Source: Paucibacter sp. DJ2R-2
GTDB taxonomy: Bacteria; Pseudomonadota; Gammaproteobacteria; Burkholderiales; Burkholderiaceae_C
Length of the DNA: 64,000 nucleotides
Direction of reading: 5' to 3'
NCBI RefSeq assembly: GCF_025717675.1
Contig: NZ_JAJIRT010000007.1
Coordinates: 241,503-305,502, forward strand
In this document: positions 1 to 64,000 of the stretch, piece by piece
Layout of the letters: each line of letters begins with the position of its first letter
How positions within the stretch are numbered: position 1 is the stretch's first letter
Notes under the pieces: generated by a model
What the model was told of the DNA's origin: nothing
Seen by the model: the letters and a program-made list of their open reading frames with translations, nothing else
Databases searched by the model: none
Position numbers and translations under genes: made by a program

Positions 1-981
1 CCGGATGGGCTGGCCGTGTTGGTCGACTTCGGGCTTTCGCGTCACGACCACCTGCCCGACCTGCTGGAGGAAGAGTTCTCCCTGCCCATGGGCACGGGGC
101 CGTACATGTCGCCCGAACAGGTGCAGTTCGTGCGCAACGACCCACGCAGCGATCTGTTTGCCCTGGGCGTCATGCTCTACCACCTGGCCACCGGCGAGCG
201 GCCTTTCGGCCAGCCCAGCTCGGTGCGCGGCTTGCGCCGCCGGCTCTACATCGAACCGGTACCACCGCGCGCCATCGACCCCGAACTGCCCCCATGGTTC
301 CAGGAGGTGGTCTTGCATTGCCTGGAGGTCAAGCCCGAGCGCCGCTACCAAAGCGCGGCACAGCTGGTCCTGGATCTGCAACAACCCGAGGGCGTGAGCC
401 TGACCCGCCGCGCCGAAAAGATGACGGGCAGCAGCAGCCTCAAGACCCTGAAGCGCTGGTTCTTCGCCCTCGGCTCGGAGCCGGCACCGCAGGCCACCGT
501 CAGCAACCAGGTGACGCGCAGCCCCATCATCATGGCGGCAGTCGACACCCAGCACGCCACACCCGCCCTGCTCGACCAGTTGCGCGAGACCGTGCGCCGC
601 ATCGTCCAGACCGAGCCGGGCGCCCGTCTGGCCTGCGTCAGCGTGATGAAGACGGCCCGCATCGGCATGGACGAGCTGACCGACAAGGACGGCAAGAGCG
701 TGCACGTGAAGCAGCTGATCGCCCTCAAGCATTGGGCGCGTCCGATCAGCAAGGCGCTGAATCTGGAGGACGGCCGCTTGACCTTCCATGTGCTTGAGGC
801 GCCCGACGCGGCCACGGCCATCATCGAGTTTGCGGCCAAGAATGGCGCCGACCACATCGTCATGGGCGCACGCGGCGCTTCGGCCTTGCGACGCTATCTG
901 GGCAGTGTCTCGGCCCAGGTGGTGACACAGTCGGAATGCTCGGTCACCGTGGTGCGCGAGCCGGCTGGCGCCGAGGCCTGA
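1..981 (+). CDS. Ser/Thr protein kinase fused to universal stress protein domain (5' truncated by window edge)
   Basis: The frame is open from the first base, so only the C-terminal 326 residues are present. The DFG magnesium-binding motif is at window residues 9-11, followed by an APE-like MSPEQ at about 36-40 and the conserved D of subdomain IX (SDLFALG). The kinase lobe ends near residue 125. After a linker, residues from about 175 form a UspA-type domain whose end has the nucleotide-binding pattern G-x2-G-x9-G-S (GARGASALRRYLGS). A Hanks-type kinase would phosphorylate Ser/Thr on proteins; UspA domains often bind ATP. The tandem suggests a cytoplasmic stress-signalling kinase. The target is unknown. 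No membrane segment lies between the domains. The next gene starts 14 bp downstream. Confidence 0.85.
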   Translation, partial: PDGLAVLVDFGLSRHDHLPDLLEEEFSLPMGTGPYMSPEQVQFVRNDPRSDLFALGVMLYHLATGERPFGQPSSVRGLRRRLYIEPVPPRAIDPELPPWFQEVVLHCLEVKPERRYQSAAQLVLDLQQPEGVSLTRRAEKMTGSSSLKTLKRWFFALGSEPAPQATVSNQVTRSPIIMAAVDTQHATPALLDQLRETVRRIVQTEPGARLACVSVMKTARIGMDELTDKDGKSVHVKQLIALKHWARPISKALNLEDGRLTFHVLEAPDAATAIIEFAAKNGADHIVMGARGASALRRYLGSVSAQVVTQSECSVTVVREPAGAEA

Positions 982-995
982 ACGGACACCCAAGC

Positions 996-1340
996 ATGAC
1001 CGCCCCCGAAACCACGAACAACCCCTGCATTCCGTGCGGCGCCTGCTGCGCCAGTTTTCGCGTGGACTTCGCTCGGGAGGAACTGCAAAGCGAGGGCGGC
1101 TGCGTGCCCGACGGACTGACAGTGGAACTGACCGACACCCTGGCCCGCATGCGCGGCACCGACCACGCCCGGCCGCGCTGCGCCGCCCTGGTCGGCACGG
1201 TGGGCCAGGCGGCCGGCTGCGGCATCTATGAATGGCGGCCCGGCCCTTGCCGGGAATTTGGCCTGCGCGCGCCCATGGGTATCGGCGACGAGGCCTGCGC
1301 GCTGGCGCGGGCAAAACATGGCTTGACGCCTCTGGCTTGA
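996..1340 (+). CDS. YkgJ family CxxCxxCC cysteine-cluster protein
   Basis: This is a 114-residue protein with an N-terminal cysteine cluster CIPCGACC and later cysteines (GGCVPDG, RPRCAAL, GCGIYEWRPGPCREF). The spacing and the RPGPCR motif fit the YkgJ/PF03692 family, predicted to coordinate zinc or an iron-sulfur cluster; its biochemical role is not established. The start at ATG 996 is preferred because the family begins just before the cysteine cluster; upstream in-frame sequence overlaps the kinase/UspA gene. It follows that gene by 14 bp and may be co-transcribed. It converges on the TPR lipoprotein gene, whose 3' end is 14 bp away. Confidence 0.85.
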   Translation: MTAPETTNNPCIPCGACCASFRVDFAREELQSEGGCVPDGLTVELTDTLARMRGTDHARPRCAALVGTVGQAAGCGIYEWRPGPCREFGLRAPMGIGDEACALARAKHGLTPLA

Positions 1341-1354
1341 GGACCCAGCGCCGT

Positions 1355-2536
1355 TCAATGGAACATGTTCTTGCGAGATTTCAGCAAATCCATCTTGGCA
1401 GCGTAGAGCCGCTTGTCTCGTTCCGTGCTGCTGTTCTCCAAAGCCAAGACCATATGTTTGTGTGCGGTCTTGACATCGCCCAAGCCGTAGTTGGCCAAAG
1501 CCGCCCAAAAGTGGAATTCATGGAAAAACGCTGATCGGGCTAACTCACGGTCAAACAAGGCCTTGGCCTGCTGGTACTCCCCTCGTCGCATGGCAGCCAT
1601 ACCTTCATCAAAAAACTTATAGGGCGGATGCGGTTGCAGCTCTCGCAGCTTGGCCGTCAGCAGGGCCGACTCCGAGCCGGGGCCGCCCTCGTCCAGCACC
1701 AGCACCAGATTGGACAAGGCCTGGGTGTTGTCCGGCTCCTGGCGCAAGACATGGCGAAAGCTGGCCTGCGCCAGCTCGGGCAGACCGCGGCGCCGGTAGA
1801 TCACACCGAGCGTGTTGTAGGCCGCCATCATGCGCGGGTCAGCCTTGAGCGAAGCACGCACCCACCAATAGGCATCGTCAATGGCGCCGGCGGCCAGGCT
1901 TTCAGCGGCGCGGTTGTTCATATACATGCCGATCACGGTCTGCTCATCGATCTCCCGGCTGCGCTGGCCGCGAATATCGGCGCCGGGCAGGAAGTCGATG
2001 GTCAGTTGATCGGCCTCCATGGTAGTGAAGGCATGAACCTCGGGCTTGCGGCGCGCCAGCGTCAGGTTGACATGTCCGGTCAGGAAGTAGATATCGCCGT
2101 GCCGCGACCAGAAATCCTCGACATAGACGCTTTGGTAGCGCACCGGCAGCTGCAGATGCTTGGCGAACGCGCCGGTCATGATCACCAAGGACAGGCAGTT
2201 GCCGCGCCGCTGGGCGAAGGCCTCGGCGGCATTGCGGGTTCGGTCCGAGTCGTACTCGAGCTGCAACTGCCCCTTGGTGTAGAGCGAATCAAGCAAGGCA
2301 TCGCGCGGACCGCGGTTGCGGATCTGGAAGGCGATCTCTCGGTCCAGATAGTCGCGCATGGCCGGGCTCAGGGCGAAGACCTGCTCCGGGTCCATGTTCA
2401 TGGTGCTGGGCTTGAAGAGCTGGTCATGGAACAGCTCCTGCAAGGGCGCGTGTGGCGGCGGTGCGACCGTGGCGCAAGCCCCCAGCAGCAGGGTGCACAG
2501 CAAGACCGAAAGCGTACGCAAGGCAAGCATATTCAT
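1355..2536 (-). CDS. TPR/transglutaminase-like lipoprotein
   Basis: The protein has 393 residues. It begins MNMLALRTLSVLLCTLLLGAC, a lipoprotein signal with lipobox LLGAC, so it should be anchored in a membrane facing the periplasm. Residues ~100-180 contain GNCLSLVIMTGAFAK and a downstream H, as in transglutaminase-like cysteine folds. TPR repeats follow from ~230 (AYNTLGVIYRRRGLPELA and AALANYGLGDVKTA). The start at 2536 is supported by the purine-rich GGAAAGGAAGAG just upstream on the minus strand. The combination of a transglutaminase-like domain with TPRs is known in proteobacterial lipoproteins of unknown role. Enzyme activity is not demonstrated by the sequence. Confidence 0.75.
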   Translation of the reverse strand: MNMLALRTLSVLLCTLLLGACATVAPPPHAPLQELFHDQLFKPSTMNMDPEQVFALSPAMRDYLDREIAFQIRNRGPRDALLDSLYTKGQLQLEYDSDRTRNAAEAFAQRRGNCLSLVIMTGAFAKHLQLPVRYQSVYVEDFWSRHGDIYFLTGHVNLTLARRKPEVHAFTTMEADQLTIDFLPGADIRGQRSREIDEQTVIGMYMNNRAAESLAAGAIDDAYWWVRASLKADPRMMAAYNTLGVIYRRRGLPELAQASFRHVLRQEPDNTQALSNLVLVLDEGGPGSESALLTAKLRELQPHPPYKFFDEGMAAMRRGEYQQAKALFDRELARSAFFHEFHFWAALANYGLGDVKTAHKHMVLALENSSTERDKRLYAAKMDLLKSRKNMFH

Positions 2537-2702
2537 GGCTCTTCCTTTCCCGAAACCCCGCGAGGCCACGAAGGCCACGCAAGGCTCCACAAGGCCAGAC
2601 CCCAGCAAACGGCAGGGTCCAACGCTTCAAAGTGTAGTCATCAGCCTAGCGCCTTCAGCCCCAGATGAATACCCATGACTTCTGGCTGCAAGCCGCCCCG
2701 AT

Positions 2703-3500
2703 TCACAGCCAGGCTTGCAACCAGCCCAGACCCTCTGACGTGGCATGAGGCCGCTGGCCGCGAGCGGGCCGGTACTCGCAGCCGATCCAGGCCGGGTAGC
2801 CCAGTTGGTCCAGCAGCTGAAACAGGTAGCGGTAGTTCAGCTCGCCGACATCAGGCTCATGACGCTCGGGCACGCCGGCCACCTGGATGTGGCCGATACG
2901 GCCACCAGCCAGGTAGCGGCGGATCTTGCTGGCCAGATCGCCCTCGCTGACCTGCAGGTGGTACAGGTCCATTTGCACCATGACATGGGGCGAGCCGATC
3001 TCGTCCAGCAGGGCGTGGGCTTGCGCCTGCCGGTTCAGAAAGTAGCCGGGCATGTCTCGCTCGTTGATCGGCTCGATCATGATTTGCACGCCCTGCCAGG
3101 CCGCTGCCGCTGCGGCATAACGCAGATTCTCCAGGTAGGTGGAATGGCAGTCCTCCGGCCTCTGATTCGAAGGCACGACACCCGCCATGACATGGATGCG
3201 CGAGCAAGTCAGTGCCTGCGCAAAGGCCAGGGCTTGGTGGATGCCAGCCCGGAACTCGACCTCGCGGCCGGGCAGACAAGCCAGCCCCCGCTCGCCCGCA
3301 TCCCAATCACCCGGAGGGGCATTGAAGAGCACCTGTTGAAGCTGATTTTCATGCAGCCGGGCGGCCAACTCCTCGGGCGCAAAGGCATAAGGGAACAGGA
3401 ACTCGACCGCCTGGAAGCCATCGCGCGCGGCGGCGGCAAAGCGGTCGAGGAAATCCAGCTCGGTGTAAAGCATGGACAGATTGGCAGCAAAGCGGGGCAT
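2703..3500 (-). CDS. hyi: Hydroxypyruvate isomerase
   Basis: This is a 265-residue TIM-barrel protein of the AP endonuclease 2 superfamily. It starts [14 protein letters not shown], the usual Hyi opening. Metal-ligand and catalytic segments are visible: [16 protein letters not shown] (Glu), [11 protein letters not shown], and the C-terminal IGCEYRPA. Hyi interconverts hydroxypyruvate and tartronate semialdehyde in glyoxylate metabolism in the cytoplasm. The length matches the family (~258-265). It is divergent from mgsA, with a 77 bp shared promoter region. Close homologues such as OtnI act on 2-oxo-tetronate, so the exact substrate is less certain than the fold. Confidence 0.85.
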
Positions 3501-3577
3501 GGCAGGTCCGGGCAGCAAGCAGTTTGGTAACCCGATTGATTGTGTCCCGCCAGTCCGGACTCACTAAGATGCCCGCC

Positions 3578-3949
3578 ATGAAACTCGCACTGATCGCCCA
3601 CGACGGCAAGAAAAACGAGATGGTCGCCCTGGCGGCCGAGTTCAAGACCTTTTTGCAGGGCTGCCAGCTGATGGCCACCGGCACCACCGGCGGCCGCCTG
3701 GTGGCCGAACTGGGCCTGAGCGTGGAGCGCCTGCTCAGCGGCCCGCATGGTGGCGATTTGCAGATCGGCGCGCGCCTGGCCGTAGGCGAGGTGGATGCCG
3801 TGATCTTTCTGCGCGACCCGATGACTCCGCAGCCGCATGAGCCCGACATCAACGCCCTGGTGCGCGCCTGCGACGTGCACAACGTGCCCTGCGCCACCAA
3901 CACGGCCGGCGCGCGGCTGATGCTGGAGCGCTGGGCTCAGCTGGGCTGA
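3578..3949 (+). CDS. mgsA: Methylglyoxal synthase
   Basis: This 123-residue protein matches MgsA along its length: [12 protein letters not shown] at the N-terminus, the phosphate-binding ATGTTGGRL, the [13 protein letters not shown] segment carrying the catalytic Asp, and [20 protein letters not shown] followed by [11 protein letters not shown]. It converts dihydroxyacetone phosphate to methylglyoxal, bypassing lower glycolysis when sugar phosphates accumulate. It is shorter than E. coli MgsA (152 aa) because the C-terminal tail is missing, as in many other bacteria. An alternative ATG lies 9 bp upstream (3569). A long-hairpin repeat follows 15 bp after the stop. Its presence beside a large sugar-uptake locus makes physiological sense, but no shared operator was seen. 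Confidence 0.93.
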
Positions 3950-3964
3950 AAGCGAGCCGACTCA

Positions 3965-4105
3965 GAGCTTGAGAATTTTTGTAGCGAGCGGCTGTCATGC
4001 GAGGCGGACGGAGCGCAGGAACCGGAACGTACTAGCTGTACGTGAGGATTCTGAGCACCGGACCAACGACGCATGGCAGTCGCGCAGCAAAAAATTCACA
4101 AGCTC
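3965..4105. repeat. Long-hairpin dispersed repeat, copy 1
   Basis: This is a 141 bp imperfect inverted repeat. The left arm begins GAGCTTGAGAATTTTTG and the right arm ends CAAAAAATTCACAAGCTC; pairing continues inward for over 40 bp, and the centre carries the small palindrome CGTACTAGCTGTACG. It fills the gap between convergent mgsA and pulA and abuts the pulA stop codon. A second copy at 36680-36818 shares the core GTACGTGAGGAT and the arm plan, with different outer-arm bases that still pair. It probably forms a strong RNA hairpin at 3' ends. Confidence 0.8.
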
Positions 4106-6919
<2,814 letters not shown>

Positions 6920-6989
6920 CGACAGCAATCCGTTCGGTGCAATGTGTGAAGTCGCTGCGCCCACATGATCCGCAGCCCGACGCCAAAAT

Positions 6990-7004
6990 AGTAGCAAAAC
7001 TACA
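6990..7004. promoter_or_regulatory. HexR-like operator, pulA/GH13 divergent promoter
   Basis: The 15-mer AGTAGCAAAACTACA is, on the other strand, TGTAGTTTTGCTACT, which fits the HexR consensus TGTARTWWWAYTACA at most positions. It lies 71 bp upstream of pulA and 82 bp upstream of the GH13 gene. The 14-base core GTAGCAAAACTACA recurs exactly at 41206-41219, upstream of the glucokinase genes. Confidence 0.65.
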
Positions 7005-7085
7005 TCAATAGCAACAGCACGGATTCCATGAGCCTCACAAAGCATCTAAGCTTTTCATCATTGAAATTTTGTCGAGGCGCGCCCC

Positions 7086-8750
7086 ATGAAACGTAATTCA
7101 ATTACAAAATCTGAAAGCCGCCTTCCAAGGCTGAGACGCCTGCTCCCCAGCCTGGCACTCGGTGCCGCCCTGGTCAGCGGCACCAGCCTGGCCGCCCCGC
7201 CGGTGGATCTGTCCCTCGTGCCCCCTCGCCCCAAGGCCAGCACCCTGCCCCCGGGCTGGGAACATGGCGCCTTCATGGAAATCTTCGTGCGCGGCTACCA
7301 GGACAGCGATGGCGATGGCATCGGCGACTTGCGCGGCCTGATCCAGCGCCTGGACTATCTCAAAGATTTGGGCATCAGCGGCATCTGGCTGATGCCCATC
7401 ACCGCCAGCGCCGACCACGACCATGGCTATGCCACCACCGACTTCCGCCGCATCGAGTCCCAGTACGGCAGCCTGCGCGATTTCGACGAGCTGATCCGTC
7501 AGGCCCACCGGCGCGGCATCGGCGTCATCATCGACTATGTGATCAACCACGCCTCGCACGAACACCCGCTGTTCCAGCAGGCGCTGAAAGATCGCCGCAG
7601 CCCCTACCGCGACTGGTTTGTCTGGCAGGACAGTGAGCCCCAGGGCTGGGACATCTGGGGCAAGAACCCCTGGACCGTGGCCACCTCGGCCGCCGATGGG
7701 AGCAAGCTGGGCGCCTACTTCGGCACCTTCGGCCCGCACATGCCGGATTTCAATCTACGCCACCCGGCCGTGCTCGACTACCACCGCAGCAGCCTGCGCT
7801 TCTGGCTGAACCGCGGTCTGGACGGCTTCCGGCTCGACGCCGTGCCGCACCTGATCGAGAACAACGCCGTCGACTGGAACGACCAACCCGAGAGCCGCCG
7901 CCTGAGCCGCGAGCTGCAAGCCCTGATCAAGCAATACCCGCGCCGCCATGTGGTCTGCGAAGCGACCGCCAACCCGCAGCAGTACGCCCGCCCCGAGGTC
8001 TGCGGCAGCGCTTTCGCCTTCGGCCTTGAAGCGCAGATGATCAAGGCCGCGCGCGGCGAGGCCGCTGCCGTGGGCGAGATCGCCCGCATCCTGAGCCAGG
8101 CCCCGAGCACCATGGCCAATGTGCTGGCCAACCACGACATCTTTGCCGGCTCGCGCGTCTGGGACCAGCTCGGTGGCGACGAGGCACGCTACAAGCTGGC
8201 GGCAGCCAGCTACCTGCTCGCGCCGGGCACGCCCTTCATCTACTACGGCGAAGAGATCGGCATGGCCGGCGTCTCGCAGCTGCCCGGCGACGAGCCCCTG
8301 CGGGCCCCCATGAGCTGGACGGCTGACATCAGCGGCTTCACTTCCAGCGCCACGCCCTACCGCCCGCTTTCACCCAATGCCGCCAGCCACAACGCCGCCG
8401 CGCAGGCGCGCGATCCTGGCTCGCTGCTGAACTTCTACAAAGCCATGATCGCCCTGCGCCGCCAGCTGCCCTCGATCGCGCGCGGCAGCTTCATCCAGGC
8501 CCAGACCGAGGATCAGGTCTTGAGCTTCCAGCGGCGACTCGGCGATGAGCTGAGCCTGGTGCTGATCAACTATGGCGAGCAGGCCGCCACGCAGGCGGTG
8601 AGCGGCCTGCCTGCGGGCGCACTGCTTCAACAGGCCTACCCAGCCCAGGCAAGCCTTGGCAGCGACGCGCAAGGCCAAGCCCTGCTGCGGGCACCCGCCC
8701 GGTCCGTGCAGGTCTGGCGTTTGGATTTGCCCCAGAAAGGCCGGCCATGA
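7086..8750 (+). CDS. Exported alpha-amylase family protein (GH13)
   Basis: The 554-residue protein has an N-terminal signal (LPSLALGAALVSGTSLAA, residues ~20-37). The GH13 barrel starts near residue 60 with AFMEIFVRGYQDSDGDGIGD, a calcium-binding-type loop found in oligosaccharide-active GH13 enzymes. The catalytic residues are D251 (GFRLDAV), E292 (VVCEAT) and D351 (LANHD). A C-terminal beta domain follows. It should hydrolyse alpha-1,4 bonds in starch or maltodextrins in the periplasm or outside. It overlaps the next gene by 4 bp (ATGA), so translation is coupled. An operator-like palindrome lies inside codons 3-7. The exact specificity (amylase or alpha-glucosidase) cannot be read from sequence alone. 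Confidence 0.85.
   Translation: MKRNSITKSESRLPRLRRLLPSLALGAALVSGTSLAAPPVDLSLVPPRPKASTLPPGWEHGAFMEIFVRGYQDSDGDGIGDLRGLIQRLDYLKDLGISGIWLMPITASADHDHGYATTDFRRIESQYGSLRDFDELIRQAHRRGIGVIIDYVINHASHEHPLFQQALKDRRSPYRDWFVWQDSEPQGWDIWGKNPWTVATSAADGSKLGAYFGTFGPHMPDFNLRHPAVLDYHRSSLRFWLNRGLDGFRLDAVPHLIENNAVDWNDQPESRRLSRELQALIKQYPRRHVVCEATANPQQYARPEVCGSAFAFGLEAQMIKAARGEAAAVGEIARILSQAPSTMANVLANHDIFAGSRVWDQLGGDEARYKLAAASYLLAPGTPFIYYGEEIGMAGVSQLPGDEPLRAPMSWTADISGFTSSATPYRPLSPNAASHNAAAQARDPGSLLNFYKAMIALRRQLPSIARGSFIQAQTEDQVLSFQRRLGDELSLVLINYGEQAATQAVSGLPAGALLQQAYPAQASLGSDAQGQALLRAPARSVQVWRLDLPQKGRP
7092..7106. promoter_or_regulatory. HexR-like operator inside the start of the GH13 gene
   Basis: CGTAATTCAATTACA contains the perfect 13 bp palindrome GTAATTCAATTAC and differs from TGTAATTNAATTACA only in the first base. 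It begins 6 bp after the first base of the start codon, so a bound repressor would block elongation. The AT-rich codons here are unlike the GC-rich body of the gene. Confidence 0.55.
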
Positions 8751-10606
8751 ATCGCCTGCAACTCGCCGCCCTCCTCCTGGCCGCCGCCCTGCTGCCCAGC
8801 AGCCGCAGCCTGGCCCAAACTGTGGAGCAGATCGAGCCGCCCAGCTGGTGGGCCGGCATGAAGGAGCCGCGCCTGCAGCTGATGCTGCAGGGCTCGCAGA
8901 TCGGCATCCTTCGCCCGCGGCTCAACAAGCCCCATGCCGGCGTGCACCTGCTGCCGCCCGAGCGCGTGGCCAGCCCGAACTACCTGTTCCTGAACCTGCA
9001 CATCGCCGCCACCGCCCGGCCGGGCACGCTGCAGATCGAGCTGCTGAAGCCCGACGGCCGCGTGGCCCAGCGCCTGAGCTATGCCCTGCAGGCGCGCGCG
9101 CCCGGCTCGGCCCAGCGCCAGGGCTTTGGCCCGCAGGATGCGATCTACCTGCTGGTGCCCGATCGTTTCGCCAAGGCCGGCGAGAGCGTCTCGAACGCCG
9201 AGATGCTCGAGGCCGAAGACCGCAGCCAGCCAGGCGGCCGCCATGGCGGCAACCTCGCCGGCCTGCGCCAGCATCTGGACTACATCGCCGGCCTGGGCTT
9301 CACCCAGATCTGGCCCACGCCCCTGGTCGAGAACAACAGCGCCAGCTACAGCTACCACGGCTATGCGGCCACCGATTTCTACCGCATCGACCCGCGCTTC
9401 GGGCGCAACGAGGACTACCGCGATCTGGTCGCGGAGGCGCGAAACAAAGGCCTGGGCGTGATCCAGGACATCGTGCTCAACCACATCGGCGCCGGCCACC
9501 GCTGGCTGCGCCAGCTGCCCGAGCCCGACTGGCTCAATCAGTGGCCCAGCTACACCGAGACCCACCATGCGCGCCTGAGCCTGCTCGACCCGCACGCCGC
9601 CGCCAGCGACCGTGAGCGCTTTGTCAGCGGCTGGTTCACGCGCGGCATGCCCGACCTGAACCAGCGCAACCCACGCGTGGCCCGCTACCTGACGCAGATG
9701 AGCATCTGGTGGGTGGAGTACGCTGGGCTCTCGGGCCTGCGCACCGACACCTACTCCTACTCCGACCGCGGCTTTCTCGCCGACTGGTCACGGCGCCTGA
9801 TGCAGGAGTACCCGCGCCTGAACCTGGTCGGCGAGGAATGGAGCCCGCACCCGGCCGTGGTGGCCTACTGGCAGCGCGGCAAGCGCAACCACGACGGCTA
9901 CGCCTCCCACATGCCCAGCATGATGGACTTCCCCCTGCACGGCGCCATGCTCGCCGGGCTCAAGGAAGACGACGGCCACGACAGCGGCCTGACCAAGCTT
10001 TACGAAGCCCTGGCCCACGATTTCCTCTACCCCGACCCGCAGCGCCTGGTGCTGTTCGAGGGCAACCACGACACACCCCGCTTGTTCAGCGCGCTAGGGC
10101 AAGACCTGGCTCTGTGGAAGATGGCCCTGCTCTACCTGGCCACCGCGCCGCGCATCCCGCAGTTCTTCTACGGCGATGAATTGCTGCTCACCAGCCCCGC
10201 CCAGCGCGACGACGGCCGGGTGCGCGCCGACTTCCCCGGCGGCTGGGCCGGTGATGCAGCCAATGGCTTCACCGGCCAGGGCCTGAGTGCCGAGCAGCAA
10301 GAAGCCCAGGCCCTGGTGCGCCGGCTCTTCAACTGGCGCAAAAGCGCCCCAGCCTTGCACGGCGGCCGCAGCACACACTACGCCCCCATGGACCAGGTCT
10401 ATGCCCTGTTCCGCCAGGGCGGCGGGCAGACGGTGATGCTGATGCTGAACAAGGCCAAAGAGCCGCGCCGGGTCGACATGACGCGCTTCCGAGAAGCCTT
10501 GGGCAGCCACAGCGAGGGCCGCAATGTGCTCAGCGGCCAGACGCTGCGCTGGAACGAAAACCTGGAGCTGCCGGCCCGCTCGGCCCTGCTGCTGGAGTTG
10601 CGCTGA
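8747..10606 (+). CDS. SusA-like neopullulanase/cyclomaltodextrinase (GH13), exported
   Basis: The 619-residue enzyme starts with a signal peptide (LAALLLAAALLPSSRSLAQ). An N-terminal cyclomaltodextrinase-N-like domain follows, with IEPPSWWAGMKEPRLQLML as in Bacteroides SusA. The GH13 barrel starts at ~130 (DAIYLLVPDRF). Catalytic residues are D334 (GLRTDTY), E363 (VGEEW) and D442 (EGNHD). SusA-type enzymes hydrolyse maltodextrins and pullulan in the periplasm. The ATG overlaps the stop of the preceding GH13 gene, so both are one operon. The combination of a Sus-type enzyme with a proteobacterial MalEFGK system is notable. A 27 bp gap separates it from the convergent antiporter gene. Confidence 0.88.
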   Translation: MNRLQLAALLLAAALLPSSRSLAQTVEQIEPPSWWAGMKEPRLQLMLQGSQIGILRPRLNKPHAGVHLLPPERVASPNYLFLNLHIAATARPGTLQIELLKPDGRVAQRLSYALQARAPGSAQRQGFGPQDAIYLLVPDRFAKAGESVSNAEMLEAEDRSQPGGRHGGNLAGLRQHLDYIAGLGFTQIWPTPLVENNSASYSYHGYAATDFYRIDPRFGRNEDYRDLVAEARNKGLGVIQDIVLNHIGAGHRWLRQLPEPDWLNQWPSYTETHHARLSLLDPHAAASDRERFVSGWFTRGMPDLNQRNPRVARYLTQMSIWWVEYAGLSGLRTDTYSYSDRGFLADWSRRLMQEYPRLNLVGEEWSPHPAVVAYWQRGKRNHDGYASHMPSMMDFPLHGAMLAGLKEDDGHDSGLTKLYEALAHDFLYPDPQRLVLFEGNHDTPRLFSALGQDLALWKMALLYLATAPRIPQFFYGDELLLTSPAQRDDGRVRADFPGGWAGDAANGFTGQGLSAEQQEAQALVRRLFNWRKSAPALHGGRSTHYAPMDQVYALFRQGGGQTVMLMLNKAKEPRRVDMTRFREALGSHSEGRNVLSGQTLRWNENLELPARSALLLELR

Positions 10607-10633
10607 AGGTCTGAGGCGCTGAGAGAAAAGGCC

Positions 10634-11839
10634 TCAGCTGCTGCGCCCCAGCAGCGCCGCCATGCGCGCCAGCTTGGGCTTGACCACCGGCGTGGTCAGC
10701 ATGGTGCTGCCCACCGCCATCAGCAGCAGCGCGGTGAAGCTCTCCTGCGTGATGATTTGTTTGTCCAGCAGGATGTTGGCAAAGATGATCATGATCAGCG
10801 CCTTGGTCTGCAGCAGCCAGCCGATCAGCGAGGCCTCGCCCGGCTGCCAGCGCAGGATGCGCCCGGCCATGTGCACGCCGATCAGCTTGCCCGCGACCGA
10901 GGCGACTAGGAGCCCGGCCGCCGCCAGGAACACCATGCTGCCGCCCACGCCCCAGTTGGTGCGCAGCCCCGTGCTCAGGAAGAACACCGGCATGATGACC
11001 AGCAGCACATGGTGGCGCAGGCTGTCGAGCTGCTTCTGATCAAACCAATCGGCATCCATGATGGCGCCGGCCAGGAAGGCGCCCACCATGTAATGCAGGC
11101 CCGACCAGTCGGCCCCAAAGCCGCACAAGGCCAGCCAGATCAGGCTGACGAACCAGCGGTCGCTGGCACTCAGGCGCGCCATCAGGCGGCGGAACAAGGC
11201 GCCCACGATGATGAAGGCCAGCACAAAGGCCAGTTGCTTGCCGACGCGCTGCCAGTCCATCAGGATCAGGGCCAACACGCCCCAGATCGCCACATCGTCC
11301 ACGCTGGCGTAGCGCAGGATGCGCTGGCCAAGCGGACGGCGCAGGATGTCCATTTTTTCCATCAGCAGGATCAGGATGGGCAGGGCCGTGACCGCGCAGG
11401 CCATGCCCACGCCCAGCACAAACTGCCAGTCCAGGGCCTTGGGGCCGATCCATCCGCTGCCGGCCAGCATCACCAGGGCCGCGCCGCAACCAAAGAGCAA
11501 AGGCATGCCCAGGGCCAGGCCCGCCGTGATGCCGCTCTCGCGCCGGTGCTGCCATGCGGCCTTGAGATCGAGCTCAATGCCGGCAATCCACACAAACAGC
11601 ATCACCGCCCACCAGGCAATGCCGTTGAGCGACTGGATCACCGCCGGGTTGAAGACGAATTGGTAGTACTCGGGAAACGCGGCCCCCAGCACACCCGGGC
11701 CCAGCAAGATGCCGGCAATGATCTGCACCACCACCAGGGGCGCGAAATGGTCGGTCCTGAACAAGCGCCACACCAAGTAGGGCACGCTCAGGATGATGAG
11801 CATGGCGATCAGGAAAATTTCGGTCGTGTTCATGGGCAT
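10634..11839 (-). CDS. CPA2-type cation/proton antiporter
   Basis: This 401-residue integral membrane protein has about 11-13 hydrophobic segments and matches the Na+/H+ exchanger family (PF00999). Typical segments include IAGILLGPGVLGAAFPE near the start, SVDDVAIWGVLALILMD with the paired acidic residues of the ion site, and PVFFLSTGLRTNWG. No regulatory TrkA-N/RCK domain is attached, unlike KefB/KefC. It would exchange Na+ or K+ for protons at the inner membrane. Starts at 11839 and 11833 are both possible; neither has a good ribosome site. It is unrelated in function to the surrounding glucan genes. Confidence 0.8.
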   Translation of the reverse strand: MPMNTTEIFLIAMLIILSVPYLVWRLFRTDHFAPLVVVQIIAGILLGPGVLGAAFPEYYQFVFNPAVIQSLNGIAWWAVMLFVWIAGIELDLKAAWQHRRESGITAGLALGMPLLFGCGAALVMLAGSGWIGPKALDWQFVLGVGMACAVTALPILILLMEKMDILRRPLGQRILRYASVDDVAIWGVLALILMDWQRVGKQLAFVLAFIIVGALFRRLMARLSASDRWFVSLIWLALCGFGADWSGLHYMVGAFLAGAIMDADWFDQKQLDSLRHHVLLVIMPVFFLSTGLRTNWGVGGSMVFLAAAGLLVASVAGKLIGVHMAGRILRWQPGEASLIGWLLQTKALIMIIFANILLDKQIITQESFTALLLMAVGSTMLTTPVVKPKLARMAALLGRSS

Positions 11840-12187
11840 AGGGATGAGAAGCGCGCGAATGGTAGGCGCTCTCCCGAACGCTTTTGCCTAGGGCTTGCAC
11901 GGTTCAGGGCGCACAAAGAACTTGCGTGTAACTGGCGCTGCGGCTGCGAGGACGGCGATTGAGCGCCTCAAGGGTGAAGCTTGGCAACCGTACCCGCGCC
12001 GAGGTAGAGGCCCGACTGGAGCCGAAGGCGGAACGGCACTCTGGGCAAAGTTGGACTGAGTCTTTAGCCGGCCGGACCCAGGAGATTCTTCACTCGGTTG
12101 ACAAAAAGCTCGGGGCGGTTGGCCGTGCAGCCCATGAGGATTTGAATCAGGATTGAATGAGCCAGGGCACGCCAGATCACTGTTCAG
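11840..12187. other. Intergenic region without a convincing gene
   Basis: This stretch holds the upstream region of the antiporter gene and sequence downstream of the DUF7000 cassette gene. A 65-codon plus-strand frame (11959-12156) and a 37-codon minus-strand frame ending near 12067 are open, but neither has a recognisable family, signal or ribosome site. It may be the scar of a lost end of the cassette array. I see no attC site here. Confidence 0.4.
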
Positions 12188-12679
12188 TCACTCGCATGAC
12201 TCCAGCACTTCCAAAATTTCCCGCAGCAAAGTTTCAAATTGACCGCAAACCGTTTCAGTCAACTTCGCCGCATCGTCAAAGTCTGGCGCAGCAAGCAGCA
12301 GCGCTTCAAAAACCGAATATGCCGGCATGGCCTCTGGGTTTACCCACTTCGCGCCCCTCAGCTTTTTCCAGTACAGGATCTGAACATCCTTGGTTTGCCC
12401 AAGAAGCCACAACTCAAAGTTTGCGTTTTGATGATTGAGAACCAAGGCGAGCTTGAGCTTCTTGTTCTTGAGATACTCATTCTGCAAGTAGAAGTATGTG
12501 AAATCGATGTAGCCATGCAGAATGGCCGCAACCGAGAACTCGGCTTGGTATCTCTTCAAGAATTCAGTTCTCAAATTCTGAACAACACCGACCAAATCTT
12601 GATAGGTTCTCTGGAGTTCCCCACTGGAAAATGCGCTTTTGTAGGCGGGTATACGGGCGTTCAGACTCTGGCTCGGCAT
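12188..12679 (-). CDS. DUF7000-like protein, integron cassette gene
   Basis: The 163-residue protein contains LRTEFLKRYQAEFSVAAILHG, YIDFTYFYLQNEYLK and KLKLALVLNHQNANFELWL, the arrangement I associate with DUF7000 (function unknown). The start at 12679 is backed by GGAGGGAAAGG just upstream on the minus strand. Its base composition is clearly more AT-rich than the neighbours. An attC site ends 28 bp upstream of the start, so the gene sits as a cassette in an integron array. No attC follows its stop, so the array is probably truncated on that side. The family call comes from memory of the pattern and is only moderately sure. Confidence 0.6.
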   Translation of the reverse strand: MPSQSLNARIPAYKSAFSSGELQRTYQDLVGVVQNLRTEFLKRYQAEFSVAAILHGYIDFTYFYLQNEYLKNKKLKLALVLNHQNANFELWLLGQTKDVQILYWKKLRGAKWVNPEAMPAYSVFEALLLAAPDFDDAAKLTETVCGQFETLLREILEVLESCE

Positions 12680-12706
12680 CAACCTTTCCCTCCAAGATCA
12701 ACTAGC

Positions 12707-12775
12707 ACACAACGTCCAAATTAAGCGGGCCAGCCAGCGCAACTGGCGCAGGTCCGCTTGAATGATGGGTTGGGC
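12707..12775 (-). other. Integron attC recombination site
   Basis: On the minus strand the site opens with R'' GCCCAAC (fits RYYYAAC). It continues CCATCATTCAAGCGGACC and a central stem GCGCCAGTTGCGCTGGC. It then has L' CCGCTTAA, complementary to the TTCAAGCGG box, and closes with GTTGTGT, one mismatch from GTTRRRY. The order R''-L''-stem-L'-R' is that of attC sites. It separates two minus-strand genes, as expected between cassettes. Confidence 0.8.
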
Positions 12776-12821
12776 ATCTTGTGCGTGCTATTGCTGATGC
12801 TTACCCTGGATTGACTTGCTC

Positions 12822-13142
12822 TCATAGATTCGCGGCCACACCCAGAAAACCGATGGCATAAAGGACGGCGAGAGAAAGCGCCGCCACGTTCATGCGCGTG
12901 CGCAACGCAGGTTCACCCGACAGCTTGTAAACCCAGATGGCAACTGCAACGACTGCCCATATGAAGGCAATCAAACCCCACCCGGCCGCCAATAGCAGCA
13001 TGTATGACGACGGACCGTGCGCATACAGGATATTGCCGCCAAGCACGTAGAGCTCTGTACAACCGAAGACAAGCACCGGGACCGAAAGCAGCCATAACAG
13101 AACTGCGGGGGAAGGCCGTAGGTACGGGGTCGGTTGGCTCAT
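12822..13142 (-). CDS. Small integral membrane protein, cassette-borne
   Basis: The 106-residue protein has three predicted membrane segments: LLWLLSVPVLVFGCTELYVL, a stretch rich in L, A and W around YMLLLAAGWGLIAFIWAVVA, and VAALSLAVLYAIGFLGVAA at the C-terminus. No family is recognised. The ATG at 13142 lies 3 bp after GTTGAGC, a perfect GTTRRRY core, which is where cassette genes typically begin. An attC follows its stop. Small hydrophobic proteins of unknown function are common in integron cassettes. Confidence 0.65.
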   Translation of the reverse strand: MSQPTPYLRPSPAVLLWLLSVPVLVFGCTELYVLGGNILYAHGPSSYMLLLAAGWGLIAFIWAVVAVAIWVYKLSGEPALRTRMNVAALSLAVLYAIGFLGVAANL

Positions 13143-13145
13143 GTT

Positions 13146-13205
13146 GCTCAACGTTAATTTGGGGCGACAAAAATGCGCCCGAACGTCGGCGCCATTCGCA
13201 GCGCC
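13146..13205 (-). other. Possible truncated attC site
   Basis: The R' core GTTGAGC (minus strand, 13152-13146) fits GTTRRRY exactly and is preceded by CCCCAAATTAAC, an L'-like AT box. I could not find a matching R'' box further upstream, so this may be a damaged attC or the first core site of an array. The 5' boundary given is approximate. Confidence 0.4.
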
Positions 13206-13734
13206 AAGCGTAGTCTATTGGATGCAAGTCGCTGAATCATCACTATTCTTCACCTTACTAACCTGGACTCCAGGCTACTAAAACCCCGACAAAAACAGCA
13301 CAGGGTTTTATCGAACAGCGCGCCCGAAACTCTCCACACCCATCTTTTAACTGTGTGATCGGCGCCAGCAGGCTCGCTTCCTCCATGCCTCTTGAAGCGC
13401 TAGCCGATGCCTTGCCAGAGATCATTCGCTTCAAGGCGCGTCGAACCGGCCGTCCTGTCGAGTCGATCCGACTGAATGGGCGCGCCTTTTGAACATTGCA
13501 CGCTCGACAGACCGACTGAACCCATAAAAGCATGACGCCCCAACAACAAAGGGAGCCTTTCGGCTCCCCTGGTTGCTCCTGCCCTGCTCAATGCCATGGC
13601 AGCGGAGCCCGGCTCTTGATGGCCTCTGACTTACTTCATCCAATCAATGGTGAGAGAGCCCGCTGCAATAGGACCAAGCTTCGCAGCCGCGGCCGAGCTC
13701 GTCCATCCCCTAAGAGTGTGGGCGGGTTACTACC
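13153..13734. other. Gene-poor region with a terminator
   Basis: No coding frame here has a family, signal or ribosome site. The stretch between the cassette remnant and the MITE-like element contains one clear hairpin terminator (13551-13568) with no intact gene to serve, suggesting a gene lost by deletion or insertion. A short minus-strand frame ending at 13631 could be a 3' remnant but is too short to identify. Confidence 0.4.
13551..13568 (-). terminator. Rho-independent terminator (orphan)
   Basis: The stem GGGAGCC/GGCTCCC has a four-base loop and is followed on the minus strand by TTTGTTGTT. No intact gene ends just upstream on that strand; the MITE-like element lies about 165 bp away. 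It probably marks a gene removed by rearrangement. Confidence 0.65.
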
Positions 13735-13983
13735 AGCCCGGATGTTTCACGAGGTCGGCCCTGGCTGGTTCGCAGCACCGATGAGCACGACGTTCTCTCG
13801 CTTTAACGTTCATTCCAATCCATCTTGGCAACTGGGCCTACGCGGGTTTGCGCGGCCCAGACCTTGCCCCTGACGCCTCAACTCCTCGCCGATGCCTCAG
13901 GGCATCGGCTGCGGTCGTCTCAGCGCCATTGGCTGCGGCCTGGACTCACGCAATTCCCGCGTCCCTCGTGAAGCATTCGGGCT
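13735..13983 (+). mobile_element. MITE-like element, copy 1
   Basis: This 249 bp element is bounded by imperfect terminal inverted repeats: AGCCCGGATGTTTCACGAGG on the left and CCTCGTGAAGCATTCGGGCT on the right. The interior (for example GGCCTACGCGGG and CGCGGCCCAGACCTTGCCC) is repeated in inverted orientation at 61265-61588. This copy lacks about 75 bp present in the other. It carries no transposase frame. The ends look like those of IS-derived non-autonomous elements; an IS1380-type origin is a guess. No target duplication could be assigned. Confidence 0.7.
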
Positions 13984-14004
13984 AGGCCAACTGTGCCAAG
14001 CGAT

Positions 14005-15528
14005 TCAGGCCGGCAGCTGCATCAAGCCCACATCGGCGCGGCCGCTGGCCGCCGTGATCAGGCCCAGCACACGGCCGGGCTCACTGCCGACCATGTCCCA
14101 GCTGAAGCGCCAGGCCCAATTGCCGCCCAGCACGCCGGGCACATTCATGCGGTGCTCGCTGCCCAGACCCAGCACGTCCTGCATGGGGAAGACGGCGATG
14201 TTGGCGACCGAGTTGCAGCAGGCGCGGATCATGGCCCAGTGCACATCCTGAGCATTGCAAGGCAGGTAGGCGCCGGCGTAAGCGCGCTCGCGCGCCGAGG
14301 CCGTGCGCCACCAGCCGTGCACCGTGTCGTTGTCATGTGTGCCGGTATAGGCCACCGACTCGCGCGGCCACATCTGCGGCAGGAACTCATGGCTGCCATC
14401 CCCCCCGAAGCCGAACTGCAGGATCTTCATGCCGGGGAAACCGCAGCCCTCGCGCAGGGCATGGACGTCATCGGTGATGAAGCCCAGATCCTCGGCCACG
14501 ATGGGCAACGGGCCCAGGGCCGCGGCGATGGCATCGAACAAGGCCTGGCCGGGGCCGGTCTTCCACTCGCCACGGCGGGCGTCGGGGCTGTCGCCGGGGA
14601 TTTCGTAGTAGCCGGCAAAGCCACGGAAATGGTCGATGCGGAAGACATCGGCCTGGCTCAGCGCGCGGCGCACGCGGGCCGTCCACCAGGCGTAGTTTTC
14701 GGCGGCCATGCGGTCCCAGCGGTAGAGCGGGTTGCCCCAGCGCTGGCCTTCGGCCGACATGGCGTCGGGCGGCACGCCGGCGACCACGGCGGTCTGGAAG
14801 TGTTCGTCCAGCTCGTACAGGTCCGGGCGCGACCAGCAGTCGGCGCTGTCGTGCGCCACGAAGATGGGCAGGTCGCCCATCAGATGCACGCCCTTGCTGT
14901 TGGCGAACGCCTTGAGCGCGCCGACCTGGCTGTCAAAACACCATTGCACGAACTGCCAGAAGCGGAACTCCTCGGCGTGGCTTTCGCGCGCCTGCGCCAG
15001 TGCGGCCGGTTCACGGCGAGCCAGGGCCGGCGCCCAGGTCCACCAGGCCTGGCCATTCAGCGGCGAGCGGATGGCCATGAAGAGCGCGTAGTCGTCCAGC
15101 CAGTCGGCCTGGTCCGGGGCGGCGCACCAGGCGGCAAAGGCGGCGCGGTCCTCGGCGCTGGCGCGGGCGAAGAAGCCCTGGGCCGCCAGGCGCAGCTGCT
15201 GCTCGCGCCAGGGCAGGACGCGGCCGTAGTCCACCTTGTGGGCCTCGAAGCCACCCTCGGGCAGCTGCGGTGCGGCCAGCCAACCCTTGGCCACCAGGGG
15301 CTCAAAAGCCACCATCCAGGGGCAGCCGGCAAAGGCCGACACGCCCTGGTAGGGCGAATCACCGGGGCCGATGGGCGTGGTCGGCAGCAGCTGCCACAGG
15401 CGCTGGCCGGCGCTGGCCAACCAGTCGACATAGGCATACGCGTCGGGGCCGAAATCGCCCATGCCATGCGGGCCGGGCAAGGAGGTGATGTGCAGCAGCA
15501 CACCAGCGCTGCGTTGGGTGAGGTCCAT
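14005..15528 (-). CDS. malQ: 4-alpha-glucanotransferase (amylomaltase, GH77)
   Basis: The 507-residue protein starts MDLTQRSAGVLLHITSLPGP, the usual opening of short-type MalQ. Diagnostic segments are LPTTPIGPGDSPYQG, MGDLPIFVAHDSADCW and VAGVPPDAMS. The catalytic region has DVFRIDHFRGF (nucleophile Asp), PIVAEDLGFI (acid Glu) and TGTHDNDT (third Asp). It transfers alpha-1,4-glucan segments between maltodextrins and releases glucose in the cytoplasm, making longer chains for GlgP. It is the last gene of the glgP-glgB-esterase-glgX-malQ operon, 37 bp after glgX. The plant-type N-terminal extension of E. coli MalQ (694 aa) is absent. Confidence 0.95.
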   Translation of the reverse strand: MDLTQRSAGVLLHITSLPGPHGMGDFGPDAYAYVDWLASAGQRLWQLLPTTPIGPGDSPYQGVSAFAGCPWMVAFEPLVAKGWLAAPQLPEGGFEAHKVDYGRVLPWREQQLRLAAQGFFARASAEDRAAFAAWCAAPDQADWLDDYALFMAIRSPLNGQAWWTWAPALARREPAALAQARESHAEEFRFWQFVQWCFDSQVGALKAFANSKGVHLMGDLPIFVAHDSADCWSRPDLYELDEHFQTAVVAGVPPDAMSAEGQRWGNPLYRWDRMAAENYAWWTARVRRALSQADVFRIDHFRGFAGYYEIPGDSPDARRGEWKTGPGQALFDAIAAALGPLPIVAEDLGFITDDVHALREGCGFPGMKILQFGFGGDGSHEFLPQMWPRESVAYTGTHDNDTVHGWWRTASARERAYAGAYLPCNAQDVHWAMIRACCNSVANIAVFPMQDVLGLGSEHRMNVPGVLGGNWAWRFSWDMVGSEPGRVLGLITAASGRADVGLMQLPA

Positions 15529-15565
15529 GGGGTCGGTTCTCGTGGGGAAACAAAAAATGAAGTGA

Positions 15566-17716
15566 TCAGGAACGTGGGGCTTCCGGCGCCTGGCTCAGCA
15601 CCAGCAGGCTGCAGGCCGGCGCGGCCAGGGTACCGCGACGCTCGCCATGCTCGGCCAGCTCGCCGCTGCTGTCCAGCAGCAAGCTCCAAGGCCCGGGCGG
15701 CAAGGCAAAGACCTGCAAGGCATCGGCCGGGTTGAAAAGCAGAAGCAGCACCGTTTCGGTTGCTTCGCCCTGCAGCAGGCCGGCAAAGGCGAGCTCGCCG
15801 CCGTGGTGCCAGTCTTGCACCTGCATGGCATGGCCGTGCGGGCTCAGCCAGCGCAGGCTGGCCGCGCCGGGGGCGCCCGGAGAAGCAGCCTCGCCGAACC
15901 AATGCGCCTGGCGCAGCAGCGGGTGGGCACGGCGCAGGGCGGTAAGGCGGCCCACAAAGGCCGCCAGGCTGCGGTCGGCCTGCGGCCAGTCCAGCCAGCC
16001 CAGGGCGTTGTCCTGGCAATAGGCATTGTTGTTACCGCCCTGGCTGTTGGCGATCTCGTCGCCGGCATTAAGCATGGGCGTGCCCTGGGCCAGCAGCAAG
16101 CTGGCCAGCATGGCGCGGCGGGCGCGCTCACGGCGGCGGCGCACAAGCGGGTCCTCGCTCGGCCCTTCGACGCCGAAGTTGGCGCAGAGCTCGCCGTCGC
16201 GGCCATCGCGGTTGTTCTCGCCATTGGCCTCGTTGTGCTTGCGCGAGTAGCTGACCAGATCGTTGAGCGTGTAGCCGTCGTGGCAAGCCACGAAGTTGAC
16301 CGAAGCCAGCGGGCTGCGCTGGCCGTGGTGGAACACATCGCTGGAGGCGGTGAAGCGGCGCGCGAACTCGCCCCGGCCCGTGCCACCGGCTCCGCCGGCG
16401 CCCAGCCAGTAGCCACGCACGGCGTCGCGGAACTTGTCGTTCCACTCCAGAAAGCGGCCCGGAAAACGGCCCAGCTGGTAGCCGTCATAACCCGCATCCC
16501 AGGGCTCGGCGATCAGGTGCACACCAGCCAGCACCGGGTCCTGGCGTAAAGCCATGAAGAAGGCGGCGTTGCCATCGAAACCATGGCGGGTGCGGCCCAG
16601 CACCGGGGCCAGGTCGAAGCGGAAGCCATCCACCCCCATCTCCTGCACCCAGAAGCGCAGGGAATCGAGCACCAGCTGGGCCACGCGCGGGTGCGCGGTG
16701 TTGAGGGTGTTGCCGCAGGCGCTGTGGTTCTCGCAGCGACTCAGGTCTTCGGCCACCAGGCGGTAATAGCTCTTGTGATCAAGGCCACGGAAGGAAATCG
16801 TCGGGCCGAACTCATTGCCCTCGGGCGTGTGGTTGTAGACCACGTCCAGCACCACCTCCAGCCCCGCTTCGTGCAAGGCCTGCACCATGGCGCGGAACTC
16901 GGCCGCCACAGCGCTGGCGTCCTCGCGGTGGGCCGGCTGGGCCAGGCGCGGGTCGGGCGCGAAAAAACCCAGGGAGTTGTAGCCCCAGTAGTTGCGCAGG
17001 CCGGTGCCGGCCAGATGCGGCTCGTCCAGCGCGTAGTGCACCGGCAGCAAGGACAGGGTCGTCACGCCCAAGGCCTTGAAATGCGCAATCGCCGCCGGAT
17101 GCGCCAGGGCGGCATAACTGCCACGCAGCGCGGCCGGGATCTCGGCCATCTGCTGCGAGAAGCCTTTGACATGGACCTCGTAGAGCACCACATCCTGCAG
17201 CGCATGGCGCGGCGCCGAGCGGCGCGGGCTAGGCCCGGCCAGCGGCACGGGCACGCGCGCTTTCAGCGCCTGGGCGGCGTTGTCGCGGCGGTCGAAGGAC
17301 CGAGCGCCATCCGGGTGGCCCAGCTCATAGCCATGGTGTTCGGCATGCCAGCCGAAGTGACCGACGATCTCGCGGGCATAGGGGTCGAGCAGCAGCTTGT
17401 GGGCATTGAAACGGTGGCCGGCCTCGGGCTGGTAAGGGCCGTGGGCACGCAGGCCATAGACCAGGCCCGCACCCAGGCCAGGCAGAAAGCCCTGAAAAAT
17501 GCCGTCCTGCGGGCCCTGCAGCCGGTAGCGGCGCAGCTCGCACTGGCCGGCCGCATCGAAGACGCAAAGCTCGATGGCCTGCGCATGCTCGGAGAAGACG
17601 GCGAAATTGACGCCGCCATCTCGCACCTGGGCGCCCAAAGGCTCATGGCGGCCGGGCTCCAGGGCCTCGGGCAAACGGTTAGCGGTGCTCGTCGTCGTCA
17701 TCATCATCGTTGTCAC
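15566..17716 (-). CDS. glgX: Glycogen debranching enzyme (isoamylase type, GH13)
   Basis: The 716-residue protein has a CBM48-type N-terminal domain (DGGVNFAVFSEHAQAIELC). GlgX/isoamylase signatures follow: YELGHPDGARSFDRRDNA, YWGYNSLGFFAPD and VVLDVVYNHTPEGNE. The catalytic nucleophile is in DGFRFDLAPVL, the acid Glu in LIAEPWD, and the third Asp in NFVACHDG. It removes short alpha-1,6 branches left by GlgP. The start is GTG 17716 (2 bp after the esterase stop) or one of the ATG codons at 17707 and below; the N-terminus is a low-complexity run of Met and Thr codons. It lies between the esterase and malQ. Confidence 0.95.
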   Translation of the reverse strand: MTTMMMTTTSTANRLPEALEPGRHEPLGAQVRDGGVNFAVFSEHAQAIELCVFDAAGQCELRRYRLQGPQDGIFQGFLPGLGAGLVYGLRAHGPYQPEAGHRFNAHKLLLDPYAREIVGHFGWHAEHHGYELGHPDGARSFDRRDNAAQALKARVPVPLAGPSPRRSAPRHALQDVVLYEVHVKGFSQQMAEIPAALRGSYAALAHPAAIAHFKALGVTTLSLLPVHYALDEPHLAGTGLRNYWGYNSLGFFAPDPRLAQPAHREDASAVAAEFRAMVQALHEAGLEVVLDVVYNHTPEGNEFGPTISFRGLDHKSYYRLVAEDLSRCENHSACGNTLNTAHPRVAQLVLDSLRFWVQEMGVDGFRFDLAPVLGRTRHGFDGNAAFFMALRQDPVLAGVHLIAEPWDAGYDGYQLGRFPGRFLEWNDKFRDAVRGYWLGAGGAGGTGRGEFARRFTASSDVFHHGQRSPLASVNFVACHDGYTLNDLVSYSRKHNEANGENNRDGRDGELCANFGVEGPSEDPLVRRRRERARRAMLASLLLAQGTPMLNAGDEIANSQGGNNNAYCQDNALGWLDWPQADRSLAAFVGRLTALRRAHPLLRQAHWFGEAASPGAPGAASLRWLSPHGHAMQVQDWHHGGELAFAGLLQGEATETVLLLLFNPADALQVFALPPGPWSLLLDSSGELAEHGERRGTLAAPACSLLVLSQAPEAPRS

Positions 17717-17718
17717 GC

Positions 17719-18672
17719 TCAGGCGCTGGCGCCCAGTAGAAAACTCAGGGGCTGGGCCAGGCGGGCGGACCAGGCCAGCTCCTTGTGGCCTTGGCCTTCA
17801 AACACCCGCGACTGCAGCTGCGGGGCGCGGTGGCCCAGCTCGGCCATCAGCGCATCGACCTGGGCTTGCGCATCGTCGTACTGCGCATCCAGATCCGCCG
17901 TGCCGCGGTCCATGTACAAGCGCAGCTGGCCCGGTGGCGGCAGCTTGCGGCGCAGATAGGCCAGCGCGGCTGCGGGGATCTCGCGGTTGCGCTCGAAGCT
18001 GCCGATCCAGTGCGTGCTCAGCGCCGCCGCGGCGCCAAAGACCTGGGGGTATTCGCACAGACCGTAGACGCTGATCATGCCGCCCATGCTGGAGCCCATC
18101 AGAAAGGTGGAATCGCGGTCGGGCGCGGTGGCATAACTCGCATCCACGGCGGGCTTGAGTTCCTCGACGATGAAACGCAAGTACGCATCCGACATCACCG
18201 GATGCTTGATGCGCTCGGCGCGGTAGCGCTGGGCCGTGGGCGAGTCCTGCAAGGCGTGGTCGTAGGCCTGCGGAAAGAACTCGGCGTGGCGAAAATCGGG
18301 CCGGTTCCAGATGCCGACGACGATGAAGTCACGCAGCAGGCCAGCGGCGATCAGGGGCGCGGCCACCTGGTCCACCTTCCAGGCCTGGCCGTTCCAGGTG
18401 CTGCGCGGGTCGAACAGCATCTGGCCGTCGTGCACATACAGCACCGCATGCGGGCGGCGGCCGTCGTAGCCGGGCGGCAGCCAGACTTCGACCGGGCGCG
18501 GCGGCACGGCCCGCGAGGGGAACGGCGCCCAGCGCTCCAGCCGGCCCAGCTGCACCTGCGCCGCAGGGGCTGCCTCGGTCGGCTCTGCCGACGCGGCAGA
18601 CGGCAACACCGCGCCGCTCAAGACTGCACCCGTCATCATCATGGCCTCGCGTCGATTCAAACCCAGCGTCAT
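17719..18672 (-). CDS. Enterochelin-esterase-like alpha/beta hydrolase with Tat-like signal
   Basis: This 317-residue alpha/beta hydrolase has the nucleophile elbow GSSMGG (Ser) and [11 protein letters not shown] (His). Its closest pattern is the COG2382/COG2819 group of putative esterases, which includes siderophore esterases and CE1-like feruloyl/mycolyl enzymes. The N-terminus [20 protein letters not shown] resembles a twin-arginine signal, implying export. It starts with an ATGA overlap on the glgB stop, with AGGAGAAG upstream, so it is co-translated with glgB. An exported esterase in a cytoplasmic glycogen operon is unexpected. It may remove acyl groups from imported glucans, but that is inference. 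Confidence 0.75.
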
Positions 18673-20570
18673 GACTTCTCCTGCCCCAGGAACAGGACCG
18701 ACAGCGGCGGCAAGGTCAGCACCAGGCTGCCATCGGCCTCGGCCTGCAAGCCGGCATCGAGATTGCCCAGATTGCTGCCGCCGTAGTGGGCGGAATCGGT
18801 GTTGAGCAGTTCGCGCCACGTGCCACCTGTGGCAAGCGCCGGCGGCAGCGGCAGGCGATAACCGGGCCGCGGCACCGGCGTGAAGTTGCAGACCACCAGC
18901 ACCGTGCGGCGCTCGCCCTCTTCACTTTCATCATGCCGCGCCCAGGCCAGCACCGAGTGCTCGCGGTCCTCGGCCTGCAACCACTCGAAACCACGGGCCT
19001 CGCAGTCCAGGCGGTGCAGGGCCGGCTCGCGGCGGTAGAGCAGGTTCAGGTCGCGCACCAGGCGCTGCATGCCGGCGTGGTGGCCCTGCGCATCGGCCAG
19101 GAGATGCCAAGGCAACTCGGCGTCATGGTTCCACTCGCTAGCTTGAGCGAACTCCTGGCCCATGAAGAGCAGCTTCTTGCCGGGATGGCCCCACATGAAG
19201 CCGTAGAAGGCGCGCAGATTGGCGAACTTCTGCCAGGCGTCGCCGGGCATCTTGCCCAACATCGAGCCCTTGCCATGCACCACCTCGTCGTGCGAGATCG
19301 GCAGCACAAAGTTCTCGCTGAAAGCGTAGACCAGGCCGAAGGTCAGCTTGTCGTGGTGCCAGCGGCGGTGGATGGGATCTTCCTGCATATAGCGCAGGCA
19401 ATCGTTCATCCAACCCATATTCCATTTGTAGTGAAAGCCCAAGCCGCCGGCATAGGTCGGTGCGCTGACCCCGGGAAAACTGGTCGACTCCTCGGCCACG
19501 GTGATGGCGCCGGGCGCCTCCTGGCCGAGCAGCTCGTTGATGCGCTTGAACAGGCTGATGGCCTCCAGGTTCTCGCGCCCGCCGTCCACATTGGGCAGCC
19601 ACTCGCCCGCCGGGCGGGAGTAGTCGCGGTAGAGCATGGAGGCCACCGCATCGACACGCAGGCCGTCCACGCCGCAGCGCTCCATCCAGTAGAGCGCATT
19701 GCCGGCCAGGAACTGGCGCACCTCGTAGCGGCCAAAGTTGTAGATGGCGGTGTTCCAGTCGCGGTGGAAACCTTCGCGCGGGTCGGCGTATTCAAACAGC
19801 GCCGTGCCGTCGAACTGCGCCAGGCCATGCGGGTCCATGGGGAAATGCGCCGGCACCCAATCGAGCAGCAGGCCGAGACCCTGCGCATGGCAGGCCTCGA
19901 CAAAACGGGCGAAGCCCTCGGGTGGGCCAAAGCGCGCGCTGGGCGCGAACAGGCCCAGGGTCTGGTAGCCCCAGCTGCCATCGAAAGGATGCTCGCTGAT
20001 GGGCATCAGCTCGATGTGGGTGAAACCCAGACCAGCGGCATAGGCCGGCAGCTGCTCGGCCAGCTCGTCCCAGCTCGGGAAGGCCCCAGTACCCCGGCGC
20101 CAGGAGGCGGCATGGACCTCGTAGATGGCCACCGGCGACTGCCGCGCATTGGCCATCGCGCGCTCCGGGCTCAGGCGCGGCCGGGTCTTGAGCACCGGCA
20201 AAGCCGGCACCACGATGCTGGCCGTGGCCGGGCGCAGCTCGGCCGCACGCGCGAAGGGGTCGGCCTTCAGCGGCAGCAGTTGCCCCGCGCGGTCATGAAT
20301 CTCGAATTTGTAGAGATCGCCCACGCGCGCGGCCGTGGCGAAACCTTGCCACACGCCCGAGGCCTCGTCCTTGACGAGGGGATCGGCCTCGCCGTCCCAG
20401 CCATTGAAACTGCCGACCACGCTGACCCGGCTGGCATTGGGCGCCCAGACGGCAAAGCGCACACCATGCTTGCGACCCAGGCGCCCGGCATGGGCACCCA
20501 ACAACTCCTGCGGCCGCGGGTGTTCACCGCGGGCCAGCAGGGCCAGGTCTTGCGCGGAGATCAGTGCCAT
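18669..20570 (-). CDS. glgB: 1,4-alpha-glucan branching enzyme (GH13)
   Basis: The 633-residue protein has a CBM48 domain ([21 protein letters not shown]) at ~35-120, then the branching-enzyme barrel. Signatures are [37 protein letters not shown] (nucleophile Asp), ITVAEEST (acid Glu) and [14 protein letters not shown] (third Asp). It forms alpha-1,6 branches in the cytoplasm. It lacks the extra N1 domain of E. coli GlgB (728 aa). The start at 20570 gives a family-like N-terminus and leaves 19 bp after glgP. No glgA or glgC is in the window, so here it travels with degradation genes. Confidence 0.95.
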
Positions 20571-20589
20571 GGCCAAGCGCTGTAGCGGT

Positions 20590-23073
<2,484 letters not shown>

Positions 23074-23524
23074 GGGCACGGCTTTCGCAAGCGAGGTCAG
23101 CGAGGGTGAAACAAGGGTGGTGGGCTGAGGCATGACGGCGATCGGTTGAAAGGACGCAAACGAAGTCCGCGGCCTAATGGGTGTTCGGGTGTTCATCAGT
23201 GCGCCACAGAGGCGGCAGGGCAAGAATGCAAGCAAGCCACATCGCAGGCCGCGATGTGCGGCCGATGTAGCGCTGACAAAAGTATCGCCGACGCTCGTAG
23301 TTTTGTGTAGTTTCACTACATCGGGTTATCCCGATGATCTATGCAAGTCGTTGATTTTACTTGTTTTGATCTTGATTCAATCGGGTTACCGCTGTTGTTC
23401 AAGAAGTTTTGAAGCTGTATATTGTCTACAAATCAAGCCTGGGGCGGCAAGCTTTTGCCAGCCAGGAACACACAAGCAGAAGACATACAAGCGCGGCCAC
23501 CTCGCCGCGCCCTGGAGACAGCAA
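23074..23524. promoter_or_regulatory. Divergent control region glgP / malK
   Basis: This 451 bp gap separates the two largest operons of the locus. It contains the HexR-like operator 23306-23320, a half site just before it (GTAGTTTTG at 23297), and a weaker palindromic end-match TGTATATTGTCTACA at 23416-23430. The middle is AT-rich, unlike the surroundings. malK begins with a good ribosome site (GGAGA). Exact promoter boxes could not be assigned. Confidence 0.6.
23306..23320. promoter_or_regulatory. HexR-like operator, glgP/malK
   Basis: TGTAGTTTCACTACA is an almost perfect 15 bp palindrome that fits the HexR consensus TGTARTWWWAYTACA at all but one position. It is 233 bp from glgP and 205 bp from malK. 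Confidence 0.7.
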
Positions 23525-24624
<1,100 letters not shown>

Positions 24625-24628
<4 letters not shown>

Positions 24629-25827
24629 GCAGCACGCGTGCCCCGAAACTCTTGCTGCTGGCCACGGCCCTGCTGGCCGCCCAGCCCGCCCTGGCGGCCA
24701 AAAACCACAAGCTGCTGGTCTGGATCAATGGCGACAAGGCCTACAACGGCCTGCAAAAAGTCGGCGATGCCTTCGAGAAGGCCTCCGGCGTCAAAGTTGT
24801 GGTCGAGCACCCGGTGGACGCCACCGACAAGTTCCAGCAAGCCGCCGGCGCCGGCAAAGGCCCTGATGTGTTTTGCTGGCCGCATGACCGGGTCGGTGAA
24901 TGGGCCAAATCGGGCCTGCTGACTCCGCTGCGCCCGGGCAAAAAGCTCTACGACGAGGTGGAAGACAGCGCCTGGAAGGCCTTCGCCTACCAGGGCAAGC
25001 TCTGGGGTTACCCCATCGCCATCGAAACCACCGGCCTGATCTACAACAAGGCCCTGGTGCCGACACCGCCCAAGACTTTCGACGAGGTGATCGCCCTGGA
25101 CAAGCGCCTGCAGGCCGAGTCCGGCGGCCGCAAGCACGCCATCCTCTGGGACTACAACAAGAGCTTCTTCAGCTGGTCGCTGCTGGCCGGCGCAGGCGGG
25201 CAAATCTTTGCCCGCGATGCCAAGGGCGAGTTCGACAGCAGCCAGGTCGGCGTCAACAATGCCGGCGCCCTGGCCGGCGCCGAGATGATTGCCCGCCTGC
25301 TGCGCGATGGCCAGATGCCCAAGGGCGCCCGCTACGCCGAGATGGAAAGCGGCTTCGCCCGCGGCGAGGTGGCCATGATGATCTCCGGCCCCTGGGCCTG
25401 GGACAACGCGCGCCGGGCCAAGATCGATTTCGGCGTGGCGCCGATTCCCGGCGTGAAGGCCGGCCAGTATTCCAAGCCCTTTGTCGGCGTGCTGGGCTGC
25501 ATGATTGCCGCGCCCTCGCGTCAGAAAGACCTGGCGCGCGAGTTCATCGAAAACCACCTGATGCGGCCCGAGGCGCTCAAGGTGCTCGATGCCGACGTGC
25601 CCATCGGCGTGCCGGCCAACAAGGCCTTTTATGCGGAACTGGCGGTCAACCCGCTGATCCGCGCCAGCATGGAGAACGCCCGCCTCGGCGAAGCCATCCC
25701 CAACATCCCCGAAGTCGGCCGCTTCTGGACCGCCATGGACGCCGCACTGGAAGCCATCACCAATGGCCTGCAGTCGCCCAAGGACGCCCTCGACGGCGCC
25801 GCGGGCCGCATGTTGCTGAACAAATGA
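24625..25827 (+). CDS. malE: Maltose/maltodextrin-binding periplasmic protein
   Basis: The 400-residue protein has a signal peptide (LLLLATALLAAQPALA). The mature start closely resembles E. coli MalE: KLLVWINGDKAYNGLQKVGDAFEKASGVKV, then HPVDATDKFQQAAGAGKGPD and FCWPHDRVGEWAKSGLL. GYPIAIETTGLIYNK and MMISGPWAWDNAR are further MalE landmarks. It captures maltodextrins for MalFGK. It overlaps malK (4 bp) and malF (4 bp), so it is tightly coupled. Confidence 0.95.
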
Positions 25828-27470
25828 GTCCGTCCATGAACATGCCCGCCAGCCTCCCGACTCCGGACCCATCGTCACCCCACACGGCCTTGCCGCTGGG
25901 TCGCGGCGTTTACACCCAGCTGCCGCCCAGCCGCCTGGAACGCCTGGCCCAGCGCCTGCGCTGGCCGCTGACCGGCGCGGCCGGCCTGGCCTCGCTCTAC
26001 CTGGTGTTCCTGATGCATGCCGCCGGCCAGACCTGGCTGGCCCTGGGCGCCCTGGGCTTCTTCGTCCTGGTGTTCTACATCTACATCAGCCAGGCGGCCT
26101 TTGCCCTGCGCTACCTCTTCCCCGGCATTGCCGGCATGCTGATCTTCATCGCCTTCCCCCTGGTGTACACGGCGCAGATCGGCTTCACCAACTACTCCTC
26201 GGCCCATTTGCTGAGCCAGGAGCGGGTGCGTGAGTACCTGCTCGATCAGCACGAGGCGGTGGCCGGCCAGACCCAGGGCTTCACCCTGCATGCCGATGGG
26301 CCGGAGTTCCGCCTGGTGCTGCGCGCCGAGGACGGCAGCCCGAGCTGGGTTTCGCCGGCCCTGGCCCTGAAGACCACCCGCCAGGAACTGAGCGTGGACA
26401 TGCTGCCCGCGCAGTCCGCCCAGCAACCCCTGACCGCACCGCTGCAGCAAGCCCTGCCCCTGCGGGAGCTGATCGAGCACCGCGAGGCGCTGATGCAGCT
26501 CAAGCTGCGCCTGCCCGGCGCCGCGCAGGAGCTGCGTTATCTGGGCCTGCGCGAGTTCGGCGCCATCAGCCGCCATTGGCAGGCTCAGGACGACGGCAGC
26601 CTGCTGCGCCTGGCCGACCAGACCCGCTTCAGCCCCAATCTGCAAACCGGCTATTTCGAAAGCGCCGCCGGCGAGGTGCAGCAACCCGGATTCAAGGTCG
26701 TGGTGGGCTGGCGCAACTACACCCGCATGGTGATGGACGCGGAGTTCCGCGGGCCTTTCCTCGCCATCTTCAGCTGGACCGTCTTGTTCTCGGCCCTGAC
26801 CGTGCTCTGCGCCACCGCCATCGGCATGTTGCTGGCCGTGCTGCTGAACTGGGACGACCTCAAGTTCCGCGGCACCTACCGCACCCTGCTCTTCCTGCCC
26901 TACGCGGTGCCGGGCTTCATCTCCATCCTGGTGTTCAAGGGTTTGTTCAACCAGAACTTCGGCGAGATCAACGCCATCCTCGACGCCCTCTTCGGCATCA
27001 AGCCGGCCTGGTTTGCCGACCCGCTGCTGGCCAAGGTGATGCTGCTGATCGTCAACGTTTGGCTGGGCTACCCCTACATCATGATTCTCTGCGCCGGCCT
27101 GCTGAAGAGCATCCCCGCCGACCTGTACGAAGCCTCGGCGATTGCCGGCGCCGGCCCGCTGACCAATTTCTTCAAGATTACCGCGCCCCTGGTCATCAAG
27201 CCGCTGGCGCCCCTGCTGGTCAGCGCCTTTGCCTTCAACTTCAACAACTTCGTGCTGATCGCGCTCTTGACGGACGGACGGCCCGATTTCCTCTCGACCA
27301 AGATCCCGGCCGGGCAGACCGACATCCTGGTGTCCTACACCTATCGCATCGCCTTCAAGGACTCAGGCTCGGACTTCGGCCTGGCCGCAGCCATCTCCAC
27401 CCTGATCTTCTTCCTGGTGGCGGCCATGTCCCTGATCAATCTGCGCCTGATGCGCAAAGCCAATTCATGA
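25824..27470 (+). CDS. malF: Maltodextrin ABC transporter permease MalF
   Basis: The 548-residue membrane protein has three N-terminal membrane segments, a large periplasmic P2 loop (~110-300) as in E. coli MalF, and the permease core with the EAA motif ([19 protein letters not shown]). The start ATG 25824 overlaps the malE stop. With MalG it forms the inner-membrane channel. The C-terminus [13 protein letters not shown] is typical. Confidence 0.94.
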
Positions 27471-27516
27471 TGATCATGATGATGACGAACACACCTGTCG
27501 TTTCGGGGAGCCGCTG

Positions 27517-28407
27517 ATGGCCATCGTTCGAGGCAAAAAGGCGCGCTGGCAGGTCTGGGCCGCGCATGGGCTGATGTGGGTCTTTCTGGCCCTGACCCTG
27601 TTCCCGCTGCTGGCCATCGTCAGCATCTCGCTGCGCCCGGGCAATTTCGCAACCGGCCAGCTGATCCCCAGCGAGATCAGCCTGGAGCACTGGAAGCTGG
27701 CGCTGGGCATACCCTACCAGGCGGCCGATGGCAGCCTGGTGCAGCCGCCTTTCCCGGTGCTGACCTGGCTGTGGAACTCGGTCAAGGTGGCGACCATCTC
27801 GGCCTTTCTGATCGTGGCGATTTCCACCACGGCGGCCTTTGGTTTTGCGCGCCTGCAGTTCCGTTTCAAAACGCCCATTCTCAACAGCATGCTGCTGCTG
27901 CAGATGTTCCCGCCGGTGCTGGCCCTTGTGGCGATCTACGCGATCTTTGAAACCCTGGGCAACTTCGTGCCGGCCCTGGGCCTGGAGACCCACGGCGGCC
28001 TGGTGCTGGCCTACCTGGGCGGCGTGGCCACCCACATCTGGACCATCAAGGGCTATTTCGAAACCATCCCGGTTGAGATCGAGGAATGCGCCAAGGTCGA
28101 CGGTGCCACGCACTGGCAGGCCTTCCGCATGGTGCTGCTGCCCATGGCCCTGCCCATCCTGATGGTGGTCTTTGTGCTGGCCTTCATCGGCACCATCATC
28201 GAGTACCCGGTCGCCTCGGTGCTGCTGCGCGAAGAGGGCAATCTGACCCTGGCCGTGGGCTCCAAATACTTTCTGCATGACCAGCGCTTCCTCTGGGGCG
28301 ATTTCGCCGCCGCGGCCGTGCTCTCGGGCCTGCCCATCACCGCAGTCTTCCTGCTGGCCCAGCGCTGGATCGTCTCGGGCCTGACGGCCGGTGGGGTGAA
28401 AGGGTGA
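27517..28407 (+). CDS. malG: Maltodextrin ABC transporter permease MalG
   Basis: The 296-residue permease has six membrane segments and the EAA loop [22 protein letters not shown]-terminal [19 protein letters not shown] matches MalG ([16 protein letters not shown] in E. coli). It follows malF after 46 bp containing several ATG codons (ATGATCATGATGATGACGA) and a good ribosome site GGGGAG. It overlaps the next gene by one base (TGATG). Confidence 0.95.
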
Positions 28408-30911
28408 TGCGTGGCGCGCTGATGCTGCTGGCTGCCCTGCTCGCCCTGCCTCTGATCCACAGCCCGGCCCAAGCCAGCCCAAGCTGCACACCCAGCCCCC
28501 TGGGCACACGCGAGCTGTTCCTGCGCGGCAGCTTCAACAACTGGAGCGCGAGCGACGCCCATCGCTTGGTCTATGTCTGTGACCGTTATGAGCTCTACCT
28601 GAAGCTGCAGGGCGAGCAGAGTTTCAAGATCGCCGACGAAGACTGGTCGGCCGACGCCGACTTCGGCGGCCAGGCCCGTCAGCTGCAGCTCAAAGGCCCG
28701 TCGCTGAACCAGCGCTTCAAGGGCGGCATGCACAAGCTGGTGCTGCGCTTGACGGACAAAAGCGCAAGCTTGGCCATCCAGCCCTTTGCCGGCAAGCCAC
28801 CCCAGCTCCGCAGCGCGCCCAGCGTCACAGACCCGGTGGCCCTGAGCCTGCGCTTTGATTCGCGCGATCTGCAGCACAAAGCACCGTTTGGCGCCGTCAC
28901 GCCCGGCACGCCGCTGCGCCTGAGTCTGAACGCCCTGCCCGGCGTGCAGCGCGCCAGCCTCGTGGTCGCCAAGCGGCGGCTGGAGGGCAATCAGGAGGTG
29001 CTCGAGTACAGCGAGGTGCAACGCCTGCCTCTGCAAAAGGACGGCGGAACCGAAGCGGGCCGAGAGCGCTGGAGCTGCACGGTGATGCTCGCGGAGCCGG
29101 CCATCTACGGCTACCACTTCGAAGTGGAGATCGCCGGCAAGCGCTATGTGTTCCACAACAACCGCGACCCGGTGTTCTGGACTCGCGAAAAAGGCAGCAT
29201 GGGCGCCGGCAGCGTGGACCCCTTGCCCGAGAACCCGCGCCAGATCCGCCGCTACCGCCAGACCGTCTACGCCACTGACTTCAAAGTGCCCGACTGGGCG
29301 CGCGACATCGTCTACTACTCCATCTTCCCCGAGCGCTTCCGCAACGGCGACCGCAGCAACGACCCGCAGCCAGGCCGCGAGCACTACCAAAACCAAGGCG
29401 TGGAGCGCCACAGCCGCTGGCTGGAGAGGCCCTACAAACCGGGCAGCGGCGACGGTTCGGACGGCGTCTACAACAACGATTTCTTCGGCGGCGACCTGGC
29501 CGGCATCATCGAAAAGCTCGACTACATCCGCGAGCTCGGTGCCAACACGATCTACATGACGCCGGTCTTCCGCGCGGCCAGCAACCACAAGTACGACACC
29601 GGCGACTACAAGCAGATCGACCCGGCCTTCGGCAGCAACGATGACTTCAAGCGCCTGACCTTGGAGGCCGCCAAGCGCGGCATCCGCGTCATCCCGGACA
29701 CCTCGCTCAACCACGTCGGCAGCGACTCGCCTTACTTCAACCGCTTCAACAACTTCAAGCCCGGCGGCGCCTTCGACGGCGGCCGGCTCAACCCCGACTC
29801 GATCTACGCCAGCTGGTTCAAGCTCGACCCCAGCCAGGCCAAGCCCGAGGATCAGTACCAGGGCTGGACGGGGGTGAAAGATCTGCCCGAGCTGGACAAG
29901 AACTCGCCCGCCTTCCGCGACTTCGCCTACCGCGCGCCCGATTCGGTGACCCGGCAATGGCTGGACTTCGGCGCCGCCGGCTGGCGCATGGATGTGGCGC
30001 CCTGGGTGCCCGACGATTTCTGGCGCGAATGGCGCCAGGTGGTGAAAGCGACGCGGCCCGATGCGCTGACCGTGGCCGAGACCTGGTTCGATGCCAGCAA
30101 GTATTTCCTCGGCGATATGTTCGATTCGACGATGAACTACATCTTCCGCAATGCCGTGCTCGAGTACGCGGCCGGCGGCGATGCGAGAAAGCTCTACGCC
30201 CAGATCGAGCTGATGCGCGAGGCCTACCCGCCGCAGGCCTTCTACGCGCTGATGAACCTGCTCTCCAGCCACGACCAGGCCCGCGCCCTGCACCACTTCG
30301 GCTATTCGGATGAGCCCGGCGCCAGCGCCCAGCAGCGCAGCGCCCAGGCCCTGAGCCTGGCCAAGCAGCGCCTGCGCTTGGCGGTGTTCTTCCAGATGGT
30401 CTTCCCCGGCGCACCCACGATTTACTACGGTGACGAAGTCGGCCTGGGCGGTGGCGATGACCCCTACAACCGCGCGCCCTACCCCTGGGCCGACGAAGGC
30501 GGCCGGCCCGACCAGGCCCTGTTGGCCGACTTCAAGCGCCTGACCGCCCTGCGCCATGCCGAGCCGGTGCTGCGTCACGGCAGCCTCAGCGCACCGCTGC
30601 ACCTGGATGCCAACATCATCGTGCTGGCGCGCCAGGACGGCGAAACCTGGGCCCTCACAGCCATGAACAACGCCGCGCAGAGCCGCCGGGTGCGGGTGAA
30701 CTTGCCCAGCGCCCTGGTCACACAGCTGCAGCGCGCGCTTTCAGGTCAGGCCGCCCTGCGCGAGGCGCTGGCGCCGCTGCAGACCGCCAAGGGCAGCCAG
30801 CCCGGCTATCGCCTGAACGGCTCGGTGCTGGAGCTGAGCTTGCCCGCGCGCTCGGGCCGCGTGCTGATCAGCCAGCCACCCTCGTCGTCGGCGGCGGCAC
30901 CCAGTCACTGA
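28407..30911 (+). CDS. Exported alpha-amylase/cyclomaltodextrinase-like protein with N-terminal starch-binding-like domain (GH13)
   Basis: The 834-residue protein has a signal peptide (LAALLALPLIHSPAQA). A CBM20/48-like beta domain follows (ELFLRGSFNNWSASDAHRL, residues ~30-110), then a second beta domain and the GH13 barrel from ~300 (IVYYSIFPERFRNGDRSND). The catalytic segments are GWRMDVAPW, TVAETWFD and LLSSHDQ. It should cleave maltodextrins or cyclodextrins in the periplasm before uptake. It is the last gene of the malKEFG operon; GTG 28404 is an alternative start. Its 3' end overlaps the convergent nitroreductase gene by 44 bp. Confidence 0.87.
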   Translation: MRGALMLLAALLALPLIHSPAQASPSCTPSPLGTRELFLRGSFNNWSASDAHRLVYVCDRYELYLKLQGEQSFKIADEDWSADADFGGQARQLQLKGPSLNQRFKGGMHKLVLRLTDKSASLAIQPFAGKPPQLRSAPSVTDPVALSLRFDSRDLQHKAPFGAVTPGTPLRLSLNALPGVQRASLVVAKRRLEGNQEVLEYSEVQRLPLQKDGGTEAGRERWSCTVMLAEPAIYGYHFEVEIAGKRYVFHNNRDPVFWTREKGSMGAGSVDPLPENPRQIRRYRQTVYATDFKVPDWARDIVYYSIFPERFRNGDRSNDPQPGREHYQNQGVERHSRWLERPYKPGSGDGSDGVYNNDFFGGDLAGIIEKLDYIRELGANTIYMTPVFRAASNHKYDTGDYKQIDPAFGSNDDFKRLTLEAAKRGIRVIPDTSLNHVGSDSPYFNRFNNFKPGGAFDGGRLNPDSIYASWFKLDPSQAKPEDQYQGWTGVKDLPELDKNSPAFRDFAYRAPDSVTRQWLDFGAAGWRMDVAPWVPDDFWREWRQVVKATRPDALTVAETWFDASKYFLGDMFDSTMNYIFRNAVLEYAAGGDARKLYAQIELMREAYPPQAFYALMNLLSSHDQARALHHFGYSDEPGASAQQRSAQALSLAKQRLRLAVFFQMVFPGAPTIYYGDEVGLGGGDDPYNRAPYPWADEGGRPDQALLADFKRLTALRHAEPVLRHGSLSAPLHLDANIIVLARQDGETWALTAMNNAAQSRRVRVNLPSALVTQLQRALSGQAALREALAPLQTAKGSQPGYRLNGSVLELSLPARSGRVLISQPPSSSAAAPSH

Positions 30912-31473
30912 GCACGCGCGCGCCGTCGGTGGCCGCAGCCCGCGCCACCGCCGGCTTGGTCGGTGTGCCCGCCAGCACCCAGGCCAGCAGCTGCTCGCCG
31001 GGCTGGCAGAAGGCTGCTTGCAGCGCCGGGTAGCGCAGGGCTGCGCCGCTCAAGGTCTTGGCGGCATAACCCATCAAATGCAGGGCATTGAGGAAGTTCA
31101 TCAGGCCAGCGCCCGCGCAGATCAGCTGCTCATGGGCAGGCACCTCGGGCTCACCTTCCCGCAGGCGCACGATCAAGGCAGCCAGGCCGGGGCCGTTCCA
31201 GGCGCGATCGTGGGCGCGCTGCAGCTCCTCGGCCTCGCTCTGCCCCCAGCGCCGGGCGGCGTTGACGAAGAGACCGGCCAGGTGCTCGCGTTGCCCATCG
31301 GACACCAGCACGAAGCGAAACGGCCGCAAGCCCCCATGGTCGGGCGCCCGCAAGGCCAGATCGGCCGCCTGCTGCCACTGCGCCCGGCTCGGCGCCGGCG
31401 CGACCATGTATTTGGGCCCTTGAGAGTAGCGACCGGCCAGGGCCGCTATGGTGCGTGTGTCGATGGTGCTCAT
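30868..31473 (-). CDS. Nitroreductase family protein (YdjA-like)
   Basis: The 201-residue FMN-dependent fold has RAPDHGGLRPFRFVLVSDG, typical of the compact YdjA-type nitroreductases, and ICAGAGLMNFLNALHLMGYAAK. It would reduce nitro or quinone compounds with NAD(P)H in the cytoplasm; the substrate is unknown. Length is normal (~185-200). It overlaps the 3' end of the GH13 gene on the other strand by 44 bp and does not look functionally linked to it. Confidence 0.8.
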   Translation of the reverse strand: MSTIDTRTIAALAGRYSQGPKYMVAPAPSRAQWQQAADLALRAPDHGGLRPFRFVLVSDGQREHLAGLFVNAARRWGQSEAEELQRAHDRAWNGPGLAALIVRLREGEPEVPAHEQLICAGAGLMNFLNALHLMGYAAKTLSGAALRYPALQAAFCQPGEQLLAWVLAGTPTKPAVARAAATDGARVLSDWVPPPTTRVAG

Positions 31474-31510
31474 GCCGCCAATGTAGTGGCTCGCCGCGCT
31501 GGCCCGCGCC

Positions 31511-32902
31511 TCAAGGCGAGAGCAGCCGCGACTGCCAGGCGGCCAGTTCCAGCTCTTGCCCCTGCCAGCGATAGCGCTGCGCGGCCGGGGTCAGATTGGC
31601 CAGCACCGTCACGCCCTGCCCCTGGGTCTGACGACGGAAGGCAAAGACCTGCGGATTGGCCACGTCCAGCAGCTCGACCGACGCGCCGTACTGGCCGTTG
31701 GCCAGGGCCGGCAGGCGCTTCTTGAGGGTCAAAAGCTCGCTGTAAAAGCCTTGCAGCTCGCGCGTCTTCCAATCGATCGGGTCTTTCTCAAAAAAGGCCA
31801 GGCGCTTGTCGAGCGCGGCTTCCTGGCCGCTGTAGACCAGGGGCATGCCCGGCAAGGTGAAGCTGAGTACGGCCATGGCCTCGAAGGCCGGGCCGTAGAG
31901 TTCACGGTCGGTGCCGTGCCAGGAGTTGAAGTCGTGGTTGTTGGTGAAACGCATGCGGTAGGCATGCGCGGGGTACGGCGCTTGCGGCCCGGCCTGCTGG
32001 CGCACCCAGGCGCGCAAGGCCTCGGCATCGGCCTTGCCCTGGGCAATGTCGCGCATCAGATGGGCCAGGTCCCAACCGTAGGTCATGTCAAAAGCCTTGG
32101 CATGCAGGTCGACCTTGTCCGACTCGGCCAGCATGAACATGGGCTTGAGGGCATCGAGCTCGGCGCGGGCGCGTTCCCAGAAGTCAGTGGGCACCAGGCT
32201 GGCCACATCGCAGCGGAAGCCGTCCAGACCGATCTCGCGCACCCAGAACTTCATGGCAGCGATCATGGCGCGGCGCAACTCGGGCTTGTCGTAGTTGAGG
32301 GCGATCACATCGGTCCAGTATTCGGGCTCGGGTCCTTCGGTGAAGGTCACCGGAAAAAGCTCGCCGCGGGCATCGAGCTTGTACCAATCCTTGTGGGCGC
32401 TGGCCCAGGGGTGATCCCAGGCCGTGTGGTTGGCCACCCAGTCCAGGATGACTTTCAGCCCCAGGGCATGGGCTTGCTTGACCAGCATGCGCGCATCGTC
32501 CAGCGTGCCGAACTCGGGGTTGACGGCGGTGTAGTCACGGATCGAGTAATAGCTGCCCAGGCCGCCCTTGCGTTCCTTCTTGCCGATGGGCTGAAGCGGC
32601 ATCAGCCAAAGGATGTCCACGCCCATTTGCTTGAGGCGAGGCAAGTCCAGCGCCAAGGCCTTGAGCGTCCCCTCGGGCGTGTGCTGGCGCACATTGACTT
32701 CGTAGATGCTGGCCTGCTGGGTCCAGGGCAAGTGGACCTGAGACGCAGAGAGCGTGGTGGCGGGTGAGGAAACAGACATGGCAATGTGGCCCAGGCTGGT
32801 TTGAGCCTGAGCGGTGAAGGCGGTCAAGCCTGTGAAGCCTGTGAGCAGGGGCAAGGCCGCCTGAAGGGCAGCGCGGCGGCTCAGGGTGCGGCGTGATTCC
32901 AT
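31511..32902 (-). CDS. Exported alpha-amylase family protein (GH13)
   Basis: The 463-residue protein begins MESRRTLSRRAALQAALPLL, a Tat-like signal. It then has a compact GH13 barrel: IYEVNVRQHTPEGTLKALA, VILDWVANHTAWDHPW, the nucleophile in GFRCDVASL, the acid Glu in FMLAESDK and the third Asp in FTNNHDFNSW. It should be an alpha-amylase or glucosidase acting outside the cytoplasm. It starts 11 bp after the S9 peptidase gene and ends the TonB-halogenase-peptidase-amylase run. The nitroreductase gene follows 37 bp away on the same strand. Confidence 0.85.
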   Translation of the reverse strand: MESRRTLSRRAALQAALPLLTGFTGLTAFTAQAQTSLGHIAMSVSSPATTLSASQVHLPWTQQASIYEVNVRQHTPEGTLKALALDLPRLKQMGVDILWLMPLQPIGKKERKGGLGSYYSIRDYTAVNPEFGTLDDARMLVKQAHALGLKVILDWVANHTAWDHPWASAHKDWYKLDARGELFPVTFTEGPEPEYWTDVIALNYDKPELRRAMIAAMKFWVREIGLDGFRCDVASLVPTDFWERARAELDALKPMFMLAESDKVDLHAKAFDMTYGWDLAHLMRDIAQGKADAEALRAWVRQQAGPQAPYPAHAYRMRFTNNHDFNSWHGTDRELYGPAFEAMAVLSFTLPGMPLVYSGQEAALDKRLAFFEKDPIDWKTRELQGFYSELLTLKKRLPALANGQYGASVELLDVANPQVFAFRRQTQGQGVTVLANLTPAAQRYRWQGQELELAAWQSRLLSP

Positions 32903-32913
32903 GGCACAGCCTT

Positions 32914-34998
32914 TCAGGGCGAAGCACTCAGGTGGCGATCCAGAAAGCGCGCGCTGCGGTTCCAGAAGTCGATGTCGTTGGCGGGCGCACGCCAGCCATG
33001 GCCTTCGTCGGCATAGACCTGCCACTCCAGGCTGTCGGGCGCGCGACCGGGTGCGGCCTGCAAGGCCTTGCGGAAGGCCTCGCCATGGATCAGGGGCACG
33101 CGCCGGTCTTTCTCGCCGTAGGCCAGCAAGAGCGGATGGCGGATGGCCGCCGCATGGCTGAGCGGCGACTGGGCGCGCAGCATGGCCGCGTCCTTCACCG
33201 GGTCGCCCAGCAGCAAGGGCATGCCATGCTGCTTGATGGCATCCGAGGTGTCGCTCCAGCTGACGCTGTAGAGCAGGTTCAGATCGGTCACGCCCACCCA
33301 GGCCACGGCGCAGCGGTACAGGGCCGGCTCGCGCACCAGGCCCATCAGGGCCGAATAGCCGCCGTAGCTGGCGCCCATCAGAGCGATGCGCGCGGGGTCG
33401 GCCACGCCCTGCTCAATGGCCCAGCGGGTGGCATCACTGATGTCATCCTGCATGGCCTGGCCCCACTGCTTCCAGCTGGCGCGCTCGTGCTTGAGTCCCA
33501 AGCCCTGAGTGCCACGGAACTGAGGCTGCAGCACGGCATAACCACGCGCCGCCAGAAACTGCACATAGGGGTCCCAGACCCAGGCCGGGCCGCGCACCCA
33601 GGGGCCGCCGTGGATCAGCACCACCAAGGGCAGACGCGGCTTGTCGGCCAGGCTCTTGCCCTTGGGCAGGGTCAGCCAGGCGGGCAGCTCCAGGCCGTCA
33701 CGCGCCTTGAGGCGGTGCAGGTCCATGGCGGCCATCTGCTTGGCCTCGACATCGGGCCGCTCGCTGCCCAGGCGGGTGTATTTGCGGGTCTGGCGGTTGT
33801 AGAGGAAGTAGAGCGTGGGCTGGATGTCGGCCGAGGCTTCGATCAAGACCCAGGGCGCGTCGCCGCTCCAGGGCACCGACAGGCGGTTGGCGGTGCGAGG
33901 CAGCACCTTGTCGACCTGGGCTTGCAGCGCCTGCATGTCCGCATCCAGCCACTGCGTGACTTCAGCGTCGATGTTGAAACGCAGACCCAGCACACGGTCC
34001 TGACGCGCAATCACCTCGGCATCGATGTCGAACTGCTCATGCTGAGCCAGCGGCGCCTCTGACCATTGGCCGGTGGCCGGGTCGAGCAGCCAGCAGGCCA
34101 TCTTGTCGGACCCCAGACGGCGAGCGCTGACGTAGAGCTTGCCATCGGCGCCGAGGTGGCGCACGCGGAAATCGCCTTCGCCGGTGATGGGGTTGAACTC
34201 GGCGATCGGGCGCCAGGCATCGCTGCCCACCTCGCGCCAGAGGTAGCGGCCACGCGGCGCGGGCGGGCGCTCACCGGCTGCGACCGTCGGGGTCTCCTGC
34301 GTGCGCAGCAGGCGCAAATTGCCGGCCGCGTCGAACCACCAGCTCTGCGCGTGCAGCGGACTGGCCACCTCGGTGCTGCGGCCGGTCACCGTGTTCAGGC
34401 GTAAGAGCTTGAAATGCCCCAGCTCCTTGTCGCTGAAGGCCTCGGGGCGCACGACCAGCACCTCATCGCCGCGCCGCTGGGTGTCGCCATGCAGCAAGAA
34501 CGTGTTCCAGGCTTGCAGGTTCTGGCTGTCATTGCCATTGCGCGCGAGCACACGCTGGCGCTCGACCAACTGACGAAATCTCCCGCCGTCATGGTCGACG
34601 GCAAACAAGCCCGGCCCGGCATCGAGCCGGCCCTCCGGGGTCTCGCGGTCCTGCACATCGAAGACCAGGCGCTCGGCGTTGACCCACAAGAAGCGACCGA
34701 CGTCGGCGCCCTCGCTGCTGTACACCACGGTCGGCTTCATGGTGTCCAGTTGCAAGACGCTGAGCATCCAGCGGCCATGCGGGCCGGTCGTGCGCAGGGC
34801 CAGGCGCTGGCCATCGGGCGAGAGCGCGGCGCCGGTCATCTGCACGGGGCGGATGAAGCGGGCGGCATCCACCGAACCCACAGCCTCCTCTGCGGCCAGC
34901 CCCGGAACAGGCAGGGTCAGGCTCAAGAAGGCGGCGGCGCTCAGCAGTTGGCGGCGCTGCAGGCCGGGCGCGGGGTTCAGCTCATCCAGCAAGGGCAT
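32914..34998 (-). CDS. Prolyl oligopeptidase family (S9) peptidase, exported
   Basis: The 694-residue protein has an N-terminal signal (LLSAAAFLSLTLPVPGLAAEE), a beta-propeller region, and a C-terminal alpha/beta hydrolase domain from ~430. The catalytic Ser is in GASYGGYS, Asp in GEKDRRVP and His in DEGHGW. S9 enzymes cut short peptides after proline or other residues. Such peptidases often sit beside TonB receptors for glycans in Xanthomonas and Caulobacter, where their role is unclear. ATG 34998 is chosen since GAGG lies 6 bp upstream; ATG 35010, overlapping the halogenase stop, is the alternative. Confidence 0.82.
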   Translation of the reverse strand: MPLLDELNPAPGLQRRQLLSAAAFLSLTLPVPGLAAEEAVGSVDAARFIRPVQMTGAALSPDGQRLALRTTGPHGRWMLSVLQLDTMKPTVVYSSEGADVGRFLWVNAERLVFDVQDRETPEGRLDAGPGLFAVDHDGGRFRQLVERQRVLARNGNDSQNLQAWNTFLLHGDTQRRGDEVLVVRPEAFSDKELGHFKLLRLNTVTGRSTEVASPLHAQSWWFDAAGNLRLLRTQETPTVAAGERPPAPRGRYLWREVGSDAWRPIAEFNPITGEGDFRVRHLGADGKLYVSARRLGSDKMACWLLDPATGQWSEAPLAQHEQFDIDAEVIARQDRVLGLRFNIDAEVTQWLDADMQALQAQVDKVLPRTANRLSVPWSGDAPWVLIEASADIQPTLYFLYNRQTRKYTRLGSERPDVEAKQMAAMDLHRLKARDGLELPAWLTLPKGKSLADKPRLPLVVLIHGGPWVRGPAWVWDPYVQFLAARGYAVLQPQFRGTQGLGLKHERASWKQWGQAMQDDISDATRWAIEQGVADPARIALMGASYGGYSALMGLVREPALYRCAVAWVGVTDLNLLYSVSWSDTSDAIKQHGMPLLLGDPVKDAAMLRAQSPLSHAAAIRHPLLLAYGEKDRRVPLIHGEAFRKALQAAPGRAPDSLEWQVYADEGHGWRAPANDIDFWNRSARFLDRHLSASP

Positions 34999-35009
34999 GC
35001 TTGTCCTCA

Positions 35010-36536
35010 TCACATCGAAAGCTTGGGCGCTGCGCAATGCTGGGCGATGTAGGCCGCGTGCTCGGGCATCACGTCCACGCATTTACCAATCACCTGGCGC
35101 ACGCTCTCCAGGTAGGCCGCGGTGTCGTCCATGCTTTGCAAGTCGACCAGGGGGTGGTAGCGCTCAGGCACCAGGTTCTGACCCTGCATGACCTGCAGCC
35201 AGCCCACCTCGGAGAACAGCTCGTTGTCCACCCGCAGCAATCGGCCGCGGTTGCGGTAGAGATCGAGCTTGTGCTGCAGCGTGTCCGGAATGGCCATATG
35301 GGCGCAGTCCTGCCAAAAGGTGGAATCGTCGCGCTGGTTGAGGTGGTAGTGCAGGATGATGAAGTCGCGGATGCGCTCGTAGTCGAAACGGCTGCGGCGG
35401 TTGTACTCGTCGATCTCGGTGGGATTGAAGCCTTGGTCGGGGAAGAACTCGATCAGCTGGGCCACGGCCGACTGGATCAGGTGGATGCTGGTCGATTCCA
35501 AGGGTTCCATGAAGCCGCTGGACAGGCCGATGGCCACGACATTGCGGTTCCAGGCCTTGCGGCGCATGCCGGTGTTGAACTTGATCTGGCGCGGCTCAGC
35601 CAGGGCCGGGCCGTCGAGATTGGCCAGCAAGGTGCTGGCGGCCTCGTCGTCGCTGATGTGGGCGCTGCTGTAGACATGGCCGTTGCCGATGCGGTGCTGC
35701 AGCGGGATGCGCCATTGCCAACCGGCGCGGTGAGCGGTCGAGCGGGTGTAGGGCAAGAGCTGGGGCGCCGAAGCACAGGGCACGGCCAGGGCGCGGTCGC
35801 AGGGCAACCAGTGGGTCCAGTCCTCGTAGCCGGTTTGCAGCGTCTGCTCGATCAGCAGGCCGCGGAAGCCCGAGCAATCGATAAAGAGCTCGCCCTCGAT
35901 GCGCTGGCCGTTTTCCAGCAGCACGGCCTCGACATCACCGGCCCGCTGGCCCTCCTGCTTTTGCAGCACCTGGCCGATCTTGCCCTCGATGCGCTGCACG
36001 CCGCGTGCCTCGCACAGCCCGCGCAAGTAACGCGCATACAGGCTGGCATCGAAGTGATAGGCATAGGCGATGTCGGCCAGCGGCGAATTGGCCACATCGA
36101 AGCGCGGCGGCATGAATTTGTTGGCCAAGGCGGCACGGCGGGTGATGCTGTACTCGCCCAGATCGGCGGCACGGCCCTGGGCGCGCAGCTTCTGCCAGTA
36201 CTGGTCGAAGCGCACCGTCCACAGGTCCTGGCCGAGCACGCCGAAGCCGTGCATATAGCGGTCGCCCTGGCGGCCCCAGTTGACGAACTCGATACCGAGC
36301 TTGAATGTGCCTTGCGTGGCCTTCAGGAACTCGTTCTCGTCGATGCCCACGATCTTGTTGAAGCGCTGGATCATGGGGATGGTGGCCTCCCCGACGCCGA
36401 CGATGCCGATTTCATCGGATTCCACCAACTTGATCTGGTAGCGGCCGCGCAAGGTGGTGGCCAGGGCCGCGGCTGTCATCCAGCCCGAAGTGCCACCGCC
36501 GACGACAACGATGGTCTTGATATGGGGATCTTGCAT
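35010..36536 (-). CDS. Tryptophan-halogenase-like flavoprotein
   Basis: The 508-residue protein has an FAD-binding start IVVVGGGTSGWMTAAAL (GxGxxG) and the flavin-dependent halogenase signature WQWRIPLQHR (WxWxIP). LSSGFMEPLESTSIHLIQ is also typical. True members chlorinate tryptophan using reduced FAD. In Caulobacter and Xanthomonas sugar-utilisation loci, paralogues adjoin TonB receptors and their substrate is unknown; this one sits in that context. The start at 36536 gives the canonical N-terminus. It follows the TonB gene after two terminator hairpins. Confidence 0.85.
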   Translation of the reverse strand: MQDPHIKTIVVVGGGTSGWMTAAALATTLRGRYQIKLVESDEIGIVGVGEATIPMIQRFNKIVGIDENEFLKATQGTFKLGIEFVNWGRQGDRYMHGFGVLGQDLWTVRFDQYWQKLRAQGRAADLGEYSITRRAALANKFMPPRFDVANSPLADIAYAYHFDASLYARYLRGLCEARGVQRIEGKIGQVLQKQEGQRAGDVEAVLLENGQRIEGELFIDCSGFRGLLIEQTLQTGYEDWTHWLPCDRALAVPCASAPQLLPYTRSTAHRAGWQWRIPLQHRIGNGHVYSSAHISDDEAASTLLANLDGPALAEPRQIKFNTGMRRKAWNRNVVAIGLSSGFMEPLESTSIHLIQSAVAQLIEFFPDQGFNPTEIDEYNRRSRFDYERIRDFIILHYHLNQRDDSTFWQDCAHMAIPDTLQHKLDLYRNRGRLLRVDNELFSEVGWLQVMQGQNLVPERYHPLVDLQSMDDTAAYLESVRQVIGKCVDVMPEHAAYIAQHCAAPKLSM

Positions 36537-36604
36537 GGCATGCACCTGCGCTGAAAGCTGTTTGGGGAGAGGCCGCACTGCAGCGGCCATACCCCAGAAT
36601 AAAA

Positions 36605-36638
36605 CAAGCCCTGCGGACGCAGGCGTCGGCAGGGCTTG
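36605..36638 (-). terminator. Rho-independent terminator downstream of TonB receptor gene
   Basis: Perfect 10 bp arms CAAGCCCTGC/GCAGGGCTTG enclose a 14-base loop and are followed on the minus strand by TTTTATT. It lies between the TonB receptor and halogenase genes, 68 bp before the latter. Confidence 0.75.
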
Positions 36639-36653
36639 GGACAAGTCCTAAAC

Positions 36654-36679
36654 AAGCCATCGTGCTGGCACGATGGCTT
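36654..36679 (-). terminator. Second hairpin terminator after TonB receptor gene
   Basis: A perfect 26 bp palindrome with 12 bp arms (AAGCCATCGTGC/GCACGATGGCTT) is followed on the minus strand by TTGTTTAGG. With the neighbouring terminator and the long-hairpin repeat it makes three stacked hairpins in 214 bp. Confidence 0.6.
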
Positions 36680-36818
36680 CGCTTGAGCGCTTTCGTCGCG
36701 AGCGCTTGTCAGGCTAGGCGGCCGGAACAGAAGGACCGGAGCGTACTGGGGGTACGTGAGGATCCTGGAGCGACGGCCAACAAGGCATGGCAAGCGCGCA
36801 GCAGAAAATGCTCAAGCG
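36680..36818. repeat. Long-hairpin dispersed repeat, copy 2
   Basis: This 139 bp inverted repeat has the left arm CGCTTGAGCGCTTTCGTCGC and the right arm ending GCAGAAAATGCTCAAGCG, with the central CGTACTGGGGGTACG. It matches copy 1 (3965-4105) at about three quarters of positions; the outer bases differ yet pair within each copy. It lies 7 bp after the TonB receptor stop codon, in the same relation to a minus-strand gene end as copy 1. Confidence 0.8.
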
Positions 36819-36825
36819 TTCATGT

Positions 36826-39699
36826 TCAGAACTTGTAGTTGGCGCCGAACAGATAGGTCTTGCCGTACTTGATCTTGTCCGTGATCTCGCTCGGGCTGGT
36901 GTTGTAGCGCTGGAACAGGGCATTGGTCATGTTGTTGCCCTGAGCCAGCAGCGACAGACCCTTGAGCCAGCCGGTCTGGAACTCGTAAGAGACCTGCAGG
37001 TCGACGATGGACTCGCCCTTGATGAAGGTCAGCTGACGGTTGTCCTGGAAGTCACTGACTTCACCCAGGAAGTCCGAACGCTTGCGCTGAGCCACAGCGA
37101 TCTGGAAGCCGTTCTTCTCGTAGTAGAAGCGCAGATTGGTGACCTTCTTGGACAGACCCGGCAGCGGGATCTTGATCGCACTGACGTTCTCGACGCTGAA
37201 GCCTTCGGTGGGCAGTTCCACCGAGCTGCTGGTGCTCGAGTGGTTGATCATCACGCCGAAACCATCAAGCCAGGACGAGGCCATGGACAGGGGGATGTTG
37301 ACCGACAGTTCGATGCCCTTGATGTTCCCACCTTGGCCGTTGATCGGCTGGTTGATCAGGCCGACCGTGCTCACGCCCGGGGGCAGCACAACACCAGAGC
37401 CGATATAGGGCTTGAAGTCGAACACAGTGGGCACGCGCAGAATGTAGCTGTCCAGCTTCTTGTAGAAGCCGGCAACCGACACATAGCCCTTGTTGCCGAA
37501 ATACTTCTCGTAGGAGACGTCCAGAGCCTTGGCGCGGAACGGTTCCAGATCAGGGTTACCGCCCGAACCGGTCAGCAATTGCTTGCCGCCGCTGCTGTTG
37601 ATCGAATAGCCCAGGCTGGCACGCATATCACCCATATTGGCGCGCGACAAAACCTTGGCCGCAGCCATGCGCAGGTACTGTTCCGAACCCAGATCGAAAG
37701 ACACGTTCAGGCTGGGCAAGAAGTCCGAATACGTGCGACCCTTGCCGACTGTGGCACCAGGGCAGGTTTCCGGTGTGTTGCCCACGCACTTGGCGCGGTC
37801 CACATTGAAGCCGGTCGAGCTCTGGTCGGTGTGCACGTATTGCGCGCCGACATTGCCGCGGTACTTGAAGCCTGCCAGTTCGCCTTCCAGGTCACCCTTG
37901 AAGTAGAAGGTGTTGACTTCTTCCTTGACCGTCCAGTCCTTGTTCAGGATGTCGGCATCGACCTTCTGGCCCAGCTCATAAATACCGCCCAGCGAACCGC
38001 GCGGATCCCAAGACACCACTTGCAAGCCGGTAGTGCCGGCCACGCTGGTGGCGCCGCCAGGCACATCGGCCACGCCGTAGGGGTTGCCACCCTTCACGAC
38101 CAGACGACCTTCTTGCGTGCTGCGCAGCTTGTCGCGCTTGGTGAAGTTGGCACCGAACTCACCAGCCACCAGGGGACCGAAAGACAGGTCGGTCTTCGCC
38201 GCAAGACGGATGGCGTCGACCTTGTCTTCCACATGCGGCAGGGCCACATAGCCGGCTTGGGGCGAGCTCACGCCACCGCTCCAGCCGTTGACGTCAGTCA
38301 ACTTGGCCACGGCGCGGTCGGCATAGCTCAGGCCGGTGCTGTACTTGACGTCGGTGAAGTTGCCGCCATCGAAACCGGTCCAGCTGATGCTGCCCAGGTT
38401 CTTGTTATCACCAGCCTGGCCGGCCGTGGTTTCATAACGCGAGCTGTCACGGGTGACCTTGGAGCGCGAGATGTCGGCCGTGGCTTGCCAGTCACCGAGC
38501 TTGAACTTGTTGTTCCAGCCGAAGGACTGCATCTTGTCAGCGCCACCCTCGACGTGGTTGCGCACCACGCCCTTGTAGTTGCTCAGGGTGCCTGCGGTGA
38601 CGACGCCATTGGCCAGGGTGTAGTTGGTGATCACGCCTGCCGGGTCATAAGCACCGTTGGTGTCGCCACCAATGGCACCTTCCAAACCGGTCTTCTTCAG
38701 GCCAAAGCTGCCCTTGGAGTAGAAGAAGTCCAGAGTCGATTCAAAGTCCTTGTTGGGCTTGAACTGGAACGTGGCCATGGCGCCATCGCGCTTGTTGGTG
38801 CTGGTCTCGGTGTCGGCCGTGAAGCCGCCCTGAACCTTGTACTTGGTGCTGTTGCACAAGGCATCCAAAGGCTTGGAGGTGTCCTTGGGATCGCAATTGC
38901 CCAGGGTACGCATCGGCGAACCCGCCGCGCCCGAGACCACCCAGTTGTCAGGCGTCCAGCCACCCCAGGAATTGAACTTCTGCTGGTCGGCGCCCTTTTC
39001 GTCAAAACGCACAAAACCCAGGGCCACACCGATGGTGCGGTCAGCGAATTGATCCACATAGGACAGCGAGGTTCGGTCGCCGTCGCCTTCGCCAGCGCCC
39101 GAAGCCACGCCGGTGCGCTGCTTGCGGTAATTGACAGCGACGGTGCGCTTGCCGAAGTTCAGCGGGCGCACGGTCTGCAGGTCGATGGTGGAAGCCAGGC
39201 CTTGGCCGACCAGGGCGCCATCGGGGGTCTTGTAGATCACGACCGAGCCGAGCAATTCAGACGGGTACAGATCGAACTCGACGCCACGGCTGTCGCCGCT
39301 GGAGGCTTGCTCGCGGCCATTCAGCAAAGCGCCGTTGAAGTCGGGCGACATGCCGCGCACGCTGATGCTGGAGGCCTTGCCGGTGGACTTGTTGCGCTGG
39401 GCGGTCACGCCGGGCAGACGCGAGATGGATTCGGCCACGCTGGCATCGGGCAGCTTGCCGATGTCTTCAGCCGAGATGGCTTCAACGATGGAGTCGTTGT
39501 TCTTCTTGACCGAGATGGCATCTTCGATGCCCTTGCGGATACCGGTCACCTGCACGGTTTCCAGCTGAGCCGGCGTTTGCTGAGCAAACGCACCCGTGGC
39601 CATCATCAACAAGGTGCAGCCCACGGCCACCGGATTGATTTTGAAAATCTCGCGCTGCACTGCCAGGGCCTGCTTGCGCTTCTCTGCGGAAGTACTCAT
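36826..39699 (-). CDS. TonB-dependent receptor, predicted maltodextrin/starch uptake
   Basis: The 957-residue outer-membrane protein has a signal ending TGAFAQ, a TonB-box-like LETVQVTGIRKG, a plug domain (DIGKLPDASVAESISRLPGV), and a long beta-barrel ending in aromatic KF (LFGANYKF). The plug motif is shared by the large carbohydrate TonB receptors of Caulobacter (MalA group) and Xanthomonas. It would import maltodextrins across the outer membrane using TonB energy; the substrate is inferred from context. The start at 39699 has AGGAG 9 bp upstream. Upstream lie a CTAGTTT palindrome and a HexR-like operator. Confidence 0.9.
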   Translation of the reverse strand: MSTSAEKRKQALAVQREIFKINPVAVGCTLLMMATGAFAQQTPAQLETVQVTGIRKGIEDAISVKKNNDSIVEAISAEDIGKLPDASVAESISRLPGVTAQRNKSTGKASSISVRGMSPDFNGALLNGREQASSGDSRGVEFDLYPSELLGSVVIYKTPDGALVGQGLASTIDLQTVRPLNFGKRTVAVNYRKQRTGVASGAGEGDGDRTSLSYVDQFADRTIGVALGFVRFDEKGADQQKFNSWGGWTPDNWVVSGAAGSPMRTLGNCDPKDTSKPLDALCNSTKYKVQGGFTADTETSTNKRDGAMATFQFKPNKDFESTLDFFYSKGSFGLKKTGLEGAIGGDTNGAYDPAGVITNYTLANGVVTAGTLSNYKGVVRNHVEGGADKMQSFGWNNKFKLGDWQATADISRSKVTRDSSRYETTAGQAGDNKNLGSISWTGFDGGNFTDVKYSTGLSYADRAVAKLTDVNGWSGGVSSPQAGYVALPHVEDKVDAIRLAAKTDLSFGPLVAGEFGANFTKRDKLRSTQEGRLVVKGGNPYGVADVPGGATSVAGTTGLQVVSWDPRGSLGGIYELGQKVDADILNKDWTVKEEVNTFYFKGDLEGELAGFKYRGNVGAQYVHTDQSSTGFNVDRAKCVGNTPETCPGATVGKGRTYSDFLPSLNVSFDLGSEQYLRMAAAKVLSRANMGDMRASLGYSINSSGGKQLLTGSGGNPDLEPFRAKALDVSYEKYFGNKGYVSVAGFYKKLDSYILRVPTVFDFKPYIGSGVVLPPGVSTVGLINQPINGQGGNIKGIELSVNIPLSMASSWLDGFGVMINHSSTSSSVELPTEGFSVENVSAIKIPLPGLSKKVTNLRFYYEKNGFQIAVAQRKRSDFLGEVSDFQDNRQLTFIKGESIVDLQVSYEFQTGWLKGLSLLAQGNNMTNALFQRYNTSPSEITDKIKYGKTYLFGANYKF

Positions 39700-39812
39700 C
39701 TTTTGTCTCCTGAATCTCGACTGCTAATCAACGACCGAACCACCGAACCCTTCGCCGCCCCGCCCCGCCGCTTGCGCTTTGGAGGCACCGGGCCTCGAAC
39801 CTGATGTCTGAG

Positions 39813-39832
39813 CTAGTTTGTATCAAAACTAG
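39813..39832. promoter_or_regulatory. CTAGTTT...AAACTAG palindrome upstream of TonB receptor
   Basis: Seven-base arms CTAGTTT and AAACTAG are separated by six bases, and a further half site CTAGTTTTG lies at 39858. The site differs from the HexR-like motif and may serve another repressor, perhaps LacI-type. It is 114 bp from the TonB receptor start codon. Confidence 0.4.
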
Positions 39833-39982
39833 ATTTTCAGACCAACAAACGTAAACCCTAGTTTTGCGTCCAAGCAACCATTTTTAGACGTCTTTTTCTC
39901 TCAAAACCGCGGATTTAGCGTGTTTTCAATACCACTTCAATCCCAGTTGACCGACAACAGCGGTCACTAAAGTCATGGAGGA

Positions 39983-39997
39983 TGTAATTCAACTACA
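39983..39997. promoter_or_regulatory. HexR-like operator, TonB receptor upstream region
   Basis: TGTAATTCAACTACA fits TGTARTWWWAYTACA at all but one base and extends to a near-perfect 21 bp palindrome (39980-40000). It lies 284 bp upstream of the TonB receptor and 5 bp past the end of glk. Confidence 0.65.
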
Positions 39998-40002
39998 TCC
40001 AA

Positions 40003-41058
40003 CTACAGAACATCACCGTCTTGCTGCTCCAGCGCCAAGGCCGCCCCGCTGAGGGCCGCCAAGGTGTCGGTGATCAAGGCCACCGGGATGTCCTGGAGGT
40101 AGACACGGAAGCGCCCCTTGGCCTCGAAGCGCTCGCGGAACTGCGAGGCAAAGAAGAACTCGCCCAGGCGCGGCACGATGCCGCCGCCGATGTAGACCCC
40201 GCCGCGCGAACCCAGCGCCAGGGCCACATTGCCAGCAAAGCCACCCAGCAGGGCACAGAAGCTGGCCAGACTGCGCTCACACACAGAGTCCGCACCCGAG
40301 AGGCCGCGCTCGACGATCTGCTCTGCCGTCAAAACCGGCGCGCCAGCCACCCCAGAAACCACGCACACCGCCTGATGCAAGACCGGCAGGCCAATGCCCG
40401 ACAACAGGCGTTCGGCCGACACATGAGCAAACTCGGTCCGAACATGGGCCAGCAGCTCACTCTCAAAGGCATCGGCCGGGGACAAGGTCATATGCCCGCC
40501 CTCACCTGGCAAAGCCATCCAGCCATGGCGTGACGGCAAGACGCCCGCGACACCCAGGCCGGTGCCCGGCCCAATCACCGCCAACGCGCCCTGCCCACCC
40601 GGCAAGCCACCCACACCACCCCACTGGCGCAGCTGGGCTGCACTGAGGCGCGGCAGGGACAAGGCCAGGGCCTCGAAGTCATTGAGCACCAGCAAGCTAC
40701 TCAAACCCAGCTGCTGCTGCAGCTCGCTGCGCGAGAAGCTCCAGTGCGCATTGGTCAACTCCAGGCGATCACCGCCGACCGAAGTCGCCAGAGCAAAAGC
40801 CAGGCGGCGCGGCGCCTGATACGCCGACGCGAGCCGAGCCTGCTGCAGCGCCAGGTAGGCCTGCACTGCAGACAGCGGGCTGCCATGCTCACGCACCGGC
40901 AAGACCTGCACATCAGCAACCGCCGCACCGGCATGAGCCAGCCATCCGAATCGGGCATTGGTGCCACCCACATCCGCCACCAGGCTCGGGTAGCCGGCCG
41001 CCGACACACCCTTTTCCGGCGTCACAGCCGGCCGCAGAAGCTCAGGCGCAGCACTCAC
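40003..41058 (-). CDS. glk: Glucokinase
   Basis: The 351-residue protein belongs to the bacterial Glk family (PF02685). It has the phosphate-binding SLVADVGGTNARFG, LVLNDFEALALSLP with the catalytic Asp, VIGPGTGLGVAGVL, ALPGEGGHMTL and VYIGGGIVPRLGEFF. It phosphorylates glucose released by MalQ, MalZ and amylases. The start is GTG 41058, with AGGGTGG upstream. It is divergent from the glucokinase-RpiR fusion, and a HexR-like operator lies 147 bp upstream of its start. A second glucokinase so close is unusual. Confidence 0.92.
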   Translation of the reverse strand: MSAAPELLRPAVTPEKGVSAAGYPSLVADVGGTNARFGWLAHAGAAVADVQVLPVREHGSPLSAVQAYLALQQARLASAYQAPRRLAFALATSVGGDRLELTNAHWSFSRSELQQQLGLSSLLVLNDFEALALSLPRLSAAQLRQWGGVGGLPGGQGALAVIGPGTGLGVAGVLPSRHGWMALPGEGGHMTLSPADAFESELLAHVRTEFAHVSAERLLSGIGLPVLHQAVCVVSGVAGAPVLTAEQIVERGLSGADSVCERSLASFCALLGGFAGNVALALGSRGGVYIGGGIVPRLGEFFFASQFRERFEAKGRFRVYLQDIPVALITDTLAALSGAALALEQQDGDVL

Positions 41059-41204
41059 AGCACGCCACCCTGCCCTGACTTGAACTCAACTCTTGCTCGC
41101 CACATCCTCGATCCCCGGTCGATGCAGGCCACTCCGCGAGTCCCTGCATTGCTTTGCTGTTTTTGAGCGCCCGAGCAGACTGCCCGTTGTTCGCACAGAC
41201 AAAA

Positions 41205-41219
41205 GGTAGCAAAACTACA
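41205..41219. promoter_or_regulatory. HexR-like operator, glk promoter side
   Basis: GGTAGCAAAACTACA shares its last 14 bases with the site upstream of pulA (6990-7004). It lies 147 bp from the glk start. Confidence 0.65.
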
Positions 41220-41360
41220 TTCGCGTGACAAGAGCGACTTCCCGAGCAATTCAGCCACATCGCGCCGAAATTTCTAAAAATACTTCAAATTACCCATGAA
41301 AAAAGACCCAAGCTACGGCAAAGACCGCAGGCACAAGCTTGCCGTCCCGAAGACATGAAA

Positions 41361-41375
41361 AGTAGTCAAGCTACA
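41361..41375. promoter_or_regulatory. HexR-like operator, glk-hexR promoter side
   Basis: AGTAGTCAAGCTACA has the GTAG...CTAC arms of the motif and lies 256 bp upstream of the fusion gene, suggesting autoregulation. Confidence 0.5.
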
Positions 41376-41630
41376 AATTGAGCGACTCGCATGCGCACAT
41401 CGATGAGTTCGACGCCCGCAAGCGGGGCGCCCAGCGCGCCGGCAGCGCCAGCGGCGCAAGGCAGGGACAGCCCGGCTTACCGAGGCTCGGAGCCGCGCCC
41501 GATAATGCAGCGCCACCAGGGCCGCGCGCCTGGCGCGCGCCCGAACGCCGGCATCGCTTGTCTGGCTGCGCTTGTTGGATTGATTGCTTGCTTGCTTGTT
41601 GGATTGCCTGTCTCCTGAATCACTGCCTGG

Positions 41631-43568
41631 ATGCCCACGCCGATGTCTGCCCTGCCCCCGTTTGAAGCCCCCCGCCTGATTGCTGACATTGGCGGCACCT
41701 ACGCGCGCTTCGCCCTGGAGACGGCACCCGGCGATTTCAGCCAGATCGCCTCCTTGCGCTGCGCCGAGCACGCCGACTTCCACGCTGCGGTCCGCGCCTA
41801 TCTGAGCGGCCTGACGGGCACGCCCCATATCGCCCACGCGGCCATCGCCATCGCCAACCCGGTCGAGGGCGACCAGGTGCGCATGACCAACTACCACTGG
41901 CAGTTCTCGATCGAAGAGATGCGCCAGCGCCTGGAGTTGGACACCCTGGTGGTGGTCAATGACTTCACCGCCTTGGCCATGGCCTTGCCGCGGCTCTCGC
42001 CCCTGGATGTGCGCCAGGTCGGCGGTGGCGAGGCGCGCATGCCCAGCGTGATCGGCCTGCTGGGCTCGGGCTCGGGCCTGGGCGTGTCGGGCCTGATCCC
42101 GGCCGGAGATGGCTGGATCGCCCTGGGCACCGAAGGCGGCCACACCAATTTCGCACCGCGCGACGAGCGCGAGATCGCCATCCTGCGCCACGCCTGGAAG
42201 CAGTACGACCATGTGTCTTTCGAGCGCCTGCTCTCCGGCCCCGGCCTGGAGCTGATCTACCGCGCCCTGGCCGAGCATGCCGGCCAGGAGGCCGAGGAAC
42301 TGGACGCGCCCAAGATCACCCAGCGCGCCTTGGACACCAGCGACCCGCTCTGCGTCGAAACCCTGGAAGTCTTTTGCGGCCTGCTGGGCACGGCCGCCTC
42401 CAATCTGGCGGTGACCCTGGGTGCCCTGGGCGGCGTCTACATCGGCGGCGGCATCGTGCCGCGCCTGGGTGAGGCTTTCGACCGCTCCAGCTTCCGCGCC
42501 CGCTTCGAAGACAAAGGCCGCTTCAGCGACTATGTGGCCGGCATCCCGACCTTCGTCATCACCGCCGAGCACGCCACCTTCAAAGGCGCCTCGGCGATTC
42601 TGCAAGCCCAGCTGGCCACGCTGGAAGAAGCGCCCGGCGCCGGCCTGCTGGGCCAGATCCGCCGTGCCCGCCCAGGCTTGTCACCGGCCGAGGCGCGCGT
42701 GGCCGACCATGTGCTGGCCCACCCGCGCTCGGCCCTGAACGACCCCATTGTCGAAATCGCCCGCGCCGCCAATGTCAGCCAGCCCACCGTCATCCGTTTC
42801 TGCCGCACCCTGGGCTGCGAGGGCCTGTCCGACTTCAAGCTGCGCCTGGCCTCGGGCCTGACCGGCACCGTGCCCGTGACTCACACCCAGGTCAAGGGCG
42901 ACGACTCCATGCTGGAGCTGGGCGCCAAAGTGCTGGGCAACACGGCCTCGGCCATCCTGCAGGTGCGCAGCCAGCTCAACCGCGACATGATCGACCGCGC
43001 CGTCGCCCTGCTGCTCAAGGCCGGCCGCATCGAGTTCTATGCCGTCGGCCATTACGGCGTGGTGGCGCAGGATGCGGAATTCAAATTCCTGCGCTTCGGC
43101 ATGTCCAGTTGCTCCTACACCGACCCGCGCCTGCAGCTGCTGGCCGCCAATGTGCTCAAGCCCGGTGATGTGGCCGTGGTCATCAGCAACAGCGGCCGCC
43201 TGCCCGAGCTGCTCGAGGTGGTGGAGAAAGCCAAGGCCCGCGGCGCTTATGTGGTGGCCATCACGGCCGGCCAATCGCCGCTGGCCCGCAAGGCCGATGT
43301 CGCCCTGATCATTGACCATGTCGAGGATGTCTCCACCCACCTGCCCATGGTCAGCCGCATCCTGCACCTGCTGGTGATCGACATCCTGGCGGTCGGCGTG
43401 GCCATGCAGCGCGACCCGGCCAGCCTGATCGCTGCCAGCCCACAGGATGCTTTGGAAGAATCCGCCGCCGACGCGGAGAGCCCGACTGCACGCCGCGGCG
43501 CCCGCCGCGCCGCGCCCGGTGTCAGCTTGGCCTCCCCGCTGGCCCGCCTGACCTCGCACAGCCGCTGA
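41631..43568 (+). CDS. glk-hexR: Bifunctional glucokinase / RpiR-HexR family transcriptional regulator
   Basis: The 645-residue fusion starts with a complete glucokinase (residues ~1-340): LIADIGGTYARF, VVVNDFTALAMALP, ALGTEGGHTNFAP and VYIGGGIVPRLGEAF. A helix-turn-helix RpiR domain follows (~350-425, IARAANVSQPTVIRFCRTLG), then a SIS sugar-phosphate-binding domain (~465-590, VAVVISNSGRLPELLEVVEKAK). Such fusions are known in Burkholderia and annotated glk/HexR. HexR proteins sense KDPG and bind TGTARTWWWAYTACA. Six such palindromes lie in this window, so this protein is the probable local regulator. ATG 41643 is an alternative start. Confidence 0.95.
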   Translation: MPTPMSALPPFEAPRLIADIGGTYARFALETAPGDFSQIASLRCAEHADFHAAVRAYLSGLTGTPHIAHAAIAIANPVEGDQVRMTNYHWQFSIEEMRQRLELDTLVVVNDFTALAMALPRLSPLDVRQVGGGEARMPSVIGLLGSGSGLGVSGLIPAGDGWIALGTEGGHTNFAPRDEREIAILRHAWKQYDHVSFERLLSGPGLELIYRALAEHAGQEAEELDAPKITQRALDTSDPLCVETLEVFCGLLGTAASNLAVTLGALGGVYIGGGIVPRLGEAFDRSSFRARFEDKGRFSDYVAGIPTFVITAEHATFKGASAILQAQLATLEEAPGAGLLGQIRRARPGLSPAEARVADHVLAHPRSALNDPIVEIARAANVSQPTVIRFCRTLGCEGLSDFKLRLASGLTGTVPVTHTQVKGDDSMLELGAKVLGNTASAILQVRSQLNRDMIDRAVALLLKAGRIEFYAVGHYGVVAQDAEFKFLRFGMSSCSYTDPRLQLLAANVLKPGDVAVVISNSGRLPELLEVVEKAKARGAYVVAITAGQSPLARKADVALIIDHVEDVSTHLPMVSRILHLLVIDILAVGVAMQRDPASLIAASPQDALEESAADAESPTARRGARRAAPGVSLASPLARLTSHSR

Positions 43569-43682
43569 TCTGGCACAAGAAAAGGGCGCACTGGCCGCTG
43601 GCGACCCACGGGAAAAGGAGCATGCTCCGGGTTCGGGCCCCTGCTTAGGATGGGGTCGTTCCTTAGACCGGAGAGCGCTGAT

Positions 43683-44270
43683 ATGCCCAATCTCATTGCC
43701 GACAAACTGGAGTTGAACGGCTTGCTGGACCGCCAGGCCCTGCAAGGTCATTTGGATCAGGCGGCCGCGGCCGCGCGCGCCGCGGGCCAACCGCTGGCGG
43801 TGCTGACCATGGACCTCGACCATTTCAAGGTCTATCTGGAAGACCAGGGCCAGCCCCAAGCGCAAGCCGTGCTGCTGCGGGTCGCCGGCCTGCTGAAGGC
43901 GCACCAGCCCAGCGGCGCCAGCCTGGTGCACCTGGGCGGCGATGAATTCGTGATGCTGCTGCCGGCCACCGACCTGCCGGCGGCCACGGAAAAGGCCGAG
44001 GCCCTGCGCAGCGCCGTCCAGGCCGAATTCGCCGGCCTGGCCGGGCCGGCGCCGCTGACGATTTCCCTGGGCGCCGCCGCCAGCCCGGTCGGCTCAGACT
44101 GGAGCGCGCACAGCCTGCTGTCGCTGGCCGACGCCCGCCTGACCTTCGGAAAGAAGCGCCTGCAGCCTCACCACAACCGCGTCTGGGCCGGCGCCCTGCC
44201 CTCGGACTGGTACCCGCGCTTCGAGATCAAGCCCGAGCAGTGGCCCAGCCTGGACCTGCAGCCCGCTTGA
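43683..44270 (+). CDS. Small stand-alone GGDEF-domain protein
   Basis: The 195-residue cytoplasmic protein is little more than one GGDEF domain. It has LTMDLDHFKVYLEDQG (metal-binding Asp), the intact active-site LGGDEFVMLLP, and a C-terminal region ending near residue 160. The RxxD inhibitory site is absent. It may make cyclic-di-GMP, but the short N-terminal part offers no obvious sensor. GGAGAG precedes the ATG. It follows the glk-hexR gene after 114 bp containing GGAGCATGCTCC, and ends in a strong terminator. Confidence 0.85.
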   Translation: MPNLIADKLELNGLLDRQALQGHLDQAAAAARAAGQPLAVLTMDLDHFKVYLEDQGQPQAQAVLLRVAGLLKAHQPSGASLVHLGGDEFVMLLPATDLPAATEKAEALRSAVQAEFAGLAGPAPLTISLGAAASPVGSDWSAHSLLSLADARLTFGKKRLQPHHNRVWAGALPSDWYPRFEIKPEQWPSLDLQPA

Positions 44271-44280
44271 CTCCAAGCAT

Positions 44281-44310
44281 AAAAACAGGCCGGTCACCCG
44301 GCCTGTTTTT
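44281..44310. terminator. Bidirectional rho-independent terminator
   Basis: Thirteen-base arms AAAAACAGGCCGG/CCGGCCTGTTTTT enclose the loop TCAC. It lies between convergent genes, 10 bp after the GGDEF stop and 25 bp from the end of the PEP-CTERM gene, and has T-runs in both directions. Confidence 0.93.
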
Positions 44311-44334
44311 CATGACGCGCGCAGCTGAAGTGGA

Positions 44335-45684
44335 TCAGACCGACTTGCGGCGGCGCAGCCATGCGCCCATCAGGCCCAGACCACCGAGCAGCATGGCGTA
44401 GCTGCTCGGTTCCGGCACCGGGTTGGCCAGCTGGATCTTCAGGAACTCGGTGTTGTCCGAGCCCAGATCACGGCCGCCCGTGCCAGGGTAGTTGTTGTCG
44501 TTGGCAATCAACAAGGTGTTCTCATCCAGCACCAGCACGCTTTCGATGGTGACAAAGGGGAAGGTGAAGGTGTTGGAACCATCACCGTTCAAGTCGTTCG
44601 GGTCGGCGATATTCATCAGATCGACCAGCTCGGTCTTGCTGACATAGCCCTGGGCATCGACGCGATTCAGGTCGATGCGGAACAGCTTCTTGAAGGGTGT
44701 GCCGCCAGCGGTGGCGGTGGCGTTGTTGCGCTCAATGATGATGAACTCATGGTCGTTCAGCGCCGTCATGTCGCCGATATTGGTGCCGGCGGCATCGAGC
44801 TTGTAGAGCCAGCGCTGGCCGGTGTAGGCCTCCTGGTCAACACTGAAGGCATTGATGCGCAGGCTGTTGGGGGCGTCGCCGCTGACCGTGCCTTCGAGCA
44901 AGGTATAGAGCATGTCGCCGGCCGGATTGATGGCCATGCCCTCGAAGCCGCGCGAGGCACCCAGCGTGGCCACGCCGCCGTTCAGGTACGGGTTCTGCGG
45001 CGACATCACGCCACCCATGCCGACCTCGGCGCGCAGCACCTTGCCCGTGGCATCGGCCTTGAGCAGGAAGGGGCCGAACTCCTCACCGAACCACAGATTG
45101 CCGTTCTTGTCCTTGCGCACCGACTCGATGTCGAAATCGGCGCCAGTCAGCAGGCGGCCCGAGCGGATGCTGGCATCGACCAGGGGGTTGGCGGCGTTGT
45201 TGTAGTAGTTCGTGTAATCGGCCTGGATCTTGAAACCGAGCTTGCGGTCCGGGTCGGCCAGGTTGATGCGGCTGTCGGCATTGAAGGCCGTCAGGCTGGT
45301 GCCGGTCTGGTAGTTCGCGGCCGACACGGTGCCGCTGCCGCCCAGGGCGGTCTTGAAATCAGGCGTCACAGCGTACATGCGCAGCAAGGTGTCGCCGGAA
45401 TTGCCTTGGGTACCGAAGCCGTTGTCCGGCATGAAGAGGTAGCTGCCGGCAGTCGGGCCGTTCAGCACGGCCGAGAAGCCTTGCACCGGCTGCTTGTTCA
45501 GCAGGGGCAAGGGGTTGCCACCGGCGCCCGAGGCGAATTGGCCCGAGGTCGGGCCGTCCGCGAAGGTGTTGGCCGGCATCTTGGCCCAGCCGACCAGAGT
45601 GTTCAGCTGCGCAGCAGCGGGCAGGGACAGGGCAACACAGCCCAAAGCGGCCAGCAGGCGCAGCGCCGGTGTTTTTGATTTCAT
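44335..45684 (-). CDS. Esterase-like activity of phytase domain protein with PEP-CTERM anchor
   Basis: The 449-residue protein has a signal peptide (LLAALGCVALSLPAAAQ) and a beta-propeller-like body resembling the PF13449 esterase-like phytase domain (GADFDIESVRKDKNGNLWFGEEFGPFLL and GFEGMAINPAGDMLYTLLEG). The C-terminus VPEPSSYAMLLGGLGLMGAW plus RRRK is a canonical PEP-CTERM sorting signal, cleaved by an exosortase. It is probably exported to the surface or exopolysaccharide layer. Its substrate is unknown. It faces the GGDEF gene across a shared terminator. Confidence 0.85.
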   Translation of the reverse strand: MKSKTPALRLLAALGCVALSLPAAAQLNTLVGWAKMPANTFADGPTSGQFASGAGGNPLPLLNKQPVQGFSAVLNGPTAGSYLFMPDNGFGTQGNSGDTLLRMYAVTPDFKTALGGSGTVSAANYQTGTSLTAFNADSRINLADPDRKLGFKIQADYTNYYNNAANPLVDASIRSGRLLTGADFDIESVRKDKNGNLWFGEEFGPFLLKADATGKVLRAEVGMGGVMSPQNPYLNGGVATLGASRGFEGMAINPAGDMLYTLLEGTVSGDAPNSLRINAFSVDQEAYTGQRWLYKLDAAGTNIGDMTALNDHEFIIIERNNATATAGGTPFKKLFRIDLNRVDAQGYVSKTELVDLMNIADPNDLNGDGSNTFTFPFVTIESVLVLDENTLLIANDNNYPGTGGRDLGSDNTEFLKIQLANPVPEPSSYAMLLGGLGLMGAWLRRRKSV

Positions 45685-45820
45685 GACGAAGACTCCTCAC
45701 ACGCAGGGACATCCTGCGAATGCGGCACATTCTTCAAGCACGGGGTGACGCCGCCATGAAGCGCGCATGGCGCAAATGGCCCATGGCGCGAGACCGCTCT
45801 CCCGGACCAGTCGCAGCGCG

Positions 45821-46372
45821 CTACTTCACCTCGCGCGCCAGCTTGAGCATCTGCGAGCTCAGGCTCAGACCGCGGCGCTTGGCCTCGCTGTGGTTGATGC
45901 GAAATGCCAGGCCGTTCGGCTCCACCATCAGCGCGATGCTGACCCCGGCACGGAAGGCCTCGGCGCTGTCACCCACCACCAGCACCGGCTCGGCGCCCAA
46001 GGCCTGCTGCCAACGCAGCAGTTCGCTGCGCTCCGTGAGGCCCAGCACCAGCACCTGGCAGCTTTGCGCCTGGGCCGGCTCGCTGACCGAACGGACCCGC
46101 ACAACACTGACCAGATGGGGCTTTTGTGCCAGCGAAGCCATGGCCTCGCGCAGCACCGGACTGCCCACCACACAGTAGCTGAATTCCGTCGCGGCCGGAC
46201 CCGGCCACTGGGTGAACTGGGCAAAGCGGTAGATGAAGGCGGCCTTCAGCTGCGCATCGTCCAGCCCCAGGCCGGCGCGCGCGGGCGCCAGCGCCAGCAG
46301 CAGAAACAGCAGCGTGGTCGTCAAGCCCAGAGGCTGCAGCCAGCGCATGACAGTCAGCGCCGAAACGCTCAT
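45821..46372 (-). CDS. YfiR family periplasmic protein
   Basis: The 183-residue protein has an N-terminal hydrophobic signal (LGLTTTLLFLLLALAPARA) and the YfiR/DUF4154 pattern: LKAAFIYRFAQFTQWP, CQVLVLGL, and INHSEAKRRGLSLSSQMLKLA. YfiR proteins are periplasmic and in Pseudomonas inhibit a diguanylate cyclase. This one starts with an ATGA overlap on the TonB receptor stop, so the pair is coupled. No partner cyclase with a periplasmic sensor is adjacent, although GGDEF genes lie at 43.7 and 56-60 kb. Confidence 0.85.
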   Translation of the reverse strand: MSVSALTVMRWLQPLGLTTTLLFLLLALAPARAGLGLDDAQLKAAFIYRFAQFTQWPGPAATEFSYCVVGSPVLREAMASLAQKPHLVSVVRVRSVSEPAQAQSCQVLVLGLTERSELLRWQQALGAEPVLVVGDSAEAFRAGVSIALMVEPNGLAFRINHSEAKRRGLSLSSQMLKLAREVK

Positions 46373-48444
46373 GGGTCCATGCTCCAGGTCCAGCTCAGCT
46401 GCAGCACCCGGCCGGCCTGTGGCACGGGATAGCTCTGCAACGCGGGCTGGTCGAAGTAGCGGGTCTTGCCCACGTTGTAGAGCCCGAGGCTCAGCTCGTG
46501 GCCCGCCGTGGGCCGCCAGAGCAGGTTCAGATTGTTGACCACATAACCGGGCAAGTCATCGCCATCGGTGCTGCGTCGGCTGACGCCTTGCAGCTGCCAA
46601 CCCAGCTGCAGGCGGTCGCCCAGCAGCGGGCGGCTGTAGTGCAGCTTGACCAGGGCATGCGGCGAGTTGCTCAAGCCCTTGCCCTGGGCATCACGGGTGC
46701 GCTGCAGCGAGAGCGAAGCACGCAGCTGCGCGCCCTGGTCCCAGCGTCGTTCCAGGCCCAGCTCCAGGCCTTGGTTGCTCAATCTGGGGCTGTTGATGAA
46801 ATAGGGTTGAGGCGAATCGTCGAGGCTGATCAGGTTCTTCAGCCGTGACACATAGGCCGAGACCCGCAGTTGCAGCTGTGGACTCAAAGACTGATCCCAG
46901 GCCGCCTCCAGCGTGCGCACGCGCTCCGGTTCGGGCGTGGGCAGGGAACGAGGATCATTGGACTGAAACTCGAACAGATTGGCGGCGCGAAACGCACTGC
47001 CGTAGAGCAGTTTGAAGGTGGCGTCTGAACGGACATTCCAGACCCAGGCCAGACGCGGGTTCCAACTGCTGCCGCCTACCTGAGCACGATCTTGGCGCAG
47101 ACCGAGAATCAGGCGGTGGGTGTCGTTGAGCCGCCAGTCGTCCTGAATGAAGAAACCATTGCGACGGTTTTCGCCCTCGAAGACATACAAATCACCGTAG
47201 GTGTCCGCATTGGTAGACACACGCTGGACGAGGTCGCGCTGGTACTCCAGCCCCAGCATCAGCTTGTGCCCGGCCCAGGCCTGGCTGCTCAGGCGCAGGT
47301 CGCCATTGACCCAGCGACCCAGGCTGCGCTCGTTGTAATTCAGGATGGTTTCAGGCTCAGAGAGAAAGGGCGAATGCTTCTGGAAGTCAACCCGCTTGCT
47401 GGACAGATGCAAGGCCAGATCCCAGTTCTCGCCCAGGCTGCGCTCGTAGTCCAGAGACAGGAAGTTGTTGACGCCGCGGCTCTTGTATTGCCCCAACTGC
47501 CAGGTGTCCTCGGTCAGGAAATAGGGGAAACCGTCCTGCACATCGCTGAAGCCAGCACGCAGGCTCAAACCTTCGCCGCTGAGGCCGCCGATCAGGCGCT
47601 TTTCACGGCTCCATTTGAGTTCGCGCAAGGCCGCCTCATGCTCGGGAGGTGCTTCGTTCAGCAAGGGCCGATTGACGTGGCGCATCTGACTGCCCGACAG
47701 CCAGCCCTCCCAGCCCGACTCACCACGCCAACCCCAGCTGGCGCGGGCGCGCTGCTGGCCTTCGGAATTGAGACTGGCCCGCACTTGGCCGCCGCGCAGC
47801 TTGTCGACCCGCTTGGTGATGACGTTGACCACGCCCAAGAAAGCATTGTTGCCATAGACCGCCGAGCCCGGTCCCGGCGCGTACTCGACCCGGTCGATCA
47901 GATCGACATCGGCAAAGAAGTCACCGTCGATCAGGGCCGCGTCGTAAATGTTCTCGTTGACCCGCATGCCGTCCAGCAGCACCAGCAGGCGGCTGTTGAA
48001 GTCGGCCGGCCGGCCCAGGCCGCGCGCGCCGATGTAGCTGAAGATACCGTCAAAGCTGATGTGCACGCCGGGCATGGCGCGCAGGATGTCGGCCAAGCTG
48101 CGCATGCCGTAGCGCTGGATTTCGGCCGCCGTGACCACATAGGTGACGGCCGGCGCCTGGGCCGCACTTTGGGCAAAGCGCGAGGCGGCGGACACCTCGA
48201 CTTCGCGCGGCACCTCGCGCAGCTCCTGGCGCAGCAGCTCTTCCAGGTCAGGTTCAGCGGCGGCCGAAGCGGCGACAGCCGGAGCAATTGGAGGCGCCTG
48301 CTGAGCCTGGGCCACGCTCATCTGCAAGCCTGCGGCCATGAACAAACCGGCCGGCAAACCGGCCTCTAGCGCGGCACCAAGCACGGCAGAAAGAGCGGCA
48401 GAAAGAGCTGCGGACATAGCGCTGAATTCGAACTTCGGGCTCAT
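46369..48444 (-). CDS. TonB-dependent receptor, unknown substrate
   Basis: The 691-residue outer-membrane protein has an alanine-rich signal region, a plug with ASRFAQSAAQAPAVTYVV and YGMRSLADILRAMPGVHI, and a barrel ending in LQLSWTWSMDP. It lacks the sugar-receptor plug motif of the larger receptor at 36.8-39.7 kb and resembles vitamin-B12/colicin-type receptors that pair with YfiR proteins. The C-terminus ends MDP rather than with a terminal aromatic. It is coupled to the YfiR gene. Confidence 0.85.
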   Translation of the reverse strand: MSPKFEFSAMSAALSAALSAVLGAALEAGLPAGLFMAAGLQMSVAQAQQAPPIAPAVAASAAAEPDLEELLRQELREVPREVEVSAASRFAQSAAQAPAVTYVVTAAEIQRYGMRSLADILRAMPGVHISFDGIFSYIGARGLGRPADFNSRLLVLLDGMRVNENIYDAALIDGDFFADVDLIDRVEYAPGPGSAVYGNNAFLGVVNVITKRVDKLRGGQVRASLNSEGQQRARASWGWRGESGWEGWLSGSQMRHVNRPLLNEAPPEHEAALRELKWSREKRLIGGLSGEGLSLRAGFSDVQDGFPYFLTEDTWQLGQYKSRGVNNFLSLDYERSLGENWDLALHLSSKRVDFQKHSPFLSEPETILNYNERSLGRWVNGDLRLSSQAWAGHKLMLGLEYQRDLVQRVSTNADTYGDLYVFEGENRRNGFFIQDDWRLNDTHRLILGLRQDRAQVGGSSWNPRLAWVWNVRSDATFKLLYGSAFRAANLFEFQSNDPRSLPTPEPERVRTLEAAWDQSLSPQLQLRVSAYVSRLKNLISLDDSPQPYFINSPRLSNQGLELGLERRWDQGAQLRASLSLQRTRDAQGKGLSNSPHALVKLHYSRPLLGDRLQLGWQLQGVSRRSTDGDDLPGYVVNNLNLLWRPTAGHELSLGLYNVGKTRYFDQPALQSYPVPQAGRVLQLSWTWSMDP

Positions 48445-48504
48445 CGAACTGAGTATCGCAGCAGCCCGGCCGGCACAAGTCGCAGATCTTGCGCCGGCGT
48501 CAAA

Positions 48505-49965
48505 TCATGCCGCTCGCAGCCGCCGGTGCGCGGCCCGCGCCATGGGCACCCAGGCCAAAGTGTTCCAACGCCGCCACATCAGCAGGCCGCGAATCCACTC
48601 GTCCAGCGCATAGGCCAACCAGATCCCAGGCAGGCCCAGGCCGCAAAAGGCACCCAAAAACCAGGCGCCGCCGGCCAGCACCAGCACCATGGAAGCGGCA
48701 CCGGCCAGCACCGGGTAGCGCGCGTCGCCGGCCGCGCGCAGGGCATTGATGACGACCAGATTGAAGGTCCGCCCGGGCTCCAGCAGCACGGTCAGCCAGA
48801 GCAGCTGGGTGCCGGCGCGGATGATCTGCGCGTCCGAAGTGAAGCGGCCCAGCAGCCAGGGCCCGGCCAGCGCCGCACTCAGGGCCACCAGCACGCTGAC
48901 CACCAGGCCGCGCGCCAGCGCCCGCCGCACGATGCGGTTCGCCGCATGCAGCTGGCCCGCGCCGATCAGGTGGCCGACCACAATTTCCACCGCAAACCCG
49001 GTGGCCAGTCCAAACAGCAGCACGCCGTACATCAGCTGCGAGACGTAGGCATGGGTGGCCAGGGCGCCGGCACCCCAGAGTGCCGCCACCGCCACGCTGA
49101 CCATGAAGGCGAGGCGATAGGCGATGTTCTCGGCCGCACCCGGCAGGCCGATGTGCAGCACCGCCGCCAACTCGGCGCGCGGCAGCCGCCACCAGTCGCT
49201 GCGCTTCGGCCTCAGGCCCAGGCGCGCACGCCACAGCAGCAGATGCAGGCTCAAGCCCGCCGCGCGGCTCAGACCCAAAGCCACGGCGAAACCGGGCAGC
49301 CCCAGCGCCGGCAAAGGCCCCCAGCCTTGCATCAGCGGCCAAGCCAGCAAGAGGTGCAGCGCATGCATGAGCACCACCACGCCCAAGGCCTCGCGGCTGC
49401 GCAAATGGGCACGCATGACGCTGCTCATCGAGGCGTTCCAGGCATCGAGCAGCAGCGCCGGCGCCAGGGCCTGCAAAAAAGGCTGGGCCAGAGGCAAGAC
49501 CTCGGGCGGGGCATTGAGCAAGCGCAGCAAAGGTGCGGCCAGGAACCAGGCCGCCAGGGCCGTGATCAGTCCGATCCAGCTGCTGGCGCCCAGCACCGCC
49601 CGGGCCACGGCATCGGCGGCATCGCGCCGGCCAGCGCCCAGGCTCTGGGTCAGCACCACACTGGCCCCGGCGCCGATGATGCGAAACAGGATGAAGAGCA
49701 TGGCCGACACATGGTTGGCCAGGGCGAAAGCGGCACCGGCCGAATCCGAGATCGCCGCAGCCAGAGCCATGCCCACCAAGCCCAGAGCGATGCCAAGACC
49801 CAGCTCGGTGAACAAGGGCCAGGCGAGGCTGAGCAGGCGCGGCTGGGGACGGAGGGAGGGAGCGGGGCGCAGCGCCGGAGGCGGCTGATCGGGAGAGGCG
49901 GCGTTGTGGGGCACGGAAGGAAGGGAGAGAGCGAGGCGAATGAACGTAGACTGCGGGCACCCCAT
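48505..49965 (-). CDS. MATE family efflux transporter
   Basis: The 486-residue inner-membrane protein has about 12 membrane helices in two halves and MATE features: [34 protein letters not shown] near the start and [21 protein letters not shown] opening the second half. MATE pumps export drugs or metabolites using Na+ or H+. The start is uncertain: ATG 49965 has AAGG upstream, GTG 49917 gives a shorter N-terminus. It is divergent from the MalT-like regulator with only 47 bp between. Confidence 0.85.
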
Positions 49966-50012
49966 TGTTGCCACAGCCTTGCCGCAGAGCATCCACCCCC
50001 GGAGTGGAATTG

Positions 50013-51908
50013 ATGCACAGCCCGCAGCGCACGCCCCGCCCCTTCGTGAGCCATCCCCTCCACTTGCCCTCCGAATTCGCTGCACCGTCGCAGAGCGAGC
50101 CCCGGGCCGACCTGACTTTGAGCCGCCAGCGCCTGGCTGTGCAAGCCCTGCTTAGCGTGCAGGACACGGCGATCGTGGCGGCGGCTCTGGCCTGTGCGCC
50201 GCGCGAACTGCAAAGGCTAAGCCCCGAGGCCCAGGTCAGCGACGATGCACGTGCCGCCGTCGCGCAGTGGCGCCAGACCGACCCGCAGGGCTTCGACGCC
50301 ATGCTGGGCCGAGCGGTCGAGTTGCTGCTGGGCAGTCGGCAGGCGGTGCAGGCGGCCGAGCTGGCGCTTGAGTTCGGCTGGGCGGCCCTGCAGTTGCAGG
50401 TGTTGGAGCGCGCCGGCTGGAGCTTGCTGCTGAGCCCGGCCCAGGCCCTGACCGGGCGCCTCTTGAAACCCAATCTCTTGCAGCCGGCCTTGCAGCAGGG
50501 CGAGCTCTTGGCTCTGCGCCTGGCCTGGACCATCGAAGCCCTGGGCGAGCCGCACACGGTCGAGCGCCTGCTGTCCGAGGCCCCAGGGTTGAGCACCGGG
50601 CTCAAGGCCACGCTGCAGGCCCGCATTGCCCTGGCCTTTGACCAGGCGGCGCGCGCGGTCGAAGCCGCCCAAACCGCCATCGACGCCTTTCCGCACGATC
50701 TCGAACCGCCCGCCCTGCTGGCACGCGCCACCTTGGGCCGAGCCTGGCTGGCTGCCGGCCACCCACAGGCAGCGCTGGCGCCGCTGACTGCAGCCCTCAA
50801 AGGCGCCCGACGCGACGACTGCGCCCTGCTGCAGATCGAGGCCCTGGAAGCCTTGGCCGAGGTGCACCTGGAACTGGACAGCGAGTCCGGCACCGAAGCC
50901 GGCGACACCGCTCGATTTTTCAGCGCGGAAGCCCAGGGCTTGCGGCAAACGCTGGGCCTGGTGACTGGGCCCTTGCCACCCGAGCACTACTACGCCTTCC
51001 CCCAGCTGGTGGCCAAGGCACAGGCCGGCCTGAATGCCGGGCAGATCGAGGCGGCCGCCCGCCAGATCGAAAGCCTGAGCCAGCGCGAGAGCCAGACCTT
51101 CTACTGCTACCGCTGGCGCAACCGCCTGCTGCAGGCGCAGATCCACCTCGCCTCGCTGCAGCACCAGACAGCGCGCCTGCTGCACTGGGCGGCGCTGAAC
51201 GACGAAGCGGCCGAGTCAGACGAGGCCACTGCGGTGACGCCCTCCCCCGCCACCCAGCTCTTCGATTTCGAACGCGCCTGGCTGCAGGGCTGCGCCGCCC
51301 TCTTGGCCGCCCGCCCCTGGCCGGAGGCACGCCTACGCGCCTGGTCCGAGGCCATGCAGGCGCGCGGCCTGCGGCGCCTGGCCTGGCAGCAGGAGCTGCT
51401 ACGTGCGCTGAGCAGCAGCCCCGTGCCCGGGCTCGAAGGCTTGCGCGACAGCCTGCAGCAGCTGACTGGCCCGCGCCAGTTGGAGGACGGCCTGGAGCGC
51501 GTGCGCCTGCTCGCGCCCAAGCTGGTCGGGCCGCTGGCGGCCTTGCTGGCTCAGCCCGCCATCGTTCACCACCCACTGGCGCGCCAGAACGCCAGGCGCT
51601 GGCTGCAGGCCTTGCGGGGCGAAGCGGCAACCATGGTCCCGACCGCCAATCCGACGAACCCTGCCGAAGCGAGTACCGTGGCCCAAGCACAAGCCGCAGA
51701 CCGCGGTCTGCCGCCGCCCTTTGGCCTGACGCCGCGCGAATGGCAGGTGCTGTGCCTGATCGGCGATGAGCTGAGCAATGAACAGATCGCCGCCCAGCTC
51801 TTCGTCTCGCTCGCCACGGTCAAGACCCATATCAACCGCCTCTACGCCAAACTGCACATCAGCTCGCGCGAGGAAGCGCTGCAAAGAGCGCGCTCAGCGC
51901 CGCGCTGA
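50013..51908 (+). CDS. MalT-like LuxR-family regulator lacking the N-terminal ATPase domain
   Basis: The 631-residue protein ends with a LuxR helix-turn-helix close to Mal[21 protein letters not shown], then [20 protein letters not shown] and [13 protein letters not shown]. The middle is an alpha-helical TPR-like region rich in Leu and Ala, as in the maltotriose-binding DT3 domain of MalT. MalT is 901 residues and begins with a STAND ATPase; no Walker A is present here and the protein is ~270 residues shorter. GGAGTGGAATTG before ATG 50013 supports a true start. It precedes malZ by 96 bp. Regulation of maltodextrin genes is inferred. Confidence 0.8.
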
Positions 51909-52004
51909 AGGTCGCGGCCTCCACCCCCGATTCAACCCCCGGGGCGGATGATTTCAGCGCCGCCCGCTGAGCAGAATGCCGGCCACGCCAGACTTGGAGA
52001 TCCG

Positions 52005-53924
52005 ATGCACGCACAGCCCGCCACCGCCCCAGCTCACCAGGCCCCAGCGACCGACGGCGCCGCGCCATCGCCGCTGCTGCTGATCCACCCGCAAATCGCC
52101 CCCTGGCTGCAGCGCCAGCCCGAAGGCTGCGAGATCAGCCTGCTCAGCGAGCGCGAGCAGCTGGACCAGGTCTATCTGCGCAGCCAGCCCGACAATGAAG
52201 AGCAGCTGATCACCATGTGCTACGTCGGCCGCCAGGGCCAGCTGCACCGCTGGCAGGCTTGGCTGCCCTGGGACCATGGCAATGCGCTGACGCTCTACGC
52301 CTTCAAGGTGCTGGTGGACGGTACGCAGCGCTGGTTGGCGGCCGACGGCCTGCATGAGCACCTGCCGCCTGAGAGCCTGCATTTCCGCCTGAATCGCCAG
52401 CACCAGCCGCCCGACTGGGTGCGCGAGCAGGTCTTCTATCAAATCTTCCCCGACCGCTTTCATGCCGCCGAGCACAGCGAGCGGCCGCCCAGCCGCCAGG
52501 GTCAGGTCTTGCCCGGTCAGGCGGGCCGCGCCGTGGTGGAGCCGGCCTGGCATGAACCGGTGGACCCGGCCCATGCGGCCAACAGCTTTTACGGCGGCGA
52601 CCTGCCCGGCATCGTCGAGAAGCTCGACTATCTGCAGCAGGAACTGGGCATCAGCGCCCTCTACCTGAACCCCATCTTCAGCTCGGGCAGCAACCACAAA
52701 TACGACTGCGACGACTACTTCCAGGTCGACGCACAGCTGGGCGGCAACCGCGCGCTGGTCGAGCTGCGCGAGGCCACGGCCGCGCGCGGCATGCGCCTGG
52801 TGCTGGACGCCGTGGTCAACCACACCGGCGTCAACCACCCCTGGTTCAACCAGACCGGCGTGCATGCGGAGCTGGGTGCGGCGCAGGCGATCCACTCGCC
52901 CTACCGTAGCTTCTATGCCTTCGATGGCCAGGGCCGGCCGCTGGGCTGGAAGGGTTACGACTCCCTGCCGGTGCTGGATTTCAGCTCGGCGCCGCTGCGC
53001 CAAGCCATTTACGCCGGGCCGAACGCGGTGCTGCGCCACTGGCTGCGCCCACCCTATGCCGTCGACGGATGGCGCCTCGACGTCATCCACATGCTGGGCG
53101 AAGGCCCGGGCGCGCGCAACAACGCCCAATTCGTGCGCGAGTTCCGCCAGGCCATCAAGCAGGAGAACGGCCAGGCCTATGTGCTGGGCGAGCATTTCTC
53201 GGAAGCCACGCGCTGGCTGCAGGGCGATCAGGAAGACGGGGCCATGAACTACTACGGCTTCGCCCACCCGGTGCGCGCCTGGTTGGCCGGGCTGGACGTG
53301 GCCTACCAGCCGATCCGCTTGAGCACCGTGGCTTTCGAGCGCTGGCTGGCCCGCGGCCGCGCCACCATTCCCTACGCCAACCAGCTGGCCCAGCTCAATC
53401 TGCTGGACAGCCACGACACCTCGCGCTTTTTCACCCTGCTCGGCGAAGACTGGGCCCGCATGGCCCTGGCCGCCACCCTGCTCTTCACCAGCCCGGGCGC
53501 GCCCTGCGTCTATTACGGTGACGAGATCGGCCTGCCCGGCGGCCAGGACCCCGACTGCCGCCGCCCCTTCCCTTGGGACCGCGAGCAGTGGAACCAGCCC
53601 CTGTTCCAGCACTACCGCGAACTGATCCAATTGCGCCAGAGCCGCGGCGAATGGCGCCACGGCGCGGTGCAGACCCTGGCCGTGAGCGAGCAGGCCCTGG
53701 TGTTTGCACGCTACACCGATTGGGAAGCCACGGTCGTGGCCGTGAACCGCGGCGACCAGGCCCTGAGCCTGGACTTGCCCGTTTGGCAGCTGCCCCTGCA
53801 AGTGCAGCAATGGCGCGGCTTGCAGCCCGGCCACGGTCCCGCCGCCTTCGAGACGCTGGACGGCGGTCACCGTCTGCGCCTGCAGCTGCCGGCTCGGGCC
53901 AGCGTGCTGCTGCTGAGCGAGTGA
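52005..53924 (+). CDS. malZ: Maltodextrin glucosidase (GH13)
   Basis: The 639-residue protein aligns by eye with E. coli MalZ (605) over nearly its length: DQVYLRSQPDNEE, QVFYQIFPDRFH, NSFYGGDLPGIVEKLDYL, NHKYDCDDYFQVD. The nucleophile is in DGWRLDVIHMLGE, the acid Glu in VLGEHFSEATRWLQ, and the third Asp in LLDSHDTSRF. It removes glucose from the reducing end of maltodextrins in the cytoplasm; no signal peptide is seen. GGAG upstream supports ATG 52005. It follows the MalT-like gene. Confidence 0.95.
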   Translation: MHAQPATAPAHQAPATDGAAPSPLLLIHPQIAPWLQRQPEGCEISLLSEREQLDQVYLRSQPDNEEQLITMCYVGRQGQLHRWQAWLPWDHGNALTLYAFKVLVDGTQRWLAADGLHEHLPPESLHFRLNRQHQPPDWVREQVFYQIFPDRFHAAEHSERPPSRQGQVLPGQAGRAVVEPAWHEPVDPAHAANSFYGGDLPGIVEKLDYLQQELGISALYLNPIFSSGSNHKYDCDDYFQVDAQLGGNRALVELREATAARGMRLVLDAVVNHTGVNHPWFNQTGVHAELGAAQAIHSPYRSFYAFDGQGRPLGWKGYDSLPVLDFSSAPLRQAIYAGPNAVLRHWLRPPYAVDGWRLDVIHMLGEGPGARNNAQFVREFRQAIKQENGQAYVLGEHFSEATRWLQGDQEDGAMNYYGFAHPVRAWLAGLDVAYQPIRLSTVAFERWLARGRATIPYANQLAQLNLLDSHDTSRFFTLLGEDWARMALAATLLFTSPGAPCVYYGDEIGLPGGQDPDCRRPFPWDREQWNQPLFQHYRELIQLRQSRGEWRHGAVQTLAVSEQALVFARYTDWEATVVAVNRGDQALSLDLPVWQLPLQVQQWRGLQPGHGPAAFETLDGGHRLRLQLPARASVLLLSE

Positions 53925-53943
53925 GCGAGCAAGATTTCGGCTG

Positions 53944-54723
53944 ATGAAGGCGGCACTAAACTGCCGCATGCTTGTTTTGCGACCCTCATGGCCGGCCTCG
54001 CTGCTGGCGCTTTGCTTGCTCTGCGCCGGCGCCGGTGCTGCGGCGCAAACTTCTACGCCCGGCTCCCCCGCCGCACCCTTGCGCGTGCTGGTCAACGATG
54101 TGGCGCCCTACACCTTGCGCGGCGAGGTTCAGCGCCCGGGCATGCACATCGAGATCATGAATGCCTTGGCCCAGCAGGCGGAGCTCAGCGTCAGCCTGAG
54201 CTCCGCCGTCTATGTGCGTCTGGCCCTGGGCCTGAAGGACGGCAGTGCCGATCTGGTGGTCGGCATCGATGGGCCGGAGCTGGACACATTGGCCCAACGG
54301 GTGACGCCCTTTCACAGCTTCAAGTTCGTGGTGCTGACGCGCAAAGCCGCCGGCATCAGCCAAGTCAGCCAGTTGCGCGGCCGCCTGCTCGGCGTGGCCC
54401 GCGGCGCCTTCTATGACGACAGCATCAACAAGGACGAGGCGATTCAGAAATTCCCCATGGCCGACCCCTTCCAGGGCGTGCGCATGTTGGCCGTCGACCG
54501 CCTGGATGCGGTGATCTCCTCGGACTACCTGCTCAGCTACGCCCTGCGGCAGACCGGCATCGATCCGCAGCAGTTCGCGCCGCCCTTTGTCGTCAACGAA
54601 AAGAACTACAGCCTGTACGCGCGCCGCGACCTGCCCGAAGACAAGGTGCGCGCCCTACGCCGGGCCATGGAGCAGCTGCAAAAGTCCGGCCGACTGAACG
54701 CCATCCTGCGCAGCTACCAGTGA
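53944..54723 (+). CDS. Periplasmic solute-binding protein, family 3
   Basis: The 259-residue protein has a signal (LLALCLLCAGAGAAAQ) and the SBP_bac_3 fold: LRVLVNDVAPYTLRG, ADLVVGIDGPELD and a C-terminal LYARRDLPEDKVRALRRAME. Members bind amino acids or opines, or act as sensor-like proteins. No ABC permease or ATPase is adjacent, so it is an orphan. It begins 19 bp after malZ and could be co-transcribed. The start could also be ATG 53968, nearer the signal peptide. Confidence 0.75.
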   Translation: MKAALNCRMLVLRPSWPASLLALCLLCAGAGAAAQTSTPGSPAAPLRVLVNDVAPYTLRGEVQRPGMHIEIMNALAQQAELSVSLSSAVYVRLALGLKDGSADLVVGIDGPELDTLAQRVTPFHSFKFVVLTRKAAGISQVSQLRGRLLGVARGAFYDDSINKDEAIQKFPMADPFQGVRMLAVDRLDAVISSDYLLSYALRQTGIDPQQFAPPFVVNEKNYSLYARRDLPEDKVRALRRAMEQLQKSGRLNAILRSYQ

Positions 54724-54790
54724 ATCCCCGAGGGGCTAGGCCGCATTGCCCGGCTAGCATGCCCAGCTTTGCAAAGCAGCGGAGACCGGC

Positions 54791-56242
54791 ATGCGCGATG
54801 AACACCCCCACAGCGGCCGCTGGAGCCGACGCGACTGGCTGGAACACAGCCTGGGCGCCGCCGCCGGCTTGAGCCTGGGCACGGGCGCGGCGCAAGCGGC
54901 AGAAAAGCAGCCCGCCGGCGCCCGGCCGAACATCGTCTTCATCATGGCCGACGACCTGGGCTGGGGCGACCTCGGCTGCTACGGCCAGACCGACTTCAGC
55001 ACCCCGGTGCTGGACCGCCTGGCCGCGCAAGGCCAGCGCCTGACTCAGGCCTACGCCAATTCACCGGTCTGCTCAGCCACCCGCACCGCCCTGATCACCG
55101 GCCGCTACCAGTACCGTCTGCGCGTAGGCCTGGAAGAACCCATCCCCAGCCGCGACTCGCCCCACGGCCTGCCGCCCGAGCACCCCACCCTGCCGGGCCA
55201 GCTGGGCGCCGCCGGCTACCGCACGGCCCTGGTCGGCAAATGGCACCTCGGCCACCCGCCGGCCTTCGGCCCGCTGAAGAGTGGCTACGAGAGCTTCTAC
55301 GGCAATCTGGGCGGTGGCATCGACTACTTCAATCACAAGGACAGCACCGGCCCCAAAGCACAAGTCGATTTCTGGGACGGCGAGCGCCTGCTCGACACCC
55401 AGGGCTACTACACCGACCTGCTGAGCAGCCGGGCGGTCGAAGTCATTGAGGCCTGCAAGAGCGACCCCCGCCCCCTGTTTCTGAGCCTGCACTACACCGC
55501 GCCGCATTGGCCCTGGGAAGGCCCGGAGGACGCAGCCCTGGCGTCTCGGCTCAAGAGCCTGCTGCACCACGACGGCGGCAGCCTGGAGACCTATGGCCGC
55601 ATGGTGCAAGCCATGGACCGCGGCATCGGCCGTGTGCTGCAAGCCTTGCGCGAGCAAGGGCTGGAGGACAATACCCTGGTGGTCTTCACCAGCGACAACG
55701 GCGGCGAGCGCTTCTCGCGCACCTGGCCCTTCAGCGGCCAAAAAACCGAGCTGCTGGAAGGCGGCATCCGCGTGCCTCTGATTCTGCGCTGGCCGGCGCA
55801 GCTGCAACCCGGTGTCAGCGAGCAGCCGGCCATCAGCATGGACTTCCTGCCCACTTTTCTGGCCGCCGCCGGCGCCCCCGCCCTGGCCAGCGATGGCATC
55901 GACCTGCTGCCTTTGTTGCAGGGCCGCCAGCCGCTGCAAGCACGCCGCCTGTTCTGGCGCTACAAGGCCCAGGGCCAGCGGGCTCTGCGCGAGGGCTCGA
56001 TGAAGTACCTGCGCATCCGCCAGCATGAGTTCCTGTTCGACCTGAGCCGCGACCCGCGTGAACGCGCCAATCTGGCCGCGGCCCAGCCCGAACGCCTGGC
56101 GGCGATGCGCACGCAGTGGGAGCAATGGAACGCCGAGATGTTGCCCATCACGCCGGAGGTCTACACCCACTGGGTGCGCGGCGAGCGCCAGGCCGACCGT
56201 TACGGCGTCGATGCGCCCGAGGCGCCGGCCCGCAAGGACTGA
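54791..56242 (+). CDS. Sulfatase, Tat-exported
   Basis: The 483-residue protein begins with a twin-arginine-like signal (WSRRDWLEHSLGAAAGLSLG). The metal-binding FIMADDLGWGDLG and the signature PVCSATRTALITGRY follow, in which the Cys is converted to formylglycine. KWHLGH, PHWPWEGP and TSDNGGE are other active-site segments. It is a type I sulfatase of the arylsulfatase A kind, cleaving sulfate esters of glycans or aromatics in the periplasm. GGAGA precedes the ATG. No sulfatase-maturing enzyme is in the window. The neighbouring convergent gene is 6 bp away. Confidence 0.92.
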   Translation: MRDEHPHSGRWSRRDWLEHSLGAAAGLSLGTGAAQAAEKQPAGARPNIVFIMADDLGWGDLGCYGQTDFSTPVLDRLAAQGQRLTQAYANSPVCSATRTALITGRYQYRLRVGLEEPIPSRDSPHGLPPEHPTLPGQLGAAGYRTALVGKWHLGHPPAFGPLKSGYESFYGNLGGGIDYFNHKDSTGPKAQVDFWDGERLLDTQGYYTDLLSSRAVEVIEACKSDPRPLFLSLHYTAPHWPWEGPEDAALASRLKSLLHHDGGSLETYGRMVQAMDRGIGRVLQALREQGLEDNTLVVFTSDNGGERFSRTWPFSGQKTELLEGGIRVPLILRWPAQLQPGVSEQPAISMDFLPTFLAAAGAPALASDGIDLLPLLQGRQPLQARRLFWRYKAQGQRALREGSMKYLRIRQHEFLFDLSRDPRERANLAAAQPERLAAMRTQWEQWNAEMLPITPEVYTHWVRGERQADRYGVDAPEAPARKD

Positions 56243-56248
56243 AGTCCG

Positions 56249-58348
56249 TCAAGCAGCCGGGCCCAGCACCTGCTGCAACTGGACGCGCTCGCTGGAACAA
56301 GCCGCGTCGAAATCGGCCTCGATCTGCTGCAAGTCCTGGCGATCGCCCGCCTTGACGACGACGATGCCGGCGGCCCGGTTGCGCCCGCGCGCCTTGGCCG
56401 TGTAGAGCGCCATATCGGCCCAGTTGACCGCCTGCTCCCAATGCTGGGGCAGACCGCTGGGCTGCAGCGGGAAATGGGCGCAACCGATGGACACGGTGAC
56501 GCGCAGCGGGCCATCGCTGCTGGACACCGGCTCGCCGCCGATGCCGAACAGGATGCGCTCGGCCAGCTGCAGCAGCCGCTCAGGTGCGATATCGGGCGCG
56601 AACACCAGGAACTCCTCGCCGCCCCAACGCACCACCAGGTCCTCGGCGCGCACCGCCAGGCTCAGGCGGCGGGCCACCTCGCAGATCACCACATCGCCGA
56701 TGCCATGGCCATGCTGGTCGTTGACATGTTTGAAATGGTCGATGTCCACCATCAAGAGCGCGCCATTGAACTCGGCCCGCGGCTGCTGCTGCATGACGGC
56801 CAGGAAATGGCGCCGGTTGGCCAGCTCGGTCAGGGGGTCGCGCTCGCTCTGGGCCTTGAGCATCTGCTCGTTGGCGCGCAGACGCTTGTGGGCGGCACGC
56901 ACGCGCTGCACCATCAAAGCCACCAGCAGCAGAGAGAGCCCCAGCAGCAAGGCCACGGCCACGCCGACCTGCTGCACCCGCTGGCGGTTGCCGAGCTGGT
57001 GGTCGACCAAGGCCTGGTCGCGCTGCAGCAGCTCCAGATCGCGCTGCTTGCGCTCGCTGTCGTACTTGAGCTGCAACTGCTGCAAGGCGCTGGCCCGGTT
57101 GCGCTCGACCAGCTCGGCGCTGAGCCGGCGCTCCAGATGGTAGGCCGCCAAGCCCTCCTTGAACTGGCCCGCTGCCGTCCAGGCCTCGCCGAGTTCGCGC
57201 AGCTCCTGGGTGCGCAAACCCTGGTCGACCTCACCCTGGCTCATCAACTCGATGCGGGCAATCTCACGCCGCGCCTGTTCGAAATCGGCCAGCTGCACAT
57301 AGGCTACCGCCATATTGTGGCGAATCGTGCGCTGGATGCGGATGTCGCCGCGCTGCTCGAACAGCGGCAAGGCCTGACGTGCCACGTCCAGCGCCCGAGC
57401 CGGTTGCTTGAGCTGCAAGTACGCGTCGGCCAGATTGCTCTGCGACTGCGCCAACCAGCGCGGTGCATCGGCCTGACGGGCCAGTTCCACGCATTCCTCC
57501 ATGGCGCGCAGCTTGGCCGGACCGTCCTGGCGCAAGCCGGCCACATAGGCTTCGTAGCTCTTGATCTTGAAGAGCGCCAAGGTGTCGCCCTGGGCCAGTT
57601 GGCGAGCCTGGCCCAACCAGCGGCTGGCCGCCTCCGGCTGGTCCTGAAGCTGGGCGATCATGGCCAGGGAGCCGAGGCTGCTGGCCGCCAGATGACGGTC
57701 GCCGCCGGCCTGGACCAGGGCCAAGGCTGTCTGCGCCGAGGCCTCGGCCAGGGGCAAGGTGCCGGCGCGGATCTGGCTGCGCTCGATCAGGCGCAGCGCC
57801 ACCCAGACGAGCCGGAAGTCGCAGGCCGCAGGCAGCGTGCTGGGGGTCTGGGCTTGCAAGCTGGCGGCGCTGGGGCAGGCCTGGCTCAGGCCGGCCAGGG
57901 CCTGCTGCGCCAGCTTCTGGGCCTGCTCGCCGGCGCCCATGCGGTCGGCCCGCTCGGCGCGCAAGAGCAGCACCGCATCGCGCGCCTCGGGCTGGCGGGC
58001 CAGGCGCTCGGCCACCTGGTCGGCCTGCACGAAGTCTCCACTGAGCACCAGCAGCCGGCCCTCGGCCAACAGCAGCTGCAGCGCTTGCGCGGGCTTGTCC
58101 GCTTGCTGCTGCAACTCGCGCAGGCGGCGCAAGGCCTGCTCCGGGCGATCAAAGCCTTGGCGCAGCAGCAGCTCCAGCTGATCGCTCAGCTTGCGCTCGA
58201 CCGGCCAGGCGACAGCAGGCAGCGCCGGGACGGCCGAGGCGGCTGTTGCTGCCGTGGCGGGCTGAGACTGAGCCTGGACCAGCCCAGCCGCCAAAGTCAA
58301 AAGCCCGGCGCAGCGGCGCCAGCCTGCCCGGATGCGCGCACCGCTCAT
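56249..58348 (-). CDS. TPR-sensor diguanylate cyclase (GGDEF)
   Basis: The 699-residue protein has a signal segment (GLLTLAAGLVQAQ) and a long alpha-helical TPR region in the periplasm. One transmembrane helix lies near residue 475-495 (VGVAVALLLGLSLLLVALMV), then a coiled linker and a GGDEF domain ending the protein. The active site is RWGGEEFLVF, with MVDIDHFKHVNDQHGHGIGD before it. It should make cyclic-di-GMP in response to a periplasmic cue. Its ATG overlaps the stop of the paralogous gene upstream, so the two form an operon. Confidence 0.9.
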   Translation of the reverse strand: MSGARIRAGWRRCAGLLTLAAGLVQAQSQPATAATAASAVPALPAVAWPVERKLSDQLELLLRQGFDRPEQALRRLRELQQQADKPAQALQLLLAEGRLLVLSGDFVQADQVAERLARQPEARDAVLLLRAERADRMGAGEQAQKLAQQALAGLSQACPSAASLQAQTPSTLPAACDFRLVWVALRLIERSQIRAGTLPLAEASAQTALALVQAGGDRHLAASSLGSLAMIAQLQDQPEAASRWLGQARQLAQGDTLALFKIKSYEAYVAGLRQDGPAKLRAMEECVELARQADAPRWLAQSQSNLADAYLQLKQPARALDVARQALPLFEQRGDIRIQRTIRHNMAVAYVQLADFEQARREIARIELMSQGEVDQGLRTQELRELGEAWTAAGQFKEGLAAYHLERRLSAELVERNRASALQQLQLKYDSERKQRDLELLQRDQALVDHQLGNRQRVQQVGVAVALLLGLSLLLVALMVQRVRAAHKRLRANEQMLKAQSERDPLTELANRRHFLAVMQQQPRAEFNGALLMVDIDHFKHVNDQHGHGIGDVVICEVARRLSLAVRAEDLVVRWGGEEFLVFAPDIAPERLLQLAERILFGIGGEPVSSSDGPLRVTVSIGCAHFPLQPSGLPQHWEQAVNWADMALYTAKARGRNRAAGIVVVKAGDRQDLQQIEADFDAACSSERVQLQQVLGPAA

Positions 58349-60447
58349 GATCGCCCCTCGCCTGCCGCCCACACCGGCCCCTGCAGCTGCACCAGCTCCA
58401 GCTCACCGGCGCGCCAGGCCTCTTCCATGCGCTCGCTCAAAGCCAGGAAGGCGGCCGCGTCCAGCTCGGCCTGATGCGGGGCCATGGCCTTGAGCCCGAA
58501 GGCGCGGTTGCGACCATGGGCCTTGGCCATATACATCAAGGTGTCGACCAGGGCGATGGCGCGCTCCCAATCGACACTCCAGCCATGGGGTGCGACCGGA
58601 AAGCTGCAAAAACCCATGGATGCACTGACATGCAGACCCTGCTCGCCGGCCGGCCCGTGCCGCACCGGCGTCGACGCGATCTGATCGAGCAGACGCTGGG
58701 CCAGGCTCTCGATCTGAGCCGGGTGACGGATGTCGATGACGATCAGGAACTCCTCACCGCCCCAGCGCACCAGCAAGTCCTCGTCGCGCAGGCAGCTGCG
58801 CAGGCGCTGCGCCACCTCCACCAGCACCGCATCCCCGACCGCATGGCCGTGGCTGTCATTGATGCGCTTGAAGTGGTCGATGTCGATCAGGAAGACCGAG
58901 GCATGCAAGCGCCCTTGCTCGGCCAGCCGCACGATGGCCGATTGGAAATGGCGCCGGTTGGCCAGGCCGGTGAGCGGGTCGCGCTCGCCCTGGACCTTGA
59001 GCGCCGCATTGCTGTGCGCCAGCGCCTGATTGGTCTTGCGTATGCGCTGGTAGGCCAGGCCCAGCAGCAGCGCAGACAGCACAACGCAAGCGCCCACCGC
59101 CGCCCAAAGCTGCAGCTGCAGGTCGCGGGCGCGCAACTGCTCCAGCTTCAAGCTGCGGTCGCGGGCCAGCAAGGCCATCTCCTTGCCGCGCCGCTCGTCG
59201 TCATATTGGGCCTGCACCTCCAGCACCGCGCTGCGCGTTTCCTCGCGCAACTGCTGGTCAATCATGCGCCGGTACTGCTGAAACGCACGCGCCGCCCCGC
59301 CCAAATCGCCCATGCGCTCCAGCGCTTCGCCGAGCTCATTGAAGTTGTCCGCCACCTGGCCGTTCAATCCCTCGGCCTGGCTCATGGCGATGGACTGCAT
59401 CACATGGGACTTGCCCAGCTCGATCTGGCGCAGCTGGATCAAGGCAATGCCGAGGTTGTGCAGCGCCAGGGCTTCGTTGGAGTTGTGCCCATGCCGGCGC
59501 GCCAGGGCCAAGCCCTCTTCGGACAGCTGGCGGGCCTTGGAGAAATTGCCCTGGCGCAGATAAAAGTCCGCCGAGTTGGCCAGGGCCAGCGATTGCAAGG
59601 TCGGCGAACCGCTGTCGCGGGCGGCGTTCAAGGCCAGCTGCATGGAGGCCTGCGCGCGGTCGAATCGCTTGAGGATGCCCAGGATCACACCGCGCGTGTT
59701 GTGCACCCGGTAGAGCAGCATGGGGTCGGGGTCGCGTGCGGCCTCCCGCAGCGCCTCCTCGATGGCACTGGCGGCGCGCTCATGCTGCTGGGCACGCAGC
59801 AAGGCATAGGCCAGCATCGACAGCGCCGAGGCCCGGCGCCACGAGGCCTGCGAGCGCTCGGCCAGCTCCAATGCCTCATTGGCATGGCCGAGAGCCAGCT
59901 CCACCCGCCCGGCCTCGGACTCGGCGATGCAGAGCTGTACCAGGGCGCGAAACATCAGGCTCAAGGGCACATCGGCGCTGAGCTGGGCCGGCAGCACGGC
60001 CAATGCCTTGTAGGCCTGATCGGATTTGCCTTCGCGCGTCAGCTGCTGGGCCCGGACCACCGCCTCGGCCAGCTGGGCGGCGTTGCGGAAGCGTGGGTCG
60101 GGCCAGTTCTGCAGGCTGTCCAGCAGGGCTTGCAAAGCCGGGCCCTCATTGAGCTCGACCAAAGCCGCGCCGCGCAAGGCCAGCATTTCCAGGCGTTCCA
60201 GACTGCCGGGCGTGCTGGCCGCCAGCAAGGTGTCGAGCACCGGCAAATTGGCGGCTGCCCGGGCAGCGCCGCCGCGCTCGATACGCTCCAGCTGGGCCCA
60301 CAGATCGGGCACCACCGCAGCCGAAGCCGCGGCTGCAGGCGGAGCAAGTAGCGCCAGCGGCGAAGACGGCGCCGTGGTCTGGGCCTCAACCCGAAGCCCG
60401 ACGGCGGCCCAGCTCAGAAACAAGCAGGCCAAGGGACGCAAGCTCAT
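58345..60447 (-). CDS. TPR-sensor diguanylate cyclase (GGDEF), paralogue
   Basis: The 700-residue protein is organised like the next gene: signal (LACLFLSWAAVGLRVEA), periplasmic TPR repeats, one membrane helix (LWAAVGACVVLSALLLGLAY), linker, and GGDEF domain with IDIDHFKRINDSHGHAVGDA and RWGGEEFLIV. The start at 60447 begins at the signal peptide; an upstream ATG at 60549 is also open. The two proteins appear to be an old tandem duplication with similar linkers (RIRKTNQALAHSNAALK versus RVRAAHKRLRANEQMLK). Confidence 0.9.
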   Translation of the reverse strand: MSLRPLACLFLSWAAVGLRVEAQTTAPSSPLALLAPPAAAASAAVVPDLWAQLERIERGGAARAAANLPVLDTLLAASTPGSLERLEMLALRGAALVELNEGPALQALLDSLQNWPDPRFRNAAQLAEAVVRAQQLTREGKSDQAYKALAVLPAQLSADVPLSLMFRALVQLCIAESEAGRVELALGHANEALELAERSQASWRRASALSMLAYALLRAQQHERAASAIEEALREAARDPDPMLLYRVHNTRGVILGILKRFDRAQASMQLALNAARDSGSPTLQSLALANSADFYLRQGNFSKARQLSEEGLALARRHGHNSNEALALHNLGIALIQLRQIELGKSHVMQSIAMSQAEGLNGQVADNFNELGEALERMGDLGGAARAFQQYRRMIDQQLREETRSAVLEVQAQYDDERRGKEMALLARDRSLKLEQLRARDLQLQLWAAVGACVVLSALLLGLAYQRIRKTNQALAHSNAALKVQGERDPLTGLANRRHFQSAIVRLAEQGRLHASVFLIDIDHFKRINDSHGHAVGDAVLVEVAQRLRSCLRDEDLLVRWGGEEFLIVIDIRHPAQIESLAQRLLDQIASTPVRHGPAGEQGLHVSASMGFCSFPVAPHGWSVDWERAIALVDTLMYMAKAHGRNRAFGLKAMAPHQAELDAAAFLALSERMEEAWRAGELELVQLQGPVWAAGEGRS

Positions 60448-60912
60448 CCAGCGGCTCGCAACAGGCCCACCATGGGCTGAGCCAGCCCGGCTGAGCCGGA
60501 CTGCCCCGCGAGCTGAACGCTCACCACCCATGGCCATGCGTCGTTCCATCGAAGCGCCTGGATTGCCCGAGCCCTTGCTGTAGGTACTGCTTTCGCTGCT
60601 CGCCGGCCGCAAGCCCGGTCCACGCCGCGAAGTCGCTGGCGAAAAAAGCCCGGGTATTGCAAACAGCGTGGCAGACCATATGCACCCCAGTATCAACCCA
60701 AACGTGGCAGCCCAAAAGGCGATTCAGGGGTCAAGCCCGGGCCAAACTTGAGCCTGGCCCGGCGCCTCAGGCCAGCGGCGCGGCGCCGCCGGACACCTCG
60801 CCGGCGCCATCGGGGCGATAATTGCCGCCTACGTCCTTCGGCCGCGCAGCTGTTTGTCCCTTGTGGGAAGACCCGCGCGACGCCCGCAGACGCCACTGCC
60901 CAGAAAGCCCTC
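60448..60912. other. Divergent intergenic region
   Basis: This 465 bp gap lies upstream of both the GGDEF operon and the DUF6172 gene. Frames in it are open because of high GC but show no family features. No palindromic operator or repeat was recognised. Confidence 0.4.
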
Positions 60913-61233
60913 TTGAAGAAGACCTACCCCCTCCACGTCGAAGGCAAGCACCCCGACCGCCTGCTCGAAGCCACCAAGCACGAGATCCGCAAATACATCA
61001 AGCGCGAGCAGAACAAGCCGCGCCCGGCCGGCGTGGACTTCTGGGACTTCGACTGCCGCTTCGGCAGCAGCCCGGCCACCGCCGAGTTGATCCCCATGGC
61101 CGCCCTGACCGAGCGCATCAATGCCTATGCAGCCGAAAAGGCCGACAGCTTCTATGTGGAGCTGCTTGCCAAACCGGGGGTGCGCCGCCCCCGCCCCGCC
61201 ACCGGCGCCGACGAGGCCGAAGTCAACGATTGA
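60913..61233 (+). CDS. DUF6172 family protein
   Basis: The 106-residue protein reads KKTYPLHVEGKHPDRLLEAT, KHEIRKYIKRE, VDFWDFDCRFG and FYVELLAKPGVRRPRP, the pattern of DUF6172 proteins of unknown function. They normally start MKKTF, so the TTG at 60913 (giving LKKTY) is taken as the start, with AGAAAG just upstream. The longer open frame from 60748 adds a low-complexity Arg-rich stretch that is unlikely to be real. The MITE-like element begins 31 bp after the stop. Confidence 0.75.
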   Translation: MKKTYPLHVEGKHPDRLLEATKHEIRKYIKREQNKPRPAGVDFWDFDCRFGSSPATAELIPMAALTERINAYAAEKADSFYVELLAKPGVRRPRPATGADEAEVND

Positions 61234-61264
61234 ACGAAGCGCCGGCGCTCAGAGCGCCGGGCCC

Positions 61265-61588
61265 AGCCCGGACATTTCACGAGGGACGCGGGAATTGCGT
61301 GCGTCCAGGCCGCAGCCAGTGGCGCCGAGACGGCCGCAGCCAATGCCCAGTGGCATCGGCGAGGCTGAGTCCGGACATGGACACGCCAAGTGGCCTGTCC
61401 ATGACTGACGAAGTGCCAAGCCTCGGGCTTGGTGCGGCCTGCAAGGCTTGAGGCGTCAAGGGCAAGGTCTGGGCCGCGCAAGCCCGCGTAGGCCCAGTGT
61501 CCAAAATGGATCGAAGGTCGAAGCGAGAGATCATCGTGCTCATCGGTGCTGCGGACCGGCCAGGGCCAACTTCGTGAAACATCCGGGA
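61265..61588 (-). mobile_element. MITE-like element, copy 2
   Basis: This ~324 bp inverted copy of the element at 13735-13983 has ends AGCCCGGACATTTCACGAGG and CTTCGTGAAACATCCGGG. It retains about 75 internal bases missing from copy 1, including CCAAGCCTCGGGCTTGG. No transposase frame is present. It separates the DUF6172 and GFA-family genes. Confidence 0.7.
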
Positions 61589-61601
61589 TAGGCCTGGCGC
61601 A

Positions 61602-62015
61602 TCAACGCCCCGGCTCATGGCCCTCGTAGCGCGGCAGCGTCGCATCCAGGTCCTCCCATGAAGCGCGGGAGCTGACAAAGTTGTGCGAGATGGGCCGCTC
61701 GCTGATCTCGGAATCCAGGATACCGAGACGGAGCCGCAACCGGCTGGGGTCGCTGGCGTTCGAACTGAACAGCGGCGCCGCGCAGATGCCGCAAAAATGC
61801 CGCCGGCGCCCCGGTGCTGATTCATAGGTGCGAATGCTCTGCTCACCGCGCGTGATCCGCAGACCACGGGCTTGGATGAAGCCATTGGTGGCAAAAGCTG
61901 TTCCGCTGGCCTTGCGGCACTTGGAACAATGGCAGTGAATGATGGCCTCAATGCCGCCCTCCACCTCCAGCGCCACGGCCGCGCAGAGGCAAGTTCCGAG
62001 GTAGGTCGTCGTCAT
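61602..62015 (-). CDS. GFA family (CENP-V/GFA domain) zinc protein
   Basis: The 137-residue protein has the zinc-ligand pattern TCLCAAVAL, HCHCSKCRKASG and HFCGICAAPLF, typical of the glutathione-dependent formaldehyde-activating (GFA) fold. Most members have no proven activity; a few were reported to bind glutathione and formaldehyde. ATG 62015 opens directly into the domain. A pentanucleotide repeat lies 18 bp upstream. It is not flanked by attC sites. Confidence 0.88.
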   Translation of the reverse strand: MTTTYLGTCLCAAVALEVEGGIEAIIHCHCSKCRKASGTAFATNGFIQARGLRITRGEQSIRTYESAPGRRRHFCGICAAPLFSSNASDPSRLRLRLGILDSEISERPISHNFVSSRASWEDLDATLPRYEGHEPGR

Positions 62016-62032
62016 GCTTTCAAATCCTGTGG

Positions 62033-62052
62033 TGAGATGAGATGAGATGAGA
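62033..62052. repeat. TGAGA pentanucleotide tandem repeat
   Basis: Four TGAGA units lie 18-37 bp upstream of the GFA-family start codon, in its leader. Copy number change could alter promoter or ribosome-site spacing. Confidence 0.6.
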
Positions 62053-62203
62053 TGCCTCAAGACATATTGCGAGGCCTTGGCATGCGGCGCTTCAGTCCCG
62101 GCATGAAAGGCCAAGGCCCGTCAGTGGCTGGCTTCGGGAACTCAAGTTCCAAAACTGCGGGCACACGAGAGCAACTGCCACATGGAAGACTCAAGCCGCA
62201 TTC

Positions 62204-62623
62204 TCAGCGAGGCTCCTTGCGAAGCACCAACTTGAGCCCCGACCAGACCTCCGTGACGGCGCAGACCTTGACATCGACGTAGCCAAGCGGCAAAGCCAGT
62301 TCGCGAATCGTGTCTTCTGTGACGGTGCTTGGAACTTTGGCTGACTTCTTCGGCCAAGAGATCCATAGCGCTGCATCAGGCTTCAGCTTCTTGCGCAAAA
62401 GGCTCAGTCGCTTTGCGAGCTCTTCTCTCTGGGTAACAAATGCGTGAGCGATGTCGACCGTCGCATCAGGATGGGTGACAAACACCACGGCTGGCGGGAG
62501 TGGAGCCAGCAGGCCTTCGTAGGCCTTGGGGGCGTCAAGGAGCAGCACGCGATGTGCCTCTTTGATGCCAAGCTTCTTGAAAAGCGGCGTTCCAGAGTAG
62601 CCGGCGGTGCTTGACGTTTCCAT
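62204..62623 (-). CDS. DUF3052 family protein
   Basis: The 139-residue protein has AGYSGTPLFKKLGIKEAHRV, ALWISWPKKSAKVPSTVTED and VTEVWSGLKLVLR, the complete DUF3052 pattern (function unknown, frequent in actinobacteria and proteobacteria). ATG 62623 is chosen as the family begins S-x-AGYSGTPL; an upstream ATG 62677 overlaps the preceding stop. Its composition is more AT-rich than the core genes. It follows the pentapeptide gene without an attC between them. Confidence 0.82.
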   Translation of the reverse strand: METSSTAGYSGTPLFKKLGIKEAHRVLLLDAPKAYEGLLAPLPPAVVFVTHPDATVDIAHAFVTQREELAKRLSLLRKKLKPDAALWISWPKKSAKVPSTVTEDTIRELALPLGYVDVKVCAVTEVWSGLKLVLRKEPR

Positions 62624-62673
62624 GCGGCTCAACTCTGAGCTAAGCAAATGGCGTCCGCGAATTCCGGGGCGAA

Positions 62674-62925
62674 TCATTTCTCATAGACGCTCAGGAGGTC
62701 TGTGACCAGAATTCCGTTGATTTTCATTCCTACAACGTTCGCGTCTTCGATGGACACGTTCTCAAAGCAAGCATTTCGAAACGTAGCGTTGGCAAGTGTG
62801 ACGTCTTCAAACTGCGCCTCTCGAAGACTGACATTGCTCAACCTCGACTTGCTGAGATCCACATCTTCGAACACCGATTCGGACAACCGGCAGTTGATGT
62901 ACTGCAACTTCTTGCCTTCGGTCAT
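62674..62925 (-). CDS. Pentapeptide-repeat protein, cassette-borne
   Basis: The 83-residue protein consists of about ten pentapeptide units (CRLSE, SVFED, VDLSK, SRLSN, VSLRE, AQFED, VTLAN, ATFRN, ACFEN), which fold as a right-handed beta-helix. It ends GMKINGILVTDLLSVYEK, a tail seen in other small pentapeptide proteins. AGGAG precedes ATG 62925. An attC-like site lies 38 bp upstream. Some pentapeptide proteins protect DNA gyrase, but nothing here shows that function. Confidence 0.82.
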   Translation of the reverse strand: MTEGKKLQYINCRLSESVFEDVDLSKSRLSNVSLREAQFEDVTLANATFRNACFENVSIEDANVVGMKINGILVTDLLSVYEK

Positions 62926-62962
62926 TGCTTTCTCCTCGACAAACTTGGTGGACTGATCAGAG

Positions 62963-63079
62963 GCACAACATAGAAGTGAGGGGCAAACGGCAAGCAGCGG
63001 CAGGACGCCGCAGGGCCAGAACAAAACAAGGCCTGTAGGCGGCATGCCGTTGCGGGTCCGGTTGAGCGAGTGGTGAGAG
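62963..63079 (-). other. Degenerate integron attC site
   Basis: On the minus strand this site shares with the next attC the stretch CTCGCTCAACCGGACC, a central CAGGCC, and TTCTGGCCCT with GGCGTCCTGCCG. Its outer cores are degenerate: CTCTCAC instead of RYYYAAC and GTTGTGC, one mismatch from GTTRRRY. It lies between two minus-strand cassette genes. Confidence 0.7.
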
Positions 63080-63118
63080 CGCACGCGCCATGAATGAGCA
63101 CTTGATTGCAAGAACTAC

Positions 63119-63463
63119 CTATCTTGAAGCATGCAATTTGGCATAGATTCGGTCCGTCTCTGCCACCGAGGTGGCTGCGTCGAATGCACCAACAAGTCCA
63201 AACAAGTAGAGTCGCTCGTTCATAGTCATGCCACGAAGCTGCGCCCCGACTTCGTCGCGAAATTCAGACCAGGCCTTATAGATGGCCGAGTACTCTGCGT
63301 CGCTCTGAATCCATACGTTCCCGAGATGCTTTTCGACCGATGCCAGCAGTTCATCCGCGCTAGCTGAATCGAACTTCCAGCCATGCAGCTGTTGCACTAG
63401 CCCGATCGCCGCTCGATCACGGGATGACCTAACGATACTTTCGCAAAGTTGGTCGAGTGTCAT
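63119..63463 (-). CDS. Hypothetical protein, integron cassette gene
   Basis: The 114-residue soluble protein is not recognised. It begins MTLDQLCESIVRSSRDRAAI and is mostly helical by composition, with no signal or membrane segment. The ATG is 5 bp after the GTTAGAT core of the preceding attC, the standard spacing for cassettes. It is followed by a degenerate attC. The low GC relative to the core genes supports foreign origin. Confidence 0.7.
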   Translation of the reverse strand: MTLDQLCESIVRSSRDRAAIGLVQQLHGWKFDSASADELLASVEKHLGNVWIQSDAEYSAIYKAWSEFRDEVGAQLRGMTMNERLYLFGLVGAFDAATSVAETDRIYAKLHASR

Positions 63464-63468
63464 TTGCG

Positions 63469-63580
63469 ATCTAACGTTTGAACCAACTGGCCCGCGACGG
63501 CAGGACGCCGTAGGGCCAGAACGAAAATGAGGCCTGAAGGCGGCGGGCTGTTGAAGGTCCGGTTGAGCGACCAGTTAAGC
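63469..63580 (-). other. Integron attC recombination site
   Basis: The minus strand opens with R'' GCTTAAC, which overlaps the TAA stop of the upstream gene, then L'' GCTCAACC. A central stem follows (CGCCGCCTTCAGGCC and GGCCCTACGGCGTCC), then L' GGTTCAAAC and R' GTTAGAT. Both cores fit RYYYAAC and GTTRRRY exactly. The next cassette gene starts 5 bp after the core. Confidence 0.88.
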
Positions 63581-63967
63581 TGCATTTTCTGGCGCCACAT
63601 GTTTGAGCCAATGCATGGCAAGCCCGAATGCGGACACTGCCGCACCCAACAGAACGACAAAGCACCAAGCAAGGAAAAGCTCAAGCTGCCCCTCCTGCGC
63701 ATGCACCTCAGCCGGCTGAACAGGCTGAAGAATGAATAGCGCTGCATTTGCAATCAGGGCACGGACCTCCCGAGGCAACGCTGAGTGCAGCTGCCAAAAC
63801 CAGACGCTATCGACGATCAAATTAGCGAACCAGAGGGTAGCAGCGAGCGTGGCCAGCGCGACCACCGCGCTGGATGCAGCGGCTTTCAATCTTTGGGGTC
63901 GCGGTGCCTTGCTCAAGTGCAACTTAACGAGGCTGTCCAATAACCCGATATCCCCAACCACCCGCAC
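63575..63967 (-). CDS. Membrane protein, integron cassette gene (5' end uncertain)
   Basis: At least 130 residues are present, with two hydrophobic stretches (ASSAVVALATLAATLWFANL and LFLAWCFVVLLGAAVSAFGL). A GTG at 63967 is a possible start, but the frame is open to the window edge. No family is recognised. The stop codon lies inside the R'' core of the attC, typical for cassettes. Confidence 0.6.
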   Translation of the reverse strand: MRVVGDIGLLDSLVKLHLSKAPRPQRLKAAASSAVVALATLAATLWFANLIVDSVWFWQLHSALPREVRALIANAALFILQPVQPAEVHAQEGQLELFLAWCFVVLLGAAVSAFGLAMHWLKHVAPENAA

Positions 63968-64000
63968 TACTCTGGGCGTGTGAATGTCGGCGAAGGCGAG

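Follow-up and report, generated by a model that had tools for sequence, protein, structure and literature searches.

The palindrome of starch loci in Roseateles-like bacteria as the likely docking site of a glucokinase-RpiR fusion protein

The control regions of a starch/maltodextrin locus in Roseateles-like bacteria share a palindrome at which, judging from its distribution among genomes, a switch protein probably docks, namely a glucokinase fused to an RpiR-type regulator. We consider it probable that the fusion binds these sites and is an autoregulated, local repressor of the starch/maltodextrin genes, apart from the zwf-linked HexR. If this is true, a group of Burkholderiales genera gains a conserved starch/maltodextrin regulon by way of a protein that databases mostly name just 'glucokinase', a lineage of central-carbon repressors would be seen switching to another pathway and, probably, to another signal, and a natural enzyme-regulator fusion would be at hand in which the sensing of the enzyme's own product is directly testable.

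The locus, its palindromes and the fusion protein

The window, which is the whole stretch of 64 kb analysed, carries the following genes:

4106..6919, minus strand: pulA, pullulanase (TIGR02103 above cut-off; start picked by eye)
7086..8750, plus strand: GH13 enzyme (signal-peptide-like N-terminus judged by eye)
8747..10606, plus strand: cyclomaltodextrinase-type GH13 (PF09087, PF10438)
14005..15528, minus strand: malQ, 4-alpha-glucanotransferase
15566..17716, minus strand: glgX, debranching enzyme (TIGR02100 above cut-off)
18669..20747, minus strand: glgB, branching enzyme (approximate ends)
20590..23196, minus strand: glgP, glycogen/starch phosphorylase (TIGR02093 above cut-off; approximate start)
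23525..24628, plus strand: malK (best hit NF008233, under its cut-off; NF008653 above cut-off)
24625..25827, plus strand: malE (NF007011 above cut-off)
25890..27470, plus strand: malF (PF14785; approximate start)
27517..28407, plus strand: malG (NF008231 above cut-off)
28404..30911, plus strand: GH13 enzyme in the mal operon
36826..39699, minus strand: TonB-dependent receptor (PF00593, PF07715), presumed to be a maltodextrin receptor, its substrate being read from gene context
40003..41058, minus strand: glk, stand-alone glucokinase (TIGR00749 above cut-off; approximate start)
41631..43568, plus strand: glucokinase-RpiR fusion gene (ATG at 41631 or 41643)

An earlier note on this DNA had reported six 15-mers, and these were found exactly at the coordinates given there:

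6990..7004, unstranded: site 1, AGTAGCAAAACTACA, upstream of both pulA (likely ATG at 6919) and the GH13 gene (7086)
7092..7106, unstranded: site 2, CGTAATTCAATTACA, overlapping the GH13 ORF (start called at 7086) at its codons 3-7
23306..23320, unstranded: site 3, TGTAGTTTCACTACA, in the glgP/malK divergent control region
39983..39997, unstranded: site 4, TGTAATTCAACTACA, in the interval between the glk stop and the TonB receptor start
41205..41219, unstranded: site 5, GGTAGCAAAACTACA, in the glk/fusion divergent region
41361..41375, unstranded: site 6, AGTAGTCAAGCTACA, in the glk/fusion divergent region

The form xGTARYNNNRCTACA, proposed for all six, is violated by the site at 7092, which ends in ATTACA and is the weakest of the set, having A at base 5 in both half-sites as in the edd class described below. 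None of the six matches the HexR consensus TGTARTWWWAYTACA as written in the earlier note, each departing from it by one to three mismatches. The sites had also been assigned to four divergent promoter regions, but the one at 39983 is not divergent, being located just past the glk stop and ahead of the co-directional TonB receptor gene; the idea that the control regions of pulA/GH13, glgP/malK, the TonB receptor and glk/fusion are marked nevertheless stands, as they carry a real and conserved class of sites. Two sites are distant from the start codons, at about 205 bp from malK (23306) and about 284 bp from tonB (39983), and consensus promoter scans around the sites returned no sigma-70 consensus promoter near them.

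These six are the only matches to GTARYNNNRYTAC in the 64 kb, against 0.02 expected from 100 dinucleotide-preserving shuffles, in which the count always stayed below six. Within the whole genome (5.80 Mb) the pattern occurs at 15 places, six of them in the window, and its backward control at 162, so that the forward pattern is not frequent: the non-random feature is the clustering at the starch locus rather than the genome-wide frequency. Of the nine places outside the window, L001-L003 and L015 are GC-rich, L005, L006 and L008 overlap ORFs, and L004 and L007 are upstream of edd and gltB, respectively.

The fusion gene, placed by the earlier note in the middle, is at the right edge (41631/41643-43568). 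Its product comprises a Glucokinase domain (PF02685, residues 16-325), an HTH_6 domain (PF01418, 338-409) and a SIS domain (PF01380, 461-587), the sequence blocks of the predicted kinase domain aligning over the whole length with the solved glucokinase 1q18. The N-terminal position of the glucokinase relative to the RpiR part is the architecture of NF010701 ('bifunctional transcriptional regulator/glucokinase'), for which the protein scores 820.6 bits, under the cut-off of 920; with the HexR model NF008451 it scores 225.5, under the cut-off of 296, the RpiR HTH and SIS domains being present. Among the matches listed, such fusions are in nearly all cases named just 'glucokinase'.

Co-occurrence of the sites and the fusion

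A set of 80 loci (1,513,398 bases, 1.51 Mb), retrieved by the fusion protein alone, contains 198 sites, versus 1-24 for six permuted control palindromes. Most of them lie between glk and the fusion (137, compared with 0.3 in mononucleotide shuffles) or between tonB and glk (39); a further 12 are beside tonB, 5 at pulA or pulA/GH13 and 5 elsewhere. At least one site is present in all 72 recognised glk-fusion gaps, and two or more in 65 of the 72, while 39 of the 44 tonB-glk pairs in these loci carry a site; 8 of the 80 fusion loci have no site within 700 bp upstream. The density of the motif in coding DNA and its conservation, which had been suggested as a refutation test, were analysed on these loci: the sites are conserved, and only 1 of the 198 is inside a mapped gene, the mapping covering homologues of the window genes only. 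Also, of the 21 fusion-positive genomes that were examined, 18 have a site ahead of a pulA-type gene and 18 have one in the glgP-malK interval. Pooled counts over all loci (pulA/GH13 16/16, glgP/malK 18/18, glk/fusion 94/94, tonB/glk 51/62) come from a sample that is biased, because most of loci L176-L230 had been selected for sites already revealed by a pattern search, and our conclusions rest on the protein-fetched loci or on counts across fusion-positive genomes.

In a sample of 120 genomes of the family, the commonest 14-mer, GTARCAAAACTACA, occurs in 14 genomes at 22 places (3 places for the backward control), and all 14 have the fusion at 69-100% identity, a count uncorrected for shared ancestry. 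The fusion is present at 66% identity or more in 17 of the 120 genomes, and the 14-mer is found in none of the 103 lacking a close fusion. Within the genus 10 of 11 genomes have the fusion; the exception, G008, has neither fusion nor starch-class site, yet retains hexR and the edd site. MalE is encoded in 21 of the 120 genomes, 19 of which have an unbroken fusion, and no site was found in the fetched mal regions of the two that have MalE and no fusion (G108, G121). Some malKEFG operons end with fusions of 56-57% identity (L108-L112), and there the sites are located in the divergent glk/mal region (L108-L110) or upstream of the mal genes (L111), a region to which L112 does not extend. A Burkholderia stagnalis hit (H4) was rejected as a fusion, being a stand-alone glucokinase without sites, and one genome (G015) has GTAG-class palindromes despite having no fusion at E 1e-110. 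Overall, this co-occurrence points to the fusion as the regulator of the sites.

Operator classes, effector pocket and competing interpretations

HexR belongs to the RpiR family and is the repressor of the Entner-Doudoroff pathway. A stand-alone HexR gene adjoins zwf in this genome and in its relatives, and edd is its likely target. The starch and edd sites have GTA-N7-TAC in common and differ at base 5, where 495 of 548 starch half-sites have G (GTAG..CTAC) and all 40 edd half-sites have A (GTAA..TTAC), or, counting whole sites, A/A in 20 of 20 edd sites and G/G in 223, A/G in 49 and A/A in 2 of 274 starch sites; both classes were collected with a single pattern permitting only A or G at this base, the starch set including site-chosen loci and the edd set coming from direct site listing. 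Upstream of zwf there are weaker candidates, mostly GAAACTTNGTTACA. The GTAG class is not exclusive to fusions, as evidenced by G015 and by an un-fused zwf/glk-hexR locus (L275) encoding all KDPG residues, whose edd-zwf interval contains GGTAGTTTTACTACA and GGTAATATAACTACA.

In other families, four fusions located beside zwf were analysed (L267-L270), and all four are accompanied by a GTAG-class site ahead of that gene. The four sites are TGTAGTTTAACTACA-like, and three of them fit the HexR consensus that the earlier note had given, so that in this wider sense its link to HexR is real. Judging by these sites, the GTAG operator seems to have stayed with the fusion lineage when it moved from zwf to starch, and GTAG is more likely its older operator; a rewriting of GTAA into GTAG by this lineage, which we had considered, was dropped on the same grounds. 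Not every distant fusion fits this pattern: one of 47% identity (L271) has two sites of the GTAA class, and in L276 and L277 no site was found in 8 kb.

The data do not support the remainder of that interpretation, in which the fusion would be the genome's Entner-Doudoroff HexR, responding to KDPG and controlling an enlarged regulon: a separate HexR adjoins zwf, the edd sites form another class, the fusion falls outside the HexR clade, and starch-type fusions have replaced most KDPG contacts of RccR/8K3B. In the tree the Neisseria HexR joins the zwf-linked HexR rows in a clade (98/89) that excludes the fusion rows, whose own side is supported at 87/56 (33 rows) and 92/91 (31 rows), with long branches flagged. 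The contacts, mapped on RccR/8K3B with an uncertain alignment of the tail (K270, R277), are retained by the zwf-linked HexR of this genome and across 23 HexR rows, whereas the 89 fusion rows (87 distinct) carry other residues at most of them: S139, H148, S188 and K270 are kept in none and H164 in one, while R152 and S183 are kept in all 89. Positions S139, H148 and H164 of RccR are Y, F and R in the fusion; in the excerpts of PMC10810197, the RccR variants S139A, H148A and H164A are described as having DNA binding abolished. As most contacts are replaced, the effector of the fusion is probably not KDPG. They are changed in zwf-adjacent fusions too, so that contact loss alone may not mean a starch-specific effector.

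An alternative in which the stand-alone HexR beside zwf uses the sites as its operators, its KDPG-responsive regulon reaching out to the starch genes, appears improbable. The two proteins are both RpiR members with similar recognition helices (VSQPTVIRFCR and VSKPTVVRFCR), the GTA-N7-TAC core is common to both classes, the site at 7092 belongs to the edd class, and at edd/zwf of L275, an un-fused HexR locus from another part of the order, there is a site of the GTAG type; however, the sites track the fusion, they are missing from G008 where the zwf-linked hexR is present, and the edd sites of relatives are a separate class. We regard as very improbable that an unrelated regulator binds the sites with the fusion as a mere passenger, an association that linkage within one starch locus could produce: two or more sites precede the fusion in most recognised gaps, the 14 site-positive genomes all have it, mal operons without it have no sites, fusions outside starch loci show sites before zwf, and no other regulator family was found among the window proteins scanned (a subset of ORFs). 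Chance or a repeat artefact, which the repeat-like look of the four GC-rich genome copies might suggest, has a negligible probability given the 0.02 matches expected and the conservation at the same control regions across genera.

The sign of regulation is less firmly established, and an activator or dual regulator, rather than a repressor, is a possible though rather unlikely alternative. Since no consensus promoter hexamers turned up around the sites, the promoters might depend on an activator; several sites are distant from the start codons, and KDPG strengthens the binding of RccR at its 28-bp sites, according to excerpts of PMC5489143. Nevertheless, RccR acts as a repressor through its 15-bp sites, an effect lifted by KDPG (excerpts of PMC5489143 and PMC10810197), and the site at 7092 overlaps codons.

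Proposed mechanism and comparison with known systems

In the repressor model that we favour, the RpiR half would bind GTAGYNNNRCTAC as a dimer and, by analogy, repress in the absence of sugar, until a maltodextrin-derived phosphosugar fills the SIS pocket and the fusion releases the DNA. The first effector candidate is glucose-6-phosphate, the predicted product of the fusion's own kinase half. A more speculative extension, which we hold only tentatively, is that of a single-protein flux sensor, in which the kinase half would make glucose-6-phosphate and the RpiR half would sense it and switch the whole starch regulon together with its own gene, the lineage formerly at zwf having kept its GTAG operator and changed its signal.

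Maltodextrin import, debranching and phosphorolysis are controlled by the maltose regulators MalT or LacI-type MalR, which belong to protein families unrelated to the fusion; neither was found in the locus among the proteins scanned. Full-text searches, judged on titles, abstract starts and term counts, returned, among the matches listed, no paper that connects genes for starch or maltodextrin use with a glucokinase-RpiR fusion; an earlier prediction in RegPrecise or Leyn 2011 is possible. The fusion resembles HexR in its HTH_6 and SIS architecture, in the same-spaced GTA-N7-TAC palindrome and in the neighbouring glk, but differs in being outside the zwf-linked HexR clade, in having mostly GTAG sites (GTAA at edd) and in the replacement of most KDPG contacts. 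It has the same domain order as the NF010701 fusions beside zwf, from which it differs in its genomic setting, a starch/maltodextrin locus that is not next to zwf. The Pseudomonas RccR is described in excerpts of PMC5489143 and PMC10810197 as a KDPG sensor controlling aceEF, aceA and glcB. Its 15-bp operator, TGTAGT-N3-ACTACA (excerpts of PMC5489143), is close to the starch-site form in a comparison of letters only, and RccR shares with the fusion the RpiR family and FCR..GC in the region of the recognition helix; unlike the fusion, it is devoid of a kinase domain, and the fusion is mostly without the KDPG residues of RccR.

Sites and genes of the starch locus

The six near-palindromic 15-mers have the positions assigned to them in the earlier note, and they are the sole matches to GTARYNNNRYTAC in the window, for which shuffles give a chance expectation of 0.02 on average.

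6990 and 7092: divergent pair pulA/GH13
23306: divergent pair glgP/malK
39983: between the stop of glk (stand-alone glucokinase, 40003..41058, minus strand) and the start of the TonB receptor gene, which runs in the same direction
41205 and 41361: divergent pair glk/fusion (glucokinase-RpiR protein with HTH_6 and SIS domains, 41631/41643-43568, plus strand)

The proposed placement in divergent control regions is borne out for five sites, within three gene pairs, and fails for 39983, as the genes on either side of it are co-directional. Site 7092, the least typical, overlaps codons 3-7 of the GH13 ORF. None of the six fits the HexR consensus quoted for them, from which each departs by 1-3 mismatches. 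The own genome of the strain (5.80 Mb) has the pattern in 15 places, six of them in the window, against 162 for the same pattern backwards, so that it is not frequent genome-wide and the clustering alone is striking. Palindromes of the form GTAGC..GCTAC, rich in GC and alike in their flanks (ACGTAG / CTACG and CTCACGTAGC), at position 1501 of own-genome loci L001-L003 and L015, are perhaps a repeat family unconnected with the starch sites.

Scans with NCBIfam and Pfam confirmed the pullulanase, GH13 enzymes, MalQ, GlgX, GlgB, GlgP, MalK/E/F/G, the TonB receptor, the stand-alone glucokinase and the glucokinase-HTH_6-SIS fusion, and no other regulator was seen in the subset of window ORFs scanned. 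Among the best 120 of 3568 matches, the closest named relatives of the fusion are from Kinneretia aquatilis (97% identity) and Paucibacter sp. B51 (96%). A tryptophan-halogenase-type gene (PF04820, 35010-36644) adjoins the TonB receptor gene, being also beside a tonB1 match in many relatives' loci, and a GGDEF gene and one for a PEPxxWA-CTERM-like protein (43650-45684) follow the fusion. The long ORFs 48500-50908, 56441-58474 and 58474-60351, putative coding frames without Pfam match at 1e-5, are close to further GH13 and TonB genes.

Sites, fusion and maltose genes in relatives

In 80 loci (1,513,398 bases) fetched by the fusion protein alone we counted 198 sites, versus 1 to 24 for six permuted control palindromes. 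In 72 loci a site precedes the fusion match by no more than 700 bp; five of the remaining eight have one elsewhere, and L035, L082 and L096 have none anywhere in the locus. Most sites (137) are between glk and the fusion, where all 72 recognised gaps have one and 65 have two or more (0.3 sites expected in shuffled gaps); 39 are in the gap from tonB to glk, a further 12 beside a tonB gene, five at pulA or pulA/GH13 and five at other places, including the only one inside a mapped gene. Of 44 tonB-glk pairs, 39 have a site, which is absent in L021, L024, L033, L036 and L095. On a named plasmid of Ideonella dechloratans, whose fusion is 62% identical, the glk-fusion gap likewise contains two sites.

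A family sample of 120 genomes from 119 genera yielded GTARCAAAACTACA in 14 genomes (22 places, against 3 places in as many genomes for the backward control), all 14 with the fusion at 69-100% identity. A fusion of at least 66% identity occurs without the exact 14-mer in G043 (incomplete, at the end of a contig), in G087, which has a glgP/malK site, and in G096, and 103 genomes have neither (Fisher p 1e-15, uncorrected for ancestry). At any identity there are 22 unbroken fusions, the matches in G069 and G085 containing stops and looking like separate genes. MalE is present in 21 genomes, 19 of which have an unbroken fusion, versus 3 of the 99 others. In L232, L233 and L236 no site was found; these are the mal regions fetched from G108 and G121, with MalE and no fusion, and an additional mal-like operon of the own genome. 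G008, of the same genus, has no fusion, MalE or starch-class sites but retains hexR as well as the edd site.

The 21 fusion-positive genomes for which site lists were available comprise the own genome, 10 from its genus and 10 from its family. By these lists, and by regions chosen for fetching because sites were present, a glgP/malK site occurs in all but G009, G028 and G114 (18 genomes), and all but G009, G037 and G052 (18 genomes) have one upstream of a pulA-type gene. No MalE was found in G114 and just a 45% match in G028, so that the target may be missing in both. Additional sites occur in front of an isoamylase-type gene (L229), close to an alpha-amylase gene (L197), close to genes without evident starch role (L196, L199, L201) and in L200 and L228, where no gene was identified nearby. 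In two other genera, a second malE(47-48%)-malF-malG-GH13 operon has two sites in front (L122:11054-11141, L235:5850-5949).

A separate zwf-linked HexR and the effector pocket

A PF01418 search found three RpiR genes in the own genome: besides the fusion there is one immediately following zwf (L017) and a third (L018). Relatives' zwf loci encode this zwf-linked HexR at 80-98% identity. Upstream of edd, a GTAA..TTAC-class site is present in 20 of 21 genomes, with core GTAATATGGTTAC in 19 of these; upstream of zwf, 20 of 22 loci have a 15-mer within two mismatches, a weaker GAAACTTNGTTACA or, in three, GTAACTTCGTTACA. All 40 edd half-sites have A at base 5, and 495 of 548 starch half-sites have G, in a comparison where one pattern served both classes and the pooled starch set includes site-chosen loci. 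In a 46-row tree with flagged long branches, zwf-linked HexR rows group with Neisseria HexR in one clade (98/89), and the fusions make up a second, whose base has weaker support (87/56; 92/91 minus two un-fused-looking rows). An edd-class site, GTAACTGAATTAC, is just upstream of the glutamate synthase gene gltB (L007:1501), a possible HexR target.

The HexR reading of the earlier note brings in KDPG as a candidate signal. Nine residues contact KDPG in the RccR structure 8K3B (PMC10810197), and alignment to RccR indicates that 23 zwf-linked HexR rows keep them, except S188T in two and R277H in one. In the 89 rows of starch-type fusions (87 distinct), S139 is replaced by Y in 87 and by F in 2, H148 by F/Y/L/M throughout, H164 by R in 85 (H is retained in one) and S188 by L/V/I in 86; R152 and S183 are conserved throughout and S185 in 61; in the poorly aligned tail K270 is kept in none and R277 in 53. 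Fusions of 56-57% identity keep S139 and H148 and not H164, S188 or K270. With part of the contacts kept and others replaced, the pocket still seems suited to a phosphosugar, and KDPG is an unlikely ligand. Most mapped contacts being replaced in the fusions and kept in the zwf-linked HexR of the same genome, KDPG is disfavoured as the signal of the fusion. The change is partly common to zwf-adjacent fusions, which calls for caution: in the order-level sample (300 genomes) fusions adjoining zwf or in sugar loci have some contacts changed, and un-fused glk-hexR pairs adjoining zwf (L254-L259) keep all nine, or nearly.

Possible origin of the operator and proposed mechanism

Some order-level fusions adjoin zwf, and all four such loci fetched (L267-L270) have a GTAG-class site (TGTAGTTTAACTACA, TGTAGTTAAACTACA or TGTAGTAATGCTACA) before zwf. 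In L275, an un-fused zwf/glk-hexR locus where every KDPG residue is retained, the edd-zwf gap contains a GTAG-class site and a mixed one, and GTAG is thus not a private mark of starch fusions. A 47% fusion (L271) has two GTAA-class sites, and for two further fusions, L276 and L277, no site was found within 8 kb. On the simplest interpretation, the fusion lineage retained an older GTAG operator and moved to starch, the stand-alone HexR of the present bacterial family using GTAA. The zwf-adjacent fusions of another family, f31 (L245, L248, L249, the same loci as L268-L270), have a TGTAG..CTACA site before zwf and also changed KDPG contacts (SYRYSSA-E). In G015 (L272, L273), a genome of the order with no fusion match at E 1e-110, GTARYNNNRYTACA gives 27 strand matches, some of which are of the GTAG class and near-perfect.

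We propose that the RpiR halves would bind GTAGYNNNRCTAC as a dimer and, without starch sugar, repress pulA, glgP with its downstream genes, malKEFG, tonB, glk and the fusion gene, with release through a phosphosugar made from maltodextrin; both the repression and the effector are analogies drawn from RccR and HexR at their 15-bp operators. Aligned with solved glucokinases, the kinase half seems intact, and as the locus encodes another glucokinase next to it, the fused copy may work chiefly as a sensor.

Both RpiR repressors and glucokinase-RpiR fusions have been described before. A starch-gene regulon of such a fusion with altered pocket was not found among the papers listed by the searches, a scope that excludes Leyn 2011 and the RegPrecise tables. 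Pseudomonas RccR binds TGTAGTTTTACTACT and TGTAGTAAAACTACA (PMC5489143), operators close to the starch class of sites.
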